A stretch of DNA of 64,000 bases from Bolinopsis microptera (Eukaryota > Ctenophora > Tentaculata > Lobata > Bolinopsidae). Location of the stretch: positions 2,528,501 to 2,592,500 of the forward strand of contig NC_087073.1 in assembly GCF_026151205.1 (NCBI RefSeq), read 5' to 3'. Positions 1-64,000 of this stretch are shown in pieces. The stretch's first letter is position 1. Each line of letters begins with the position of its first letter. The notes under the pieces are model-generated. The model was not told the origin of the DNA. It ran no database searches and worked only from the letters and a program-made list of their open reading frames with translations. The translations under genes and the position numbers were made by a program.

Positions 1-62
1 CTGGGCCACACCGAGTTGCGAAGGGTTGACATAGTCAATCAAGTAATATGTGAACGACCCCC
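1..62. repeat. Edge of dispersed repeat (TA-TIR / GTTCACATATTACG family)
   Basis: The window opens with CTGGGCCAC, the terminal motif of the TIR element at 7,907-9,753. At about 43-58 it carries TAATATGTGAACGACC, the reverse complement of the GGTCGTTCACATATTA motif seen near 9,517, 14,390 and 42,018. It is cut by the window edge, so its type is unclear. From 63 to 838 I see no gene; a short open frame at 50-286 has no recognisable features. Confidence 0.5.
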
Positions 63-838
63 AGTATTTAGTTAAATTTAATATGAACATTGTTTTAATA
101 AATATAAGCAATGTTCATGTAATGACAGGACCGGCATGCGTACGTGCGCGCGCGACTAATACGACGTTGTCACGCGCGAATCGGATTACTTTCATGTCAC
201 TGCGTTCCCCATTCAAGCAGGAGACTTTTTCGCCAATAAACAGAGCGTGTCTGAAGTTGTTTTCTCGGATTTTGTGGCGAATGTGAATCTTTAATCTTGT
301 AATTTGCCTATTATCAAGCTAATACCAATATTATTCTACCCTCCGCTTTTAACAACTATCATACACTGAACCACTCTGAAACGGCAGAAATAGATGAGAT
401 GAGGGCAAGCGTGCTACACATGGGTCAAGCACATTAGATGTTGAATATATTCAAGGTACTTTTAGAATTTGTCTATAGTTTCAAGCTATCATCGAGCAAT
501 TACCTATTTAAAATCCGGTCACTTACAGTCTATAATAGTTTGAAACTGAAATCACCAACCCAGAGTTGAGAAGTTAATTAGGAAATACTAATTAATAGTC
601 CAATTATTCGATCAAAATTCGATGACATAATCTAAAATTACATCAACATTTTTAGTACTAAAACAAACTTTACTGAAACAAAAATTGGCAAATTACCCAC
701 AATTAATTTTTTTTATTACTAGCTTGCATGCCTTAGCTCCCAAAAAATAACAAAATATCTAATCCTAGAATCAATAAAATGAAACAATTCTAATATTGAA
801 TCAACAAATACTCTAACAAGAGGATTTATATATTTTAT

Positions 839-3800
839 CTATCTGTAAATGTCCTGAAGTTTTGCCAGCTGGGCGAGATGAGTTTCCTTCAACTGTTCCT
901 CTGATATATGCAGGCTCAGGAGCTGAAAGAAAATGACTTTAGTCAAACTTTTTGAAAACTTCTTTAAATCTTTGACAAAGGGAAGGTTATGTTGTCGGTT
1001 TAAACAAGATGTAAATTGTAAAAATCTGCTAATATTTTTGCCGTAATTAAAAAAAAGAAACGTTCGTTTTATGATATTTGGTTTGCACATTCAGCACATT
1101 TTTATAAGATTATACCATATCCTCCCCTGTGACAATGACTATCTTAGTTACTAGTATAAAGTCGACAGTTCTTGTTGTATACTGTGCTAACTTGCGAAAG
1201 AGGAAAATTGCGGCGGAATGTACAGTAAAGTAACGTGTGTAATGTCCATGATACGAATTTGAAGGTGTGTAATACTGGGCACATACCAACATACCAACAT
1301 ACCAACATACCAACATACCAACTGGACAGCTTGTTTGCCAGGTGTTGGTCAAATTAAGAGTTGAATTTAAACTTGAAATGATCATAACTTTGGTTGTGAT
1401 AAGAAATAATAAGAAATATTCCAGGACAAAATTTAACTGTTGTAAAAAATATGTTGCTACCAATACACTGCCCTACCACCCTTCCATGTGTCAACGGGCA
1501 ATCTAATATATTAGATACATACATAATACATAATGTAATACCTACATAATAGTAATACCTATAAATTAATTAATTAACTACATTAATTAATTACCTCATT
1601 GACGAAGAAATCCTCTTCCAGTAACTGATCAGGTAGCCGATACTTCAAGTATTTAAGAGCTTTGTCGAAACTGCAGAATTTAAATGGAATTAAAATGTAA
1701 TACCAATTCCATCAATTCCATCATTAATTAAATCTTACATAACAGAATTTTAAACTGCGCCAGTTTGTCCTTGACGTGACTGATCTTGATACCAACAGGT
1801 CGCTTGGAACACGACCAACTAACAATCCCTCCGCAAGCAATTACCTGTCACAGACATCCCGTACTTTCTTGTCGCTAAATGCCAGCATAAGTAAAGTCAC
1901 ACCCGTCTTTATTAAAACTTTAACACCTGAAAAATAACTGTTCACAACCACATTACATTGCCAAAATTACATTGGACAAAAGTTAATTATATTTGTTATG
2001 AACCGCGACTGTGATTTTGCAACACTGACCAATAATTGATAAATTGATCTCTTTTTTACAATTCGCAAAGCAATCCGCGACACGTGCACTGATCGGTTTT
2101 TTTTCGAACATGGGTGGATCGGAGAGGCTCTAGCTGGCAATTTGGCTTGAAGTTGAGTGCTACTATTATCCCAATGGACCTACAAATTTGAGATGGAATT
2201 TCATCTAGTTGTTCGGTTAACAACAACTTAAGACAAAATGTTTACTTAATATTTGGTGGACTAAATATTGTCTTAGAATGCAGTATAAAGTGTGTGTTTT
2301 CCTTGTTCCGAGGTGTGTTACTTTGATTACATTATAGCGGAAACACCTATAATACACAATAACTACCAGGGAGAGAGGTTCGTGGAGACAGGTGTTGACA
2401 CATAGCGGATGAGACAATTATACCCCAATATCTCCACAATCCACATCACGCCCGTATTCAGCCAAACATTCAGCCGAAACATTTGGGCGATATAATTCTA
2501 GCGTCAAATGCTTTTTAAAAGGTTCGAGTATAAATCCCGTACGTATAATAAATGGAAAATACAATTTAAAATGAATTTAGGATATTTAATGCAAAATATT
2601 GAAAAATTCAGGAGTCTTGGCGTTTTATGTAAAATCACTTTTGTAAATTGGCGTTCGTAGTGTGGTTAACAAACCTTCACATAAGAACATGTCCCATATT
2701 CGTAGAACTGTTTCCCAAGGCAAGGTCCGAGTATACGCACAGAGGAACCACTCCACTGCATAAAATGTAGCCTGTACGTCGTTCCTTCTCTGAATGAAGA
2801 ACTTAAATTAAATAATGAAGTATGAACCATAATCCATTAAGACAGAATTATAAAAATTGTATTTCATTGTAATGATGATGTACAGAGGAGTAATTCTCAC
2901 CAAAAAAGCACTGATTTTAGGATCAATATCGTTAACGAGGGACTCCATTACCCTTCCGTCAAGTTGAACAGCCAACAGCCCGTCGCTGAAGTAACCGGGC
3001 AGATACTTGTTCATTATCGCCACCAGACACCAGAACGCTTGCTCAGCTGGCATCAGCATCAACAATATTCCTGCTATTGAGGTCATCCCCTGAGGTATAG
3101 TTTCATGTGAAATATTAGCAGTAGGAGAATTTAGCAGCTACTTTAAGGAGGGATCCGGAGGAAGAAATGTATGAAATAATTTTATGGAATTTACTGTTAA
3201 AATTGGAAACCTACCTGGCAGTAGCCTACTTTAGGATTGTAAATAGAATAAGCCTTCAGAACCTTCTTCATTTCAGTTTGCCCTAAGCCACCCTCTTCCG
3301 CAAACAGTTCGTGTAATTTGTAGGTTCTAGGAAGATCTTTTTCAATGTATACCATCCACTGACTCTCCTTTCGTAACAAATCCTGAAAAAACAAAAAGTT
3401 TGTTTTGCCTCTCACTAAAACTGACCTCAAACATGCCAGGATTCTCACTAAAACTAACCTCAAACATGCCAGGATTCTTCTGCTGGAGATTTGCAGCACC
3501 ACAAAGTGCCCGCCAGACCGCCGCCCTTAGAGAGTGTGGGATTCCTTTCCTGCACCGCACACGCACCTTGTCGTAGCTGAGAACCATTTTGTTACAATCA
3601 CCTAGCACATCATAGTTAGTACTTATCTATGCAAAAATACAGCTTGATTCGTTTCACGTTGGTTTGTTGTGTATACTGTATAAGTGTCATTTGCTTCGGT
3701 TTTGACTCTGAAAGTTTTCGATTCTTGACTATCTGAGAACAGAATCATGCTAATGGGCAACCAATCTTTAGTTTATTTCTAAAATGAACCAAGGCTTTTT

Positions 3801-4777
3801 ACCTGGATGTCATAAGATGATCCCAATTTTTGAGCATTTCAAACCATTTTCTTTCCCTTTCTCTAGTTAGAGTCGTGTTCAGGCTGCGGAAAAAAGAGTA
3901 ATACAATAATAATATACATTATACATTATACATTATACATTATACAACATATACTAAAGTAAAGTAAAGTAAAGTAAAATTTATGACATCACACATGTCT
4001 ACAAAATATCATCGCACTATGTGAAAAAATGTATGATAAGCATTTCCCCACCAACATTAATTATTTATCATAAACATTATCTTAAAAACTCCCAGTGGAA
4101 CAAAGATTTATAAAACGCTTCTTTGCCACAAAAGGATGGAACCAAAGATAATCGTTATGTTTCTGTTTATTACTGACATAACTGGCTCCCTCAATTCTCA
4201 CCAAAACTTCATCAGAAACACTCCAAAAAAAGCAATCATTTGTAATACTTTTAGAAATCATATCTTTCTTAAATCCTTCTAATTTAACCTAAAACTGCCA
4301 CAGAGTTCTTGACGAAACAGTAGTCATAGGTGCCGAACAATGGCCCTTTGACTCTTGCAATAACTACGTACAAGAAACATCTAGAAAAATACTATACACA
4401 TACCTTACATTTAAACTTTAAACCTATCATAACAGCACGAACGTAAGGTTACAGTAAAAACCTGATTTACCGCAAAATTTGCTTTCCCTTAAACTCTGCT
4501 ATGAATCAAGATTCTACTGTACCATGTAACATACAATGAGCACAAGGTAACGTACTGGTGTCGTGGTAACAATTCCCAATAACTGTTTGGTATGATAGTT
4601 GGGTATGTAATTCAGAAATGATAAAAATCAGATGTGAAGCACTTACCTGCTGGAGCAAGGGCTATTATCATGTGATGAACTACTGAAACCAAACTTGTTT
4701 ACAGTTTTAGGATTAAATTCATCACATGTTCTTCTTTTCCTCTTATCTTTATCAGCAGAAGATTTCTTTTGTGACAT
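839..4777 (-). CDS. TBC-domain Rab GTPase-activating protein (TBC1D10-like), 9 exons, 347 aa
   Basis: Minus-strand exons: 4777-4647, 3883-3803, 3576-3459, 3382-3215, 3089-2901, 2789-2675, 1926-1845, 1670-1595, 922-839. All junctions are GT-AG and phases join to one 348-codon frame ending in TAG at 839-841. The short basic/Ser-rich N-terminus leads into RERERKWFEMLKNWD, then the TBC start RKGIPHSLRAAVW (from about residue 75). The arginine finger (IxxDxxR, Arg129, in IEKDLPRTYK) and glutamine finger (YCQG, Gln166) are both present, so the protein should accelerate Rab GTP hydrolysis. The later TBC helices LPWETVLRIWDMFLCEG and EEDFFVNE are intact. The overall match is to the EPI64/TBC1D10 group from memory. 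The C-terminal tail after the domain is short (27 residues), so there is no long regulatory tail as in vertebrate members. The exon 3 donor is tandemly duplicated (see findings). The Rab partner cannot be told. Confidence 0.9.
1276..1321. repeat. 8-bp microsatellite, about 5 copies, in last TBC intron
   Basis: Repeats of AACATACC run through about 1,276-1,321 inside the intron between the last two TBC exons. Simple sequence with no sign of function. Confidence 0.85.
3410..3475. repeat. 33-bp tandem duplication spanning the TBC exon 3 splice donor
   Basis: 3,410-3,442 and 3,443-3,475 are copies differing at one base. Each holds the end of the exon (residues NPGMFE) plus a GT donor (GTTAGT or GTCAGT on the gene strand). 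The two donors are 33 nt apart, a multiple of three, and the extra stretch is open (VSFSENPGMFE), so either donor keeps frame. Confidence 0.9.
3912..3977. repeat. Adjacent microsatellites in TBC intron 1
   Basis: Copies of a CATTATA-type 7-mer are followed directly by AAGTA-type 5-mers. They lie just upstream (in gene sense) of TBC exon 2. Simple sequence. Confidence 0.8.
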
Positions 4778-6998
4778 TTTCAGAGAGTTAACAATCACAT
4801 TCTGAGATTGCAATAGACATCTAGATTAGGATAGATTAGAGTCTATATCATCAAAGTCAATTAAGTATTATCTTGGACAACATTAATTCTTCCTGTTGAA
4901 CGGTTTTTGTTGTTAGTTTGAGAAACAAAATTTCAATTTCAATGAATATTGATATCAACATATTTAATCAATCAATTGATTAGAAAAAACACTTGATAAA
5001 AGTATTATTCATTATTACGTATTAGTTACACATGATATTAGGTTTTTGCATGATATTTTATTTTTTATTAATAAAAACAGACAATGACAGAATACTGCTA
5101 TTGCAGCCAACTGGCAATTAATAGATTGTGAATGAGTCTCTAATTTATTAAAGAGAGATGTCATGGTTTGAAACTATGTAGGCAGGCAAACGCTGCTGTA
5201 AGGACACCATTGGGACTCCGAAGCTGAGAGCAAAAGTGTGAACTAATTGGAGCCTGTGCACATTTAGTGGTCAATGTGCAAAGTAGTTTACATGTATTTG
5301 CAGGATATTTGGCCTGTATCTGGATCATTCACATATTACATAATCACTTTTTAGCCAATACTAGAGACTTTAAACACAAACAGGTCCATTGGATTAATAG
5401 TAATTTAGAAGTAATTATAATGCTGTGGCGATATTTTGAATTAATTCTACAATGGAATTGGAGTGTGAAGCTTGATTATTTTAAACATTTCTAGAATGGT
5501 ACTAATATAGACTGTGTACGGACAGTATTGAGTTCCTAGCACATGTAAATAGAAATAATTCTGAGGTTTGCTCAGTACATAACATCATCGGTACATTACT
5601 AGTATGGTAATTGGTAATACCCTTGATGTTGAAGACACTCTCAATCATTCAAGAATTCTATTTTATTTTTTTTTCAACAAAAAAAAGGGTGGACCCCCAA
5701 CCCATGTAGCTGAGACACCTCACAGCAAGTAGACCAAAGTAGCTCTTGCTTGTGATCAGTGCATCAACTACCCGCCGAAGCAGTGGGTTGGGAGTCCCCC
5801 CTGGGATCATTTCGTCTGTAAAATTGTATACAATATAAAATTGTACAGTAAAATATCTGCAAAATTTACATAAACAATCATTCAAGAATACAGCAATTTC
5901 AAGAAAACAACAATTGTATTTAGTATCAATTAAAGCAAACAAAAATATATTTTATATTAAAGTCACTATTGTGACTGTACATTAGAACTAGATAGAAACA
6001 AAGTGTGAAGGGCCTGAACGGAACCCCTCGGTTTCAGTTCCTTGTTTAACACTGCTGTACAGCAAGGACATTTGCCGGGTTCTCCAAGGATGGGCACTTA
6101 GCTCACTCCACACAATGCTCTGTCAAATGTTGATTATATACCAAGGATGTACAGGAAATATTTCCTTGTAAGTTTAGAGGGCGATCTGTGAACAGACAAC
6201 TACCTCATTCCCAACTATAGGAACCAGAATTCCTATACTATCCCAACAAGCTACACCAAGCATAGTTATATAACTAGCACGACTTTTGGACCAGATATCT
6301 TAGGGGACTTGGAGTAGCAAGAAAGTGGCCAGAAGGTATATAGCTTTTACACAAATACAAAACGTCGAAAAGAATCAAGGAACATTTTTTGAACATTTAA
6401 AATATAATTTGGAACGTTATTCAAATCTCAAACAGAAAAAAGTATATTTCAAAGCTTTGTGTTTTGATCATATGATCATGGGTGTATAGTGATTTTGATT
6501 GCATAAATTTGATTGGGCAGTGATGGTGAGTGAGAAAATGATGGGAGTGCCAGCCAGTTACTCTGTCAAATGAACAGCCCACCGCAAACACGAGAACGGC
6601 AGAAAGGGTGGCATAAAACGGAACACACGGCCACAGAAAAGACACAGAAACTAAACCGTGCGCGGATTATAGTTATACAGGATTGGAGTAAAGTTTATGC
6701 ACCCACTCTTGCCTCCTGAATTTGTTGGTTGGATAGACATTTAAGCGTCGTTTATACTCCAAGTCCCTTTGTTAAAAGAGAAGTATAATTTATCTCCGGA
6801 ATTAACTAATTCATTCAACAATAACAATATCAATATCAAATAAACGGAACTATCGAATAAATTATCAAGTATTAATTCAATCTGATGAAAAAATGTTTGT
6901 AAAAATGGCCACGGGCCTAAATATTACATATTAATCAATTACAATTCATTAACATTACCAATATTAAAAACTGTCCAAAATATCTAAGAAAGTATTCT
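4778..6998. other. Intergenic stretch, no gene recognised
   Basis: AT-rich DNA upstream of the TBC gene. An open frame on the minus strand at 5,658-5,942 contains an acceptor-like TACAG before a segment reading DEMIPGGTPNPLLRR, but I recognise no family, partner exon or start. No RNA gene or repeat array is evident. Confidence 0.5.
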
Positions 6999-7538
6999 CT
7001 AGCCAAAGGGCTCAATATTTAAATCTAAATCTTCAATATTGTCTGGTTTATGTCGCAATTTGGGCCCTCTGTCCCCCCTTATCGAAATAACTGGCGTCTT
7101 TAACACCTCAAAGCGCAAGCGCTTTCTAAGATATGTAACTGAGTCTGAATATCGCTGACCTGTTGGAAATTCCATCTTCTGTGCAAGCTTTTTAAACAAG
7201 CGTTGCGCTTCGACTCCCATGCCTCCTGTTGTGGAGAAAACTAAAGGTGTAAAGGAAGCTTTTTCCACGTCTTCTAGGACCCTTGCATTATATGCTCTTT
7301 TCTTCTCAGTCTCGTGAGCCAAATACATCATAGGAATTGGTTTAGCTGCGTTGGTTGGAGCAGGAGCGTGAAACACTCTTACATCGAAAAATGCTCTTTC
7401 CAACGCATTCCAAACTGATCTTGCTGATATATCTAGTCGGGCTTGATCTCCAGTTACTGTACCTCGTGGTAACTGCATGCCGCTGACTGGAAGAAGAGGG
7501 GGCTCTGTCTGAACGTCTTTGCATTTGACTGTCCGCAT
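6999..7538 (-). CDS. Uncharacterised, probably transposon-derived protein, 179 aa
   Basis: A single uninterrupted ORF starts with ATG at 7,538 and ends at 6,999; no flanking exons are evident. The segment LDISARSVWNALERAFFDVR, followed by VFHAPAP, then EKKRAYNARVLEDVEKASF and TPLVFSTTGGMGVEA, and finally a C-terminal RLRFEVLKTPVISIRGDRG, matches from memory a widespread uncharacterised family in marine invertebrate genomes, usually multicopy and TE-associated. The spacing of the Asp in LDIS and of FFDVRV resembles the D...(D/E)xK core of PD-(D/E)XK nucleases, but that is inference. It could be the C-terminal part of a longer mobile ORF or a domesticated copy. The ORF is intact although it is surrounded by decayed repeats. 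Confidence 0.6.
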   Translation of the reverse strand: MRTVKCKDVQTEPPLLPVSGMQLPRGTVTGDQARLDISARSVWNALERAFFDVRVFHAPAPTNAAKPIPMMYLAHETEKKRAYNARVLEDVEKASFTPLVFSTTGGMGVEAQRLFKKLAQKMEFPTGQRYSDSVTYLRKRLRFEVLKTPVISIRGDRGPKLRHKPDNIEDLDLNIEPFG

Positions 7539-8099
7539 GATATTAGCTAAATTGTATCTCGAAGTGAGTAATGCCTCAAGGTCACATAACCCCTAAGTTT
7601 ACACGTGAGGGCATGGTTTGCGGAGTAGGAATCACCATTCACCACAAGTACAAAGTTTTGGACAATCTTTCAGCTTCAGGTTAAATCTTAAAGATAAAGC
7701 ATCTGAAAACTGTTGCTGTGAAAAAATTGTAAATTAATTTATATTATGATTCAAACATTACATAAAGTGGTTAAAAACGCTTAAAATCGATCTGAGAGCT
7801 TTTCAGCCTAGATAGTTAATAGTATTATCATGAAAGCAATAGGTGCTGTTGATAAGGTCATAGCGTGCTGGTGATATGAATTAGTGTATAATGGTCATCT
7901 AGCTTACTGGGCCACGCTCAGCCTGTCATTCCGCCGAATCTCTACTATGTCGAATCTCTATTATGATTATGAACATAAATATAATAGCCTGAGGTCCCCA
8001 GGTAAGATCTAGCTAGTGATATAGTTATAGCAATCGCTAGTCAGTGGTTGGTCAGTGCTCTAATATAATAGCTTCGAGATCAAACAAGTGTGGGAACCG

Positions 8100-8165
8100 A
8101 ACTAGATCACTACATATGCTGTCAGGGAATCGAATTAGATCACTACATATGCTGTCAGGGAATCA
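8100..8165. repeat. 33-bp direct tandem duplication
   Basis: Two near-identical copies of a unit containing AGATCACTACATATGCTGTC lie back to back inside the 7.9-9.75 kb TIR element. Confidence 0.85.
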
Positions 8166-9003
8166 TACCAACCACTTTTATTTTAGTATATCGATTTAAA
8201 ACTATTTAATTGCATCCTTTAAACTACAAGCTACTTAAACTTTGTATTGAATGATGTACCGCTGACAATAATATAGAATCGAGTGAGTGTTGGACGTCAA
8301 GTTGCACGGCTATCTAAAAATAATAGTAGCGCTCGATTCTCGTTTATATTTTCTCCAATTTCCCCTACCATTGCTAATTGACAAAGACAAAATGATTATA
8401 AAATTTTAAATTCTAAATTGTTTATTTCAAATTTGAAATTATTAAAAAAAAAGAAAACAAATTTTAAGAAAAACAAGTTTTCATTTACCACAAAACAATC
8501 AATACATAATGTTATATTTATAAATAAATTAAAATTTCAATTTCAATCATATATACAGCCAGCCGCGCACACGTTGAGAAATTCTTAGTCTAGTTGCAGT
8601 TGTAAGCGCCGCGCGCTGAGTCTATTCTATTCAATTGTTATTATACAATTACATAACACATAATAATATAACATGTCACATTTATTAATTACTAAAGCAA
8701 AAATTTCAGAAACAGAATAATTTTTAGGGAAACTTCGGTCGTTTGCTGTTTGCGCAGTACAAGCCATAAATACTTGTTATACGTTGTATGACCCGCGTGG
8801 CTCCAGCTCCTCCTGTATGATCGTAGAAATTACTCCACTATGGTGAAACAACAATGAGGATCACAACGTGATACGAAGCTTACGTATATAAGAAATGTAA
8901 ATTGATATTACAAATTAAAGTAGCATTAAACATGAAAAACAAGTGAGAAGCTGATCAGCATGTGAGATCTAACGCTGATATAAGGGGTTTTGTATGTTTA
9001 TAA

Positions 9004-9051
9004 CCTACCAGGACACGCGCCGAGTTGGACTCGTCGACGGTCCTGGTAGGT
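9004..9051. repeat. Inverted repeat / hairpin
   Basis: CCTACCAGGAC at 9,008 and GTCCTGGTAGG at about 9,041 are perfect reverse complements with a short GC-rich loop. It lies inside the TIR element. Function unknown. Confidence 0.7.
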
Positions 9052-9509
9052 CGAAATACGAGTCAATTACGGCAGAAAAGTGCCGTAGATGCTGATTGGC
9101 TGAAACGTTTGCGCCAATAGGAGAGCTTATATTGAGTCACGTTTAATTGACGATGTCAATTCATCTCAGCTCGGCGCGGCACAGTAGCGCATCTCGCCGA
9201 TCTGTCCACTGTCGCTGTGAGAAGCCTCATTGAGTGCGCGGCGCGGCACAGTAACGCATCGCGCTACAAAGTCACGTAAGCTATGTGCGGCGTAAAATCA
9301 CTCTGCAGTCTGCGGATCGAAATTATGTGATCAAATCGAGCGCTCATCAATTTTGTCTGGCTTTGTAGCTTCACTTACTTACGCAGTTTATAATCGATTC
9401 ACTGTTGTTTTGTTCGCTGTCTAAGACCGTATTGAAATTAAGCTTACTATTTGATAACAGATTCTATTCTATATGGAACAGATATTTTACGAGTATCGCC
9501 CGTTAAAAG

Positions 9510-9676
9510 GGGTCCCGGGTCGTTCACATATTACGGAATCAATATTTTGACAATTTTTACCCCCCTCAGCTCCGTAATCAACCGTAATCAAGACCGAACG
9601 CGAACCCCCCCCCCATATTACGTTATCAAGGTTTGACAATTGACTCCCCCCCGTAATCAAGACCCAACCCCCTCCT
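9510..9676. repeat. C-rich dispersed repeat with GTTCACATATTACG motif
   Basis: Starts GGTCGTTCACATATTACGG and continues with alternating CCGTAATCAA and C-homopolymer blocks. Related copies, mostly inverted, occur at 1-62, 14,310-14,403 and about 42,015-42,050. A short interspersed or MITE-like repeat; superfamily not assigned. Confidence 0.65.
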
Positions 9677-9878
9677 ATATTACTTACCTGGGGACCTCAG
9701 GCTATCATGTTCATATAGAGATTAGGCGGAATGACAGGCTGAGCGCGGCCCAGTAACTATATTACATGTTCATGTTAAGCTTGCTCTAACCAGAGCCCTC
9801 TCGCTTGCAGTAGCGCGCGACCGCCGTAGGCGGCAAAAGAAACAAGCGCGTCACGCAGTACGCGTAGACACAGTTTTT

Positions 9879-9913
9879 TACTTTCAACACTACTATATAA
9901 CAAATAATTTGAG
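9879..9913 (+). promoter_or_regulatory. 35-nt leader shared with LINE B (possible captured spliced leader)
   Basis: This segment ends AACAAATAATTTGAG two bases before the ORF1 ATG and matches 15,970-16,004 at 33 of 35 positions, although the two LINEs otherwise diverge. It may be a promoter/5'-UTR module or a spliced-leader sequence copied with the mRNA. Confidence 0.5.
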
Positions 9914-9915
9914 GT

Positions 9916-10887
9916 ATGACACGAGGAGATACGGCACGAAAACGAAATGTCAAGAAAAGTCCAGAGAAAACTGGTGCTACAGCAGAAACGGATGTAACTG
10001 AAGATGAAGGAGACCGTAGTTGTGAATGCAGAAGGTATATCGCAGAGGAGTTTTCATTAGCTTGTGCAACCTGTGATATGTACTGGCATTATTGCTGTGT
10101 TGGACTGACAGGTCTGACACAAGAAGAAGGCGACCATCTGTCTAACTGGCGTTGTCAGAATTGTTTTATATCACCTTACATAAAAAGCAAAAGGACTCAG
10201 ACCTCGAACCCTGATAATGAAGAAACAAAAATACTAAGGAATGTTATTAGGCAGGAACTTGAGGCTCTTACACCTTGTATCAGAGGGGTTGTTGAAAACG
10301 CAGTGAACGAGAACATTCCAACTAACTTTGAGTCTGAAAAACCTAAAGAAATATCAAAGATAGTGAACCAGGCTTTCCAGTCCTTCGCTGATGTTACTGC
10401 AAATAGTCAGAAGAAAGTTATGGAAGAAATGAGCCTACAGCAAGCTTCACAAAGTGTTGTCAGTAAAGTTCAGACAAAGATGCACACTGATGCATATGAG
10501 CGAAATTTAAGGAAGCTCAATCTGTGTGTTTTGAATGTACCAGAGAGCAAGAAAGCTAACTCCAAGTTACGCCAGGAAGAGGACTCAAAGTTCTGCAAGG
10601 AGACACTAAAGATTGAAAAAAGTGACTTTATCAGTTGCCATCGTGCAGGTAAAGTGGATCCAGGTAAGCCAGACTCCTGTCGGCCATTGATCATCCAGAC
10701 AGCTGACGAGGAGTCAGTTAACTATTATTCCAACCATGGCAAGGGCTGGAAAGAGTCATCATACTGGATAAATCTGGATCTCTGCAGAGCAGACCGAGAG
10801 ATCCGTTTTTTAGCCAGAGAAGAGAGGAAGAAGAGGCAGGAAGAAGCAGAGAAGGAAAAGACAGAGAAAAAGGTGGAGAAGAAGTAA
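9916..10887 (+). CDS. LINE A ORF1p: PHD-finger plus RRM-like RNA-binding protein, 323 aa
   Basis: Likely nucleic-acid-binding chaperone of the LINE ribonucleoprotein. An N-terminal basic stretch is followed by a PHD-type zinc finger: C36, C38, C50, C53, H58, C60/61, C80, C83 (CECRR...CATC...WHYCC...WRCQNC). A helical linker leads to NLRKLNLCVLNVPES (about residue 196), then SDFISCHRAGK and RPLIIQT, a pattern like the L1 ORF1p RRM, and a highly charged coiled-coil tail (RKKRQEEAEKEKTEKK). No esterase domain is present, unlike LINE B ORF1. The ATG is 2 nt after the shared leader. The stop is 30 nt before the ORF2 ATG, so ORF2 is probably reached by reinitiation. The ORF is intact, whereas its ORF2 is frameshifted. 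Confidence 0.8.
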   Translation: MTRGDTARKRNVKKSPEKTGATAETDVTEDEGDRSCECRRYIAEEFSLACATCDMYWHYCCVGLTGLTQEEGDHLSNWRCQNCFISPYIKSKRTQTSNPDNEETKILRNVIRQELEALTPCIRGVVENAVNENIPTNFESEKPKEISKIVNQAFQSFADVTANSQKKVMEEMSLQQASQSVVSKVQTKMHTDAYERNLRKLNLCVLNVPESKKANSKLRQEEDSKFCKETLKIEKSDFISCHRAGKVDPGKPDSCRPLIIQTADEESVNYYSNHGKGWKESSYWINLDLCRADREIRFLAREERKKRQEEAEKEKTEKKVEKK

Positions 10888-10916
10888 ATAGCAGTGATAA
10901 AGAATGTAGTCAGCCC

Positions 10917-13900
10917 ATGAATATTTTTTATACTAATGCTAATGGACTATTTAATAAAATTGATGAACTAAAATGTATTCTATCAGTTTATAAATCCATT
11001 CATGTAATCTGCATTACAGAAACTCATTTTAATAGTGATATTTTAGATGCTGAAATTTTTATTGAAGGTTTTAGTATGTTTAGAAAAGACAGAGATTTTA
11101 AAATCGATAACTCCACTAGCAACATAAGTGGAGGTGGAGGTTCTATTATTTATATTAAAAACAGTTGCAATGCTTCATTAGTGAGCTCATTTTTAAAAGC
11201 ACCAGACTCTTTAGCTATTAATGTCAATACCTCTGGTGGATTGATTAGTATTTGTTGTATTTATAGGTCTACATCTTTGAATTTAAAACAGAATAATATG
11301 TTATTATCTTGCATCAAGAACATATCTAGTGAAAAGAATGTTTTTGAAACCATTATCATAGGAGATTTTAACCTACCTAATGTATCTTGGGAAACTGGTA
11401 GTGTAAATAGTGGTATTTCTAGTAAGAATCAGGTTTTAATGATTCAACAAAAGTATATTGATTTATTTAATGACAGTGGTTTGACGTGGTACTTTACTAA
11501 CGAAACAACCAGAAGACGGCTTGTGAAAGATACTCTCCAGGAGAGTCTTCTTGATCAGGTTTTGTATACAAATGATGCTCTTGTCAACGGTTGTAAGATC
11601 GTTTCTCCGCTTGGCAAAAGTGATCATGTTGGGATACTAGTCGAACTGGTTGTTTCGCCCAATACTAACAAAAGTCCCAAACAAAAGATTTTAAAGCCTA
11701 TTTGGGGTAAGATTTCCTCAGAAGAGTTATATAACTTTAGTATGAATAATATTGACTGGGATTATAGTTGTACAAATAATGTTCAAGATATGTGGGTTGA
11801 ACTACATGGTAAATTGGAGTCTGTTGCTGCAGCTGTCCCAGCTGCTTCGGTTTATCTCGACAACAGACCTGTCAAGTTGCCATGGAGTACAACTTCACTT
11901 AAAAGAATGAGGAAGAACAAGGACAGAGCATGGGCTGAATTCGATATTAATCCTTCGGATATTAACTTTAGCTGTGCAAATAGCAAGCAGCGTATTTTTG
12001 AGGTGGCAGAAATTAAAGCTAAAGTAAATTATGAAAAGAAGATTACATCTAATTTAAAACAGAATTGTAAATCTTTTTACTCGTATTTGCGTAATAAACG
12101 TCAAGTTAAGTCAAGTGTTGTTTCTTTAGATAGAGGAGATGGTACACGCACAGATAGTTCATCTGAGTCAGCTGAGGTACTTGCTAGTGCCTTTAGTTCT
12201 GTGTTTGTGCGTGAACCACCTGGCCCTCTTCCCCAAAATGAGAGTTATAACAAAGAGGTTATTGATGATATGGAAATTAGCAGTTCTGATATCAAGAAGC
12301 AGCTTTTAAAGCTTAATGTTTTTAAAAGTTCTGGTCCGGATGGCGTTCATCCATCATCCAAAGTTGTTGAAATCCTTAGCATACGATGAAAAGTTTGTTG
12401 AAGCTGTAACTAAATTATTTGTTAAGTGTTCAGAAACAGGAGTCCTGCCTGACATTTGGAAGACAGCATCTGTTGTAGCATTGTTCAAAAAGGGTGTTAA
12501 ATCTGATCCCTTAAATTATAGACCTGTCTCATTAACTTGTATTTTGTGCAAAGTGTATGAAAAGTTGGTGAGGGCACATTTATTAACATTTTTAGAAGAA
12601 CGAATTTCAAAGCATCAGCATGGATTTGTGAAGGGTAAATCTTGTCTATCTAATCTCTTAGAGACATTTGATAATATTCTTGATATTTTAGACGAAGGTG
12701 CTCCTGTCGATCTTTTGTATTTTGATTTTAGTAAAGCTTTTGACACAGTCCCCCACTTTAGACTTCTATCTAAATTGGAGGGGTTTGGGGTCAAGGGAAA
12801 AGTTTTAGATGTTATAAAAGACTTTCTGACAGACAGAACCATGAGGGTTTGTGTAGAAGGACAATGGTCTGAGGTGAAACACGTGTTATCTGGTGTTCCC
12901 CAGGGGTCAGTATTGGGTCCTTTGCTATTTATTCTTTATATAAACGATTTACCTGACAATGTTAAAAATAAGATTAAATTATTTGCAGATGATCTCAAGT
13001 TAGTTTGTAATGCAGCTAACCATAGAAGTGTATCTGATGATATTTTAGAACTCGAAATTTGGGAGAGTATTTGGCACTTAAACTTCAATCCTGCCAAGTG
13101 TAAAGTAGTCCATATTAATCTGAATAACAATCCTAACTCGAATTATATTGTAAATGGAGTAGAACTAGAAGTATCTGCACAGGAAAAAGATTTGGGGGTT
13201 ATTACCCATAGCTCCTTGCTTTGGAATGAACAGATAAAAGCATGTATTTCTAAAGCAAATCGTATGATCTGCTGGATTGTAAGGAACTTAGTTATTAGAG
13301 AAAAGGTTGTAATGATAGCTATTTATAAAGCTTTGATAAGACCTCATCTTGAGTATTGTGTCCAATTGTGGAATCCAGTTGCGGCTCATGGAAGTTGGGG
13401 GACTGTTTTGGAGCTGGAGAGCGTCCAGAGGCGGTTTACCCGTCTTATTGATGAGGTGGGTACTCTTCCATACAGCTGCAGACTGGATATCCTCAATTTG
13501 ACAACGCTGGCAGAGCGGCGAATACGTGGGGACCTTATCGAAGCTTTTAAAGTAACTAGTGGTTTGACTGAATATGGATCGGGTTTGTTCAGAATGAGCA
13601 GATCTGGTCTTAATCTAGTTTCAACCAATAGGTGTAATAAGAGTGTAACTAAAGTTAAGAATCTCCAGTCTTCTTTTCTTCCGGAGCAAGTCATTCCTTA
13701 CTGGAACAAACTCCCTTCAGATGTCAAGAACTGCTCGACAGTTTTAAGCTTTAAAGTTAGATTGGAAGGATTTAAGAAAGAAATGATTTCTAAAAACAGT
13801 GTAAATGATTTTTATTTTTGGAATGTTTCGAATGAAGTTTTAGGGAAAATTGAAGGACCCAGTTATTTAAGCAATAAGGAGACACATAATGAATATCTTT

Positions 13901-13962
13901 GGTTTCATCCTTTTGTGGCAAAGAAGCGTTTCATAAATCTTTATTCCACTGGGAAGTATTAA
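10917..13962 (+). pseudogene. LINE A ORF2p: AP endonuclease + reverse transcriptase, frameshifted
   Basis: The first segment (10,917-12,389) reads FYTNANGLFNKIDEL, CITETHF, GDFNLP and SDHVGIL, the motifs of an APE-type endonuclease that nicks target DNA. The second, overlapping segment (12,316-13,962, another frame) reads FDFSKAFDTVPH, LSGVPQGSVLGPLLFILYI and KLFADDLKL, the reverse-transcriptase core with its catalytic FADD. The frame changes once, at about 12,356-12,375, between SSGPDGVHPS and the helix containing LAYDEKFVEAV. One indel there would restore continuity, so the copy is inactivated but young. The C-terminus (about 13,700-13,962) is the part present as a relic at 62.55 kb. Confidence 0.85.
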
Positions 13963-14309
13963 TGAATTATTTATAGATAATGTATTAGATTTTATTAATT
14001 AATAAAATTGAATTTGATAAATTATTAATGTTGATGGAAAAATATATTTATTTAAATTATTTTTTTATTTAGTGCAATGATATTTTGTAGACACTTGTGA
14101 TGATGTTATGTCATAATCTTTACTTACTTACTTACTTACTACTTACTTACTTACACATGGCTATGTGAAATGTTAAGCCATTTATCTATTAAAAGCTATC
14201 ACAACGGATTTATGAATGAAATAATCGCAACGCACGAAAATTTGGATTACATAATTAACGAAAATTGTCCAATTGGTATTTCGAAAATCGGTAAAAAATT
14301 AAAATTTTG

Positions 14310-14403
14310 ATTAAGTAATCAACGACCAAACCCCCCCCCCCCTGTAATCAACCGTAAGCATTTGAAAACCCCCCTCGGCTGATTACGTAATATGTGAACG
14401 ACC
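14310..14403. repeat. Inverted copy of the GTTCACATATTACG dispersed repeat
   Basis: A C-homopolymer, CCTGTAATCAACCGTAAGC and GATTACGTAATATGTGAACG are reverse-complement relatives of the 9,510-9,676 repeat. Confidence 0.6.
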
Positions 14404-14538
14404 GCTAATAAGGTGTTAGGTGTAAGGAAAAATAAATAAACTATAAGCTGTAAGCTAAGGGACAAATTTGAAATTAAATATTATTTTCTTGAAATTGTTG
14501 TTTTCTTGATGCTTGAGTAATTTTCATTATGGGACTTT

Positions 14539-14600
14539 ACTGTCATTCCGCCGAATCTCTATTTATTTATGAACATGATAGTCTGAGTTTCCCAGGCAGG
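14539..14600. repeat. Solo copy of the TA-TIR subterminal repeat
   Basis: TGTCATTCCGCCGAATCTCT followed by a GAACATGATAGTCTGAG block matches the TIR region of the 7.9-9.75 kb element. The outer CTGGGCC end is missing. A further copy is at 44,523-44,600. Confidence 0.6.
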
Positions 14601-14889
14601 CTACTAAATTTTTTGTAAAGTAGAGTATCATTTTCAGAGTAAATTCAGAGTCAGAGTAAGGTAATATGGGACCAAGTACAGTCCAAAAATACTGCCTACT
14701 GTGTCAGTTTCGGGAGTTACCGACACCTACTGTAAATAATGCTTTGAGCTCTCAGATCGTATTGGATCAATTCTGAATGGCTCTTACTAAATCGCTCGCC
14801 CAAAAATTTCACGTGACTTTGGTTTTTTTGGTTTTGCAGCCGTACAAAACGTACATACATACATACATGCTACATGAAGAGGTCTCCTC

Positions 14890-15969
14890 CTAGTCGTTGG
14901 AGTGGCCTGCATCACACACATCTCTTCTACGGCGTAACATGTTCCTCCATTCCACTCGCTTTAGAGCCAACTGTTTTACTGCATCTCTGCTGATGTTATC
15001 GACACCTGTAAATTCAGCCGCATCCTCGAGTACACAGGCCATCCAGCCTTTGCGGGGTCGTCCTCTCAGTCTCTTTCCATAGTTTGGTTTCCAATCCAGT
15101 AAGAAATTGTGAAACTGCGTCTCTGGCATTCTGACAACATGTCCGTACCACCTTAGTCTAGCCGCACCGATGAAAGTTTCGATAGACTTAATTCCAGCAC
15201 GCCTGAGAACTTCTTCATTGGAGACATGGAAGAACCACTTTATCTTCAAGATTCTTCTCAGGGAGGTCAGATGGAAGACCTCAAACCGTTTCATCTGCTT
15301 CTTTGTTGTGTTCCACACTTCGGCTCCATATAACAGAATAGTAATAACAGCAGCCTTGTAGATACGGATCTTGGTAGGCGTTCTTATAGTTCGATTGTTC
15401 CATATCTTCCAAAGCTGATGGAACGCACCATTAGCACGCTGGATCCTGATGTCAAGATCTCGGTCAATGGTACCATCCCCACTGATGTTGGCACCAAGAT
15501 AAACAAAGTTGCTGACCTGTTCAACAGGTTCTCCCTCCACTGTTAGCTTTATACTGTCTCTTTCGGTGTAAGGTCGCTGGGACGCACACTTGCTGATCGC
15601 CATGCATTGTGTCTTTTTAGCGTTGATCTTCAACCCAGCATAAGAGGTGTAATAAGCTATAAGATCAGTGGACTCTTGCAGCCCTTCTTCAGTATTGTCC
15701 ATCACTGCCAGATCATCAGCATAGTCACTGTCCATGATAACTTTTTCATCTGCACCCTTTAGTTCCTTTTGCAGTACAGCACCATGACTGATTGCCTTGT
15801 GAACCTCGGCCAAAAAGATTCCAAAGTTCAGACAAAAATTAAATACAGGGGGGCCCTGGATATCACCCTGTCCAGTGCCCGAATTAACAGAGAACCAGTC
15901 AGACATTTCACCATTAACCCTGACAGCACGCATGGTTCCGTTGAAGAATGCCTGAAAGATTCTAACATA
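14890..15969 (-). pseudogene. RTE-like LINE, C-terminal part of reverse transcriptase
   Basis: Reads YVRIFQAFFNGTMRAV, SGTGQGDIQGPPVFNF and MDSDYADDLAV (the YADD catalytic motif), then a thumb region (VSNFVYLGANISGDG) and a C-terminal RLRWYGHVVRMPE ending CDAGHSND at 14,890. It has no start of its own; it is the 3' half of the ORF at 22,940-25,009, displaced by LINE B. The frame is open throughout, so the element was coding-competent when hit. Confidence 0.85.
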
Positions 15970-16004
15970 TACTTTCAGCACTGCTATATAACAAATAATT
16001 TGAG
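15970..16004 (+). promoter_or_regulatory. 35-nt 5'-terminal leader of LINE B
   Basis: First 35 nt of LINE B, 33/35 identical to 9,879-9,913 upstream of LINE A ORF1. It is the exact 5' terminus as judged from the disrupted RTE frame. Candidate promoter module or captured spliced leader. Confidence 0.5.
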
Positions 16005-16107
16005 TTCAGGGAAAGTATGTCGTAATTCCCTCAAAGGGGTGCCGTAAGTTTACACGTTGCTTTAACAGCTGATTGTTTTGACCTTTGCTGGCTGTTTGTT
16101 TTAACTT

Positions 16108-18330
16108 TTGCTGAGTATGGGTGACAACAACAAGAGTAACAAGAGAGCCTCATCTAATACCAATATGTCACGAATTCCTTCCCCTGCAGACAAAAAGGCA
16201 AAGTCCCGGATCAAGAACAACACAGGACTAGAGGTGAAGGGAAAAGATGGATCTTGTGAGAGTATTGTTGTAGACAGTGATGTAACACTCCCAAAGATTG
16301 ACAGTTCACACAGGGACAAGACAAAATGTCCATGCAATAAGTCAATATCGTCATGGAAGATTGACTGTGTAAAGTGCAAGCAATATTGGCACATAGATTG
16401 TCTAACTATGAACGGACTCAATCAGAAAAACGTCAACAGCATGACAAATTGGCACTGCCCCTTTTGTTTGGTTTCACCAATTCCCACACTCGAAACTGCT
16501 GCAGATGTGTGTTATGTGTGTAGGAACACTCTGACACTTCAAAAATCTAACAGTCAGTGTGAGACAGCTATTGCCACAGAGAAGCTTAATACCATCACAG
16601 CTTTTGGTGAAAAGCTTGCCAAGGTTGACTTTGACAGTCTTAACGACAGCATTGCCGCCATCCAGAACCTTGACCTCCATATCAAGCACCTACTGGTTAG
16701 TGACAAGGGCACTGCTCCAGCATGGGTTGAAATGATGGAAGGAGATCTAAAGCAGCTGAAAACTTCAGTTGACTCTGGACTCGGAAAGGTTTCTGAGACT
16801 GATAGTGGCCTAACAGAACAGATTAGAGTGTTGAACAAGCAGCTGCAGGATTTCTCTATTCCTCAAGTAAGTACTCAATCTTCATCCAAGACCAATGATC
16901 TCATGGAAAAAATAGAGAAGAATCTCCATGAGCTAAATTCCAAGCAGTCTCTGGAGACGAATCAGGAGCTAACAGCCATTAGACAGTCTTTGAACACTCT
17001 TGAGCGAAATTCTTTGGCTTCTTCTGACCAACTTACCAATTCTTCACTTGCCCCTGGCCCAGATCTAATAGCTAATGAGCATCTCCAATCAGGAGAAGAA
17101 CCAGTCGTAGGCGCTATAGAAGAGTTTATTACCACAGAAGAGCAGGAAACTCTCCTCCTTGCCTGCCAATCACTTGACGAGGATTTTGTTGTGGAGGGAG
17201 CTCGTGCTGTGTATTCTTTGGGAGAACCATACAAGTATAATGGCTCCAAGTCATCCAATGGCCAAATAGCTTCAACTAGCTTCTCCAATCTAATGGACAA
17301 AATCAATGGTGCATTCTGTAGTGGTGAAAAACCGAAGATCAATAGCCTGCTGATCAACCGCTTCAAAGAGGATGGCTCCCTACCGAAACACTCTGATGAT
17401 GAAGCTACCATCCACCCTGAATCCGAAATTTTCACTGTGTCTATTGGAGGCCAGTGCAACATCAAATTCTTTGATAAGAAGACGGATCATATGGCTCTTG
17501 ACCATACATGTGTGCCAAGATCCATGTATCGCATGACTCGACGTAGCCAAGAGTTCTACAGCCACTGTATCGAGGATGGGGCAATAACTGGTGGGGTGAG
17601 ATACAGCCTAACTTTTCGTTCAGTTAGCTTTAGGAACAGGAACTCTACATGCATCATCGGAGACTCTCATACTGGTGGTCTCAAATTCGGGCTGGACCCC
17701 AAAAAATCATTTGGGCAGTGGCTCCCCGGAAAACAGTATTTTGCTCCGGTAGTGGGGGATATAAATCCTACAGTTTCATGTGGATACAGGAATGTTCTCT
17801 TGATGTGTGGTATAAATGATATCAGGAAACCTGAGATCAAAAATACCGCTGATATAAAGAACAATGTTTTTACACCATTTGTTCAGAAAGTAGAAATGAT
17901 CCAAGCGCTTAACCCCAAAGCGAATATATTTGTGTGTCCGCTGCTGCCAACCAAACTCGTTGAGCTAAATCGTAAAGTTGTACATTATAATGAATTAATT
18001 TTTAAGGAGCTGCTTCATTCCAACTTTGGTGTGACTTTGGTACCTGGTTTTGACATGTTCTGTGATGAGGCTGGGCTCCTAAGCCAGCAATTCTCTAGGA
18101 ACATTGGACGAAACCAGAGACCGGACTATTTACACCTCAATTGGAGTGGTACAGCAAAACTGGGGGTTCTTATACGTGATACAATACTTTTAAGGATGAA
18201 TGGAGGGACTGATAGAAGGAAGAAGAGATCGGATAAAGTTGACAGTCGCTTATACTCCCAGACGATGGGTGGTTCCTCTCCTGCTGCTGCTGCGACTCAA
18301 CAAGGGGAAGGTTACGTACCGTACCCATGA
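16108..18330 (+). CDS. LINE B ORF1p: PHD finger + coiled coil + SGNH esterase, 740 aa
   Basis: The basic N-terminus is followed by a PHD-type finger at about residues 73-122 (CPCNK...CVKCKQYWHIDC...WHCPFC). A long helical, coiled-coil-like stretch follows (about 165-300). The C-terminal SGNH/GDSL-type hydrolase has all catalytic blocks: GDSH (Ser, about residue 518), CGINDIR (Asn block, about 566) and DYLHLN (Asp/His, about 672). Esterase domains in ORF1p are known for CR1-clade elements; a role in membrane or lipid interaction has been proposed but not settled. The likely start is the ATG at 16,117 (MGDNNKSNKR); the frame is also open from 16,108. The stop TGA overlaps the ORF2 ATG (ATGA at 18,327-18,330), implying termination-reinitiation. 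No frameshift or nonsense codon. Confidence 0.85.
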   Translation: MLSMGDNNKSNKRASSNTNMSRIPSPADKKAKSRIKNNTGLEVKGKDGSCESIVVDSDVTLPKIDSSHRDKTKCPCNKSISSWKIDCVKCKQYWHIDCLTMNGLNQKNVNSMTNWHCPFCLVSPIPTLETAADVCYVCRNTLTLQKSNSQCETAIATEKLNTITAFGEKLAKVDFDSLNDSIAAIQNLDLHIKHLLVSDKGTAPAWVEMMEGDLKQLKTSVDSGLGKVSETDSGLTEQIRVLNKQLQDFSIPQVSTQSSSKTNDLMEKIEKNLHELNSKQSLETNQELTAIRQSLNTLERNSLASSDQLTNSSLAPGPDLIANEHLQSGEEPVVGAIEEFITTEEQETLLLACQSLDEDFVVEGARAVYSLGEPYKYNGSKSSNGQIASTSFSNLMDKINGAFCSGEKPKINSLLINRFKEDGSLPKHSDDEATIHPESEIFTVSIGGQCNIKFFDKKTDHMALDHTCVPRSMYRMTRRSQEFYSHCIEDGAITGGVRYSLTFRSVSFRNRNSTCIIGDSHTGGLKFGLDPKKSFGQWLPGKQYFAPVVGDINPTVSCGYRNVLLMCGINDIRKPEIKNTADIKNNVFTPFVQKVEMIQALNPKANIFVCPLLPTKLVELNRKVVHYNELIFKELLHSNFGVTLVPGFDMFCDEAGLLSQQFSRNIGRNQRPDYLHLNWSGTAKLGVLIRDTILLRMNGGTDRRKKRSDKVDSRLYSQTMGGSSPAAAATQQGEGYVPYP

Positions 18331-21300
18331 ATAAATTAACCAAAGAGGTATGCCCTGTCTGTACAAAATTCATTTCCATTGGCCAATTCATTGCTGAATG
18401 TTGTAGGTGTGACTGTGCTATGCACCATAAATGCTATACTAAATCCAGTACAAACAAAATATATGAAGATTTTTACTGCCCTAACTGTGTACACTTAGCA
18501 AGTACTCGTTACAATCCGTTTATATATGAAGATACTGACTCTGAAAATAATAGTACTGACATTGATGAAACACTTGTAAACATCAACCGATTACTCAATA
18601 ACTGTAACCCATATAGTGTTAAAGAATTTAATAAAACATTTTGCAACCAAATGAACGAGTACTCATCATTATTATTTCAAAATATCGATGGTAATAAATC
18701 TAACTTTGATACTCTGGCAATAGAACTACAGAGATATATGAAATTTTCGATCATTGCTTTAGCAGAAACAAATGAAGGCCCCGAATTAAGTGACCTTTAC
18801 CAACTGACTGGATACAATAGTTTCTACCAAAACACTTTGCAAGATAAAAGAAAAGGCACTGGAGTCGCTCTTTATGTATGTGATACCCTCAGTGCTACAG
18901 TAAATGGCAATTTGTCCCATATATCTGAAAACCTAGAAACTCTATTTGTTACGATAAGCAGCAAGAATACTCCGGTCACTGTTGGTGTAGTTTATCGCCC
19001 TCCAAGTGGTGATGTAAATGTTGCATTATTAGAACTCTCAGCAATTCTCGATAATTTGCCGAAATGCAGTTACCTGGCAGGTGATTTCAACATTGATCTA
19101 CATAATAAGGATAATGCGATTGTAAAACGTTATGAGGAAGTCCTGTTCAGTAGAGGATTTTTCCCCCTAATATCTCTGCCAACTCATGAGAAGCCAGGTT
19201 GTAAAGCATCATGTATTGACAATATTATAACTAACGATGTAGAGAGTATAATAGCCTCAGGCACACTTACTGATCGTATATCCCACCACTCACCAGTCTT
19301 TCAAATATTTGAAAAGAGTATGGGATCCACTAAGAGTAACCTAAAATATAAACAGTATTACGACTACTGTAAGTCTAATGTTACCTCTTTTGTAAAGGAC
19401 TTGGAACATGAATTAGAGAATAAAGTAATTGACAACTTCACAGTATTTCATGATGTTTTCAAAAGTAGTATCGATAAAACGTGTAAGTTGGCAACCCCTA
19501 AGTCTTCCAAAAGAACTACACAAAATAACCCATGGATCACACCTGGTCTTATAGCCAAAATCAACCATCAGCACCAACTCTATGACAATTGGGCTAAAGT
19601 TAGAAAGAAAAAATGTAAACTTGGTGAAACTGATTATAAAGGTGGAACATGTCAATGCTTGAAATGTTGTGAAAAACGTTCTAGATACAAAACTTATAAG
19701 GATTATAGAAGGATGGTTAAAAAAGATCGCAAAGATGTTCAAACTAAGTATTTTATGGGAAAATTTGCAGACACAAACGGTAATAGTAAGAAGACATGGG
19801 AACTGATTAATCAAATACGAGGCAAACAGAAACGGCAAATAAAACCACTGTTTACTATAAACAATGAGAAGATAACCAATCGTAGAGTAATAGCCAATGA
19901 ATTTAATAAGTATTTTGTTTCTCTAGCGTCTAATTTAAACGGGGCATATAATGAAATTGGAGAACTAACTATTAACAATCTTCCTAGTTTTTATGACTAC
20001 CTGCCTAGAGCAAACACGTCCAGTATTTTCATGAATGACTGTACAGCTGACGAGGTTAGAATGATTATATCTGAACTGAAGAATGGGAAGTCATCCGACA
20101 TCCCAATACATGTAGTTAAAGAATCGTCTAAAGTGATCTGTCCTATACTATCTTTATTATACAGTGAATGCATGAGGAATGGAGTATTCCCAGATGATTT
20201 AAAGACTGGGAGAATCAGTCCGATCTACAAGAAGGATAATGAGGAATTGCTGGAAAACTATAGGCCAGTATCAACCTTAGCTGTTTTTGGTAAGATATTT
20301 GAAAAAATTATTTACAACAGACTGTATAGCTTCTTTCAGTCCCAGAAAATGATTTACGAGAACCAGTACGGATTTAGAAAAAATCACTCCACAAGCCATG
20401 CCCTCAACTCCTCAGTGAATTACATAGAATCCTGTCTTAGCAAAAAACTGCATGTACTTGGAATATTTATTGATCTATCTAAAGCGTTTGACACGATCTC
20501 ACATGAAAAACTACTTAATAAACTAGACAACTATGGAATACGTGGAAACGCCAATAGACTCATCGCTAGTTATCTCTCTAACAGATATCAATATGTCTCT
20601 GTACTGGGCGAAGAGTCTGACAAGCTGCCTGTTCTCTTTGGAGTTCCCCAAGGCTCTTGTCTCGGACCCTTGCTATTTATAATATATGTTAACGACTTAT
20701 TTAGAACAACTGATCTGGGCAAGTTCATACTATTTGCAGATGACACAAACATATTCGTAGTAGATGAATGTAGAAAAAAACTGTATGAAAGAGCAAACGA
20801 AATTCTTCGTTTGTTACACCAGTACATGAAATGCAACCTATTACATATAAATATAAAGAAATGCTGCTACATTCACTTCAATCCGTCACGTACAGCTACT
20901 GATAATGAGGCAGATAACGAATCAGAATATATACTAACTCTGAATAATACGGTAATAAAGCGAGTTAAAGAGACCAAGTTTTTAGGTGTTATTATTGACG
21001 AAAAGCTAAAATGGGATGTTCAAATAAGAGCCCTCAACTCGAAACTTAGGTGTGAGATCGGAAGACTCAGTAGAATACGACACGTTATCCCAAAAAAACA
21101 CCATAAAGAATTGTACCACACGTTATTTGAGTCACACCTAAGATTTGGAATATCGGTATGGGGTGGGTCGAGTAACAATATGCTTCAACCTATCTTCATC
21201 ACTCAGAAAAAATGTATCAGAATACTATTTGGTGACCTTGAAGCATATCTAGATAAATTTAGAACATGTGCCAGAACACGTTGTATAGATGAACAAATCC

Positions 21301-21695
21301 TAGGAAGGGAATTCTTTGAAAAAGAGCATACAAAGCCGTTGTTTAACAAGAACGGCCTTCTTACCGTCCACAACCTCTACAAATACACATGTCTATTAGA
21401 ACTGTTCAAAATTGTCAGATTAGAATCTCCAATCTCACTCCTATCTTTACTCCACAGATCACCATCACAAAGACGTTCAGACCAGTTCATCACCCCGAAC
21501 CCATCCTCCTCTTTCATTTATCAATCAACAAAAATGTGGAACGACTGTCGAAAAATTGACAGTTTGATAAGCTTTACTAAGTCAACGAACTTAGTTAAAG
21601 TAACACTAAAAAGTGAGCTACTCAAGATACAGTCCAGGTACGAAGAATTAGAATGGACAGAATTAAACTTCGATAAGAATGAGCTTGTATTTTAA
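18327..21695 (+). CDS. LINE B ORF2p: zinc finger + AP endonuclease + reverse transcriptase, 1,122 aa
   Basis: The polyprotein that nicks target DNA and reverse-transcribes the element. The N-terminus (about residues 8-55) is a second PHD-like finger (CPVCTKF...CCRCDCAMHHKCY...FYCPNC), separate from the one in ORF1. The endonuclease shows LLFQNIDGN, ALAETNE, YLAGDFNIDL, CIDNIIT and DRISHHSPVF. RT shows [32 protein letters not shown] and FILFADDTNIF with catalytic FADD. The C-terminal thumb/connection reads KFLGVIIDEKLKWD. The start overlaps the ORF1 stop. The reading frame is uninterrupted across about 3.4 kb, so the enzyme may be functional. Confidence 0.85.
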   Translation: MNKLTKEVCPVCTKFISIGQFIAECCRCDCAMHHKCYTKSSTNKIYEDFYCPNCVHLASTRYNPFIYEDTDSENNSTDIDETLVNINRLLNNCNPYSVKEFNKTFCNQMNEYSSLLFQNIDGNKSNFDTLAIELQRYMKFSIIALAETNEGPELSDLYQLTGYNSFYQNTLQDKRKGTGVALYVCDTLSATVNGNLSHISENLETLFVTISSKNTPVTVGVVYRPPSGDVNVALLELSAILDNLPKCSYLAGDFNIDLHNKDNAIVKRYEEVLFSRGFFPLISLPTHEKPGCKASCIDNIITNDVESIIASGTLTDRISHHSPVFQIFEKSMGSTKSNLKYKQYYDYCKSNVTSFVKDLEHELENKVIDNFTVFHDVFKSSIDKTCKLATPKSSKRTTQNNPWITPGLIAKINHQHQLYDNWAKVRKKKCKLGETDYKGGTCQCLKCCEKRSRYKTYKDYRRMVKKDRKDVQTKYFMGKFADTNGNSKKTWELINQIRGKQKRQIKPLFTINNEKITNRRVIANEFNKYFVSLASNLNGAYNEIGELTINNLPSFYDYLPRANTSSIFMNDCTADEVRMIISELKNGKSSDIPIHVVKESSKVICPILSLLYSECMRNGVFPDDLKTGRISPIYKKDNEELLENYRPVSTLAVFGKIFEKIIYNRLYSFFQSQKMIYENQYGFRKNHSTSHALNSSVNYIESCLSKKLHVLGIFIDLSKAFDTISHEKLLNKLDNYGIRGNANRLIASYLSNRYQYVSVLGEESDKLPVLFGVPQGSCLGPLLFIIYVNDLFRTTDLGKFILFADDTNIFVVDECRKKLYERANEILRLLHQYMKCNLLHINIKKCCYIHFNPSRTATDNEADNESEYILTLNNTVIKRVKETKFLGVIIDEKLKWDVQIRALNSKLRCEIGRLSRIRHVIPKKHHKELYHTLFESHLRFGISVWGGSSNNMLQPIFITQKKCIRILFGDLEAYLDKFRTCARTRCIDEQILGREFFEKEHTKPLFNKNGLLTVHNLYKYTCLLELFKIVRLESPISLLSLLHRSPSQRRSDQFITPNPSSSFIYQSTKMWNDCRKIDSLISFTKSTNLVKVTLKSELLKIQSRYEELEWTELNFDKNELVF

Positions 21696-22939
21696 AACAG
21701 AGTCCTTTGACTTTATTATTTTGAAATTGAAGAATCGTTTGGCCATAACTCATTTCGTTCGCATTATAGATTCACATTCACTTTCATTTTCATTTTCACT
21801 ATCACGCACAGTACAGGGTCATACCTCAATACCAAATTATTATAGGGCACAAGAACAAATTTGTTTACAATTATCAAAATTTGTTGAGCCCAGCAGCTTA
21901 CTTTCTTTCCTCTCTTCCCCCGTCGTCTGGAGTGTGTGATTTTTGTTGATATCCGAGCTCTTATTTTTATCTTTTGGTTAACTTTCTGTGATTGGACTCG
22001 GTATTTTCGTCCCGGCCGAGTGGGACGATGCTTGCTCGCCAGTTAAGCTATACTGTAGATAACACTAATTTCTACAAACCACAAAATATTAAATATAAAA
22101 TGTGTCCAGTATGGCGCAAATGCATAATTTAATAATTTCTCGACGCCATCGTCGGGGTGAGAGTTATCTGAACCAACTGCACGCCCCTACGATTGCGTCA
22201 CCACTGGTGAGCAAGCATTTGTTTGTTGTTTAGTTGTGTTGAAAGGGAACATTACTTGATTAATTCATCCATTCGGATTTTAATAACGATGAGCTATGAT
22301 ATACCGTTCATCTTAGATTATTGGATCAATCTTATTATATGATTAGATTTTATAAACGAACTTGGCACACAAAAGATTATAATGCGGAGGTTGGCTGGCT
22401 CTTCTATAATAAATACGACACTTCAATTTACAGAATGCTTGCTAGAGATAAGACAAAATATTATCAGACTATACATGCAGCATGAGTAACTGGTGGATAA
22501 GCCTTCGGTAAAAACGGATCCGGAAAAGTCAATGCGGCACTCGGGTCCTTGGTATTGTCGTCGGTATATTGTCCATTATCTACGTTCTGCTTTCGTAGTT
22601 TAAACAATAGTGAGTTCTAAATATACAGCTTTAAACCGATTAAGTATGAATGAATGAAATACCTGACAATCCGCACTCTTATAATCCAAAAGCATGAGTA
22701 ACTCGTAGTGATGTATGATTTCTAGAAACTTTAAATTAAATTTGGCGCTCACAGGTCCTCATGAATATGTGATCGCCGCATAAGGTTCTGTAAATGCGCA
22801 GGGCACCTTCAAGCTTAAATTATTCACCTTACTGAGGCAGTCAACCAACGCGCGGCTTTATTTTTATGATATGATATGTTTTGATTGTTATTAATAAATA
22901 CCAAAATTTAAATTTGTTTTCCTAAAATTTGTTTTCCTA
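21696..22939 (+). other. 3' UTR of LINE B
   Basis: About 1.24 kb of noncoding DNA between the ORF2 stop and the terminal 15-bp repeat pair. It contains a TTTCATTTTCATTTTCACT-rich patch, a hairpin-forming GTCCCGGCCGAGTGGGAC near 22,009 and AT-rich sequence. No third ORF is evident. The length is long for a CR1-like 3' UTR, so an older insertion within it is possible. Confidence 0.6.
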
Positions 22940-25009
22940 TTTCTCAGGAAGTCCATAGTGTCTCATGCTTGACCAAATAAACTCTCTTCTGATGGAATCA
23001 AACGCTGCCTTAAAATCAATGAAATTAACATAAAGTGGAATGTTAAACTCAATGCAGTTGTGAATAATGGTGCGGATGGAATAAATCTGATCAATACATG
23101 AGCGGTTCCGTCTGAACCCACACTGATTTTCCCTAAGAAGACACTCCATTCCAACATCCAGCCTCTTAAGAAGAACCATTTGAAGAACCTTAGAAGACGT
23201 TGCCCTAAGAGTTATACCCCTATTATTGCAGCAGTATGAGGTGTCTCCCTTCTTTCCGATAACCACTATAACACCTTTAAGCCAATCCTCAGGGATCACC
23301 TCTTCCTCCCATACCTTTTTAAACAGTAGCTCTAGTTGGCCAACAAGAGCACTTCCGCCATACTTAAGTTGTTCATTAGTTATCTCATCAACCCCTGCAC
23401 TTTTGCAGTTCTTCAGTTTCTTTAGAGCATAACTAATCTCATCTCTAGAAGGAGGTCCATCAGAACAAGAAAGGTAGTCAAAACTCGGTTGTGAGGGCAC
23501 ACCATCGAGGTCATCAAGATTGGCATCCGATAGTGGAGGATTTAAGAGCTCAGTAAAGTGCTCCTTCCACCTTTCCTTCTGACTGTCCGGGTCTGTAATA
23601 AAATGACCATCCTTATCCCTAACTGACATACCCACTTTCTTCTTCTTTTTCCCAGAAATCTTCTTTATCTTATCCCAAACTTCCCTTTGCTGGCCTTTCT
23701 TAGAAGCCTCCTCTAGATCAGTCGCTATTTTAGTAGCCCAGTTGTTGTTGTCAATTTTACAACTTTTCTTAACTAATTTATTAAGTTTAGAGTAGGCTGA
23801 TCTATTGACGTTTGAAGTGGGATCCCTCCGTTTGAACATTCCCCGTTGCTCTATCAAGTTCTTAGAGGTTTGCGAAAGGTGTTGTTCTTTAACCTTCCGG
23901 GGACGCTTTCCAAGCACTTCCATCGAGACATCAGTGACTGTCTGCTTGAAATTATCCCACATGTCCTCAAGGTTGACCTCATTAGCCAGACAATCAAAAC
24001 GGTTCTGAAGAGCCACGTTGTACTCTTGAACCTTAGACGAGTTTCGCAAATGTTCGATAGCAGGCACATCATGCCTTTTAGCAGTGATCTTAGCTACCGA
24101 CTGCAGTTTGATTTGCAGCCGTCCACGAACAAGATAGTGATCTGAACCAATGTCAGCCCCACGACATACCTTAACATCGAGTAGCGAGTGTTGGAATCGT
24201 CCACTAATACAAATATGATCTATTTGATTCACAGTTAACCCGTTAGGAGACCGCCATGTACCCTTGTGGATGTCTCTATGCTGGAACAGAGTTCCACCAA
24301 TAACAAGTTGATTGGCTGCACAGAAATCCATGAGCCTGGTCCCATTGTCGCTTGATGAACTATGGAGAGATTCTCCACCAATAACTCCCTCGAATCCATA
24401 TCTGTTTGAAGTAACTTTTCCATTGAAGTCACCCAGTAGCAGTTTCAGATCATGTCGGGGCAGTTCACCAAACGTGTCTGATAAAACGTTGTAAAAACGA
24501 TCTTTCTCTCCGTCATCAGCACCGTCAGTCGGAGCGTAGGCTACAACAACAGATATGTTGAGGTGTTTGCCGTGTAACCTAGCTGTTAAGACCCGCTCTG
24601 ATGTAGGTACATAAGAGATCAGGGAGTTCCTGACCTTTTTGGAAAGACATAGGCCAACCCCTTGCCTTTTGATACCATCTCCCCTACCAGAATGAATAAG
24701 TAGACTACCATTGTCCAAAAGTGTACTTCCAGATCCTGGCATATGAGTTTCAGTAATACCCAAAATATCAAGACTGTAGTGATCAATGTTCTGACTGAGT
24801 TGATAAAGCTGTGAAGATGAGCTGACTAAAGATAAAACATTCCAGGTTCCAAAGTACATTGAGTGTTTGCTGTAGTTGATAGGATTGGACTTGCTGAAAT
24901 CAGTGTCAACATGAGCGATCTGTTGACTAATTACTCTGTTGTTATGACGAGCAACCACTCTTCTCATCAGGCCACTGGGGTCCCTGAGGCTTTGCCCAGT
25001 TGCCGTCAT
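22940..25009 (-). pseudogene. RTE-like LINE, endonuclease and N-terminal reverse transcriptase (5' half)
   Basis: ATG at 25,009 gives MTATGQSLRDPSG, then the APE endonuclease: MYFGTWNVLSLVS, LGITETHMPG, VVVAYAPTDGADD, LLLGDFNGKV, NQIDHICISG and GSDHYLVRG. A long linker is followed by the RT fingers (WLKGVIVVIGKKGD, NNRGITL, CGFRRNRSCIDQIYSIRTI) and the first palm motif NFIDFKAAFDSI. The frame ends within RT at GLPEK, where LINE B begins; the next codons are at 15,969. Endonuclease style (TWNV, DHYLV) and the single long ORF match RTE-type elements, from which vertebrate CFDP2/BCNT-linked copies derive. Confidence 0.85.
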
Positions 25010-25368
25010 CCTGGTCTCACCCGACCTTGCAGAGGTAGAAGCACACCGTCCTTGATTTGTGTGTAATGTTTCAGTAGCAAACTTTTAGAGAGGAGAAGTT
25101 GCCAGCATCTCGCACCCGGTTTTTTATCGACCTTTGCCTGTCTAGATCCATAGTGTTTTGTTGCACGTCATCTGTTTATACTGGAGTCACCCAGGACAGA
25201 TTACAATGCTTAATAGTAGCACCTCGAAAAGGATGTGATTCTTCATCACGCACTATGGTCATTGGAATAGGAGAGGTTATTGGCTTCACTGCCTTCACGA
25301 TCACTATTCCCTGAGATTATAAATAATCTCTTGCCACCAAAACGGTTTTACATAAACCCCATATCCAA

Positions 25369-25437
25369 CCCTAACCCTAACCATAACCCCAAAGCTATCC
25401 ATAATCTTAACCACAACCCTAACCCTAACCCGAGCCC
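25369..25437. repeat. Degenerate telomere-like (CCCTAA)n tract
   Basis: Runs of CCCTAACCCTAA with variants (CCATAACCCC, CTTAACCACAA, CCCGAGCCCTAA) cover about 70 bp, equal to TTAGGG repeats on the other strand. It lies just beyond the 5' side of the RTE-like LINE. An interstitial telomeric sequence, or part of an old repeat. Confidence 0.75.
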
Positions 25438-25604
25438 TAAATAATCGAATTCACGTTTTACTAGCCTGTCACGTGACCTAAACGGTTTTTTGTCCATAAC
25501 TCTCCAGGGAAGCTTTTTAACCCTACGTCATGGGGGGTGATTCGGAATCAGCGTCCAAAAATACACCGATTCAGATCGCTTTCATGCCTAAAGGGCCTTT
25601 TCAC

Positions 25605-25652
25605 AAGAATTTTCTTAAAATTTGGGCGAGCGATTTAGTAGGAGCGATTCTG
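25605..25652. repeat. Repeat present in inverted orientation at 14,765-14,805
   Basis: GGGCGAGCGATTTAGTAGGA and the following GCGATTCTGAAT match, with about four differences, the reverse complement of 14,765-14,805. The two copies flank the RTE/LINE B composite. Confidence 0.6.
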
Positions 25653-26194
25653 AATATGTACTGTGTTGAAATTTAAATTATTAGGCATTTCACGTTCAAA
25701 TTCACAATGAAAAATCTATAAATCTATCCCAGGCAGCATGGTTTTCTAGAGCACAAGTCATGCACAACCAATATGGTTGACTTTTGTGATAGCCTGGCAT
25801 TGTCTCTTAACGAAAACATTATCAATCATGTTGTGTATTTTGATTTTGCTAAGGCATTTGATTCTGTAAATCATGATATCCTTCTTCATAAGCTAAAGAC
25901 CTTATATAACATTGATGGTACACTTCTCAAATTTCTTACCAATTACCTTCAAGGCCGTTACCAAAGAGTGGTTATTGGTAATGAGATGTCATATACCCTC
26001 TCAGTTAATTCTGGTGTCCCCCAGGGCTCTATCCTTGGTCCCTTACTTTTTGTATTGTTTATCAATGATATTCCTCTTGGCCTTTCGGATAATACTGATA
26101 TTGTTTTGTATGCCGATGATACAAAAATCTGGCGTAAAATACATTCATCTTCTGATAATTCCAATTTACAAATGGATATAGACTATCTCTCTGA

Positions 26195-26723
26195 TTCAGA
26201 GTTTCACGATAACATAGAACCAGATATTTCCTTCGATATTTTAGAAATTAACTTATATAGCACCATTAAACGTAAAGTGACAGAAGCTTACTACATTAAT
26301 TTATTTAAACCTAGTATCAATAACAAAGAAGAGTGCGAGAAGCTTAAGGGATTTCTTTTACAACATATTCAAAGACAAATTTAAACAAATAGCACACGAC
26401 CCTGCTGTTCAGTAGATATTATGTACTTGGACAGAGTGTAAAACGTGTGTACATCACTATTTTCAATGTAATGTACAATACCATTTGATGTAACCTGTAT
26501 TCAGTGTATGTAATTTTAATTTAGCATTTTAACTAGTATAGAAGCATTTATTATATACTAACATTTATAACAATTTTAGCCTGAAGATGGCGTTGACGCC
26601 GAAAATTTGCCCTTACTCCTAACTTCCTTGTTTCATTTGTCCTTGTCTCTTCCAACCGGATAATATCCAGATATCAGTATTTCAATCATGAGACTAATAA
26701 ACAGCGAACTACTCCGTTATTTG
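26195..26723 (+). mobile_element. Penelope-like element 3' fragment (GIY-YIG end + 3' UTR) with 11-bp TSD
   Basis: The 529-bp insert is flanked by direct repeats TATCTCTCTGA at 26,184-26,194 and 26,724-26,734. The 5' part encodes, in frame with LINE D by chance, FDILEINLYSTIKRKVTEA and YYINLFKPSINNKEE up to a TAA at 26,382. This resembles the C-terminal half of the GIY-YIG endonuclease of Penelope-like elements (known pattern: EA-Y-I-xx-xKPSLN). The 3' UTR carries CTGAAGA, a GGCG-TTGA-CGCC hairpin and GAAA at 26,581-26,604, resembling the core of the hammerhead motifs reported in Penelope-like elements. 5' truncation is usual for this class. Confidence 0.65.
26581..26604 (+). ncRNA. Hammerhead-ribozyme-like core in the Penelope-like fragment
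   Basis: The order CUGANGA - stem II (GGCG/CGCC, loop UUGA) - GAAA is visible. I could not identify convincing stems I and III, so catalytic activity is uncertain. Confidence 0.3.
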
Positions 26724-28117
26724 ATATCTCTCTGACTGGGCACTTAGAAACAAAATGCGATTCCATCCAGCAAAATGTAAAGTGCTTATTGTTTCAGGAA
26801 AACCATCTTTATCTCCTCCATTCGCATACAATCTTGATGGCTCTCCTCTTGTGTATGTAGAGTTAGAAAAAGATCTTGGAGTCGATGTTACTCCTAAGCT
26901 AAGTTGGAATAGTCAGTGCGACAGAATTTATAGTAAGGCCTGCCAACAACTTGGTATGGTCAGAAGAGATGGCCATATTGTCATTGATCTGAAACGTCGC
27001 CGGGCGCTTTACCTCTCCCTAGTTCGTAGCCAATTCGAAAATTGTTCCATAATCTGGCGCCCTTGTAATAAATCACTTAGTGATAAATTAGAAAGTCTCC
27101 AAAAGAGAGCTATTAAATGGATTCTGTCTGAAGAGGGCCGCAGTTATCCACCTGAGCAATATGTCAAAAAGTGCAAGCTTGTCGACATTCTCCCTTTGTC
27201 TCAAAAGTTTGACTTGAATGATCTTATTTTTTTCCACAAAGTTCTGAACAATTTAATTCCTGTATCGCTGCCTCACTATCTATCTCTATATCAGGGCACT
27301 TCTCGACTAAGACGTTGCCACCTCGACAGTCTGTCTATTGTGTCATCAATTTTACCTAAGTTAAGTCAGAATTGACACACCTTATGTACCTCAAATAGCC
27401 CACTGGCAAAATCATTTTTCTACAGAATTCATATACTGTGGAATGGACTCCCTTTACAGGTAAGACAGATTGTGTCTACTAGTCTTTTCAAAGCTGAGGT
27501 CACTAAGCATCTATGGAAATGTTTATTGGATAGTGAAACAACAGCCTAGCCTAGTCTCTTTGCTCCCCATATTATTATTATTTTTGTTTTATTAATTTTT
27601 TATCTACCTTCCTATACTTTCAACATCATATCACACTTCACCCGCACACCTTCTCACACATTAATGACCATATCAGACCTGTATCTAATGTATCTGGAAT
27701 TTGACGTATTGAAATACCAATTTTGACTATATATCCACAGTTATACACCATGGATTTGTTTGTTATTAAATAGTTTTTCATAAATTTTTGGATTTAGATT
27801 AATTCGATGTAATGGGTCCAAGTTACTGCGGACATAGTTCACTATGTGTTTACCGTGTTTGGGTGCCCATCATATTTTACAGATGGGGGCGATATTTTGA
27901 ACGATTCTATTTTATATTCATCTATTGCTGTACTCTGTAAAATTTGAAAAGTATTTAATAAAAAAAATAAAGGGAACATTAGTCAAGTTGCAAGTACAAA
28001 ATATTTGTTTTACAATATACAAACATATGAGTCTATTGAATTATGAATTGTGATTGTCAAATCCATTAAATATTGTCCATTGTGTATTTAAAGAATTTCA
28101 ATGTTCAGCCTATAGCT

Positions 28118-29063
28118 ATGCCTGTTGTGCAAATTACTACAAACCTCGGCAGGAGACTTGGAACACCTTTTTTAAAAAGTGTATCATCTCTAGTGGCAGA
28201 TATGACCAAGAAGCCAGAGAAGGTGACCAAATTTGGTGTTTGATATTGATGGCCTATATTGTCTGGGTGAATTATTGCTTTATTCACAACAAATCCCTGC
28301 CCAACATTTCATCAAACTGTGTGATGTCATTTCAGGCAGTTATAATTACGCTCAATTCTCAATACGACATGTGGTGCAATGGTTCTGATGCTCCTCTAGC
28401 GCACATCAGGTTATATAGCGACTGCAATACAGTGCAAGAATTCTTTTAATTCATGGGCAATAATTGTGGGAAGGAATAAAGTGTATATAGGGAGGTGAAC
28501 CATATTTGTGTTGGTACATTACAGTGACTGTGTTTTGATTGGTTAATACTGGAAGCTAATTGGTTTACCTCTGTCAAGAGTCAGAATAAATATAGTTCAC
28601 CTCCCAGTGTTGAGTGATCCTTGAAGGGTCAGGCTGTGACAGTGTGATGAGGAAGGGGAAGGCTTAAGTGGCCATTTTAAGATTGTTACATATCACAGGT
28701 GTTGGCATAAGAGGGAGGAGGTCATTAAAGTAGTAGGTAAAGGTAGGTGAACTGACAGTGTTGCAATAGTTTAATTTACTTGCCTTTATTCCAACAAAAT
28801 TCTGACCAATACTCGGCCAAATATCCAGCCAAACTTTTGATACACAATTTCAAGGAATGCTGATGATCTGTTTTGTCAGGTTTTCATCATTAGACATGCT
28901 TGTGTCTGACCATGTCGGCTACTCAGCTAAATTTGCTGAATTGTTTAATAAAGATCTTGATGTTGACACTGAACGGGTTATAGTAGAATTCAACTCTCCC
29001 CAAGCAACCCATCTTGGAAAGAACGGATCAACAATTGCTGAAATTAGAAAAGTTGCAGATTAA
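28118..29063 (+). CDS. MIF / D-dopachrome tautomerase family protein, 3 exons, 120 aa
   Basis: Exons 28118-28222, 28336-28409 and 28880-29063 (phases 0 and 2) give 121 codons including TAA. The protein starts MPVVQITTNL, so after Met removal Pro1 is the conserved catalytic base of the tautomerase superfamily. KKPEK at the end of exon 1 sits where MIF has GKPPQ. NGSDAPLAHI aligns with GGSSEPCALC, and the C-terminus (GKNGSTIAEIRK) with GWNNSTFA. The three-exon layout with junctions at the same places as vertebrate MIF supports the call, and blocks between landmarks have equal length. The CxxC redox motif is absent (LAHI). No signal peptide, as in MIF. The donors of exons 1 and 2 (GTGACC, GTTATA) are weak, so the splice choice is inferred from homology. 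It could be MIF or DDT-like; I cannot separate them. Confidence 0.8.
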
Positions 29064-29628
29064 TTGGCTGTATGGGAAGTTAGTTGAAACTTGACCTGAT
29101 TTTTGTAAATCATTCATACAATTTTTCACAAAAGACTCACTGAGCTATTTTCGAAACTATATTATTATTTTTAACTAATTTTGAGTTTTTTAAACTAAAT
29201 TATATCTAATTGTTGAAATTTATGGTATATTTTTAAAACCGACTAACTAAAATGATTTTATTAATCTGGGGTTGATTATTTTTACAGAAGTTTTTCACAG
29301 TTTGTGGAGTTGTAGATTGCTGTTGCGTATACTTATGTTTGCAATTCGTCCTATGCATTGAATCAGTGAAAAACAACTGAAATTGTTGTTATATCTTTAT
29401 TTATCACCATCAGACTGTGATTTCTTTATCTAGTATTTGAACATAACCTTACTCCTTATAACCATTCGATCAGAATTTAATATGCAGTAAAACCCTGATT
29501 TACTGTGGAGTTTTAAAAAATGTGGGTATGCGGTAAATTATGCAATATATCAGGGTTTCAAATACCAGACTTAGTTGGTATTTTTCAGTTATATATTAAA
29601 ATACAATAACTGCAGTGTAGGCAGAATC

Positions 29629-32113
29629 ATGGCAGGACGAGGAAGCAAAGCAGGGGCTAGTGACGACACTGTCATCAGGATCCCACCTCACTTTTATATA
29701 CATGTGCTGGATCTCAAATCCAATGTTACCAAACCTATAATCGGACCTGAGACCTTCGTCAGACAGGTACTGAGATGAAGAAGTTATTTCTTATTGCCAT
29801 TTATAATTGAACTATTCACACTGCTACTTATAGAATTGCTGGTGTTTTACATATTATTTGATATAGTCAGATACATTAACTAGATATTGTTTTAATTTGT
29901 TACCATTTATTTTATGAAAAATTGAAAACCATGTGCATGTCCATTGTCCAATGTGATCCATAGCACTAAGATTTCATTTAGATACCAAAGGAACTTCCTG
30001 GATCAAAGTAAACATCACAATGCTGTTGTTATCTTAGCTAAATAAATACCGTTCCGATTTTATGCCTATCACTGCAAAATCACACCCAGAGCATTTTATA
30101 TTAACCTACCTTTAACACTTTCTAATAATTTGAGCTAGCATGATGGTATTCAGAGGGCATTTGTAATGTACTGTGAGCTGGTGATGTCATCATACTGCCC
30201 ATTACTGCATTACAATGACCATGCCTCCCCATTAGCTAGCAACTGCCAATAAGCTATATCATCATAAAAGTTTAAGTTTTAAGTGTAAAACTTATTTAAG
30301 CTCTAAGAGCTGACAATGTTATTTCAACCAAAGGGTGCGCATTTACATAATTACTAAGATTTAATAATGTTTTCAGGATAACGAGAAAGTGGTAGATGGA
30401 CCCACTAAGATGGTGATAATCCCACCAAACCACTACTGTGTAGTTGCTAACCCTGTTATGAGAGATGAGGAGGGAGAGGTTCAGTTTGATCAGTACGGAC
30501 AGGTATGTGTGTAAAGTTAGAGTACATTTAGAGTACATTTAGAGTACATTTAGAGTACATTTAAAGTATATTTCGAGTTCATTTCGAGTACATTTAAAGT
30601 ACATTTAGAGTACATTTAGACTTAGAGTGCATTTAAAGTACATTTAAAATAAATGTAGAGTACATTTAAAATACATTTAAAGTACATTTAAGTTTGATCT
30701 GCGCACAAAGGAGCATGTCAAACATTTTAAGTCAATTTTAAATTTTCTTTCAATCTTTAATTGTAATGGACAATTTTTGGCACGCTATTATTTGCAATAT
30801 ATCAATTGTAATACTCCGTAATGCGTATTATATACATATTTTTGGATACCAAAAACAAAAGATAAAAAGTGTGAGTTATCTCAATGGTTCTTCTTACCAC
30901 TGTCCTTTAGAAGTTAGCTAATAATTCTCGCGCTGCAGTGTAACCGTTATCTGCTTAGACCACTGCTTCTTCCTTGTAGAACTTCTCAACTTGGCTATGT
31001 ATACAAGTTATACTGCACAAGGTAACGTGGCCTTTAGTATCAGTTTCAGTGAATTTTGCTTGATCAAATTAGGAGACTTCATAATAACAGAACATAAAAT
31101 GAGAAACTCGTGGTGAGCAAGATAAGATAGCGGTCCAAGTTCGCAAATTTGTTCACTGATGGTACAATGTGGTGGAATGTGGTGGAATGTGGTGAGATGT
31201 GTTTACCCCCCCAGTTATCGGATGAAATACACCAGAGTTAAATTATTTGTACATAATTAGTGGCTGAGCTAACTGTATGGGATAAACTGTTCGCAGTGTA
31301 CAAACTTTGTACATTTCATAACGTTAACGTTATGGAGCTCGCTTCCTACTCACAAACAAGGCGGAAGTTCAAATATTATAAATTGTTCCGGTGAGAATAT
31401 TACCCACTGCTAGTTTTATTCACAGCTCAGTTTTATACACTGCTCTCACCCTCCCCCTGTACAGTGTACTACATGTTTTATACACTGCTCTCACCCTCTT
31501 TCTCAGGCTAAACTACTACACGCAGACCAAGAAGTACGTCTCACTCAAGAGCCCTTCCCTTTGTACCCCGGAGAGTCCATGGAGACCAAGGTAACCAAAC
31601 TGCGCGCTGTTCCGACCAACACAGCACTCCGCCTGCGCGCTATCGCAGACTTCTCAGACTCTGACGGAACTAAGAGATGGGCTCACGATGAGTGGCTCTT
31701 TACTGGACCTGGTTCGTTATATAAGGGGGGGGGATCATGTTTAAATCTACAGTCATAACTCAAAAATGTTTACAAGATATTTGAAGGAGGCTGTAAAAAC
31801 TGTTTTGAGGTGAAAACAGCAGGTAGCAAATTAGAATGTATGCAGCTGTATGCAGCCTTTAGTATAATATATTATACACCCTGACCACTATTTGATAGTG
31901 TTTATGGACCATAATCTCCATGTAAATACAGTATACACTCAAATAAACATAAAAGTACTGTGCAAGTAATCAGATAATATCATTAAAGCACTTAGCATAT
32001 ATCAAACTTGATGAAATTGAAGTTAATTCTAGGGCCCCAAAAGGCCCTACACATATCGAAAATCCAAAAAGGGCCCTAGAAATCGGGGCTTTTTGGGGCC
32101 TTTTGGGGCGTTG

Positions 32114-32144
<31 letters not shown>

Positions 32145-35100
32145 TAAAATATATTATGAAAATGTAACTATAGAATAGGTCGATAATTGTATTTCTTTTG
32201 TTCTAACAAAATGCCATCTGTAAATTTTCCAATAAGTTTGATATCGTTTTGAGATAAAATTGTTAACATGTTGTTGTGTTGACAAAACATCTGAAAGCTC
32301 CTCTCAATTAAGTAATAATATGCAGATAATGATGACGAAAGCTCAATACATTCAGCTAATCGTGTTATGTTTATTGTCTTGAGTAGTTCTAGTTTAATAT
32401 CTCTACAAAGCAAGCCAGTGCGTGACTATAATTACCTATAATTACCTTCTGGAAGCAGCAGCTGATGATGTCACTCATTGGGAATGTGGTGATCTCACTC
32501 TCTCACTCTAGAATGATCTCACTCTTAGCTCTAATATTATTGATATCACATTTCAACCCACTGACCACTGGGACGAGTAAATCTTCATCTCAATCATAAA
32601 TCTATTATTTACTGATGTCACTCCTTTGAAGTGCGATTCTTGAACTAAAATCACCTATATGGTGATATTAGTTCGATAATCTAACGAGCCAGTCTGATAA
32701 ATGTACAAATCGCACACTATTGCAGTGATATTAATGTATTACACAGTACACACGTCACCTGTGTAACATCAGACTGGAAGGTATAGACACTCCAGTGTGT
32801 GATTGTTAAATGTTGAACACACTGCTACTGACACAACAGCTGCAGTTACATGACGAATATAATCTATTGTGACGTATTTGAATTCTGGTTATCTAGACTG
32901 AATTTTGCAAACCGGCGGCCAAGATAATAACCATATCATATCACCTACTTCCAGCCTGGTTCAGCCATCAGGTATTACAGTGAATAATTAGATTTCAATT
33001 TTCACCTGGCCTGTTTCTTACTATCTTTCTATCTGGCAGTTTTTATTAGCTTCTAGAAGGAATATTAAACTTCACACACCCTGAAGCAGTCTGGCTAAGT
33101 AACCCGTGAAGTGGTCACGTGACCAGCGAAATAGAAATCAGAAAGATATGAGTTCTTAGTAGATAACATGCAACTCTCCCCACAACTGATACACACGTTC
33201 AAGCTATAAACAATAGAGTTAACTCGAAACTCTCAAGCTTTGTCGTCTATTTTCTGCTTTAACAGTAACGTAATGTCGCCTAGTAAGCACTAAGCATGAC
33301 GACAGCTTTCTCCGAGCTGATTACTCTAAGTTATTGAAATGATCTCATACTACCTAAATAACTTAACTTCAATATTTTCTGTATTAAATATTACTTTTTA
33401 CAGGAACATACATACCCCACAAGAACGTGGAGGTTGTTGAGACGATCAGAGCGAGCATCATCAGTCCCAACCAGGCTCTCAGACTCAGGGCTCTCAAGGC
33501 ATGCAAGGTATGTTAGTCCCAACCAGGCTCTCAGACTCAGGGCATGTAAGGTATGTTAGTCCCAACCAGGCTCTCAGACTCAGGGCATGTAAGGTATGTT
33601 AGTCCCAACCAGGCTCTCAGACTCAGGGCTCTCAAGGCATGTTAGTCCCAACCAGGCTCTCAGACTCAGGGCTCTCAAGGCATGCAAGGTATGTTAGTCC
33701 CAACCAGGCTCTCAGACTCAGGGCTCTCAAGGCATGCAAGGTATGTTAGTCCCAACCAGGCTCTCAGACTCAGGGGTCTCAAGGCATGCAAGGTATGTTA
33801 GTCCCAACCAGGCTCTCAGACTCAGGGCTCTCAAGGCATGTAAGGTATGTTAGTCCCAACCAGGCTCTCAGACTCAAGGCTCTCAAGGCATGTAAGGTAT
33901 GTTAGTCCCAACCAGGCTCTCAGACTCAGGGCTCTCAAGGCATGTAAGGTATGTTAGTCCCAACCAGGCTCTCAGACTCAGGGCTCTCAAGACATGTAAG
34001 GTATGTTAGTCCCAACCAGCCTCTCAAACTCAAGGCATGTAAGGTATGTTAGTCCCAACCAGGCTCTCAGACTCAGGGCTCTCAAGGCATGTAAGGTATG
34101 TTAGTCCCAACCAGCCTCTCAAACTCAAGGCATGCAAGGTATGTTAGTCCCAACCAGGCTCTCAGACTCAGGGCTCTCAAGGCATGCAAGGTATGTTAGT
34201 CCCAACCAGGCTCTCAGACTCAAGGCTCTCAAGGCATGTAAGGTATGTTAGTCCCAACCAGGCTCTCAGACTCAAGGCTCTCAAGGCATGTAAGGTATGT
34301 TAGTCCCAACCAGGCTCTCAGACTCAGGGCTCTCAAGGCATGTAAGGTATGTTAGTCCCAACAAGGCTCTCAGACTCAAGGCTCTCAAGGCATGCAAGGT
34401 ATGTGAGTGACACATGTCTGTTGAGAGAACCACACTCACGCTCTTGTCGTCACTCCAAAATGCGCCTCTAAGTGCTCAATGGAATGTCAGAGTCAGAGCT
34501 AAATAACAGCATATTAGCGTGTGTGTGACCCTGGGTAGTGTACTAGACACTAGTTCTGCTGAGTGTAACAATACTAATATTAGTATTTACCCAGGACCAG
34601 GGAGGAAAGGATCGAGTGTGTGGGGAGGAGTGGCTGATCAACAAGACTGGAGCGTACCTACCAGGTGCGTACGAGCAAGTTGTCGGGTTTATCTCCGCAT
34701 ACGTTTTGACAGAGAACATTGCGCTGCACCTGGAGGCCCTGCAGAGTTATAAGGATAGGTTTGATGTGGACAGGAAGAGTGGAGAACAGTGGCTTATCAC
34801 CATCAACGTTAGTACAACTTGCAGTTACACTTTTACCTGGTGCTCAAATACTTTTACAATTGGGTGTGCAATGTAATAATTTCACTGCCGTCAAAGTTTT
34901 ACTGTCACTAATAAAATAATTTTTCTAATCAGTTACACTTTTACCTAGTGCTTTATTAATTTTAAATACTTTCACTTTCATGGGTTTGGTAAAAGCAGTG
35001 ATATATGTGTATGGTATCATTCCGAAACAAAAAACCGCTCAAATGTAAAATATATAGTACAAAAGATGTATTATATATGCTCCTTTACAAATGTAACTAT

Positions 35101-38100
35101 CTGCAGGACTCTGAAGCGTTTATCCCGGACGTGTACGAGAATGTGATACAAGTAGTGAACATCTCCACACTGACTAACAGACAATACTGTGTCATACTCG
35201 ACCCAATGGGAGAGGACGGTAAGAACAAGTTGGGACAGAGGAAACTGATAAAAGGAGAGAAGAGTTTCTTCTTGCAGCCAGGAGAGAGACTTGAGGCTGG
35301 ATACAGGACGTTCATATTCTGGGGGAGGATGAGGCTATCATCATCAAGGCAGTGCTCGCTTTCAAGGACAATGTAAGTTATTATTATTGATACTGTCCGC
35401 TAGAAACTCCCACCCCCTCTCCCCCACTCCCTCTATTTAGTTATCATATTTAATATTCTTCATTGCTTGTAAAACAAATTGTCCTTGTAAACAACTAGTA
35501 TAGGACACTATGGCGGAAGTCGCGAAGGCGGAAGACCCAAGGGCGAAGGACCCAAGGGCGAAGGATCCAAGGGCAGAAGTTTCCTAAAACGATCACATGT
35601 CTCACTTTATCATGGAAATATACACCGTCCTAAATATTGGATTAGTAATACTACAAAACCTGCTACATCACAAAATTTACTCCTAATTGTATCAATTATA
35701 TTTCAATCATTTTAGTGATCCTGATTTTGAATTTAGGACATGTGATCGTTTTAGGCCCTCGCGTCTTCCGCCCTCTTGACCGATTCCCAAAGTTATTGAG
35801 CTCTGCTAGTGATACGTCCACATATCATGCAATCTACTGTGTTGCTAATGTCGGGGCGTCATGACAACCAAGTGGTACACAGAGATTGAGATATACTGTG
35901 TAGCTCTCTGCATCTCCACAGATCATATATCTGCACAATAGACAGAGCTTCACAGACCTGTTAAGTGTCCAGCTATGACAAGTACTTTTACACACTGTGT
36001 GGAATTGTAAGGAATGTGACGTATTTCTGAGAGAAAGATTGAGAGAGTGTGCTGACTTGTCATTAGTCCTTTATTTACTATCGGGCAGAGTTACCTGGTT
36101 ACCATAACAACACTATATAGCTCTGCTTCTGAATATTCAATTACTTGTCCTCTTAATTCAGTCTCCTACAGGGTAAATTGTGAGTGTAACTGATTGTAAC
36201 TGAGTGTAACTGATAGAGAGATAACTAACAGCTGTATTAGCTGTTTCAAACCTTATCTTACACACGTAATCTTGGGTGTCCAACGGATTTTAGCAATATT
36301 TACACTTAATGTGGTGTCTGTAGTGTTGTTTTTCCCTGAGTATAAGAACACTCAACAATATTCTACACTATTACTCTGTTTAAATAAACTCAGTCTCAGT
36401 AAATGTGTACTATCATGAAATTTGTGTTATCTGAACAATAGTTATTTTGGTAAAAATATGAAAAAATCACAATGTTTGCTCTAAGAGATATTATAAGGGG
36501 CATCCATACATTAATCAAAAATTAGGTAATATATATACATACATTATTATTTGATTGTTTCACACTTTTCACATTTCATAATTTTATTACTAGGTGGAGG
36601 TGATGTTATTGAGACTTTGGGCGGCCAAAAAACCCCTGTTCTGAAAGTTGTCCTCTGTACTTGTTTCACTGACCCACGCTTTTTAGCATTTATACATTTC
36701 GGCCCATTTTATATGTTTGTTCGAATTGCTGTACATTTGTATACTTGCTATTTTGTAAAAGTTTCAAATCAAATCAGGTATGGGAGTGTTCACATTTTCC
36801 GTCAGCAGATGGGCGGAGGACCTCCGGAGGTGTTATTGTGTACGTTACCATGGTAACTAACTAGTAACCATAGTAACTTTACCAGGGTGTAGACAGAGCT
36901 CCAGGCAACATGTGGATGATACGAGGACCCTGCGAGTTTATTCCCACAGTAGAGATGGAGATAATAGACAGGAGGAAAGCAATGCCCCTGGATGAGAACG
37001 AGGGTATATACGTGAGGGACATGAAAACTGGAAAGGTAGGTTTATCTTCTAATTGTGCACGTGTTATATTGTAACACGTGTTGTGTACGTCACAGGTGTT
37101 AGGAGGAAATTGTACTCGGAGCACACCACTCTAGTAGCACTATCTTTCTCAGTTACTGCTACTGAAGAGCAGATTTCATGGCTTACACAAATAAATATTC
37201 CATTTCCTAATAAAAAGTCCCTCAAGATATGCACGAATCGTTGTACATTGTAAAATATTTAATATTGAAAACAGTAATATAATAGTAAAACAGTAATATA
37301 AAATAATAATACATGTAAACTGAACAGGTGAGAGCAGTAGTTGGACAGACTTATGTGCTGAACCAAGATGAGGAACTGTGGGATAAACCTCTACCAGAAC
37401 AAATAGAGAAACTTCTGAACGCAGAAATTGATCCTCTAGCTGACAGGACCGCTCGGGCACACAACAAGGAAACTAAAGGAAGACTGAAAAGCAAGGTCGT
37501 TAGCTACAGAGTACCGCATAATGCAGCTGCTCAGATCTACGACTACAAGGCTAAGAAGGCCAGGTAAAAACACTGCTTACTATTGTTGTATCTATTTTTG
37601 ATTCTACACAAATATTTGAAAGTTGTACGGTTAGCAGTTGTCTCATTTTGTCAAGCTTATCTAAATTATGTGGTTCACACTCCCAATAAATCTGTATATA
37701 TTATATATATATAATATATATGTGAATTTCGTGTTTTACTGTTTCACTGAATGTCTCAAATATATATATATATATATTATATTAATTCTCTGTCAGGGTT
37801 GTGTTTGTAAATCTGTCTGATATATTAATTCTCTGTCAGGGTTGTGTTTGGACCTGATCTGGTAATGTTGGCTCCAGATGAGCACTTCACCCAACTCTCC
37901 CTATCCGGAGGTAAACCAAAACGTCCCAACTGTATCCGATCTCTGTGTCTCCTGCTGGGACCCGACTTTATGACTGATATCATAACTGTAGAGACTAGTG
38001 ACCACGCCCGACTTGCTCTGCAACTCTCTTACAATTGGCACTTTGAGCTATCTAAGGACAATGCTGAGAACGCTGCAGCGCTCTTCGCTGTACCTGACTT

Positions 38101-40176
38101 CGTGGGAGACTCGTGTAAAGCGCTCGCTTCTAGGATCAGAGGGGCTGTGGCGGCCGTGCCTTTTGATGACTTCCACAGGGTTAGTGGATTTATATTATAT
38201 GATAATAGTTCGGGTCTTACTGTTTACTTATTATCTTAATGATATTGTGATATTTACCTTTCAGTAGATTAACTTGTTTTCAGATTTTATTAATAATGTA
38301 ACTGTTTTCAGAACTCTGCTCGAATCATCAGAACATCTGTCTTTGGACTGGATGAGAATATGAAGGTTAGTTCATCTGATGTTACTAATTTTGTTTATTT
38401 CATTGTTTTATTCGTTGTATATAGACCCTTCTTTTTCCAGAAGAATTGTTTTGGTGCGTTAGAGCCATAAACTAATTAAATTATAGAGTAGAATGAATTT
38501 CATATGTCGCATCTGAAAAAATAAAGCTAAGGATCAGTTATATTAAAATGCTAATCTCTTGGCTCTAATATTATTACAGTTATATACGATCCCGTCACAT
38601 TCAACATCTCAGTAAATGAATTAAAGGAATACATTACATAAAATTGTAAATAGTTCCTATATATCCCAGTATTTTATTTAACGTGGATCACAATCCATTA
38701 AAAGATCTTAACTATTAAATTACAGAAATCAAACCTTTTTAAGGTGAAGGACAGCTTCAAGTTCACTGCAAACAAACTAGTAATAACGAACGTGGATATC
38801 CAGTCAGTGGAACCCGTTGACCAGAGAACCCGAGATTCCCTCCAGAAATCCGTACAGTTGGCTATTGAGATCACTACTAATTCCCAGGAGGCTTCTGCTA
38901 GGTCAGCTTCTTATACATTATCCTTACGGCTTACATTTACACTTGTTTATTTATGCGCAGTGCGCACGATAGTATGAGATTATTTCTCTGTCCAATAAAT
39001 TCTCCCTGAGCTACCCTGTATACTTTGATATTGATCCTGGACTGTTCATGCTGGACATATTACTCACATATTACTGGACATTTTACTCACATTTTGCTCC
39101 CCAAACCAAAACCAAAACCAAGATCGAAATCCGATGGGACACAATTTGACAGTTAGTCCCGATAATGGCCGCCGCGTTTTTAAGATCCTAGAGATCCCAG
39201 CGCATCACGCGTGTTTCGCTTGATCGATCGATCTGAAATATATACGCGCGTATAAATAATGCATGTCATATTATTACGTGGGATTATCGTGGTCACAAAT
39301 GCACAAATGCATGATCTGATTTGTGCGAAAAATATTACAATTTTGTGCAAACAAGACTCCCACTGTTATAATGCCTGCAACCTTCTTCAGACATGAAGCT
39401 GAACGTCTTGAGCAGGGTGCTAAAGGTAAGCTGGAAAGACAAAAGATTCACGACGAGGCAGAGGCTGAGAAAGCCAGGACTGAATTGTTGAAACTGCAGT
39501 CCCTGTCAGCGGCTGTGGAGAGTACTGGTCAAGCCAAGGCAGAGGCATTGTCTCGTGCTGAATCCCTGAAGATTGAGGGTCAGGCTGCTGTCGAGCAGGC
39601 TCAACTCAAGGCAGAGGCTCAGAACATTGAAGCAGTAAGTATTATTAGACATCCTGAAAGTACAATACTTAATGAATTTAATTGAACATGCTATGCCATA
39701 ATTTTTGCTCTAAGTTAGTCCTAACTTTTAATTCTTTTAGGAAAACGAGCTGAGGAGAATTAACGACGCCCGTAAAGGAGAACTGGAGTACATCAGCTCC
39801 ACCAACGGTCTTGAGATATCAAAAGCGCAGAAGATGGCTGAGATTGAGACAGGCAAATTCCAGAACATGGTTACCACCCTTGGTCCTGAAAACATTGCCA
39901 GGATTGCTACCTCTGGTCATGACAACCAGGTATGTCTAAAACTTGGGAACTTAGTAATTAATTGCTATCTCGTAACTTTGTTTCATTCCCCCAAAACACC
40001 AGATCTCTCAAAATATCTGTTTCAATGTGCTGATATGTGATACTGTTTTATTTCAGTTGGCGATGTTGCAAGCCCTGGGACTACAGTCTACACTCATCAC
40101 TGACGGTTCAACTCCTCTCAACCTCTTCAACACTGCTAAAGGACTCGTTGGTGCACTGCCTCCTCCACAGCATTAG
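29629..40176 (+). CDS. MVP: Major vault protein, 14 exons, about 853 aa, with one apparent frameshift
   Basis: Exons: 29629-29766, 30377-30502, 31507-31711, 33404-33507, 34595-34807, 35107-35372, 36886-37035, 37328-37563, 37840-38179, 38312-38365, 38726-38901, 39391-39634, 39741-39929, 40057-40176. Builds the shell of vault ribonucleoprotein particles in the cytoplasm. Start [13 protein letters not shown] then [19 protein letters not shown]. The MVP repeats follow ([27 protein letters not shown]-like [62 protein letters not shown]). Then come the shoulder domain ([40 protein letters not shown]), the Ala/Glu-rich cap helix (from about residue 670) and the C-terminus [20 protein letters not shown]. 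Exon 6 needs one extra base near 35,300 to stay in frame. Intron 4 starts with a minisatellite copied from exon 4, and the exon 9 acceptor is duplicated. Confidence 0.93.
30517..30692. repeat. 11-12-bp minisatellite near the donor of MVP exon 2
   Basis: About 14 imperfect copies of AGAGTACATTT begin roughly 15 nt after the exon 2 donor (30,503). Confidence 0.85.
32115..32142. repeat. Poly-C run (28 C) in MVP intron 3
   Basis: A pure C tract preceded by a GGGCCC/GGGGCC-rich imperfect palindrome (about 32,030-32,112). Length is likely unstable or misassembled. Confidence 0.85.
33463..34403 (+). repeat. 52/43-bp minisatellite built from MVP exon 4 end and its splice donor
   Basis: 19 copies, counting the one in the exon. 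Each starts AGTCCCAACCAGGCTCTCAG, the coding sequence for [10 protein letters not shown]..., and most end AAGGTATGTT, the donor. Units are 52 bp or a 43-bp short form lacking nine bases. Exon 4 itself is 33,404-33,507. Nearly every unit keeps an AAG|GTATGT donor. Confidence 0.92.
35520..35775. repeat. Inverted-repeat (MITE-like) element in MVP intron 6
   Basis: The left arm contains GCGGAAGACCCAAGGGCG repeats then CCTAAAACGATCACATGTC. The right arm is GACATGTGATCGTTTTAGG then CCCTCGCGTCTTCCGCCC. The arms are reverse complements around an AT-rich centre of about 130 bp, so the whole can fold back. Confidence 0.7.
37779..37850 (+). repeat. 43-bp direct duplication of the MVP exon 9 acceptor
   Basis: Two copies of a block containing AATTCTCTGTCAGGGTTGTG lie 43 bp apart (acceptors ending 37,796 and 37,839). 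Only the second keeps the frame into VVFGPDLV. An AT dinucleotide tract precedes them. Confidence 0.9.
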
Positions 40177-40300
40177 CTGAGGAAATGAGAAATCTTGGGA
40201 TAAAAACGGACATTTTCAAGCTGTTGACAGCGTCAAGAAACGCTTTATTTTTCACATAACATTCAAGTATATAAACTCAGTATGTTTGAGATTTATTAAT

Positions 40301-40306
40301 AATAAA
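40301..40306 (+). terminator. Likely MVP polyadenylation signal
   Basis: AATAAA, 125 bp after the MVP stop codon. Confidence 0.6.
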
Positions 40307-40899
40307 CCTTCGTTAAGGAAGTATGTATTTCAGTTTTTTTGTGGATGATTTTATAGTGTTTTAGAGTAGTCAGTTTAATGTGAAAAAATTTAAAATGTAT
40401 ATTACATATTATTATTATTACATATTATTATGCTAGTTTTTCGCACAATGTGTCAATGATAATGAATTTCGCATCTTGTTAGAAACTTTAAAAGAATGAT
40501 TGCTCGTTTAACAAAATGTTTTACTGTTTACCCAATGATTAGGTGGTGGATACTGGATATAAAGCGTAATTACTACAATTAAACGGATTACTGACCGCCT
40601 GTTTCTGTTCGATCACTCGCGATGTCAAAGATTCGATAATTAAAATATCCTGTCGTACTGAAAGCACAGTTGAAGCTATCTTGAAATGATATGAAAGTGT
40701 GAAAAGTGACAAGGTGTCCAATAAGCAACCTGCGCTCTGGTCAAGAGAGCGGGGTTATTGCTCGGCAGTTATCCAATTGACTAAGTGCACATTGTCCCGT
40801 ATAGTTGTGCTACTACTGATTTGCAATGTTTCCTGCAGCTCGGACCTAAGTGCTATTCTCAACTTCTGATCGGACATTTAGCAGCACCCCGATCTCAAG

Positions 40900-43015
40900 A
40901 TGATGCCCAGCGACAGGAAGTTTCTCCAGAGAAGGAGGTCTCTGCAGCTGGAACTGAGTCGGTACAACAGTTGTGTGGAACAAAGCAGGGTCTTCCGTCT
41001 CAAGGAAATCAACTCCGAGGTTCGAGCTTTCATACTGTGTTTTTATTGGTTGGTTTGTGTCACGTGGTACTGGTACTGTACTGTTACAGTGTTCTGATTA
41101 GCTGTCATATCGTAATTGGTTATTACTGACCTAAACAGATGAAGAAACTGCGGTGCACTAGAGGGACGCTAGAGAGGAAAGCAGTGGAGACCACGACAAT
41201 ACTTTCCACAAAGGAGATTACCAAGGTACACTCTGACTGCACCAATTTAATGTTCAAGTGACATCAGATTAAGAACAATGAGTCATTTCTGTGACCTGTC
41301 ACCTAGAAGTCTCTGTCTTAATATGCAAATGATCAACTTTAAATTTTGATCGATGATTTATATGGTTACAAATTTTAAATACTCCGAGAACTAAACTGGA
41401 AGTTTTGTAGCGATACCATTGTTATACTTAAATGTAGGTTCGGACCACGACCGTGTGGTTGTTCGGTTGTGACGTGTAGTTGTTCGGTTGTGACGAGTGA
41501 TTGCTCAGTTGTGACGTGTGGTTGTTCGGTTGTGACGAGTGATTGTTCGGTTGTGACGTGTGGTTGTTCGGTTGTGACGCGAAGTTGTTCGGTTGTGACG
41601 TGTGGTTGTTCGGTTGTGCGGTTGTGACGTGTGGTTGTTCGGTTGTGACGTGTGGTTGTTCGGTTGTGCGAGCCTGATATATTCATAACTAAATATATCT
41701 CAGATTGAAAAGGAGAATGATACAGAGAGTTTGGAAAGTCTGAGAGCTTGGAGTATAACTAACTATGGGATCATGATGGAACGCTCTAAAACATTCTTCA
41801 GTTACAAAGACAGGTGTTCCTTTATGTAATACTGTCTATGTGAGAGTGTTACACACTTACACTGGCCATCTTCTCTTACGACCATGTTCAATAATATAAT
41901 TATATCTTGGCGGTTGCCTTGGTCAGTTTGAGTTATTGCTTCACAGATCATACCATAGGACCTCAAGTTAACAAATAAGTAGCCAACATTGGCCGAAGCT
42001 GGTTTGGTGACAGTTAGGGATCGTTCACATATTACGTAGAATGTGAAAGATCACTTAAATTGCTACGAACGAAGAAATGGCCGCTACGGTAACAGTCAGT
42101 TCAAACTTTGTTAAGTTCACAACTTTTCATCAATAATATCACGTGACAGCGGAAACCATAGCAACTAATTCAGGACAGAGACAGGGCTGATGGCGATAGT
42201 TGAAGAGCAGGCAGAGGGACAGTGCGGGGAGAGGAGCTCCCTAACGGCACCTTCCAGACCATTCCACAGCGTCCAGCGGAGAGTTCACATTCCTTCTGGC
42301 TCTATTGTTAGGTATACAGGCAATAAAATGATATTTCACTGATTAACTCGACACAATTGTAGGAGTCAGGGGTCGCCTTGTTTGGTACTTATGACTGATA
42401 AAGAGGCCAGTTCGGTGTTTTCTAATGGTTTGGTTTGTTTCAGGTCCAAGACGAGTATTGAGGAGCCAAGTCCTCATACCAAAAGATGGGATGCAAAGTT
42501 CTTCCCGTTTCTACTGAAAGCTCAAAACAAAGCAGGGTTTTGTAAAACACAGGTCCCTTCTGTTACCAGGGTAACCCCGTTAGTTACTAAAGTTACCCCG
42601 TTAGTAACCAGGGTAACCCCTTCAGTATCCGGGGTAATCCCCTCAATCTCTCCTGATAAGAACAGATCTCCTGCCACTAACACAGGTCAGTTTTACTAAG
42701 GCAGAAGTTTAGCTCACGTAATATGGGAATGTGTCCGTTAAATGTAAACTATATCTCGAAATTTCAGAGCAGTCGCCAGTAGATAACGAGGAAGAAGAGA
42801 AGAAAGAAGGATCAGTGAAGAGTGAGGAACAGAAGGATAAGTTCGAGGATCTGATGTACTACAAAAGCAGGAAATCAGGGAGCGTCCTGGTGCCGAACCC
42901 AGTTCACTACTCCGCCATCAGATCAATCAGACCCACAACGCCGGAAAAACCAGCCCAGCTTCCATCTACTGTTAGAATCAGAACCCTCACCAGGAACAAA
43001 ACCACTTTTTTGTAA
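40900..43015 (+). CDS. Unrecognised protein, 6 exons, 314 aa
   Basis: Exons 40900-41019, 41139-41225, 41704-41813, 42174-42311, 42444-42685, 42768-43015. All are GT-AG, phases are consistent, and the TAA is at the end of exon 6. I do not recognise the family. The start MMPSDRKFLQRRRSLQLEL is basic and helical. The middle (SLESLRAWSITNYGIMMERS, HSVQRRVHIPSGSIV, HTKRWDAKFFPFLLKAQNKA) looks folded. Exon 5 ends in a 7-8-residue repeat (VTRVTPLVTKVTPLVTRVTP). The C-terminal tail is acidic then basic (DNEEEEKKEGSVKSEEQKDK ... RIRTLTRNKTTFL). No signal peptide or membrane segment, so probably cytoplasmic or nuclear. It lies 724 bp after the MVP stop, same strand. An upstream 5' exon cannot be excluded. 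Confidence 0.65.
41453..41671. repeat. 20-bp minisatellite in intron 2 of the unknown gene
   Basis: About 11 copies of TGTGACGTGTGGTTGTTCGG with CGAGTGATTG variants, just upstream of exon 3. The antisense open frame across it is a by-product. Confidence 0.9.
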
Positions 43016-44330
43016 CTCACCATTTATGTTTTTATCACACAGTAAGACAAACAGTTTACTGACAGAATACAAAAGCAAAAATGTATTAACATCACTTTCA
43101 AGGTGTAAACTGTAAAGTATAACAGCTCTAATCAATATATCCAGTAAATGGGATGTGGGTGTCGACATAATATCTGTACACTTTATTTTAGATGAACGTT
43201 TTTAAAACCGTTTAGATCGACATCCACTGTACCCTTAAATTTGGTTCAAGTTACTTAATTAATTAATTAATGTAACGTAATCAGTTTATAAACCAGTAGT
43301 GATAATTATTACATAACTAATCATAATCATGTTATAATTAATTACATATTTGTCTTTAAATGACTCAGCGCACAGTACAGCCGTCATAAGAGGTGGAGCG
43401 TATCAAAAGAGCACATGGTACAAAATATTCAACATTATTAGAATAGTCAAAACGGAGAGCTGATTACACTTTAATCATTTAATTGCATTTTACAAAAGCG
43501 TCACTCAAGAGACACATTTACAACCTCTATGCGAACATCATCACAATGAAATGATCTTTTTTTTTCAATGCAATTAAAAGGTCCGCCCGGTGCGTGTCTC
43601 CTATTACAATGTGACATCGTAATAATATTCATACCACAATAAGTTAATAAAAAGTTTATAAAAACGCAAACATAGACCTATTCATCTGGAGGCAGGCAGC
43701 GAGCAAATAATAAATATTAGAATTGTTTTTACGTTTAAATGTACAAATCTAGCATGCACATTTAGTCAAGGTACACATTTCTATCTAACATTTGGACAGA
43801 CTTCAGACTTGAGGTTTGATGTGGCAACTATATAATCTTTTAAAGGATAAAGTATTTTAAGAGTCGTAAGAAAGAAGACTGATGTACTAGATGTGCAGCC
43901 GGGTGACGTGTAGGATTGCTTTAGGGTAATCCTAGAGTGGAATCCTAGGCTGCATAAGGTACCTTAAGTGGGGTAAATTTGGGCTTTGGGAGTAATGGGA
44001 GTGCTTGAGTGGGTACATGGTTGCATACGAGATACATCGGTCTTCTTTTGATGACAGATAAGCTAACTTAAAAGAAGACCTTAAATAACAAAACTAAATC
44101 GCACATTAGTCAAACTTAAAAGCTAAGGAAATCAAAATAAGATTAATCACTAATCAGTATAATTGACCGGCGTGAGGGCCTATTAACGGGGCAGCTTCTG
44201 ATAACACCTGTATTCACAGCACCTTCAGTACCGAGTAAGATTACAGTATTTCGTTTTGTTTCTTCTTTCATTGGAATTCATTCGCCAACTTGTTATTTAA
44301 TATCCTCGTTAAAGAGGCCAGTGATGTTCA
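43016..44330. other. Tail-to-tail intergenic region, no gene seen
   Basis: AT-rich DNA between the stop of the unknown gene and the receptor stop codon. It presumably holds both 3' UTRs. No repeat array or RNA gene recognised. Confidence 0.6.
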
Positions 44331-47300
44331 CTACACTTTTACTTCGTTATTTAGAGAGTCTCTGAAGGCCAATAGAGATTTCTTCACCCTAAGAGCAGTA
44401 AGTCTGGCACCGGGATCATGATACCAGCATTCTTGTACCAACTTCTCCATCAACCTCAAATACTGAAATTTGATTATGTTAATCATCTACTCATCTGGAA
44501 AAATATCATTGATTGAATCACACTGGGCGGCGCTCAGCCTGTCATTCCACCATATCTCCAACCGGTGTTTACAACACTAAGCCTGGGGTCCTCAGGTAAA
44601 TGTAATCTTACTTCAGAGTGATAATGTACAGGACTCTACAGGACACCTCTTAACTGGGTATACACTGATAAAGAGACAACTTGGCACAGATCCAACATTC
44701 AAACTTTGTTAATCAATTTCCGTAATATGTCTACTGACTCTTCCACTCAAGACTCACTATATATTATGTGTCTAGCGGATAAAAAGAAAATAGGTCAGAA
44801 ATTGGTACCATTTACCATCCCCAGTAGATTTTTTAACGAATGATGCTGATTTGAACAGGTTCCCCTAACTTTTTAGACGAAAATTGTCATTATGAGTAGG
44901 AAATTAATAGGAATATGGACGAAAGGAAAATGTAGGAGTAATGAGTAATGGCATGTCTGGCGCATCAAGGAAACTTAGAATTTGCAAGTCTGGCCCATGT
45001 CTGCTGCAAAACAGCGCGCTCAACGCGCGGCAAAAACAGCGCGTATTTTCCTCAATATTATTAGAAATATGTCGTCGCGCGCTACAGTTAATCAATTCTT
45101 TTGTCTCTAAAATAGACGTCTGTTCAAGACGCTCAAAGCGTAAATTAGAAGAGCTTCTTACTGTCTAAAATACGCAGGAACTGGCCGCTGGTTTTACACA
45201 CAGGTCAGGTCACATTGTTACGCTTTTAACCGTGACTAATACCAGGACAAATCACTGTATACAATTAACTGGTCCACTGTTGGCAGGAGTTATAAAATGT
45301 AAGTCTAGACAGTGACGCAACTCCCCCCTTTACCACCACCCTGCCCTAATGGCCTGCCATTTATCACCGTCTGAGACGCGCTATGTACATATCATTACTG
45401 TGGCTTTGTCGGCCAACTCGCCTCGTCTGACCGTACCATGTTTGCTACACGTGTACATGAGTAATGTACAGAGATTTATTGTACAATAGAAATATCAATT
45501 AGCCAACATCAAAGAGGCAATGTAAGGAAGCACTTGAAGAGATATTAGAAATTCAGCCGTAACACGTAAACCTTACAATAGTTAGTAATGTTTATAGTAA
45601 GCAATAGGACCGGGCTCAGTTATTGTCATGCAACTTGTATAAGAGCAGTCTTGGGGGGTATTGGAGTGACCACTACAAGTTTGAGGCAAATTAGTGCCAC
45701 GAATTAGGATGCCACATGGTGTCCCAAGTGAGACCCAACGAAAAGTGAGGCTCAAATAACAGCCGAGTAGACTTGATAATTTATCACATTTTCTGTCTAA
45801 TCTGAGGGATAGCATGCCAGATGAGACAGACATACACTGCAATAGAACACTAAATTCAAAGTTCAGTAAATAGACTTACATCTAATAACTTTAGACTTCT
45901 TACTTAGTGGTGCGGTTTAACTATTTGAATTGTTTGTTAAGCTGGCTACTTAATACAAAAGTCATGTAGCTAGTCAAGAGACATTCATTAAGTTAATCAA
46001 CCATTGGTCATCAGCACAATAACAATTTTAGAGTACCAGCTGAGAAACTAAAGACAGATTATGCTGAGCATTGGGAGGCATTATACTTCATATAAAATTA
46101 TGTGTCTAACTCCTAACATTGCTGAATAATTAGGGTAATTATGAGATGGTTATTGTGGAGTTGGCGGGGGTAATGGTTAAATTGATAACGGTATCACCAA
46201 GACATCATTAACATTTAGACGAGACTTTGCACAAAGATAACAATCAGTCTACTTATGCACATGTAATCACAGATGATTTCGTTTTCATAGACTTAAATAA
46301 AACGTTTTATAGTGCTTCAAAACAATAAGGATAAAATTTCAACAATAAACGTGTTGCGCAACCAAAACTCAGGATCATGTGATGTAAATCGACCAATAAG
46401 AAAGAAGCTCACCTCGTCACTACCCCAATGTCTGGAGATTGCAGGTCTGCACCTGTCAACTACCACCACCTTCCGCATCTCCTCCACAGTGGGGTCAGGA
46501 GCAACGTACTCGTGATAGGGCTGTCTGTATTCCTCTACTATTGGGGCACCTGAAACAGTGGGGTCAGGAGCAACGTACTCGTGATAGGGCCCTCTCTATT
46601 CCTCGACAATCGTGTAAAAATATGGGGGTAACGGTATATCGGGGCCATGAAATCAGGCTTTAACTGTACGTGATAGGGGATATGATATTAGCAACAGGGA
46701 TATGTAATATGTATTGTTAATTTTATAAATTAAAAAACAAATCATGAAATATCTCGTTGTCCAAAATATATATTTTCTGACATAGCGGTGCGATTCAGCG
46801 GTGATAGAACAAAGTGTAAAATATAAGTAACAATCGCGCTTGTTTGATAACGGCTTGTATTTTATTAAAACTCATATTGAATTTCAATGTTCTGATAGAT
46901 TCATTTCCCAAGCTACCAAAACGGGTATAAACGTATAATCGAGTAGAGAAACGCTGAAATCACCCCAACAATTAGAAGACCACGTGACACAAGCTAACCA
47001 GTAACCAATCAGAAGGCAGTATAGCGGCAGGTATGCTCTCAAATAGTGTGTATTTCAAGGTGGTATTTTTATTGAACACTATCAGAGGAATCGGAGGTAG
47101 GAAAATGACGCGTTATGATTGGTTGGTTTGTGCCACGTGGTGCTGATGCTGTGTCCTGATTGGTTGGTTTGTGCCACGTGGTGCTGATGCTGTGTCCTGA
47201 TTGGTTGGTTTGGTTTAGGCGAGCTCTCTTATTGGTGATTTGAGGCAACGTGACTGTCTGGAGTAAGCGACTTTAGCTTATTAACACCATTTACGGGCCC

Positions 47301-50300
47301 CGAATATAAGGAGGATCGGGAAGCCATGACTTCTAATTCTACAAACCACCGCATCATATAACATCTTTAACATACCTAATACCTACCGGCTACCATCTTA
47401 CAATAATTCTTATAAATCCATACAAATTACAACCCCATTCATGTAGTCTGCTGGGATCAAATGAGAACGGAGTTTTCAGACTTGGGTATATATCTTATTG
47501 AACATGCTCTTCTTTGAACATGCTCTTCTATTTGAACATGCTCTTCTCAACGCAAAAGACACCATTCTTAATTCAATGTCTAAAAAGCAGGTAACTTTAC
47601 TTACTTATTACTTTACTTCTTTTAATCGACTTCAGCAAAGCTTTCGACCTTGTGGATCATTCCATACTCTTGCGCAAGCTGGACCATTACGGCATAAGGG
47701 GTCAAGCCTTAAACTGGTTTAAGTCATGTCTCACTAACAGGAAACAGTTTGTATCAATTGGCTCGTCAAAATCTTCAACCAACCAAATTTTATACGGCGT
47801 GCCTCAAGGGTCAATATTAGGACCTTTACTTTTTATAATCTACATAAACGACCTACCTCAAATATCAGATATAGCAAATTTCATTATGTACGCAGATGAT
47901 GCCAACATCTTCCTGATAGGAGAAAATCTTAATGAAGTTTACGATAAACTAATAACTCTTAGCGATGCTTTAGTTAAATGGGTAGATAATAATGGTTTAG
48001 CTCTCAACCTTAAGAAAACAAATTATATGATCTTCTCTCGACAAAGAAATCTTAATTATCGTGATGTGGCAATTTCTGGTGTCACAATTGAGAGAAAAAC
48101 AGAAGCCCGTTTTTTAGGAGTTATAATAGATGATAAACTAAACTGGTCCCATCATATTTCTGCCATGAAAATGAAAATGTCCAGATACATAGGAGTCATG
48201 TACAAACTTAAAAAATATCTGCCTCTCGAAGCACGTCTTCAAATTTATCAAAGTTTTGTGCAGTCACACCTTAATTATTGCAGCCTTGTATGGGGTTTTG
48301 CTGCCAAGTCTCATATTGAATCGCTTTTTGTAAAACAGAAAATGGGCCTTCGAGCAGTATTACCTGGTTTCGTCAATTACTGGTACAAGGACGGTATCCC
48401 CCCAGCAAGTACCAAGTCTGGCTTTTATTCACATAAAATATTGACAGTACACAGTATCATTGTAAAGAACGCACTCATTTTAATGCATAAATTGAAAAAC
48501 TTTCCTAATCTAGTACCATTGTCTCTCAAGAAAACAATTCCCAAAAGTGCACCATTATTTAATACTAACCTGGATTCTATTCTCACTACACAATGGTCAG
48601 AAAAGTATGGTCAACACCCTTACAACAACTCAGTATTTTTTAAAGGTCCACTATTAGCAATAAACCGATATAATGTTGCAGCAACTTCCCCGCCTAGTCT
48701 ATTTAACCTGAACATTTACAAAACTTGTATAAAAACTATGCTCATCGATCAGCAAAATGAAAACATCGAAGACGATTGGCCTAATTTCATGTTATATTGT
48801 ATAACAGGACTAAGAAAATCAAAGCGTAACATAAACCAAAATGCCGATAATAACCTTGTCTCTACATCTTAGATTATATGCACACACTTATGCATCACTC
48901 AATAATCGTCGCATATCTCATCAATTACACTGCCAACATAGGACATTCTTTTTTATCGCCGCGATTTCAAATCAAGTTACAAATTCTACAAATTTTGAAG
49001 TGCTCAGTCTTGTTTTACTTTTCTTATCTTTACCTATTAACCATTGGAAAATAAAACTTTAAATTATAAACCTTCATTGCATACTTTACCGGTAGAATCT
49101 AAATTGAATAGTTTGAGATTTCCTTTACATTTTATATTTATGCATGTGCCCCACGGGGATGAATTTCTTATTACCATTGATATTATATATATTTTTTGAG
49201 TAAACATTGGCTGGTACCACGGGCCAGTCCCCAACAAAAAAAAAAAATGAAGGAACCAATCTGAACGCATCATCAGTACCACGTGACACAAAACGACCTA
49301 TCAGAACACAGTAAACACTGGACCAGAAAAGACGGTCTAACGTATCTCAAGTCTTGGTATTTTATTAAATCATCGGATATATAAAATCCTAAGCCAACAA
49401 TTCTTTAGTCGAGTTATAATAATTAAGGCTTACTGAACACTATCACCCCGTGTTAACAAAGGGGCGACAACACCTGCATTATACTCTCAAACTAACCAAT
49501 CAGAACACAGTATCAATACCACATGGCACAAATTAACCAATCAGAACGCGATCTGGTGGATTCGTGTAGTGTTATAGAGTCTCATGATTTGATAGGTCTT
49601 TCATTCAAATTTCTGATTGTTTCTGAATAGACTCAGTGAAGACAGATTCTAATGGAAATAAATAGCTGAATAACGCATATTCTCAATAAATGTAATAGAT
49701 TTGTAGTGTTGTAATTAGTTTAAACTAATTACAACACTACAACACTAGTTCGGATAATAGAATTATTTTCTATTAGCTCTTACATTATGCAACTCAGAAT
49801 ATGCTCACTTTTCTTACTAATTATATATTATGTATTATATCAGTGTTTAATGTTTATAAAGTTAAGTGTATCATTATATTTATAAACTTATTAAGTTAAT
49901 TGTAAAGTCAACTAATTATTAATTTATGTTTGAATTTAACAAATACTTACTCGCATTAACAGTCCTACAAGCGATTTCCCACATAACTAGCCCGAAGGAG
50001 TAGATATCAGATTTACAATAGCTATCAAAAGAGCGAGGATTTAGCTTGTCGTCCAACACTTCAGGAGCCATATATCTGAAAGAGGAGATTATTTCCAATA
50101 ATCTTATACTTTTATACAAATATTCTTAACAAGCACTTGCTAATTGCACGAATAAAATGAAAAGTAAGTGAACTTCAGTTAAACTGAAGAATATTAATTT
50201 AAAATAACTTTTATGTTGTCACAGTATGATATCTAAACATGGACCAATAACAGTACGCCATCTGACACAAACTAATGAGATGGAACAATGGCAAACTTTC

Positions 50301-53300
50301 TTATTAACTAATACTATCAACGTTTACTTAATATCAAGTTTTAACTACATTAAGTTTCGAGTTATAAAAATATAGTTTGAGCAGGACTTGACATTGTACA
50401 TTGAGATGTAGAAAAAGAACTAGGTTGCCTAGGTAACCTAGTATTTGCTCCACATCAGGCTCAAATACGAATTCTCTGTAACATTCCATTTCACTCAATT
50501 TTATTTAGTTATCAATACCGTAATCATATTTTCCTGGCTTAAAGATTCCCCCTCATTTTATTTTATTATATTGAACAATTTCCGGTGCATGTGTTAGAAT
50601 CCATCCCTTTAATTTCACAGTGTAGAGTGTGACGGAATCCTGTCAGTGATATAGGGGTCATGCTGAGAGAACCAATCAAAAGCTAGCAAATTAGGAGTCT
50701 GACCAATCAGGCGCTAGAGAATATAGAGTGTGATTCAGGTAACCAATAAGAGTGAGATGTGAAACTTGATCCCACATTTTCTAAGTCTGGTTGAGAAATG
50801 GGTGAAAACTGAAAACTGGTACGACATTCGGTCAATTAGTGTTAACATCATCACGTGCAGAGAAGTTACGTCACGTGCAGTGACGTTATATCACGTGCAG
50901 TGACGTCATATCACAATTCAAAACGTGACGTCACACGTCTTATAACATATAAATTATAAATGGTATTTTTAAACACAACTAAACACTATAAAGGGAGATG
51001 GAACGATTAATTTTGATCGATTTTAATTAATTTTGACTAAACTTGACTGATCTTAACTTTTACAAATTGAGTTTTGAAGCATATTTGCTCAGTAGTGTTT
51101 TCTGAAACCTTGTACCATTATCATATCACATAATCACACGGCATTTCTGTCACCCGCACATCAGACCTCTATCTAATGTACCCTAAATATAACATATTAC
51201 ACTATCTTAGTACAGTATCACAAGTTGTTAGCCATTGATTTGCAGTCTGATCCAATTAATATGTAATGGGCCCAACTCTAAGTAAACGCAGAAGTAGTTC
51301 ACTATATATCTTGACTATGTTTGATTCTATTTTATGATCGCTAATACTGTAATGCCTGTACTCTGTAAATAAACAAAACATTCGGAGTAACTATCTTTTC
51401 CCAGTCGTTCCAAAAGCGTTAATATCCACAGAAAGCGTGTTAATACTTATTACCCAGGCATCTTAACTTTCCACAGACGGGTTCGAACCACAAAACTTGC
51501 ATAATATTAAACGTTTTACCGACAATAAGAGACTATGCTATCACTTTACCACGAATATTTGAACTCGGAAGAACAGATCATTACATCAGATAAGAACCGA
51601 AAGTTAAGCCTAACTGGGGACGAGACGGTGCCGGCACAAACCAACCAATCAGAACACAGTATGCACTGCACGTGACACAAACCGACCAATCAGAACACAG
51701 TATACACAGCACGTGACACACAGGGCAGGACGGGAGGGTGGTCGGTACTGATGACCCTCTAAAAGTGTCGGTCTACATTTATCTGTGTCCTAAGCTAGGC
51801 TTCTTTCATTTAATTTGTGTCCTGAGGTCCCTAGTCAGACTCCATTGTGAATATTTGCATATTATTCCAGTGAATACATAAAATAAAATCAACACGGTCT
51901 GACTAAGTTTTTACGATAATTTCAGGCAGTTATTTGTCTTAACAATGTCCTAACCAGAGCGTTATAGCGACATAATTATTACAAGAGTTATATCTTTGTG
52001 TTTAAAGCAAGGGACATGGCATGGACCAATCAAAACACCGTCATATCACACCGTGACAAAAACCCACCAACCAGAAACGCGGACATTGGGGCGGTCACTG
52101 CGCCAGATCTGAGTTATTCCCGGTCGGAGAGTCGTGGCTGGCTAAGTGAATGTAACGTCTATTTTCAGAAAGAGAAGTAGCCAATCAGAGCACATTATCC
52201 CACGCATGACGCACGTGACACAAACTAACCAACCAGAACGCAGTATCAGTACCACGTGTAGAATGGAGATGAGTACTGCAGCATTGATTGAGGCTCTCAC
52301 ATAAGAAAATGTAGGCCAATCATGAGAGTGAGAAATCTAAACCACCATGTCAGATCTGAAAACCAACACTACTACAGGTCCTACAGGTGGGAACTAGAGG
52401 TGGGAACTAGAGGTGGGAACTGGAGGTGGGAACTAGAGGTGGGAACTAGAGGTGGGAACTGGAGGTGGGAACTGGAGGTGGGAACTAGAGGTGCGGGTGG
52501 TGGCCAGGTACACTAAGTGGGCGGAGTCTGGTTACTAGTCGCTGCTAGACAACAGTAGTTGATGTCTAGACCACATGAAGATACCCAGTCAGTATACCTG
52601 CAAGGTCTGACTCTCAGAACAGCTGCGTCTCCTTTCAACAGACTGTTTGACTCTAGCTCTACTACCCGTATAAGAGTAGTGTGAGGGCAGTACACGCTGC
52701 TGTGGGTTACAATACATTGAGCATTATACTATACCCCGCACTGACACACTCAGAGCGTATAATACCATGTACTTTTCAAATATGTGAGGTATTCGGGAGC
52801 TGCATTACTTTATACAATACACAGACTCTATACAATACACAGAATTTAAGTTATACAATACACAGAATTTATTTATAATATATTTAAAACTGTATTGAAT
52901 CAATACACTAACCTTAATCAATGCTTCAGCAAGGGGTGAAAAAGAAGTAAACAAAATAGTTGTAAACAAACCATTCTAGGTTTATTGTTATTGAAAGTCT
53001 GTTTTTAAAGAAAATAACAACAATCAACATCCTTAATATTACTTCTTTAAAAAGAAGTAGTATTAAGATTGTTGTTATTATCTAGTTTAAAGAACTGACC
53101 TCTTAGTTCCGACCCTGTGATCTGGAGGCCGTTCTACTTCATCGTTCTTACTGTCGTGTCTTACAGCGAGCCCCAGGTCGTTAATACAGCACTCCATGTT
53201 ACTCTTTACTAGGATATTCTTACTCTTCATGTCTCTATGTGCTATTGCTGGCTTGTATCCTGAAACATGGAGGTTGGTTACTTAGTTACAACAATCAACA

Positions 53301-56300
53301 ACAGCTACAGATACAGTAACATTACAGTGTTAGGTATCTTAAGTTATTTGTGAAGATATTACTGGAGAATCGGAGATGTTTTGAGAGAGGTGGTTTTTGA
53401 AACACAGTAAGTTAAGATCTGTAATGCAAGATGAGTCAGTATGAAAATGAGAAATTCATAATTTAGAGACAATGAAAGATTTTATTTTTTAATAGTTAAT
53501 ACTATGTTTAGTGTTTACAGTATGCACAGTGCACTGAAGGGGTATCCTAGGAAGTTTCTTGAACTTTTAACAGGTATCCCTCCTCATTTAACCCTCAATC
53601 AAGTTTCCTATCATTCGGCTGAGTCGACCGAAGAGATCATATAGATCCAATGGATCCTTAGCTAATTCCTAGAATCTTCTGCGCAGTTCGAAGTTATTAG
53701 GTTAAAGGTTGCTAGGCCACTAAGGTACAGGTTGCTAGGGTACAGGTTGCTAGGCCACTAAGGTACAGGTTGCTAGGCTCTAGGGTACACGTTGCTAGGC
53801 CACTAAGGTACAGGTTGCTAGGGTACAGGTTGCTAGGCCACTAAGGTACAGGTTGCTAGGGTACAGGTTGCTAGGCCACTAAGGTACAGGTTGCTAGGCT
53901 CTAGGGTACACGTTGCTAGGCCACTAAGGTACAGGTTGCTAGGGTACAGGTTGCTAGGCCACTAAGGTACAGGTTGCTAGCATACAGTTTACTGCGGGCC
54001 GGGCCCATATAATTAGCTACTTTTTAACCAGTGATAACGGTTTATATTAGGACACTCGTCGCCATGGTAACGATTAATTGTCCTCCAGTCATTAGCAATA
54101 GTTTCAAGTTGTAATAAAAGGGATATAATATTTCAATCTCACAACATGGTAACATTCCCCTGGTAACAGAACTCAGCAACTATAACCTGAGAGCAAGTTA
54201 CTAGTAGCAGCTCCCTGGCCATACACTAGCTAAATGTAACGAGGGGCCAGTTGTGAGGGTGCAGCACACACACACACTGCATTAGAGGCTGCCTACATAA
54301 AGGCTTAACCACCCCCCCCCCCCCCCCCCCCCCCCTTAAAGATAAACCACTCACTACTCAGCTGTAACAGTGTTATTGTGGCCACGAGGCAATGTTGCGT
54401 AAAAGAGCAGGTAAGTGTTGCCTAATCTGATCCCCTTTTCCAAGCAGGCTGGTTGAACCTTTTGACACGAGCCATTCAGCTCCTTACAAGGAGCTATTCA
54501 ACGCCCCTTCTTACTTAAGACTAGGTAAAGACCATGTTACGACTCCTCTCATCAATGTGACTAATATCGGGGTGACCAGTTTATCCCTTTGTACAGACAA
54601 CATATTTCCAGACTAATTAGGCTGGAGAAAATGCTTTGAAAGCCTCATGAATTAAAAGCAATAATCTAATAGGGCAGTAATGATAACGTGACCGGGTCAA
54701 GTAAGCAGAGATTGGTTGCTTAGATACCACGTGTGAGGACGGTGACCAGGGATAGGTTGCTAGGCTACCACGTGACAGGACGGTGACCAGGGATTGGCGG
54801 GACTGATTACCGGTCTAATCAGAACAGTCCGGGCTAAGTAGGGATCATTACCAGAGAGAGGGAGAGAGAGGGCTGAGTATTATAAAATTTGAGGAAGAAT
54901 TACAGGAGGATTTGAGACATGTCCGATATAAAGCTGAGTTAACAGCTGATGTTTAAAATAGCAGATACTGTACTGTTGAAACATTACAAAGTGTGTGTGA
55001 GTTCACACTAATTATACACGCTTATCAACACTAGCTCCTCAAACTAGCAGTGTTTACCTCCCTTCACAAACTAGCAGTGTTTACCTCCCTTCACAAACTA
55101 GCAGTGTTTACCTCCCTTCACAAACTAGCAGTGTTTACCTCCCTTCACAAACTAGCAGTGTTTACCTCCCTTCACAAACTAGCAGTGTTTACCTCCCTTC
55201 ACAAACTAGCAGTGTTTACCTCGCTTCACAAACTAGCAGTGTTAACCTCCCTTCACAAACTAGCAGGCTTTACCTCCCTTCACAAACTAGCAGTGTTTAC
55301 CTCCCTTCACAAACTAGCAGTGTTTACATCGCTTCACAAACTAGCAGTGTTTACCTCGCTTCACAAACTAGCAGTGTTTACCTCCCTTCACAAACTAGCA
55401 GTGTTTACCTCCCTTCACAAACTAGCAGTGTTTACCTCCCTTCACAAACTAGCAGTGTTTACCTCCCTTCACAAACTAGCAGAGTTTACCTCCCTTCACA
55501 AACTAGCAGAGTTTACCTCCCTTCACAAACTAGCAGAGTTTACCTCCCTTCACAAACTAGCAGTGTTTACCTCCCTTCACAAACTAGCAGTGTTTACCTC
55601 CCTTCACAAACTAGCAGTGTTTACCTCCCTTCACAAACTAGCAGTGTTTACCTCCCTTCACAAACTAGCAGAGTTTACCTCCCTTCACAAACTAGCAGTG
55701 TTTACCTCCCTTCACAAACTAGCAGTGTTTACCTCCCTTCACAAACTAGCAGTGTTTACCTCCCTTCACAAACTAGCAGAGTTTACCTCCCTTCACAAAC
55801 TAGCAGTGTTTACCTCCCTTCACAAACTAGCAGAGTTTACCTCCCTTCACAAACTAGCAGTGTTTACCTCCCTTCACAAACTAGCAGTGTTTACCTCCCT
55901 TCACAAACTAGCAGTGTTTACCTCCCTTCACAAACTAGCAGTGTTTACCTCCCTTCACAAACTAGCAGTGTTTACCTCCCTTCACAAACTAGCAGTGTTT
56001 ACCTCCCTTCACAAACTAGCAGTGTTTACCTCCCTTCACAAACTAGCAGTGCAGCATTACCTCCCTCCGCAGAGTATCTCACATTGGTTACAGCTCACTG
56101 AACTTCTGTGAAACTGGTTTAATCACATGGAACACTGGGCACACTTATCACGGTTAAGAAGTACAGAGATAACAGTGAAACTGGTTTAATCACATGGAAC
56201 ACTGGGCACACTTATCACGGTTAAGAAGTACAGAGATAACAGTACAACTGTACAATAATGCGGTGCATTGTAGCGGTGCGATAGTGCAATACAGCTACAT

Positions 56301-59300
56301 TGCGCCGCTTCATTGCGCCGCATTGAAATAGAACATTGTAGCGGTGCACCGCTTCATAATAATTGCGCCGCATTGCAATGTAGCATTGAAGCGGTGACCC
56401 GTGACACAAACAAACAGAAGTGACCAGACACAAAGCTTCAGATACACAATATGTTACCCAGTTGATAAATGTTCTCTTAATTCTCATGACCTTTGTATCG
56501 TTCAAACTATTGTTATGTTTTCATGAACGCAGACTGCAGACCAAACAAATATCTCATCGGGGATAATATAATGAAACAAATCTGTGGCACCGCTGACAAA
56601 ATCATAATAATTTTACTGACACATCACAATGGTGGTTGTAAAGTGAAAGTGAAAGTGCGCGGTATGTATCTGAAGTACAGTGGTTGTTTCAAACTTAAAT
56701 AAATTGAATGTGTAGAATATTTACCTGAGGTACAGTGATAGTTGTATAGTGAAAGTGAATGTGTATTTACCTGAGGTACAGTGATAGTTGTATAGTGAAA
56801 GTGAATGTGTATTTACCTGAGGTACAGTGATAGTTGTTTATTGAAAGTGAATGTGTATTTACCTGAGGTACAGTGGTAGTTGTTCCCATTAGCGTTCAGA
56901 GTACCGCTGGTCCCCCTAATCTCGCTATGTAAGAAGGTAAGCCCGTTTGCTATGGACAGGGCGAATATGAGCATGTCGTAGTTATTGAGGGTGTTCTGCG
57001 AGAGGAAGTCGTAAAGAGAGCCCAGCTCGTGGTATTCCGTTATCAGCCACAACTCCGTCCAGTTACCTGTGAAAGTGACACTATATAGTCAACTGTATAC
57101 ACTACTGTGTAATACTACGTTCTCTCAAAAATCCTGACTGTAGTACCTACGTGTATAATTAATTTCTCAAACTTAGAGTTAGAGGTCCTCTAAAATGTGA
57201 TGTCTGAAGAGAGCCAGTAGAGTGTTAGAGGTCCTCTAAAATGTGATGTCTGAAGAGAGCCAGTAGAGTGAGCCAGCTATAGAATTACTAATAAGATTAC
57301 TGAGAACTAACTCCATTTCTAAACAATAACTATTGAATGCCATGAGACACAGCCTGTATACGCACTACACCACGTGACCTGATCCCACCCAGTCAGGGAC
57401 CTGCTGCAACTCACCCGACTGGAGGATTTTCAGGGGTTACAGAGTTCCATCTGTAGTACAATGAGTTATTTGTCCTCTATTGACAAATGGGAGGCCGGCA
57501 TTCCTGTTGCTCAGACTGCGCGGTATTTCCTGTCCCCAGTCAATAGTGGTAAAGAACACATAAATCATTATAATATACTCATCCTTCTCTATATATCCCT
57601 CCTCTTGTTATAAGACAGATATAGATCACAGGTCATACACTATTGACTATTCAATATATCCCTCCTCCTCCGGCACAAGGCAATTATAGATTATAGATTA
57701 TACACTACTTATCTCCTGCTACACTACTCAGTTGGAGAGCTAGGAATATTTTATAGGAACTCTAGATAGTGGCCCAACTACACCACAACATCAGTACATC
57801 AGTACCTATTAGTAACAAACAGTAAATACTTGTTGTAACAAATAGTAACCACTTAGTTACCGTGCCTTGTATCTCCTTTGGTCGGTCCCTTTAGCTCTGT
57901 ACTCTAATTACAGTTCACAAATGAGTTTACAGCTCATATCTCCCTCCCTGACTCCCGCTCTGTTTACTTACACTATTAGAGGTTACATCACACTAGCTAT
58001 CTGTTACACTGGATAGTAATAAGTCTGGAGTAATATCACTGTTATGATATCACTCACCTTCTTGTAGAGAGAGGCGTGTACTAATCCGGTATTTAATAAT
58101 ACCCAATAATAAAGGTAACACCCCACCTCTCACCCCCCTGTCCTTGTTATCCCCGGGATCAGGTCCCTGTCTTACCTCTGTCCTTGTTGTCCGCAGCTAT
58201 GAAGCCCAGAATGTTCTCATGTCTCATAAGAGCTGTCCTGTAGATATCCATCTCGCGAGACCAGCTCTTCTCGTCATGGGAAGCGAATATCTTCACTGCA
58301 ATGTTGTCGCCTCTGAAACTACCTCTGTGCACCTGTAAAGTAACCAATCAGAACACTGTAATAGTGACTCGTGACACAAACCAACCAACCACATAATATT
58401 TAGGTGTTGGTTGTGTTACATCTCTTTACAGCAGCCCTGTCTTTGATTGGGTGTTGAGGATTCCACACTACTTAGTTGGTAGATACGCTATATCCAGGAT
58501 TTTTATACTATTTATAGTGAAATATTATTCTTCAAAAGCCCCTACTACTAAGTCAAACTAATCGTATAACGAGTGGGTTCTAACTAACACAGAATAATGA
58601 AATTATCATATCCACTCGCTTAGACGATTGTTAATCGTCCATATCAAGTTATGATTGTCGAAACAATTTATGAAGTTCAACATCAAAAGCAAGAACTGAA
58701 CTTGCTCGCTTACAAACTCATTGTTTTTTTCCCTCTTTTTTTCTTGTTGTACAGTGGAAATTATGTGGAATACCCAACCAACCAATCAAAACACAGTTAA
58801 AATAATGTGAACTAGCTGACATACCTCACCAAACCTTCCTTTCCCTATCGTCTCGATGAGTGTTATCTGTCGGGCAATGGTTCTCTGGTTCATTCTCCGC
58901 TCACTATTATACCCAGAACCTGCAATTAATAGTTGTGTTATTACCGGCTGCAGGGGTACAAATGTGCTAAGTTGAAAGTGTAATGTGACCCCATGATCAG
59001 CACAATTACTAAAGATGGGAACTAACCGCTGCCGAAGCTACTAGATAGGTCAGGCTGAGAAGGGAAAGCCCCCTTTCCCATGGTGACTCCGTTAAAAGGG
59101 TAGTCAGTGTGAGGAGTCAGGGAGTAGTCCTTGTGTGGAGTCCCGTAGTTACATCTCTTGTAGACTAGCACTGAGAAAGAGAAAGTGAATGTTACATCTC
59201 TTGTAGACTAGCACTGAGAAAGAGAAAGTGAATGTTACATCTCTTGTAGACTAGCACTGAGAAAGAGAAAGTGAATGTTACATCTCTTGTAGACTAGCAC

Positions 59301-61794
59301 TGAGAAAGAGAAAGTGAATGTTACATCTCTTGTAAACTAGCACTGAGAAAGAGAAAGTGAATGTTGCATCTCTTGTAGAATTGCACTGAGAAAGAGAAAG
59401 TGAATGTTACATCTCTTGCAGACTAGCACTGAGAAAGAGAAAGTAAATGCTACATATCTTGTAGACTAGCACTGAGAAAGAGAAAGTGAATGTTACATTG
59501 GGCTCAAAGTGAAAGTGATCTTATCTGATACATTTACTACTTTATATCATACGAATCGAATACTCGCTAGGCTTTACACCGACCTATTTTAAATAAATCC
59601 TAGTGATCCATAGCCATAATACCAAAGAGCACTTGTTATTCTTATTTACTAAGAGAAGGTCTGGTTTAGACTTAATGACTAGTGGAAGTGACATTAGCTC
59701 AGACAAGTCCGGCCTATTGAAGAGTTGTCTGGCTACTTGACCGCACCAACCTCTATTATCAGTAATACTGTTCGACAAGCAATAGGGTTAAATGTAATAA
59801 TACTCCCAGACTACTGTTAACTCACCCAGCAAGAGGGAGATAGCGAACAGGACTGTTAGCGAGCCCATAAGAATGTAGATAAGACCTAGTTCATCTTCAG
59901 TGGAGGTCGTTTCGCCCTCCACTGCCACCCCATCGTCATCATAGTCTGTAAAAGATAATTTTAGTAAAAGATTAAACGAATTTTGTCTGCAATTGAGTGA
60001 AGCGAGCTGAGCCTTGACTTGAAGTATGGACTAGGCTCATATTTCACAAATCGTAGTAGTAGGTCCCAGAGAAGTTGCAAAAGTTGTTAAAAAAGCATTT
60101 AACACTGATAATTTACAATGCTAAACGGTAATAAGATGGTAAAGATGAAGAAGACATAATGCAGTAATGTATAATATCAGATGTCCACTGGGAATGAATA
60201 TTACAGACAGCAATCTTCAGTCAATATTGTTAAATGTTGACAAAAATGCTCGTCTTGAGCAATGAGCACCAAAGGTCACCATTTTCTTACAAAGATGGTT
60301 TCTCTATCAGCACTCAGTCAGCCTAATAGTAAGCTATGTTTTGTCTATCAGTCCACTGGTATTCTGTGATATTTCAACTTTTAACTTTGAGTGACAGCTC
60401 CAGTAATTTTGCGGACTATTTTATTTCCACTGTAGTATCAATCCATGAAACTATAACCCAGTGTAGAATACAGGCTACACTTCACATGTGGAGGTATTTA
60501 GACAGCTATTTACATAGTTACACTGGGTTTCCTGGTGCGTACTCTCAAAACCAGACACCTCGATTATCCCTTACATGGGCATCGAGACGAACCTGACAGC
60601 TCAGCCTTACTATTGATAGAAAAATCCTCATTTTACGTCTTCACTGTCTCATATATATTGGTCACGGGCAGTATAATTTAGTTATGTGTGTTATCTACTC
60701 TTTTGGAAATTAAAGGATTCTCTACAAAATACACTATTTTGTAGTGTATACCCTGAGCAAAGTGCAAGTGTTACCGTGGAAACCAGGGTACAGTGTTACC
60801 ATGGAAAATATGGTTTCCATAGTAACACTGTACTGTACTATAGTTTCCATGGTTGCGCCAGTCAGAACAATGTATCTGAACCACATGACACAAACCGAAA
60901 AATTAAAACATAGTTTCGGTGCCGCGTACATAAGCCAACCAATCAGAATACAGTATGATATCATGTGACCAACCTGAAACTGACTCTATGGTAATGTCGT
61001 CAGTAGATTTACTCTGCATCTCCGACAGTATCACATGATTGTCGGGTATCTTTTCAGCACTGTTGCAGAAATTCTCACTACAGCACTGTACTTTGAACGG
61101 TCGTTCTGTGTGCTGCCTGAAATAATAAACTTTTTATATAATGTAATAAGATGTTACAATAAGATGCGCATGCTATGATCATTGACTATTTTAATCCATC
61201 GTTAATTCTTGGCCATTTAGCTTATAGTTTGATTTTGAGCAATATAAGACTTATTGAACCAATAATTTTGGACTTCTATTTCCTCTAGGCTCTAACCTTT
61301 GCAAAATAAATTTCGGGGGCTAATGTAGATATTGAAATACAACTTAAAAGCTTAACATAAGACATGAAATTGATGTTTTTAAGCCCAAACAATCAACAGG
61401 ATGAGTTTGAAAATACGAAGTATAAGTTTGGATGAAAATAAACTCACGTGTTACAAGCTAAGATGGCTTGGTTAGTACAGCTTCTGTATGTGTACTGTTT
61501 GTTGTCTTCATCAAGGCTGAACTTCACAAAGCATCGCGTGTTGTTGTTGGTGATGTCGATTTTACAAGTGCCTTTCTGGCATGTGTCGCACTGGCATGTT
61601 CGGATAGAATCTTTTCTCGTGTTCTCGTCTGCAACCAATTCAAACTTATAGGGTTTATCTGAATCTATATGGCGTATAACAGAATCTATTTTTGAGATGG
61701 ACTCGGCAGTAATGGGTGTGACGTATTTCAAACCTTGGCTAAGAGCAGATATCCAAAGAATGTAAAGCAGGATTATAGTCACTCGGAGCAGCAT
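44331..61794 (-). CDS. Activin/TGF-beta type I receptor Ser/Thr kinase, 11 exons, 587 aa
   Basis: Exons (5' to 3'): 61794-61448, 61116-60974, 59945-59826, 59170-59027, 58919-58825, 58332-58176, 57066-56863, 53259-53100, 50075-49951, 46549-46413, 44462-44331. Signal peptide [17 protein letters not shown]. Cys-rich ectodomain ending CCSENFCN (127-134). One membrane helix (about 183-206). GS box SFGSGSG (about 248-254) followed by QRTIARQI. Kinase: GKGRFGE (277-283), IAVKIF (Lys297), HRDMKSKN (411-418), DLG (431-433), MAPE (459-462). The L45 loop ADNKDRG (330-336) matches ALK4/5/7 (ADNKDNG), predicting SMAD2/3 signalling rather than the BMP class (ADIKGTG). Exon 7 ends with a novel 14-15-residue insert before KPAIAHRD. 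Start chosen because it opens the signal peptide. Minisatellites straddle the exon 4 acceptor and exon 7 donor. Confidence 0.92.
44523..44600. repeat. Copy of the TA-TIR terminal repeat in the last receptor intron
   Basis: CTGGGCGGCGCTCAGCCTGT then CATTCCACC, ending with CCTGGGGTCCTCAGGTAA, a diverged copy of the terminal and subterminal repeat of the 7.9-9.75 kb element. Confidence 0.65.
46486..46612 (-). repeat. 69-bp-period partial duplication of receptor exon 10 across its acceptor
   Basis: 46,486-46,521 (exon) and 46,555-46,590 (intron) are identical over 36 bp. The intronic copy, upstream in gene sense, reads [12 protein letters not shown] but is preceded by EE then a stop. It ends only about 5 nt before the real TTTCAG acceptor at 46,550. 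Confidence 0.9.
47118..47215. repeat. 41-bp tandem duplication of the CCAAT/CACGTG repeat family
   Basis: Two copies of GATTGGTTGGTTTGTGCCAC followed by GTGGTGCTGATGCTGTGTCC, then a third partial. Same family as inverted copies at 49.2-61 kb. Confidence 0.85.
47530..49248 (+). mobile_element. LINE F: 5'-truncated CR1-like LINE in a receptor intron, antisense
   Basis: RT sequence starts around [17 protein letters not shown] (47,550), just after three copies of GAACATGCTCTTCT, and has a frame change near 47,600. It then runs open to 48,872. The 3' UTR ends in an A-run at about 49,236-49,248. It sits between receptor exons 9 and 10 on the opposite strand and is spliced out as intron. Confidence 0.75.
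47615..48872 (+). pseudogene. LINE F reverse transcriptase, N-terminally truncated
   Basis: Reads [37 protein letters not shown] and [13 protein letters not shown] (YADD), then [18 protein letters not shown] and a thumb/connection to the stop after [10 protein letters not shown]. The endonuclease and first RT motifs are missing, so it is a dead copy although the remaining 400 codons are open, suggesting a young insertion. RT sequence is closest to LINE B among the elements here. Confidence 0.8.
49701..49742. repeat. Perfect 42-bp palindrome
   Basis: Centred at 49,721/49,722 on TTTAAA; each arm is 21 bp (arm includes GTAGTGTTGTAATTAGTTT). Located in receptor intron 9, 250 nt from exon 9. Confidence 0.9.
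51118..51380 (+). mobile_element. 3'-UTR relic of the LINE D family
   Basis: Aligns along its length with 27,625-27,945: shared landmarks CACCCGCACA, CAGACCT-TATCTAATGTA, TGTAATGGG-CCAA, GTAGTTCACTAT, GATTCTATTTTAT and TGTACTCTGTAAA. No coding part, so a severely 5'-truncated copy in receptor intron 8. Confidence 0.75.
51462..51572 (-). ncRNA. tRNA-like (SINE head?) sequence
   Basis: The minus strand shows an A-box-like TGGTAAAGTGATAGC and, about 62 nt later, a perfect B-box GGTTCGAACCC. The spacing fits only a class II or degenerate tRNA. I cannot fold a full cloverleaf, so a tRNA-derived SINE is more likely than a tRNA gene. Confidence 0.3.
52386..52493. repeat. 13-bp minisatellite, about 8 copies
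   Basis: Tandem GGTGGGAACTAGA with G/A variants in receptor intron 8. Confidence 0.9.
53013..53083. repeat. Imperfect inverted repeat near receptor exon 8 donor
   Basis: AATAACAACAATC ... TTAATATTACTTCTTT pairs with AAAGAAGTAGTATTAAG ... GATTGTTGTTATT; the left arm has a 7-nt insertion. It lies 17-87 nt downstream (gene sense) of the exon 8 donor, so a pre-mRNA stem-loop is possible. Confidence 0.75.
53697..53985. repeat. GGTTGCTAGG minisatellite with higher-order units
   Basis: Alternating units CTAGGCCACTAAGGTACA and CTAGGGTACA joined by GGTTG, arranged in larger repeats, in receptor intron 7. Confidence 0.88.
54312..54335. repeat. Poly-C run (24 C)
   Basis: Homopolymer in receptor intron 7; probably length-variable. 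Confidence 0.85.
55040..56051. repeat. 27-bp minisatellite, about 37 copies
   Basis: Unit AACTAGCAGTGTTTACCT + CCCTTCACA. Because 27 is 9 codons and no unit has a stop, the plus strand is open for over 350 codons (FTSLHKLAV repeated), but it is intronic and antisense to the receptor. On the gene strand each unit contains GGGAGGTAAAC, a donor-like site. Confidence 0.95.
56108..56242. repeat. 67-bp direct tandem duplication
   Basis: Two adjacent copies beginning GTGAAACTGGTTTAATCACA and ending GTACAGAGATAACA. Confidence 0.9.
56719..56884 (-). repeat. 46-bp minisatellite copied from receptor exon 7 end and donor
   Basis: Four copies, the first (gene sense) being the real exon end. Each contains CACTGTACCTCAG|GTAAATA on the gene strand, i.e. 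21 nt of exon plus 25 nt of intron. A weaker fifth copy is near 56,665. Confidence 0.92.
57174..57265. repeat. 46-bp direct tandem duplication
   Basis: Two copies of TTAGAGGTCCTCTAAAATGT followed by GATGTCTGAAGAGAGCCAGT in receptor intron 6. Confidence 0.9.
59147..59498 (-). repeat. 43-bp minisatellite copied from receptor exon 4 acceptor
   Basis: Eight copies including the authentic one. Gene-strand unit: pyrimidine tract TTCACTTTCTCTTTCTCAG followed by TGCTAGTCTACAAGAGATGT, the first 20 exon bases. The array extends upstream into intron 3, giving eight tandem acceptors. Confidence 0.92.
60770..60860. repeat. Inverted repeat with GTTACCATGGAAA arms
   Basis: AGTGTTACCATGGAAA and TTTCCATAGTAACACT flank a short loop at about 60,800-60,832; outer GTGGAAACCAGGGTACAGT and ACTGTACTGTACTATAGTTTCC add imperfect pairing. 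Fold-back element in receptor intron 2. Confidence 0.7.
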
Positions 61795-62544
61795 TCTCTT
61801 CACTTTACACAACTTAACATTCTGAATTGTGAAGATTGTTGAATTGTTCAAAGAAACTTTCAAATAATTATGCATTGTGTTTGTCAATTTGCTCACAAAA
61901 CGAATGATTATCACATATGCACAACTGCACAAATGGTATTGAATTGAAATCTGATGAATGATTATAAAATGAGCATACATTGCATTTGTGTAAGTTCTCT
62001 CTCAATATATTATATTATATCAATAACTTCTTCACTTTAATATCTCAAATTATCAATAAAAATTGTTGTTTCTGTCTGTATGCCGATTGGGTGTGTGCAC
62101 ATTGGGTAAAATAACACATTACACTCAGGGTAGCCATGGTTTCTCTCTCTCTCTGTTCTGGTCAACGGTTTCTGGCCTCTTACGATAAAGATGGAGGCCT
62201 TCTCGCCGTGCCCACAGAATGCAACTCCTGCTAGCTGCATTCCAGGACTCCCAAAGTATATACGAAATCATAAAATAATAAATATCAATGCAATTAGTAG
62301 CCATGGTTTACTGCAAGATATCTATGGAATTGCATGTGCATTTTAATTTTCTGTAAATTGCGCAAAATATTGACCAGACATGTGCAAATTCGGTGAACAT
62401 TTGTTAATTGAAATGGAACATAGTACAGCAGCCAAATAAAATCTAAGATAAACCTTTAATAATATATAATACGAAAATAGAGAATAACATCACCTAATTA
62501 TTATAAGGACATTATTATTAGACATAACTGAAACAAACTCTATT

Positions 62545-62783
62545 CGGATGTCAAGAACTCTTGAGACAGTTCTAAGTTTCAAAGTTAAATTATAAGGATT
62601 TAAGAAAGATATGATTTTTAAAAGTTTTGTGAATGAATGTTATTTTTGGAATATTTCCAAAGAAGTATTAGGAAAAATTGATGCAACCAATCATGTTTTA
62701 AATAACAAAGAAAAGCATAATGAATATCTTAGCTTTAATCCCCATGATGCTCAAAAGCGTTTTATTAACTTATATACTATATA
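62545..62783 (+). mobile_element. LINE A-family relic (3' end of ORF2)
   Basis: GATGTCAAGAACT then a nonsense-interrupted frame matching LINE A from 13,719: YFWN(I/V)S(K/N)EVLGKI, NKE-HNEYL and KRFINLY followed by a stop at the same place. A second bit at 62,858-62,925 (MWESKWLLKFNPTK) matches LINE A around 13,060. Both lie upstream of the receptor gene. Confidence 0.8.
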
Positions 62784-63165
62784 GTGGTGGAAAACATAAT
62801 CAATTGCATTTTTACTTGGTCGCTGTACCTACTACCTAGCTTCAATTTATAACTAGAGATGTGGGAGAGTAAATGGCTTTTAAAGTTTAATCCTACTAAG
62901 TATTCAGTAATGCATTTAGATTAGAGTGGTTCATTTTACCAAAAGTTGTTCAAATAATTAGAAATCATATCTTATTAGTTGCTCTATAGGGTCAGGAACG
63001 ACCAAAAAATTTTTTTTGACTCTAGTGTTCCGGATATGGTCCGCACATGAGACGCCCATTTTTATAGCGTTTCTTATACAGGTAAAATTGTCTAAATCGT
63101 CAATTTAGTCATGAAGGAGTATGGAAGGAGTTCTGAATGTGTGCTCCTCTAATATAAACAGTAGA

Positions 63166-63311
63166 AAATGGTTAACTTTAGTCGAGGTCTCAGGTCTCTA
63201 CAATGTCGGGAAGTTCCTGCAGGAGTTTGCGCATTGCCCTGAAGCGCGGGATTCACTGCGCCAAAAGTGAAGGTCGTAGAGACATGAGACCTTGACTAAA
63301 GTTAACCATTT
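63166..63311. mobile_element. 146-bp fold-back (MITE-like) element
   Basis: The 36-bp arms are reverse complements with two mismatches: AAATGGTTAACTTTAGTCGA ... GGTCTCTAC on the left, GTAGAGACATGAGACC ... TTAACCATTT on the right, with a GC-rich centre. No ORF. Confidence 0.75.
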
Positions 63312-63679
63312 CATACCATTACTATAGGAGTGTGACACTTTCAGAGTCCTTATATGACTTAATCGTCAATTATATTAATTTTACCTGTTAAAATATATCA
63401 TCTTTAACTGATATCAATTTAGTTTAACACTGTTAGCTTTAGAAAAGAAAATAATGCTTCACACCAAACTTACACACAGCATAAAGAAATACAAAAAGAT
63501 TCCAAATTGAACTTTGATTATATCCTGGGACTGGTTATCATTTCTCGATTGTTCTCCATTCTCCAATGCAGTCAGAAAGTTCAGATTTAGGTAGACTTGG
63601 TTTTCGAATCTTCATATGTTCAGAAGTAGGCCAGAAGGGGTTTGGTTACCAGAGGAATTGAATATCTTCGTGGAACAAG

Positions 63680-63865
63680 GAAATTAATGAGGTCTTCGTT
63701 GATTTCTTCATAACTCGTCACTGACAGGATGAGTATTGACGAGATCCACTGATTATTTCATAGATCGTCATTGATAGGATCAGTATTAATGAGATCGAAT
63801 GATTATTTGATAGCTCGTAACTAACTGGATCAGCATAACATGACTAACGACTAACGAGGTCCAGT
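63680..63865. repeat. Diverged ~51-bp tandem repeat, 3 copies
   Basis: Each unit runs GAGATCnAnTGATTATTTnATAG-type sequence, CTCGT(C/A)A(C/T)T and GGATCAGTATnA. Near the window end; 63,312-63,679 holds no recognised gene. Confidence 0.65.
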
Positions 63866-64000
63866 GATATCTTGCTGAATGCTGATTCGTCAAGGTCAGT
63901 AAATAACTATAAATATCGAAAAAATTTGCTTACAAATTACAGAGTGCAAATGCCTTCTTCACAACTATCGGCTATGAACGGAACAGATGAATCTCTTCTT

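Follow-up and report, generated by a model that had tools for sequence, protein, structure and literature searches.

In the ctenophore Bolinopsis microptera, tandem duplications that straddle exon-intron boundaries are a real feature that recurs widely in the genome: 12 of 433 confidently placed junctions in a sample of genes (2.8%, 95% CI 1.4–4.8%) lie within such a duplication. The reading we favour, with a probability of roughly 0.73, is that neutral duplications arise at a high rate, are tolerated beside exons and leave the exon-side splice site in use. Among the explanations offered in the preliminary description of this DNA, tolerance of duplicated splice sites as neutral is supported.

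The six sites that prompted this study lie in a 64,000-nt stretch of the 264.65-Mb genome (C2:2528501–2592500, GC 38.4%), hereafter the window. Across its three genes, encoding MVP, a TGF-beta type I receptor and a TBC/RabGAP protein, 51 splice junctions and one alternative donor were placed, with exons numbered as in the preliminary description. The MVP and receptor models were built from PDB alignments in all three frames, and the TBC model from reading frame, GT/AG and phase. The spliced product of the five TBC exons matched the RabGAP-TBC Pfam family at 6.9e-53; a six-frame genome search with this family listed 27 matches, none of them inside the window. The features are collected in Table 1.

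Table 1. Boundary duplications and associated exons in the window (window positions).
Feature	Position	Strand	Description
TBC exon 3 donor duplication	3410..3478	-	33 bp x 2.1; exon-side copy would give boundary 3458/3459
TBC exon 3, as joined by copy 1	3459..3576	-	In-frame continuation into exon 4
MVP exon 4 donor minisatellite	33463..34408	+	52 bp x about 19; first spacing 43 bp
MVP exon 4	33404..33507	+	Donor copy 1 keeps the MVP frame
MVP exon 9 acceptor duplication	37778..37850	+	43 bp, two copies; boundary 37839/37840
Receptor exon 4 acceptor minisatellite	59148..59498	-	43 bp x 8.2; boundary 59170/59171
Receptor exon 4 (juxtamembrane)	59027..59170	-	Frame fits with the exon-side copy
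Receptor exon 7 donor array	56718..56884	-	46 bp x 3.6; CAG/GTAAAT donors at or just past the exon end
Receptor exon 10 imperfect duplication	46486..46604	-	69-bp period; acceptor 46549/46550 between copies

All six boundaries had been described as duplicated with GT or AG repeated in register. This holds for four of them, is ambiguous at receptor exon 7 and does not hold at receptor exon 10. The MVP exon 4 array contains the end of the exon plus the donor AAG/GTATGT, and read-through to the next donor copy runs into a stop. At MVP exon 9, where the duplication was detected by our own script and is absent from the TRF list, the last (exon-side) acceptor copy fits and the other one shifts the frame. 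The unit at receptor exon 4 comprises a pyrimidine tract, the AG and the first 23 nt of the exon, and use of the next acceptor copy would again shift the frame. At these three sites the conserved frame suits the exon-side copy and not the next one, and the exon-side site is clearly the predicted authentic one. The two TBC exon 3 donors, GAG/GTTAGT (exon-side) and GAG/GTCAGT, both keep the frame open, and the Pfam scores obtained with them (179.9 vs 178.7) differ by only 1.2 bits, so that homology does not decide between them; the exon-side donor would yield an intron of 76 nt, the shortest among 198 introns, and the other donor one of 43 nt.

At receptor exon 7 kinase conservation breaks off at 56904/56905, next to a GT that scores poorly (-0.7; 3 of 216 sampled donors are as low). 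The array donor at 56862/56863 scores 3.3 but would add 14 residues, and the boundary is ambiguous between these two positions. At receptor exon 10, exon sequence has been copied into the upstream intron, and no in-register second copy of the acceptor AG was found in the 69-bp duplication.

Tandem segments with units of 8–130 bp, simple repeats excluded, cover 7.1% of the window and contain 6 of its 51 junctions. Circular shifts of this mask gave a mean of 3.4 (sd 2.4) and reached at least six junctions in 20% of cases. Enrichment at junctions judged from the window alone was thus not significant and was rejected, and other genes were therefore sampled.

The sample consisted of myosins, kinesins and homologues of metH, carB, sucA, gcvP and sdhA, selected by exon density and placed with our own splice-aware protein aligner, with intron-poor or intronless paralogues serving as templates for the myosins and kinesins and E. 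coli proteins for the others. The search of the genome for a purL homologue gave no match, the pgi homologue is a single exon and contributes no junctions, and the acnA homologue was left out as few introns were visible. A junction was counted as straddled if a tandem duplication extended 4 nt or more past it in both directions. A local similarity filter kept 433 of 528 junctions; two of the 95 low-confidence junctions dropped were straddled (the L027 donor and the L047 acceptor). Removed before counting were L022 and L044, near copies of L021 and L043, and the template sources L008, L010 and L011. L044 (C86:2200–7000, on a 30-kb contig) is a second copy of the sucA-like gene L043 on C7, with the first 200 aligned residues identical, and is probably an alternative haplotype of it, which could help in studying array polymorphism.

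Some analyses used other sets. A first count of 307 confident junctions included L022 and L008, and the coverage profile (sample 1) used 302 junctions with L008 and without L022. The tests of array edges, of 90 array events, of the array share of introns and of intron birth were based on 198 introns with both ends confident, including the window and L008 and excluding L022, L044 and sdhA. The event test on the sample only used 179 introns, with sdhA and without the window and L008.

Straddling duplications in the sample affect both intron ends, with 7 of 216 donors and 5 of 217 acceptors; the preference for donors expected under first-come use was not found (7 vs 5, P=0.58). Straddling units are 20–53 bp long. 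The highest copy number was seen at the donor of a kinesin intron (L020), which is followed by 51 further copies of a 32–33-bp unit. Another kinesin (L033) has an acceptor with 28 further copies, a myosin (L009) a donor with 21, all identical, and the metH homologue two acceptors with 18 and 12. One of the 12 straddled sites, in L016, is a weak donor (score -0.3). At each of the 12 sites the junction recurs in another copy, which has an intact GT or AG in 11 of them; the exception is the acceptor of L046, whose other copy lacks the AG. This acceptor (CTCAG/GTAACT, around 4131 of the reverse complement) lies in a 26-bp duplication in which the other copy reads CTCAT, and it is immediately followed by a donor-like GT. 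The window is richer in straddled junctions than the sample (6/51 vs 12/433, P=0.007; P=0.08 with only its four certain sites).

The preliminary description had suspected a biased process that favours splice junctions, and the distribution of arrays along genes does not support this. For the 425 junctions with introns of at least 100 bp, arrays covered 12 junctions (2.8%) compared with 36 positions 40 bp inside the same introns (8.5%), with one pair covered only at the junction and 25 only in the intron (P=8e-7). In sample 1, coverage climbs smoothly from 0.02% in the exon (-60 to -25) via 2.8% at the junction and 7.8% at intron positions 30–60 to 18.1% at 250–500, without a peak at the junction. 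In the 42.3 kb of exon sampled, no tandem segment lay wholly within an exon; of the intron bases sampled, 17.3% fall in arrays (low-confidence exons and introns included in both figures).

A process that places duplications at junctions, for instance through AG/GT microhomology or breaks linked to co-transcriptional splicing, is hence unlikely, though it draws on several observations. At the level of events, 15 of 90 arrays straddle a junction where collapsed introns would lead one to expect 7.2 (P=0.002), a count that includes the six ascertained events of the window. The sample on its own gave 9 of 69 vs 5.4 expected on present-day collapsed introns (P=0.07). This expectation rises if shorter ancestral introns are assumed, to 8.2 (P=0.43) or, with introns of at most 150 bp when the arrays arose, more than doubles to 12.5 (P=0.92 for a count at least as high). 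The density of array edges within 40 bp of junctions likewise exceeds that in most deeper bins, the exception being the donor bin at 160–320 bp, but edges would accumulate beside any barrier that arrays cannot pass. Given the excess in the 90 arrays, the sample count of 9 vs 5.4 and the richer window, a modest boundary excess is therefore possible; a small junction bias of duplications is likewise possible, not shown.

It is very improbable that the arrays mark the birth of introns from a duplicated exonic AGGT segment (the Rogers model), an origin also considered in the preliminary description. Several units do carry AG/GT, and splicing between two copies would in principle yield an intron. 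However, in ungapped comparisons of 30 nt around donor and acceptor, none of the 198 introns reached 18 identities, and the best match (17 of 30) corresponds to the 99.9th percentile of chance pairs, i.e., the similarity expected after recent birth was found in 0 of 198 introns by a test that would miss old, decayed births. Moreover, of the seven kinesin introns with straddling arrays, three have a counterpart of the same position and phase in a paralogue, as do 39 of 97 kinesin introns overall; these three, at least, were probably there before their arrays. The arrays thus reflect the lengthening of introns already present, not their birth, and the suggestion of intron growth by tandem duplication was borne out: array copies account for 16.5% of intron sequence in the 198-intron set. 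The kinesin paralogues L021 and L022 (C13:5067800 and C13:4981000), identical over 315 aligned residues, differ in the length of one intron (1062 vs 122 bp), and the longer version holds a tandem array with 11/88-bp units.

Another copy of the junction accompanies 17 of the 18 straddling events (six in the window, 12 in the sample), and all 190 of these copies are located intronward of the presumed authentic site, which was set by the aligner in the 12 sampled events and by homology at MVP exons 4 and 9 and receptor exon 4. GT or AG is kept in 187 of the 190, mostly with scores similar to that of the presumed authentic site. If the nearest other copy were used instead, the frame would shift in 14 of 17 events and a stop would be added in two of the remaining three, sparing only TBC, where both donors are open; spacings other than multiples of three were not significantly in excess (14/17, P=0.21). 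A simple rule by which the first-transcribed site is used would be right for donors and wrong for acceptors and, as arrays at both ends are about equally common, is unlikely.

That the extra copies are used, the arrays being adjustable switches of splicing or decay kept by selection, is improbable, more so than a biased process. The intact sites in 187 of 190 copies would suit it, as would a naive comparison in eight arrays cut into fixed-length units, in which changes affected 1 of 356 cells at GT/AG and 389 of 6472 elsewhere in the unit. When units of variable length were aligned in nine arrays and the columns permuted, this excess conservation was not significant (P=0.06–0.10), and neither was conservation of the extended splice signal (P=0.17–0.36). 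Selection on the decoy sites was rejected. With copies that are 0–7% divergent and a conservation signal that is lost after better alignment and permutation, the copies look young and neutral; that the nearest copy would disrupt the product in 16 of 17 events also argues against its use. Least probable of all, we consider it hardly credible that the copies are assembly artefacts. The 22 identical copies in the L009 array could be read in this way, and the apparent frameshift in MVP exon 6 (see below) implies that base errors may exist, but units have diverged in eight of the nine arrays examined and straddling arrays occur on seven contigs (C2, C5, C6, C7, C11, C12 and C13).

Neutral duplication with tolerance beside exons, as we favour it, would work as follows. 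Short tandem duplications probably arise often in this genome, and some of them grow into minisatellites. They would land throughout noncoding DNA and be purged from exon interiors. A duplication that straddles a boundary would preserve the complete exon together with an intact exon-side splice site, and for this reason it would survive; its extra copies would turn into the start or the end of the intron, which lengthens accordingly. Most likely, exon definition recognises the site adjoining the complete exon body, and mis-spliced products, mostly frame-shifted, would then be destroyed by decay. The arrays, how often they occur, their gradient, the intact additional sites and the effects on the frame are observed in the DNA; choice of the exon-side site, exon definition and removal of errors by decay are steps that we infer from it.

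The structures in B. microptera are of the same type as the mirages published for amphioxus. There, tandem duplications that resemble minisatellites and copy exon-intron boundaries are described in the globin genes BflGb6 and BflGb9, Adh3, TnC and PGBD5; both boundaries are affected, AG/GT is present in many though not all copies, regular splicing is undisturbed and copy number varies between haplotypes (PMC3087553, PMC3902484). Both systems have repeats that cross boundaries at either end of introns, and many AG/GT-bearing copies. In our data, exon and intron bases were found in each unit at four of the six window sites, duplications at 5′ as well as 3′ boundaries (7/216 donors, 5/217 acceptors), and AG or GT in 187 of 190 copies. 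The differences are the phylum (Ctenophora), the frequency determined over 433 junctions and a site with as many as 51 additional copies. Splicing of the amphioxus globins was verified by RT-PCR, whereas in B. microptera it is predicted from genomic sequence. The ctenophore occurrence and the measured frequency of mirages are new; no earlier report of splice-junction minisatellites in ctenophores was found in the literature searched, which leaves out most subscription papers.

Two further systems can be compared. Intron gain by tandem genomic duplication has been proposed in the Rogers model (cited in PMC3087553) and described for the potato RdRp gene (PMC4974935), and near intron pairs have been considered in the context of intron gain (PMC2891723). 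Local tandem duplication of splice-like motifs is common to these accounts and to B. microptera, where, in contrast, the introns already exist and grow, and the duplicate signature linking donor and acceptor was not found in 198 introns. Human internal tandem repeats include minisatellite expansions at exon-intron boundaries that alter gene structure and intron length; the cases studied are located in recent segmental duplications, and half of them change the coding sequence (PMC2812944). Minisatellites at boundaries and changed intron lengths are shared with B. microptera, in which, unlike in the human cases, the conserved exon is retained.

We regard it as an even bet that in this ctenophore a few per cent of the junctions, i.e., thousands, lie in arrays that hold between 2 and about 50 near-identical copies of the site, at both intron ends and with the exon-side copy still chosen. 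If so, these arrays would constitute a natural experiment in which splice-site strength is constant and position alone varies, making models of exon definition, scanning and first-come use separable. As the competing sites are identical and reside in natural genes, the choice among equal splice sites could be tested with long-read RNA; Iso-Seq and RNA-seq both went into the annotation of B. microptera (PMC10232365). Should the 2.8% hold genome-wide, mirages would be a common outcome of frequent tandem duplication, not an oddity of amphioxus, and a visible path to intron lengthening.

Several further observations were made in the window. MVP exon 6 (35300–35315) has an apparent one-base frameshift relative to the alignment with vertebrate MVP, with the frame change at GGATACAGGAC; this is either an assembly error or a real lesion. 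One receptor intron contains, away from junctions, an array of 37.5 copies of a 27-bp unit (55040–56051), in which two plus-strand frames, antisense to the receptor gene, are open for about 360 codons. An 11-bp array (30517–30690) is wholly intronic and starts about 14 bp past the MVP exon 2 donor. Long open frames are located at 10000–14000, 16100–21700, 22900–25100, 25700–27400 and 47600–48900; judged by eye from their motifs, these five regions resemble reverse transcriptases and endonucleases of retroelements.

Elsewhere in the genome, L052–L057 are glutamate-receptor-like genes. Three glutamate-receptor proteins were searched; one of them matched the iGluR ligand-binding domain of ML032222a, presumably a Mnemiopsis protein, with 181 bits over a 256-residue chain, and ML032222a was absent among the matches listed for the other two. 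The open frames around the glutamate-receptor-like matches span 654–949 codons, and four of these matches are clustered in about 27 kb of C12.
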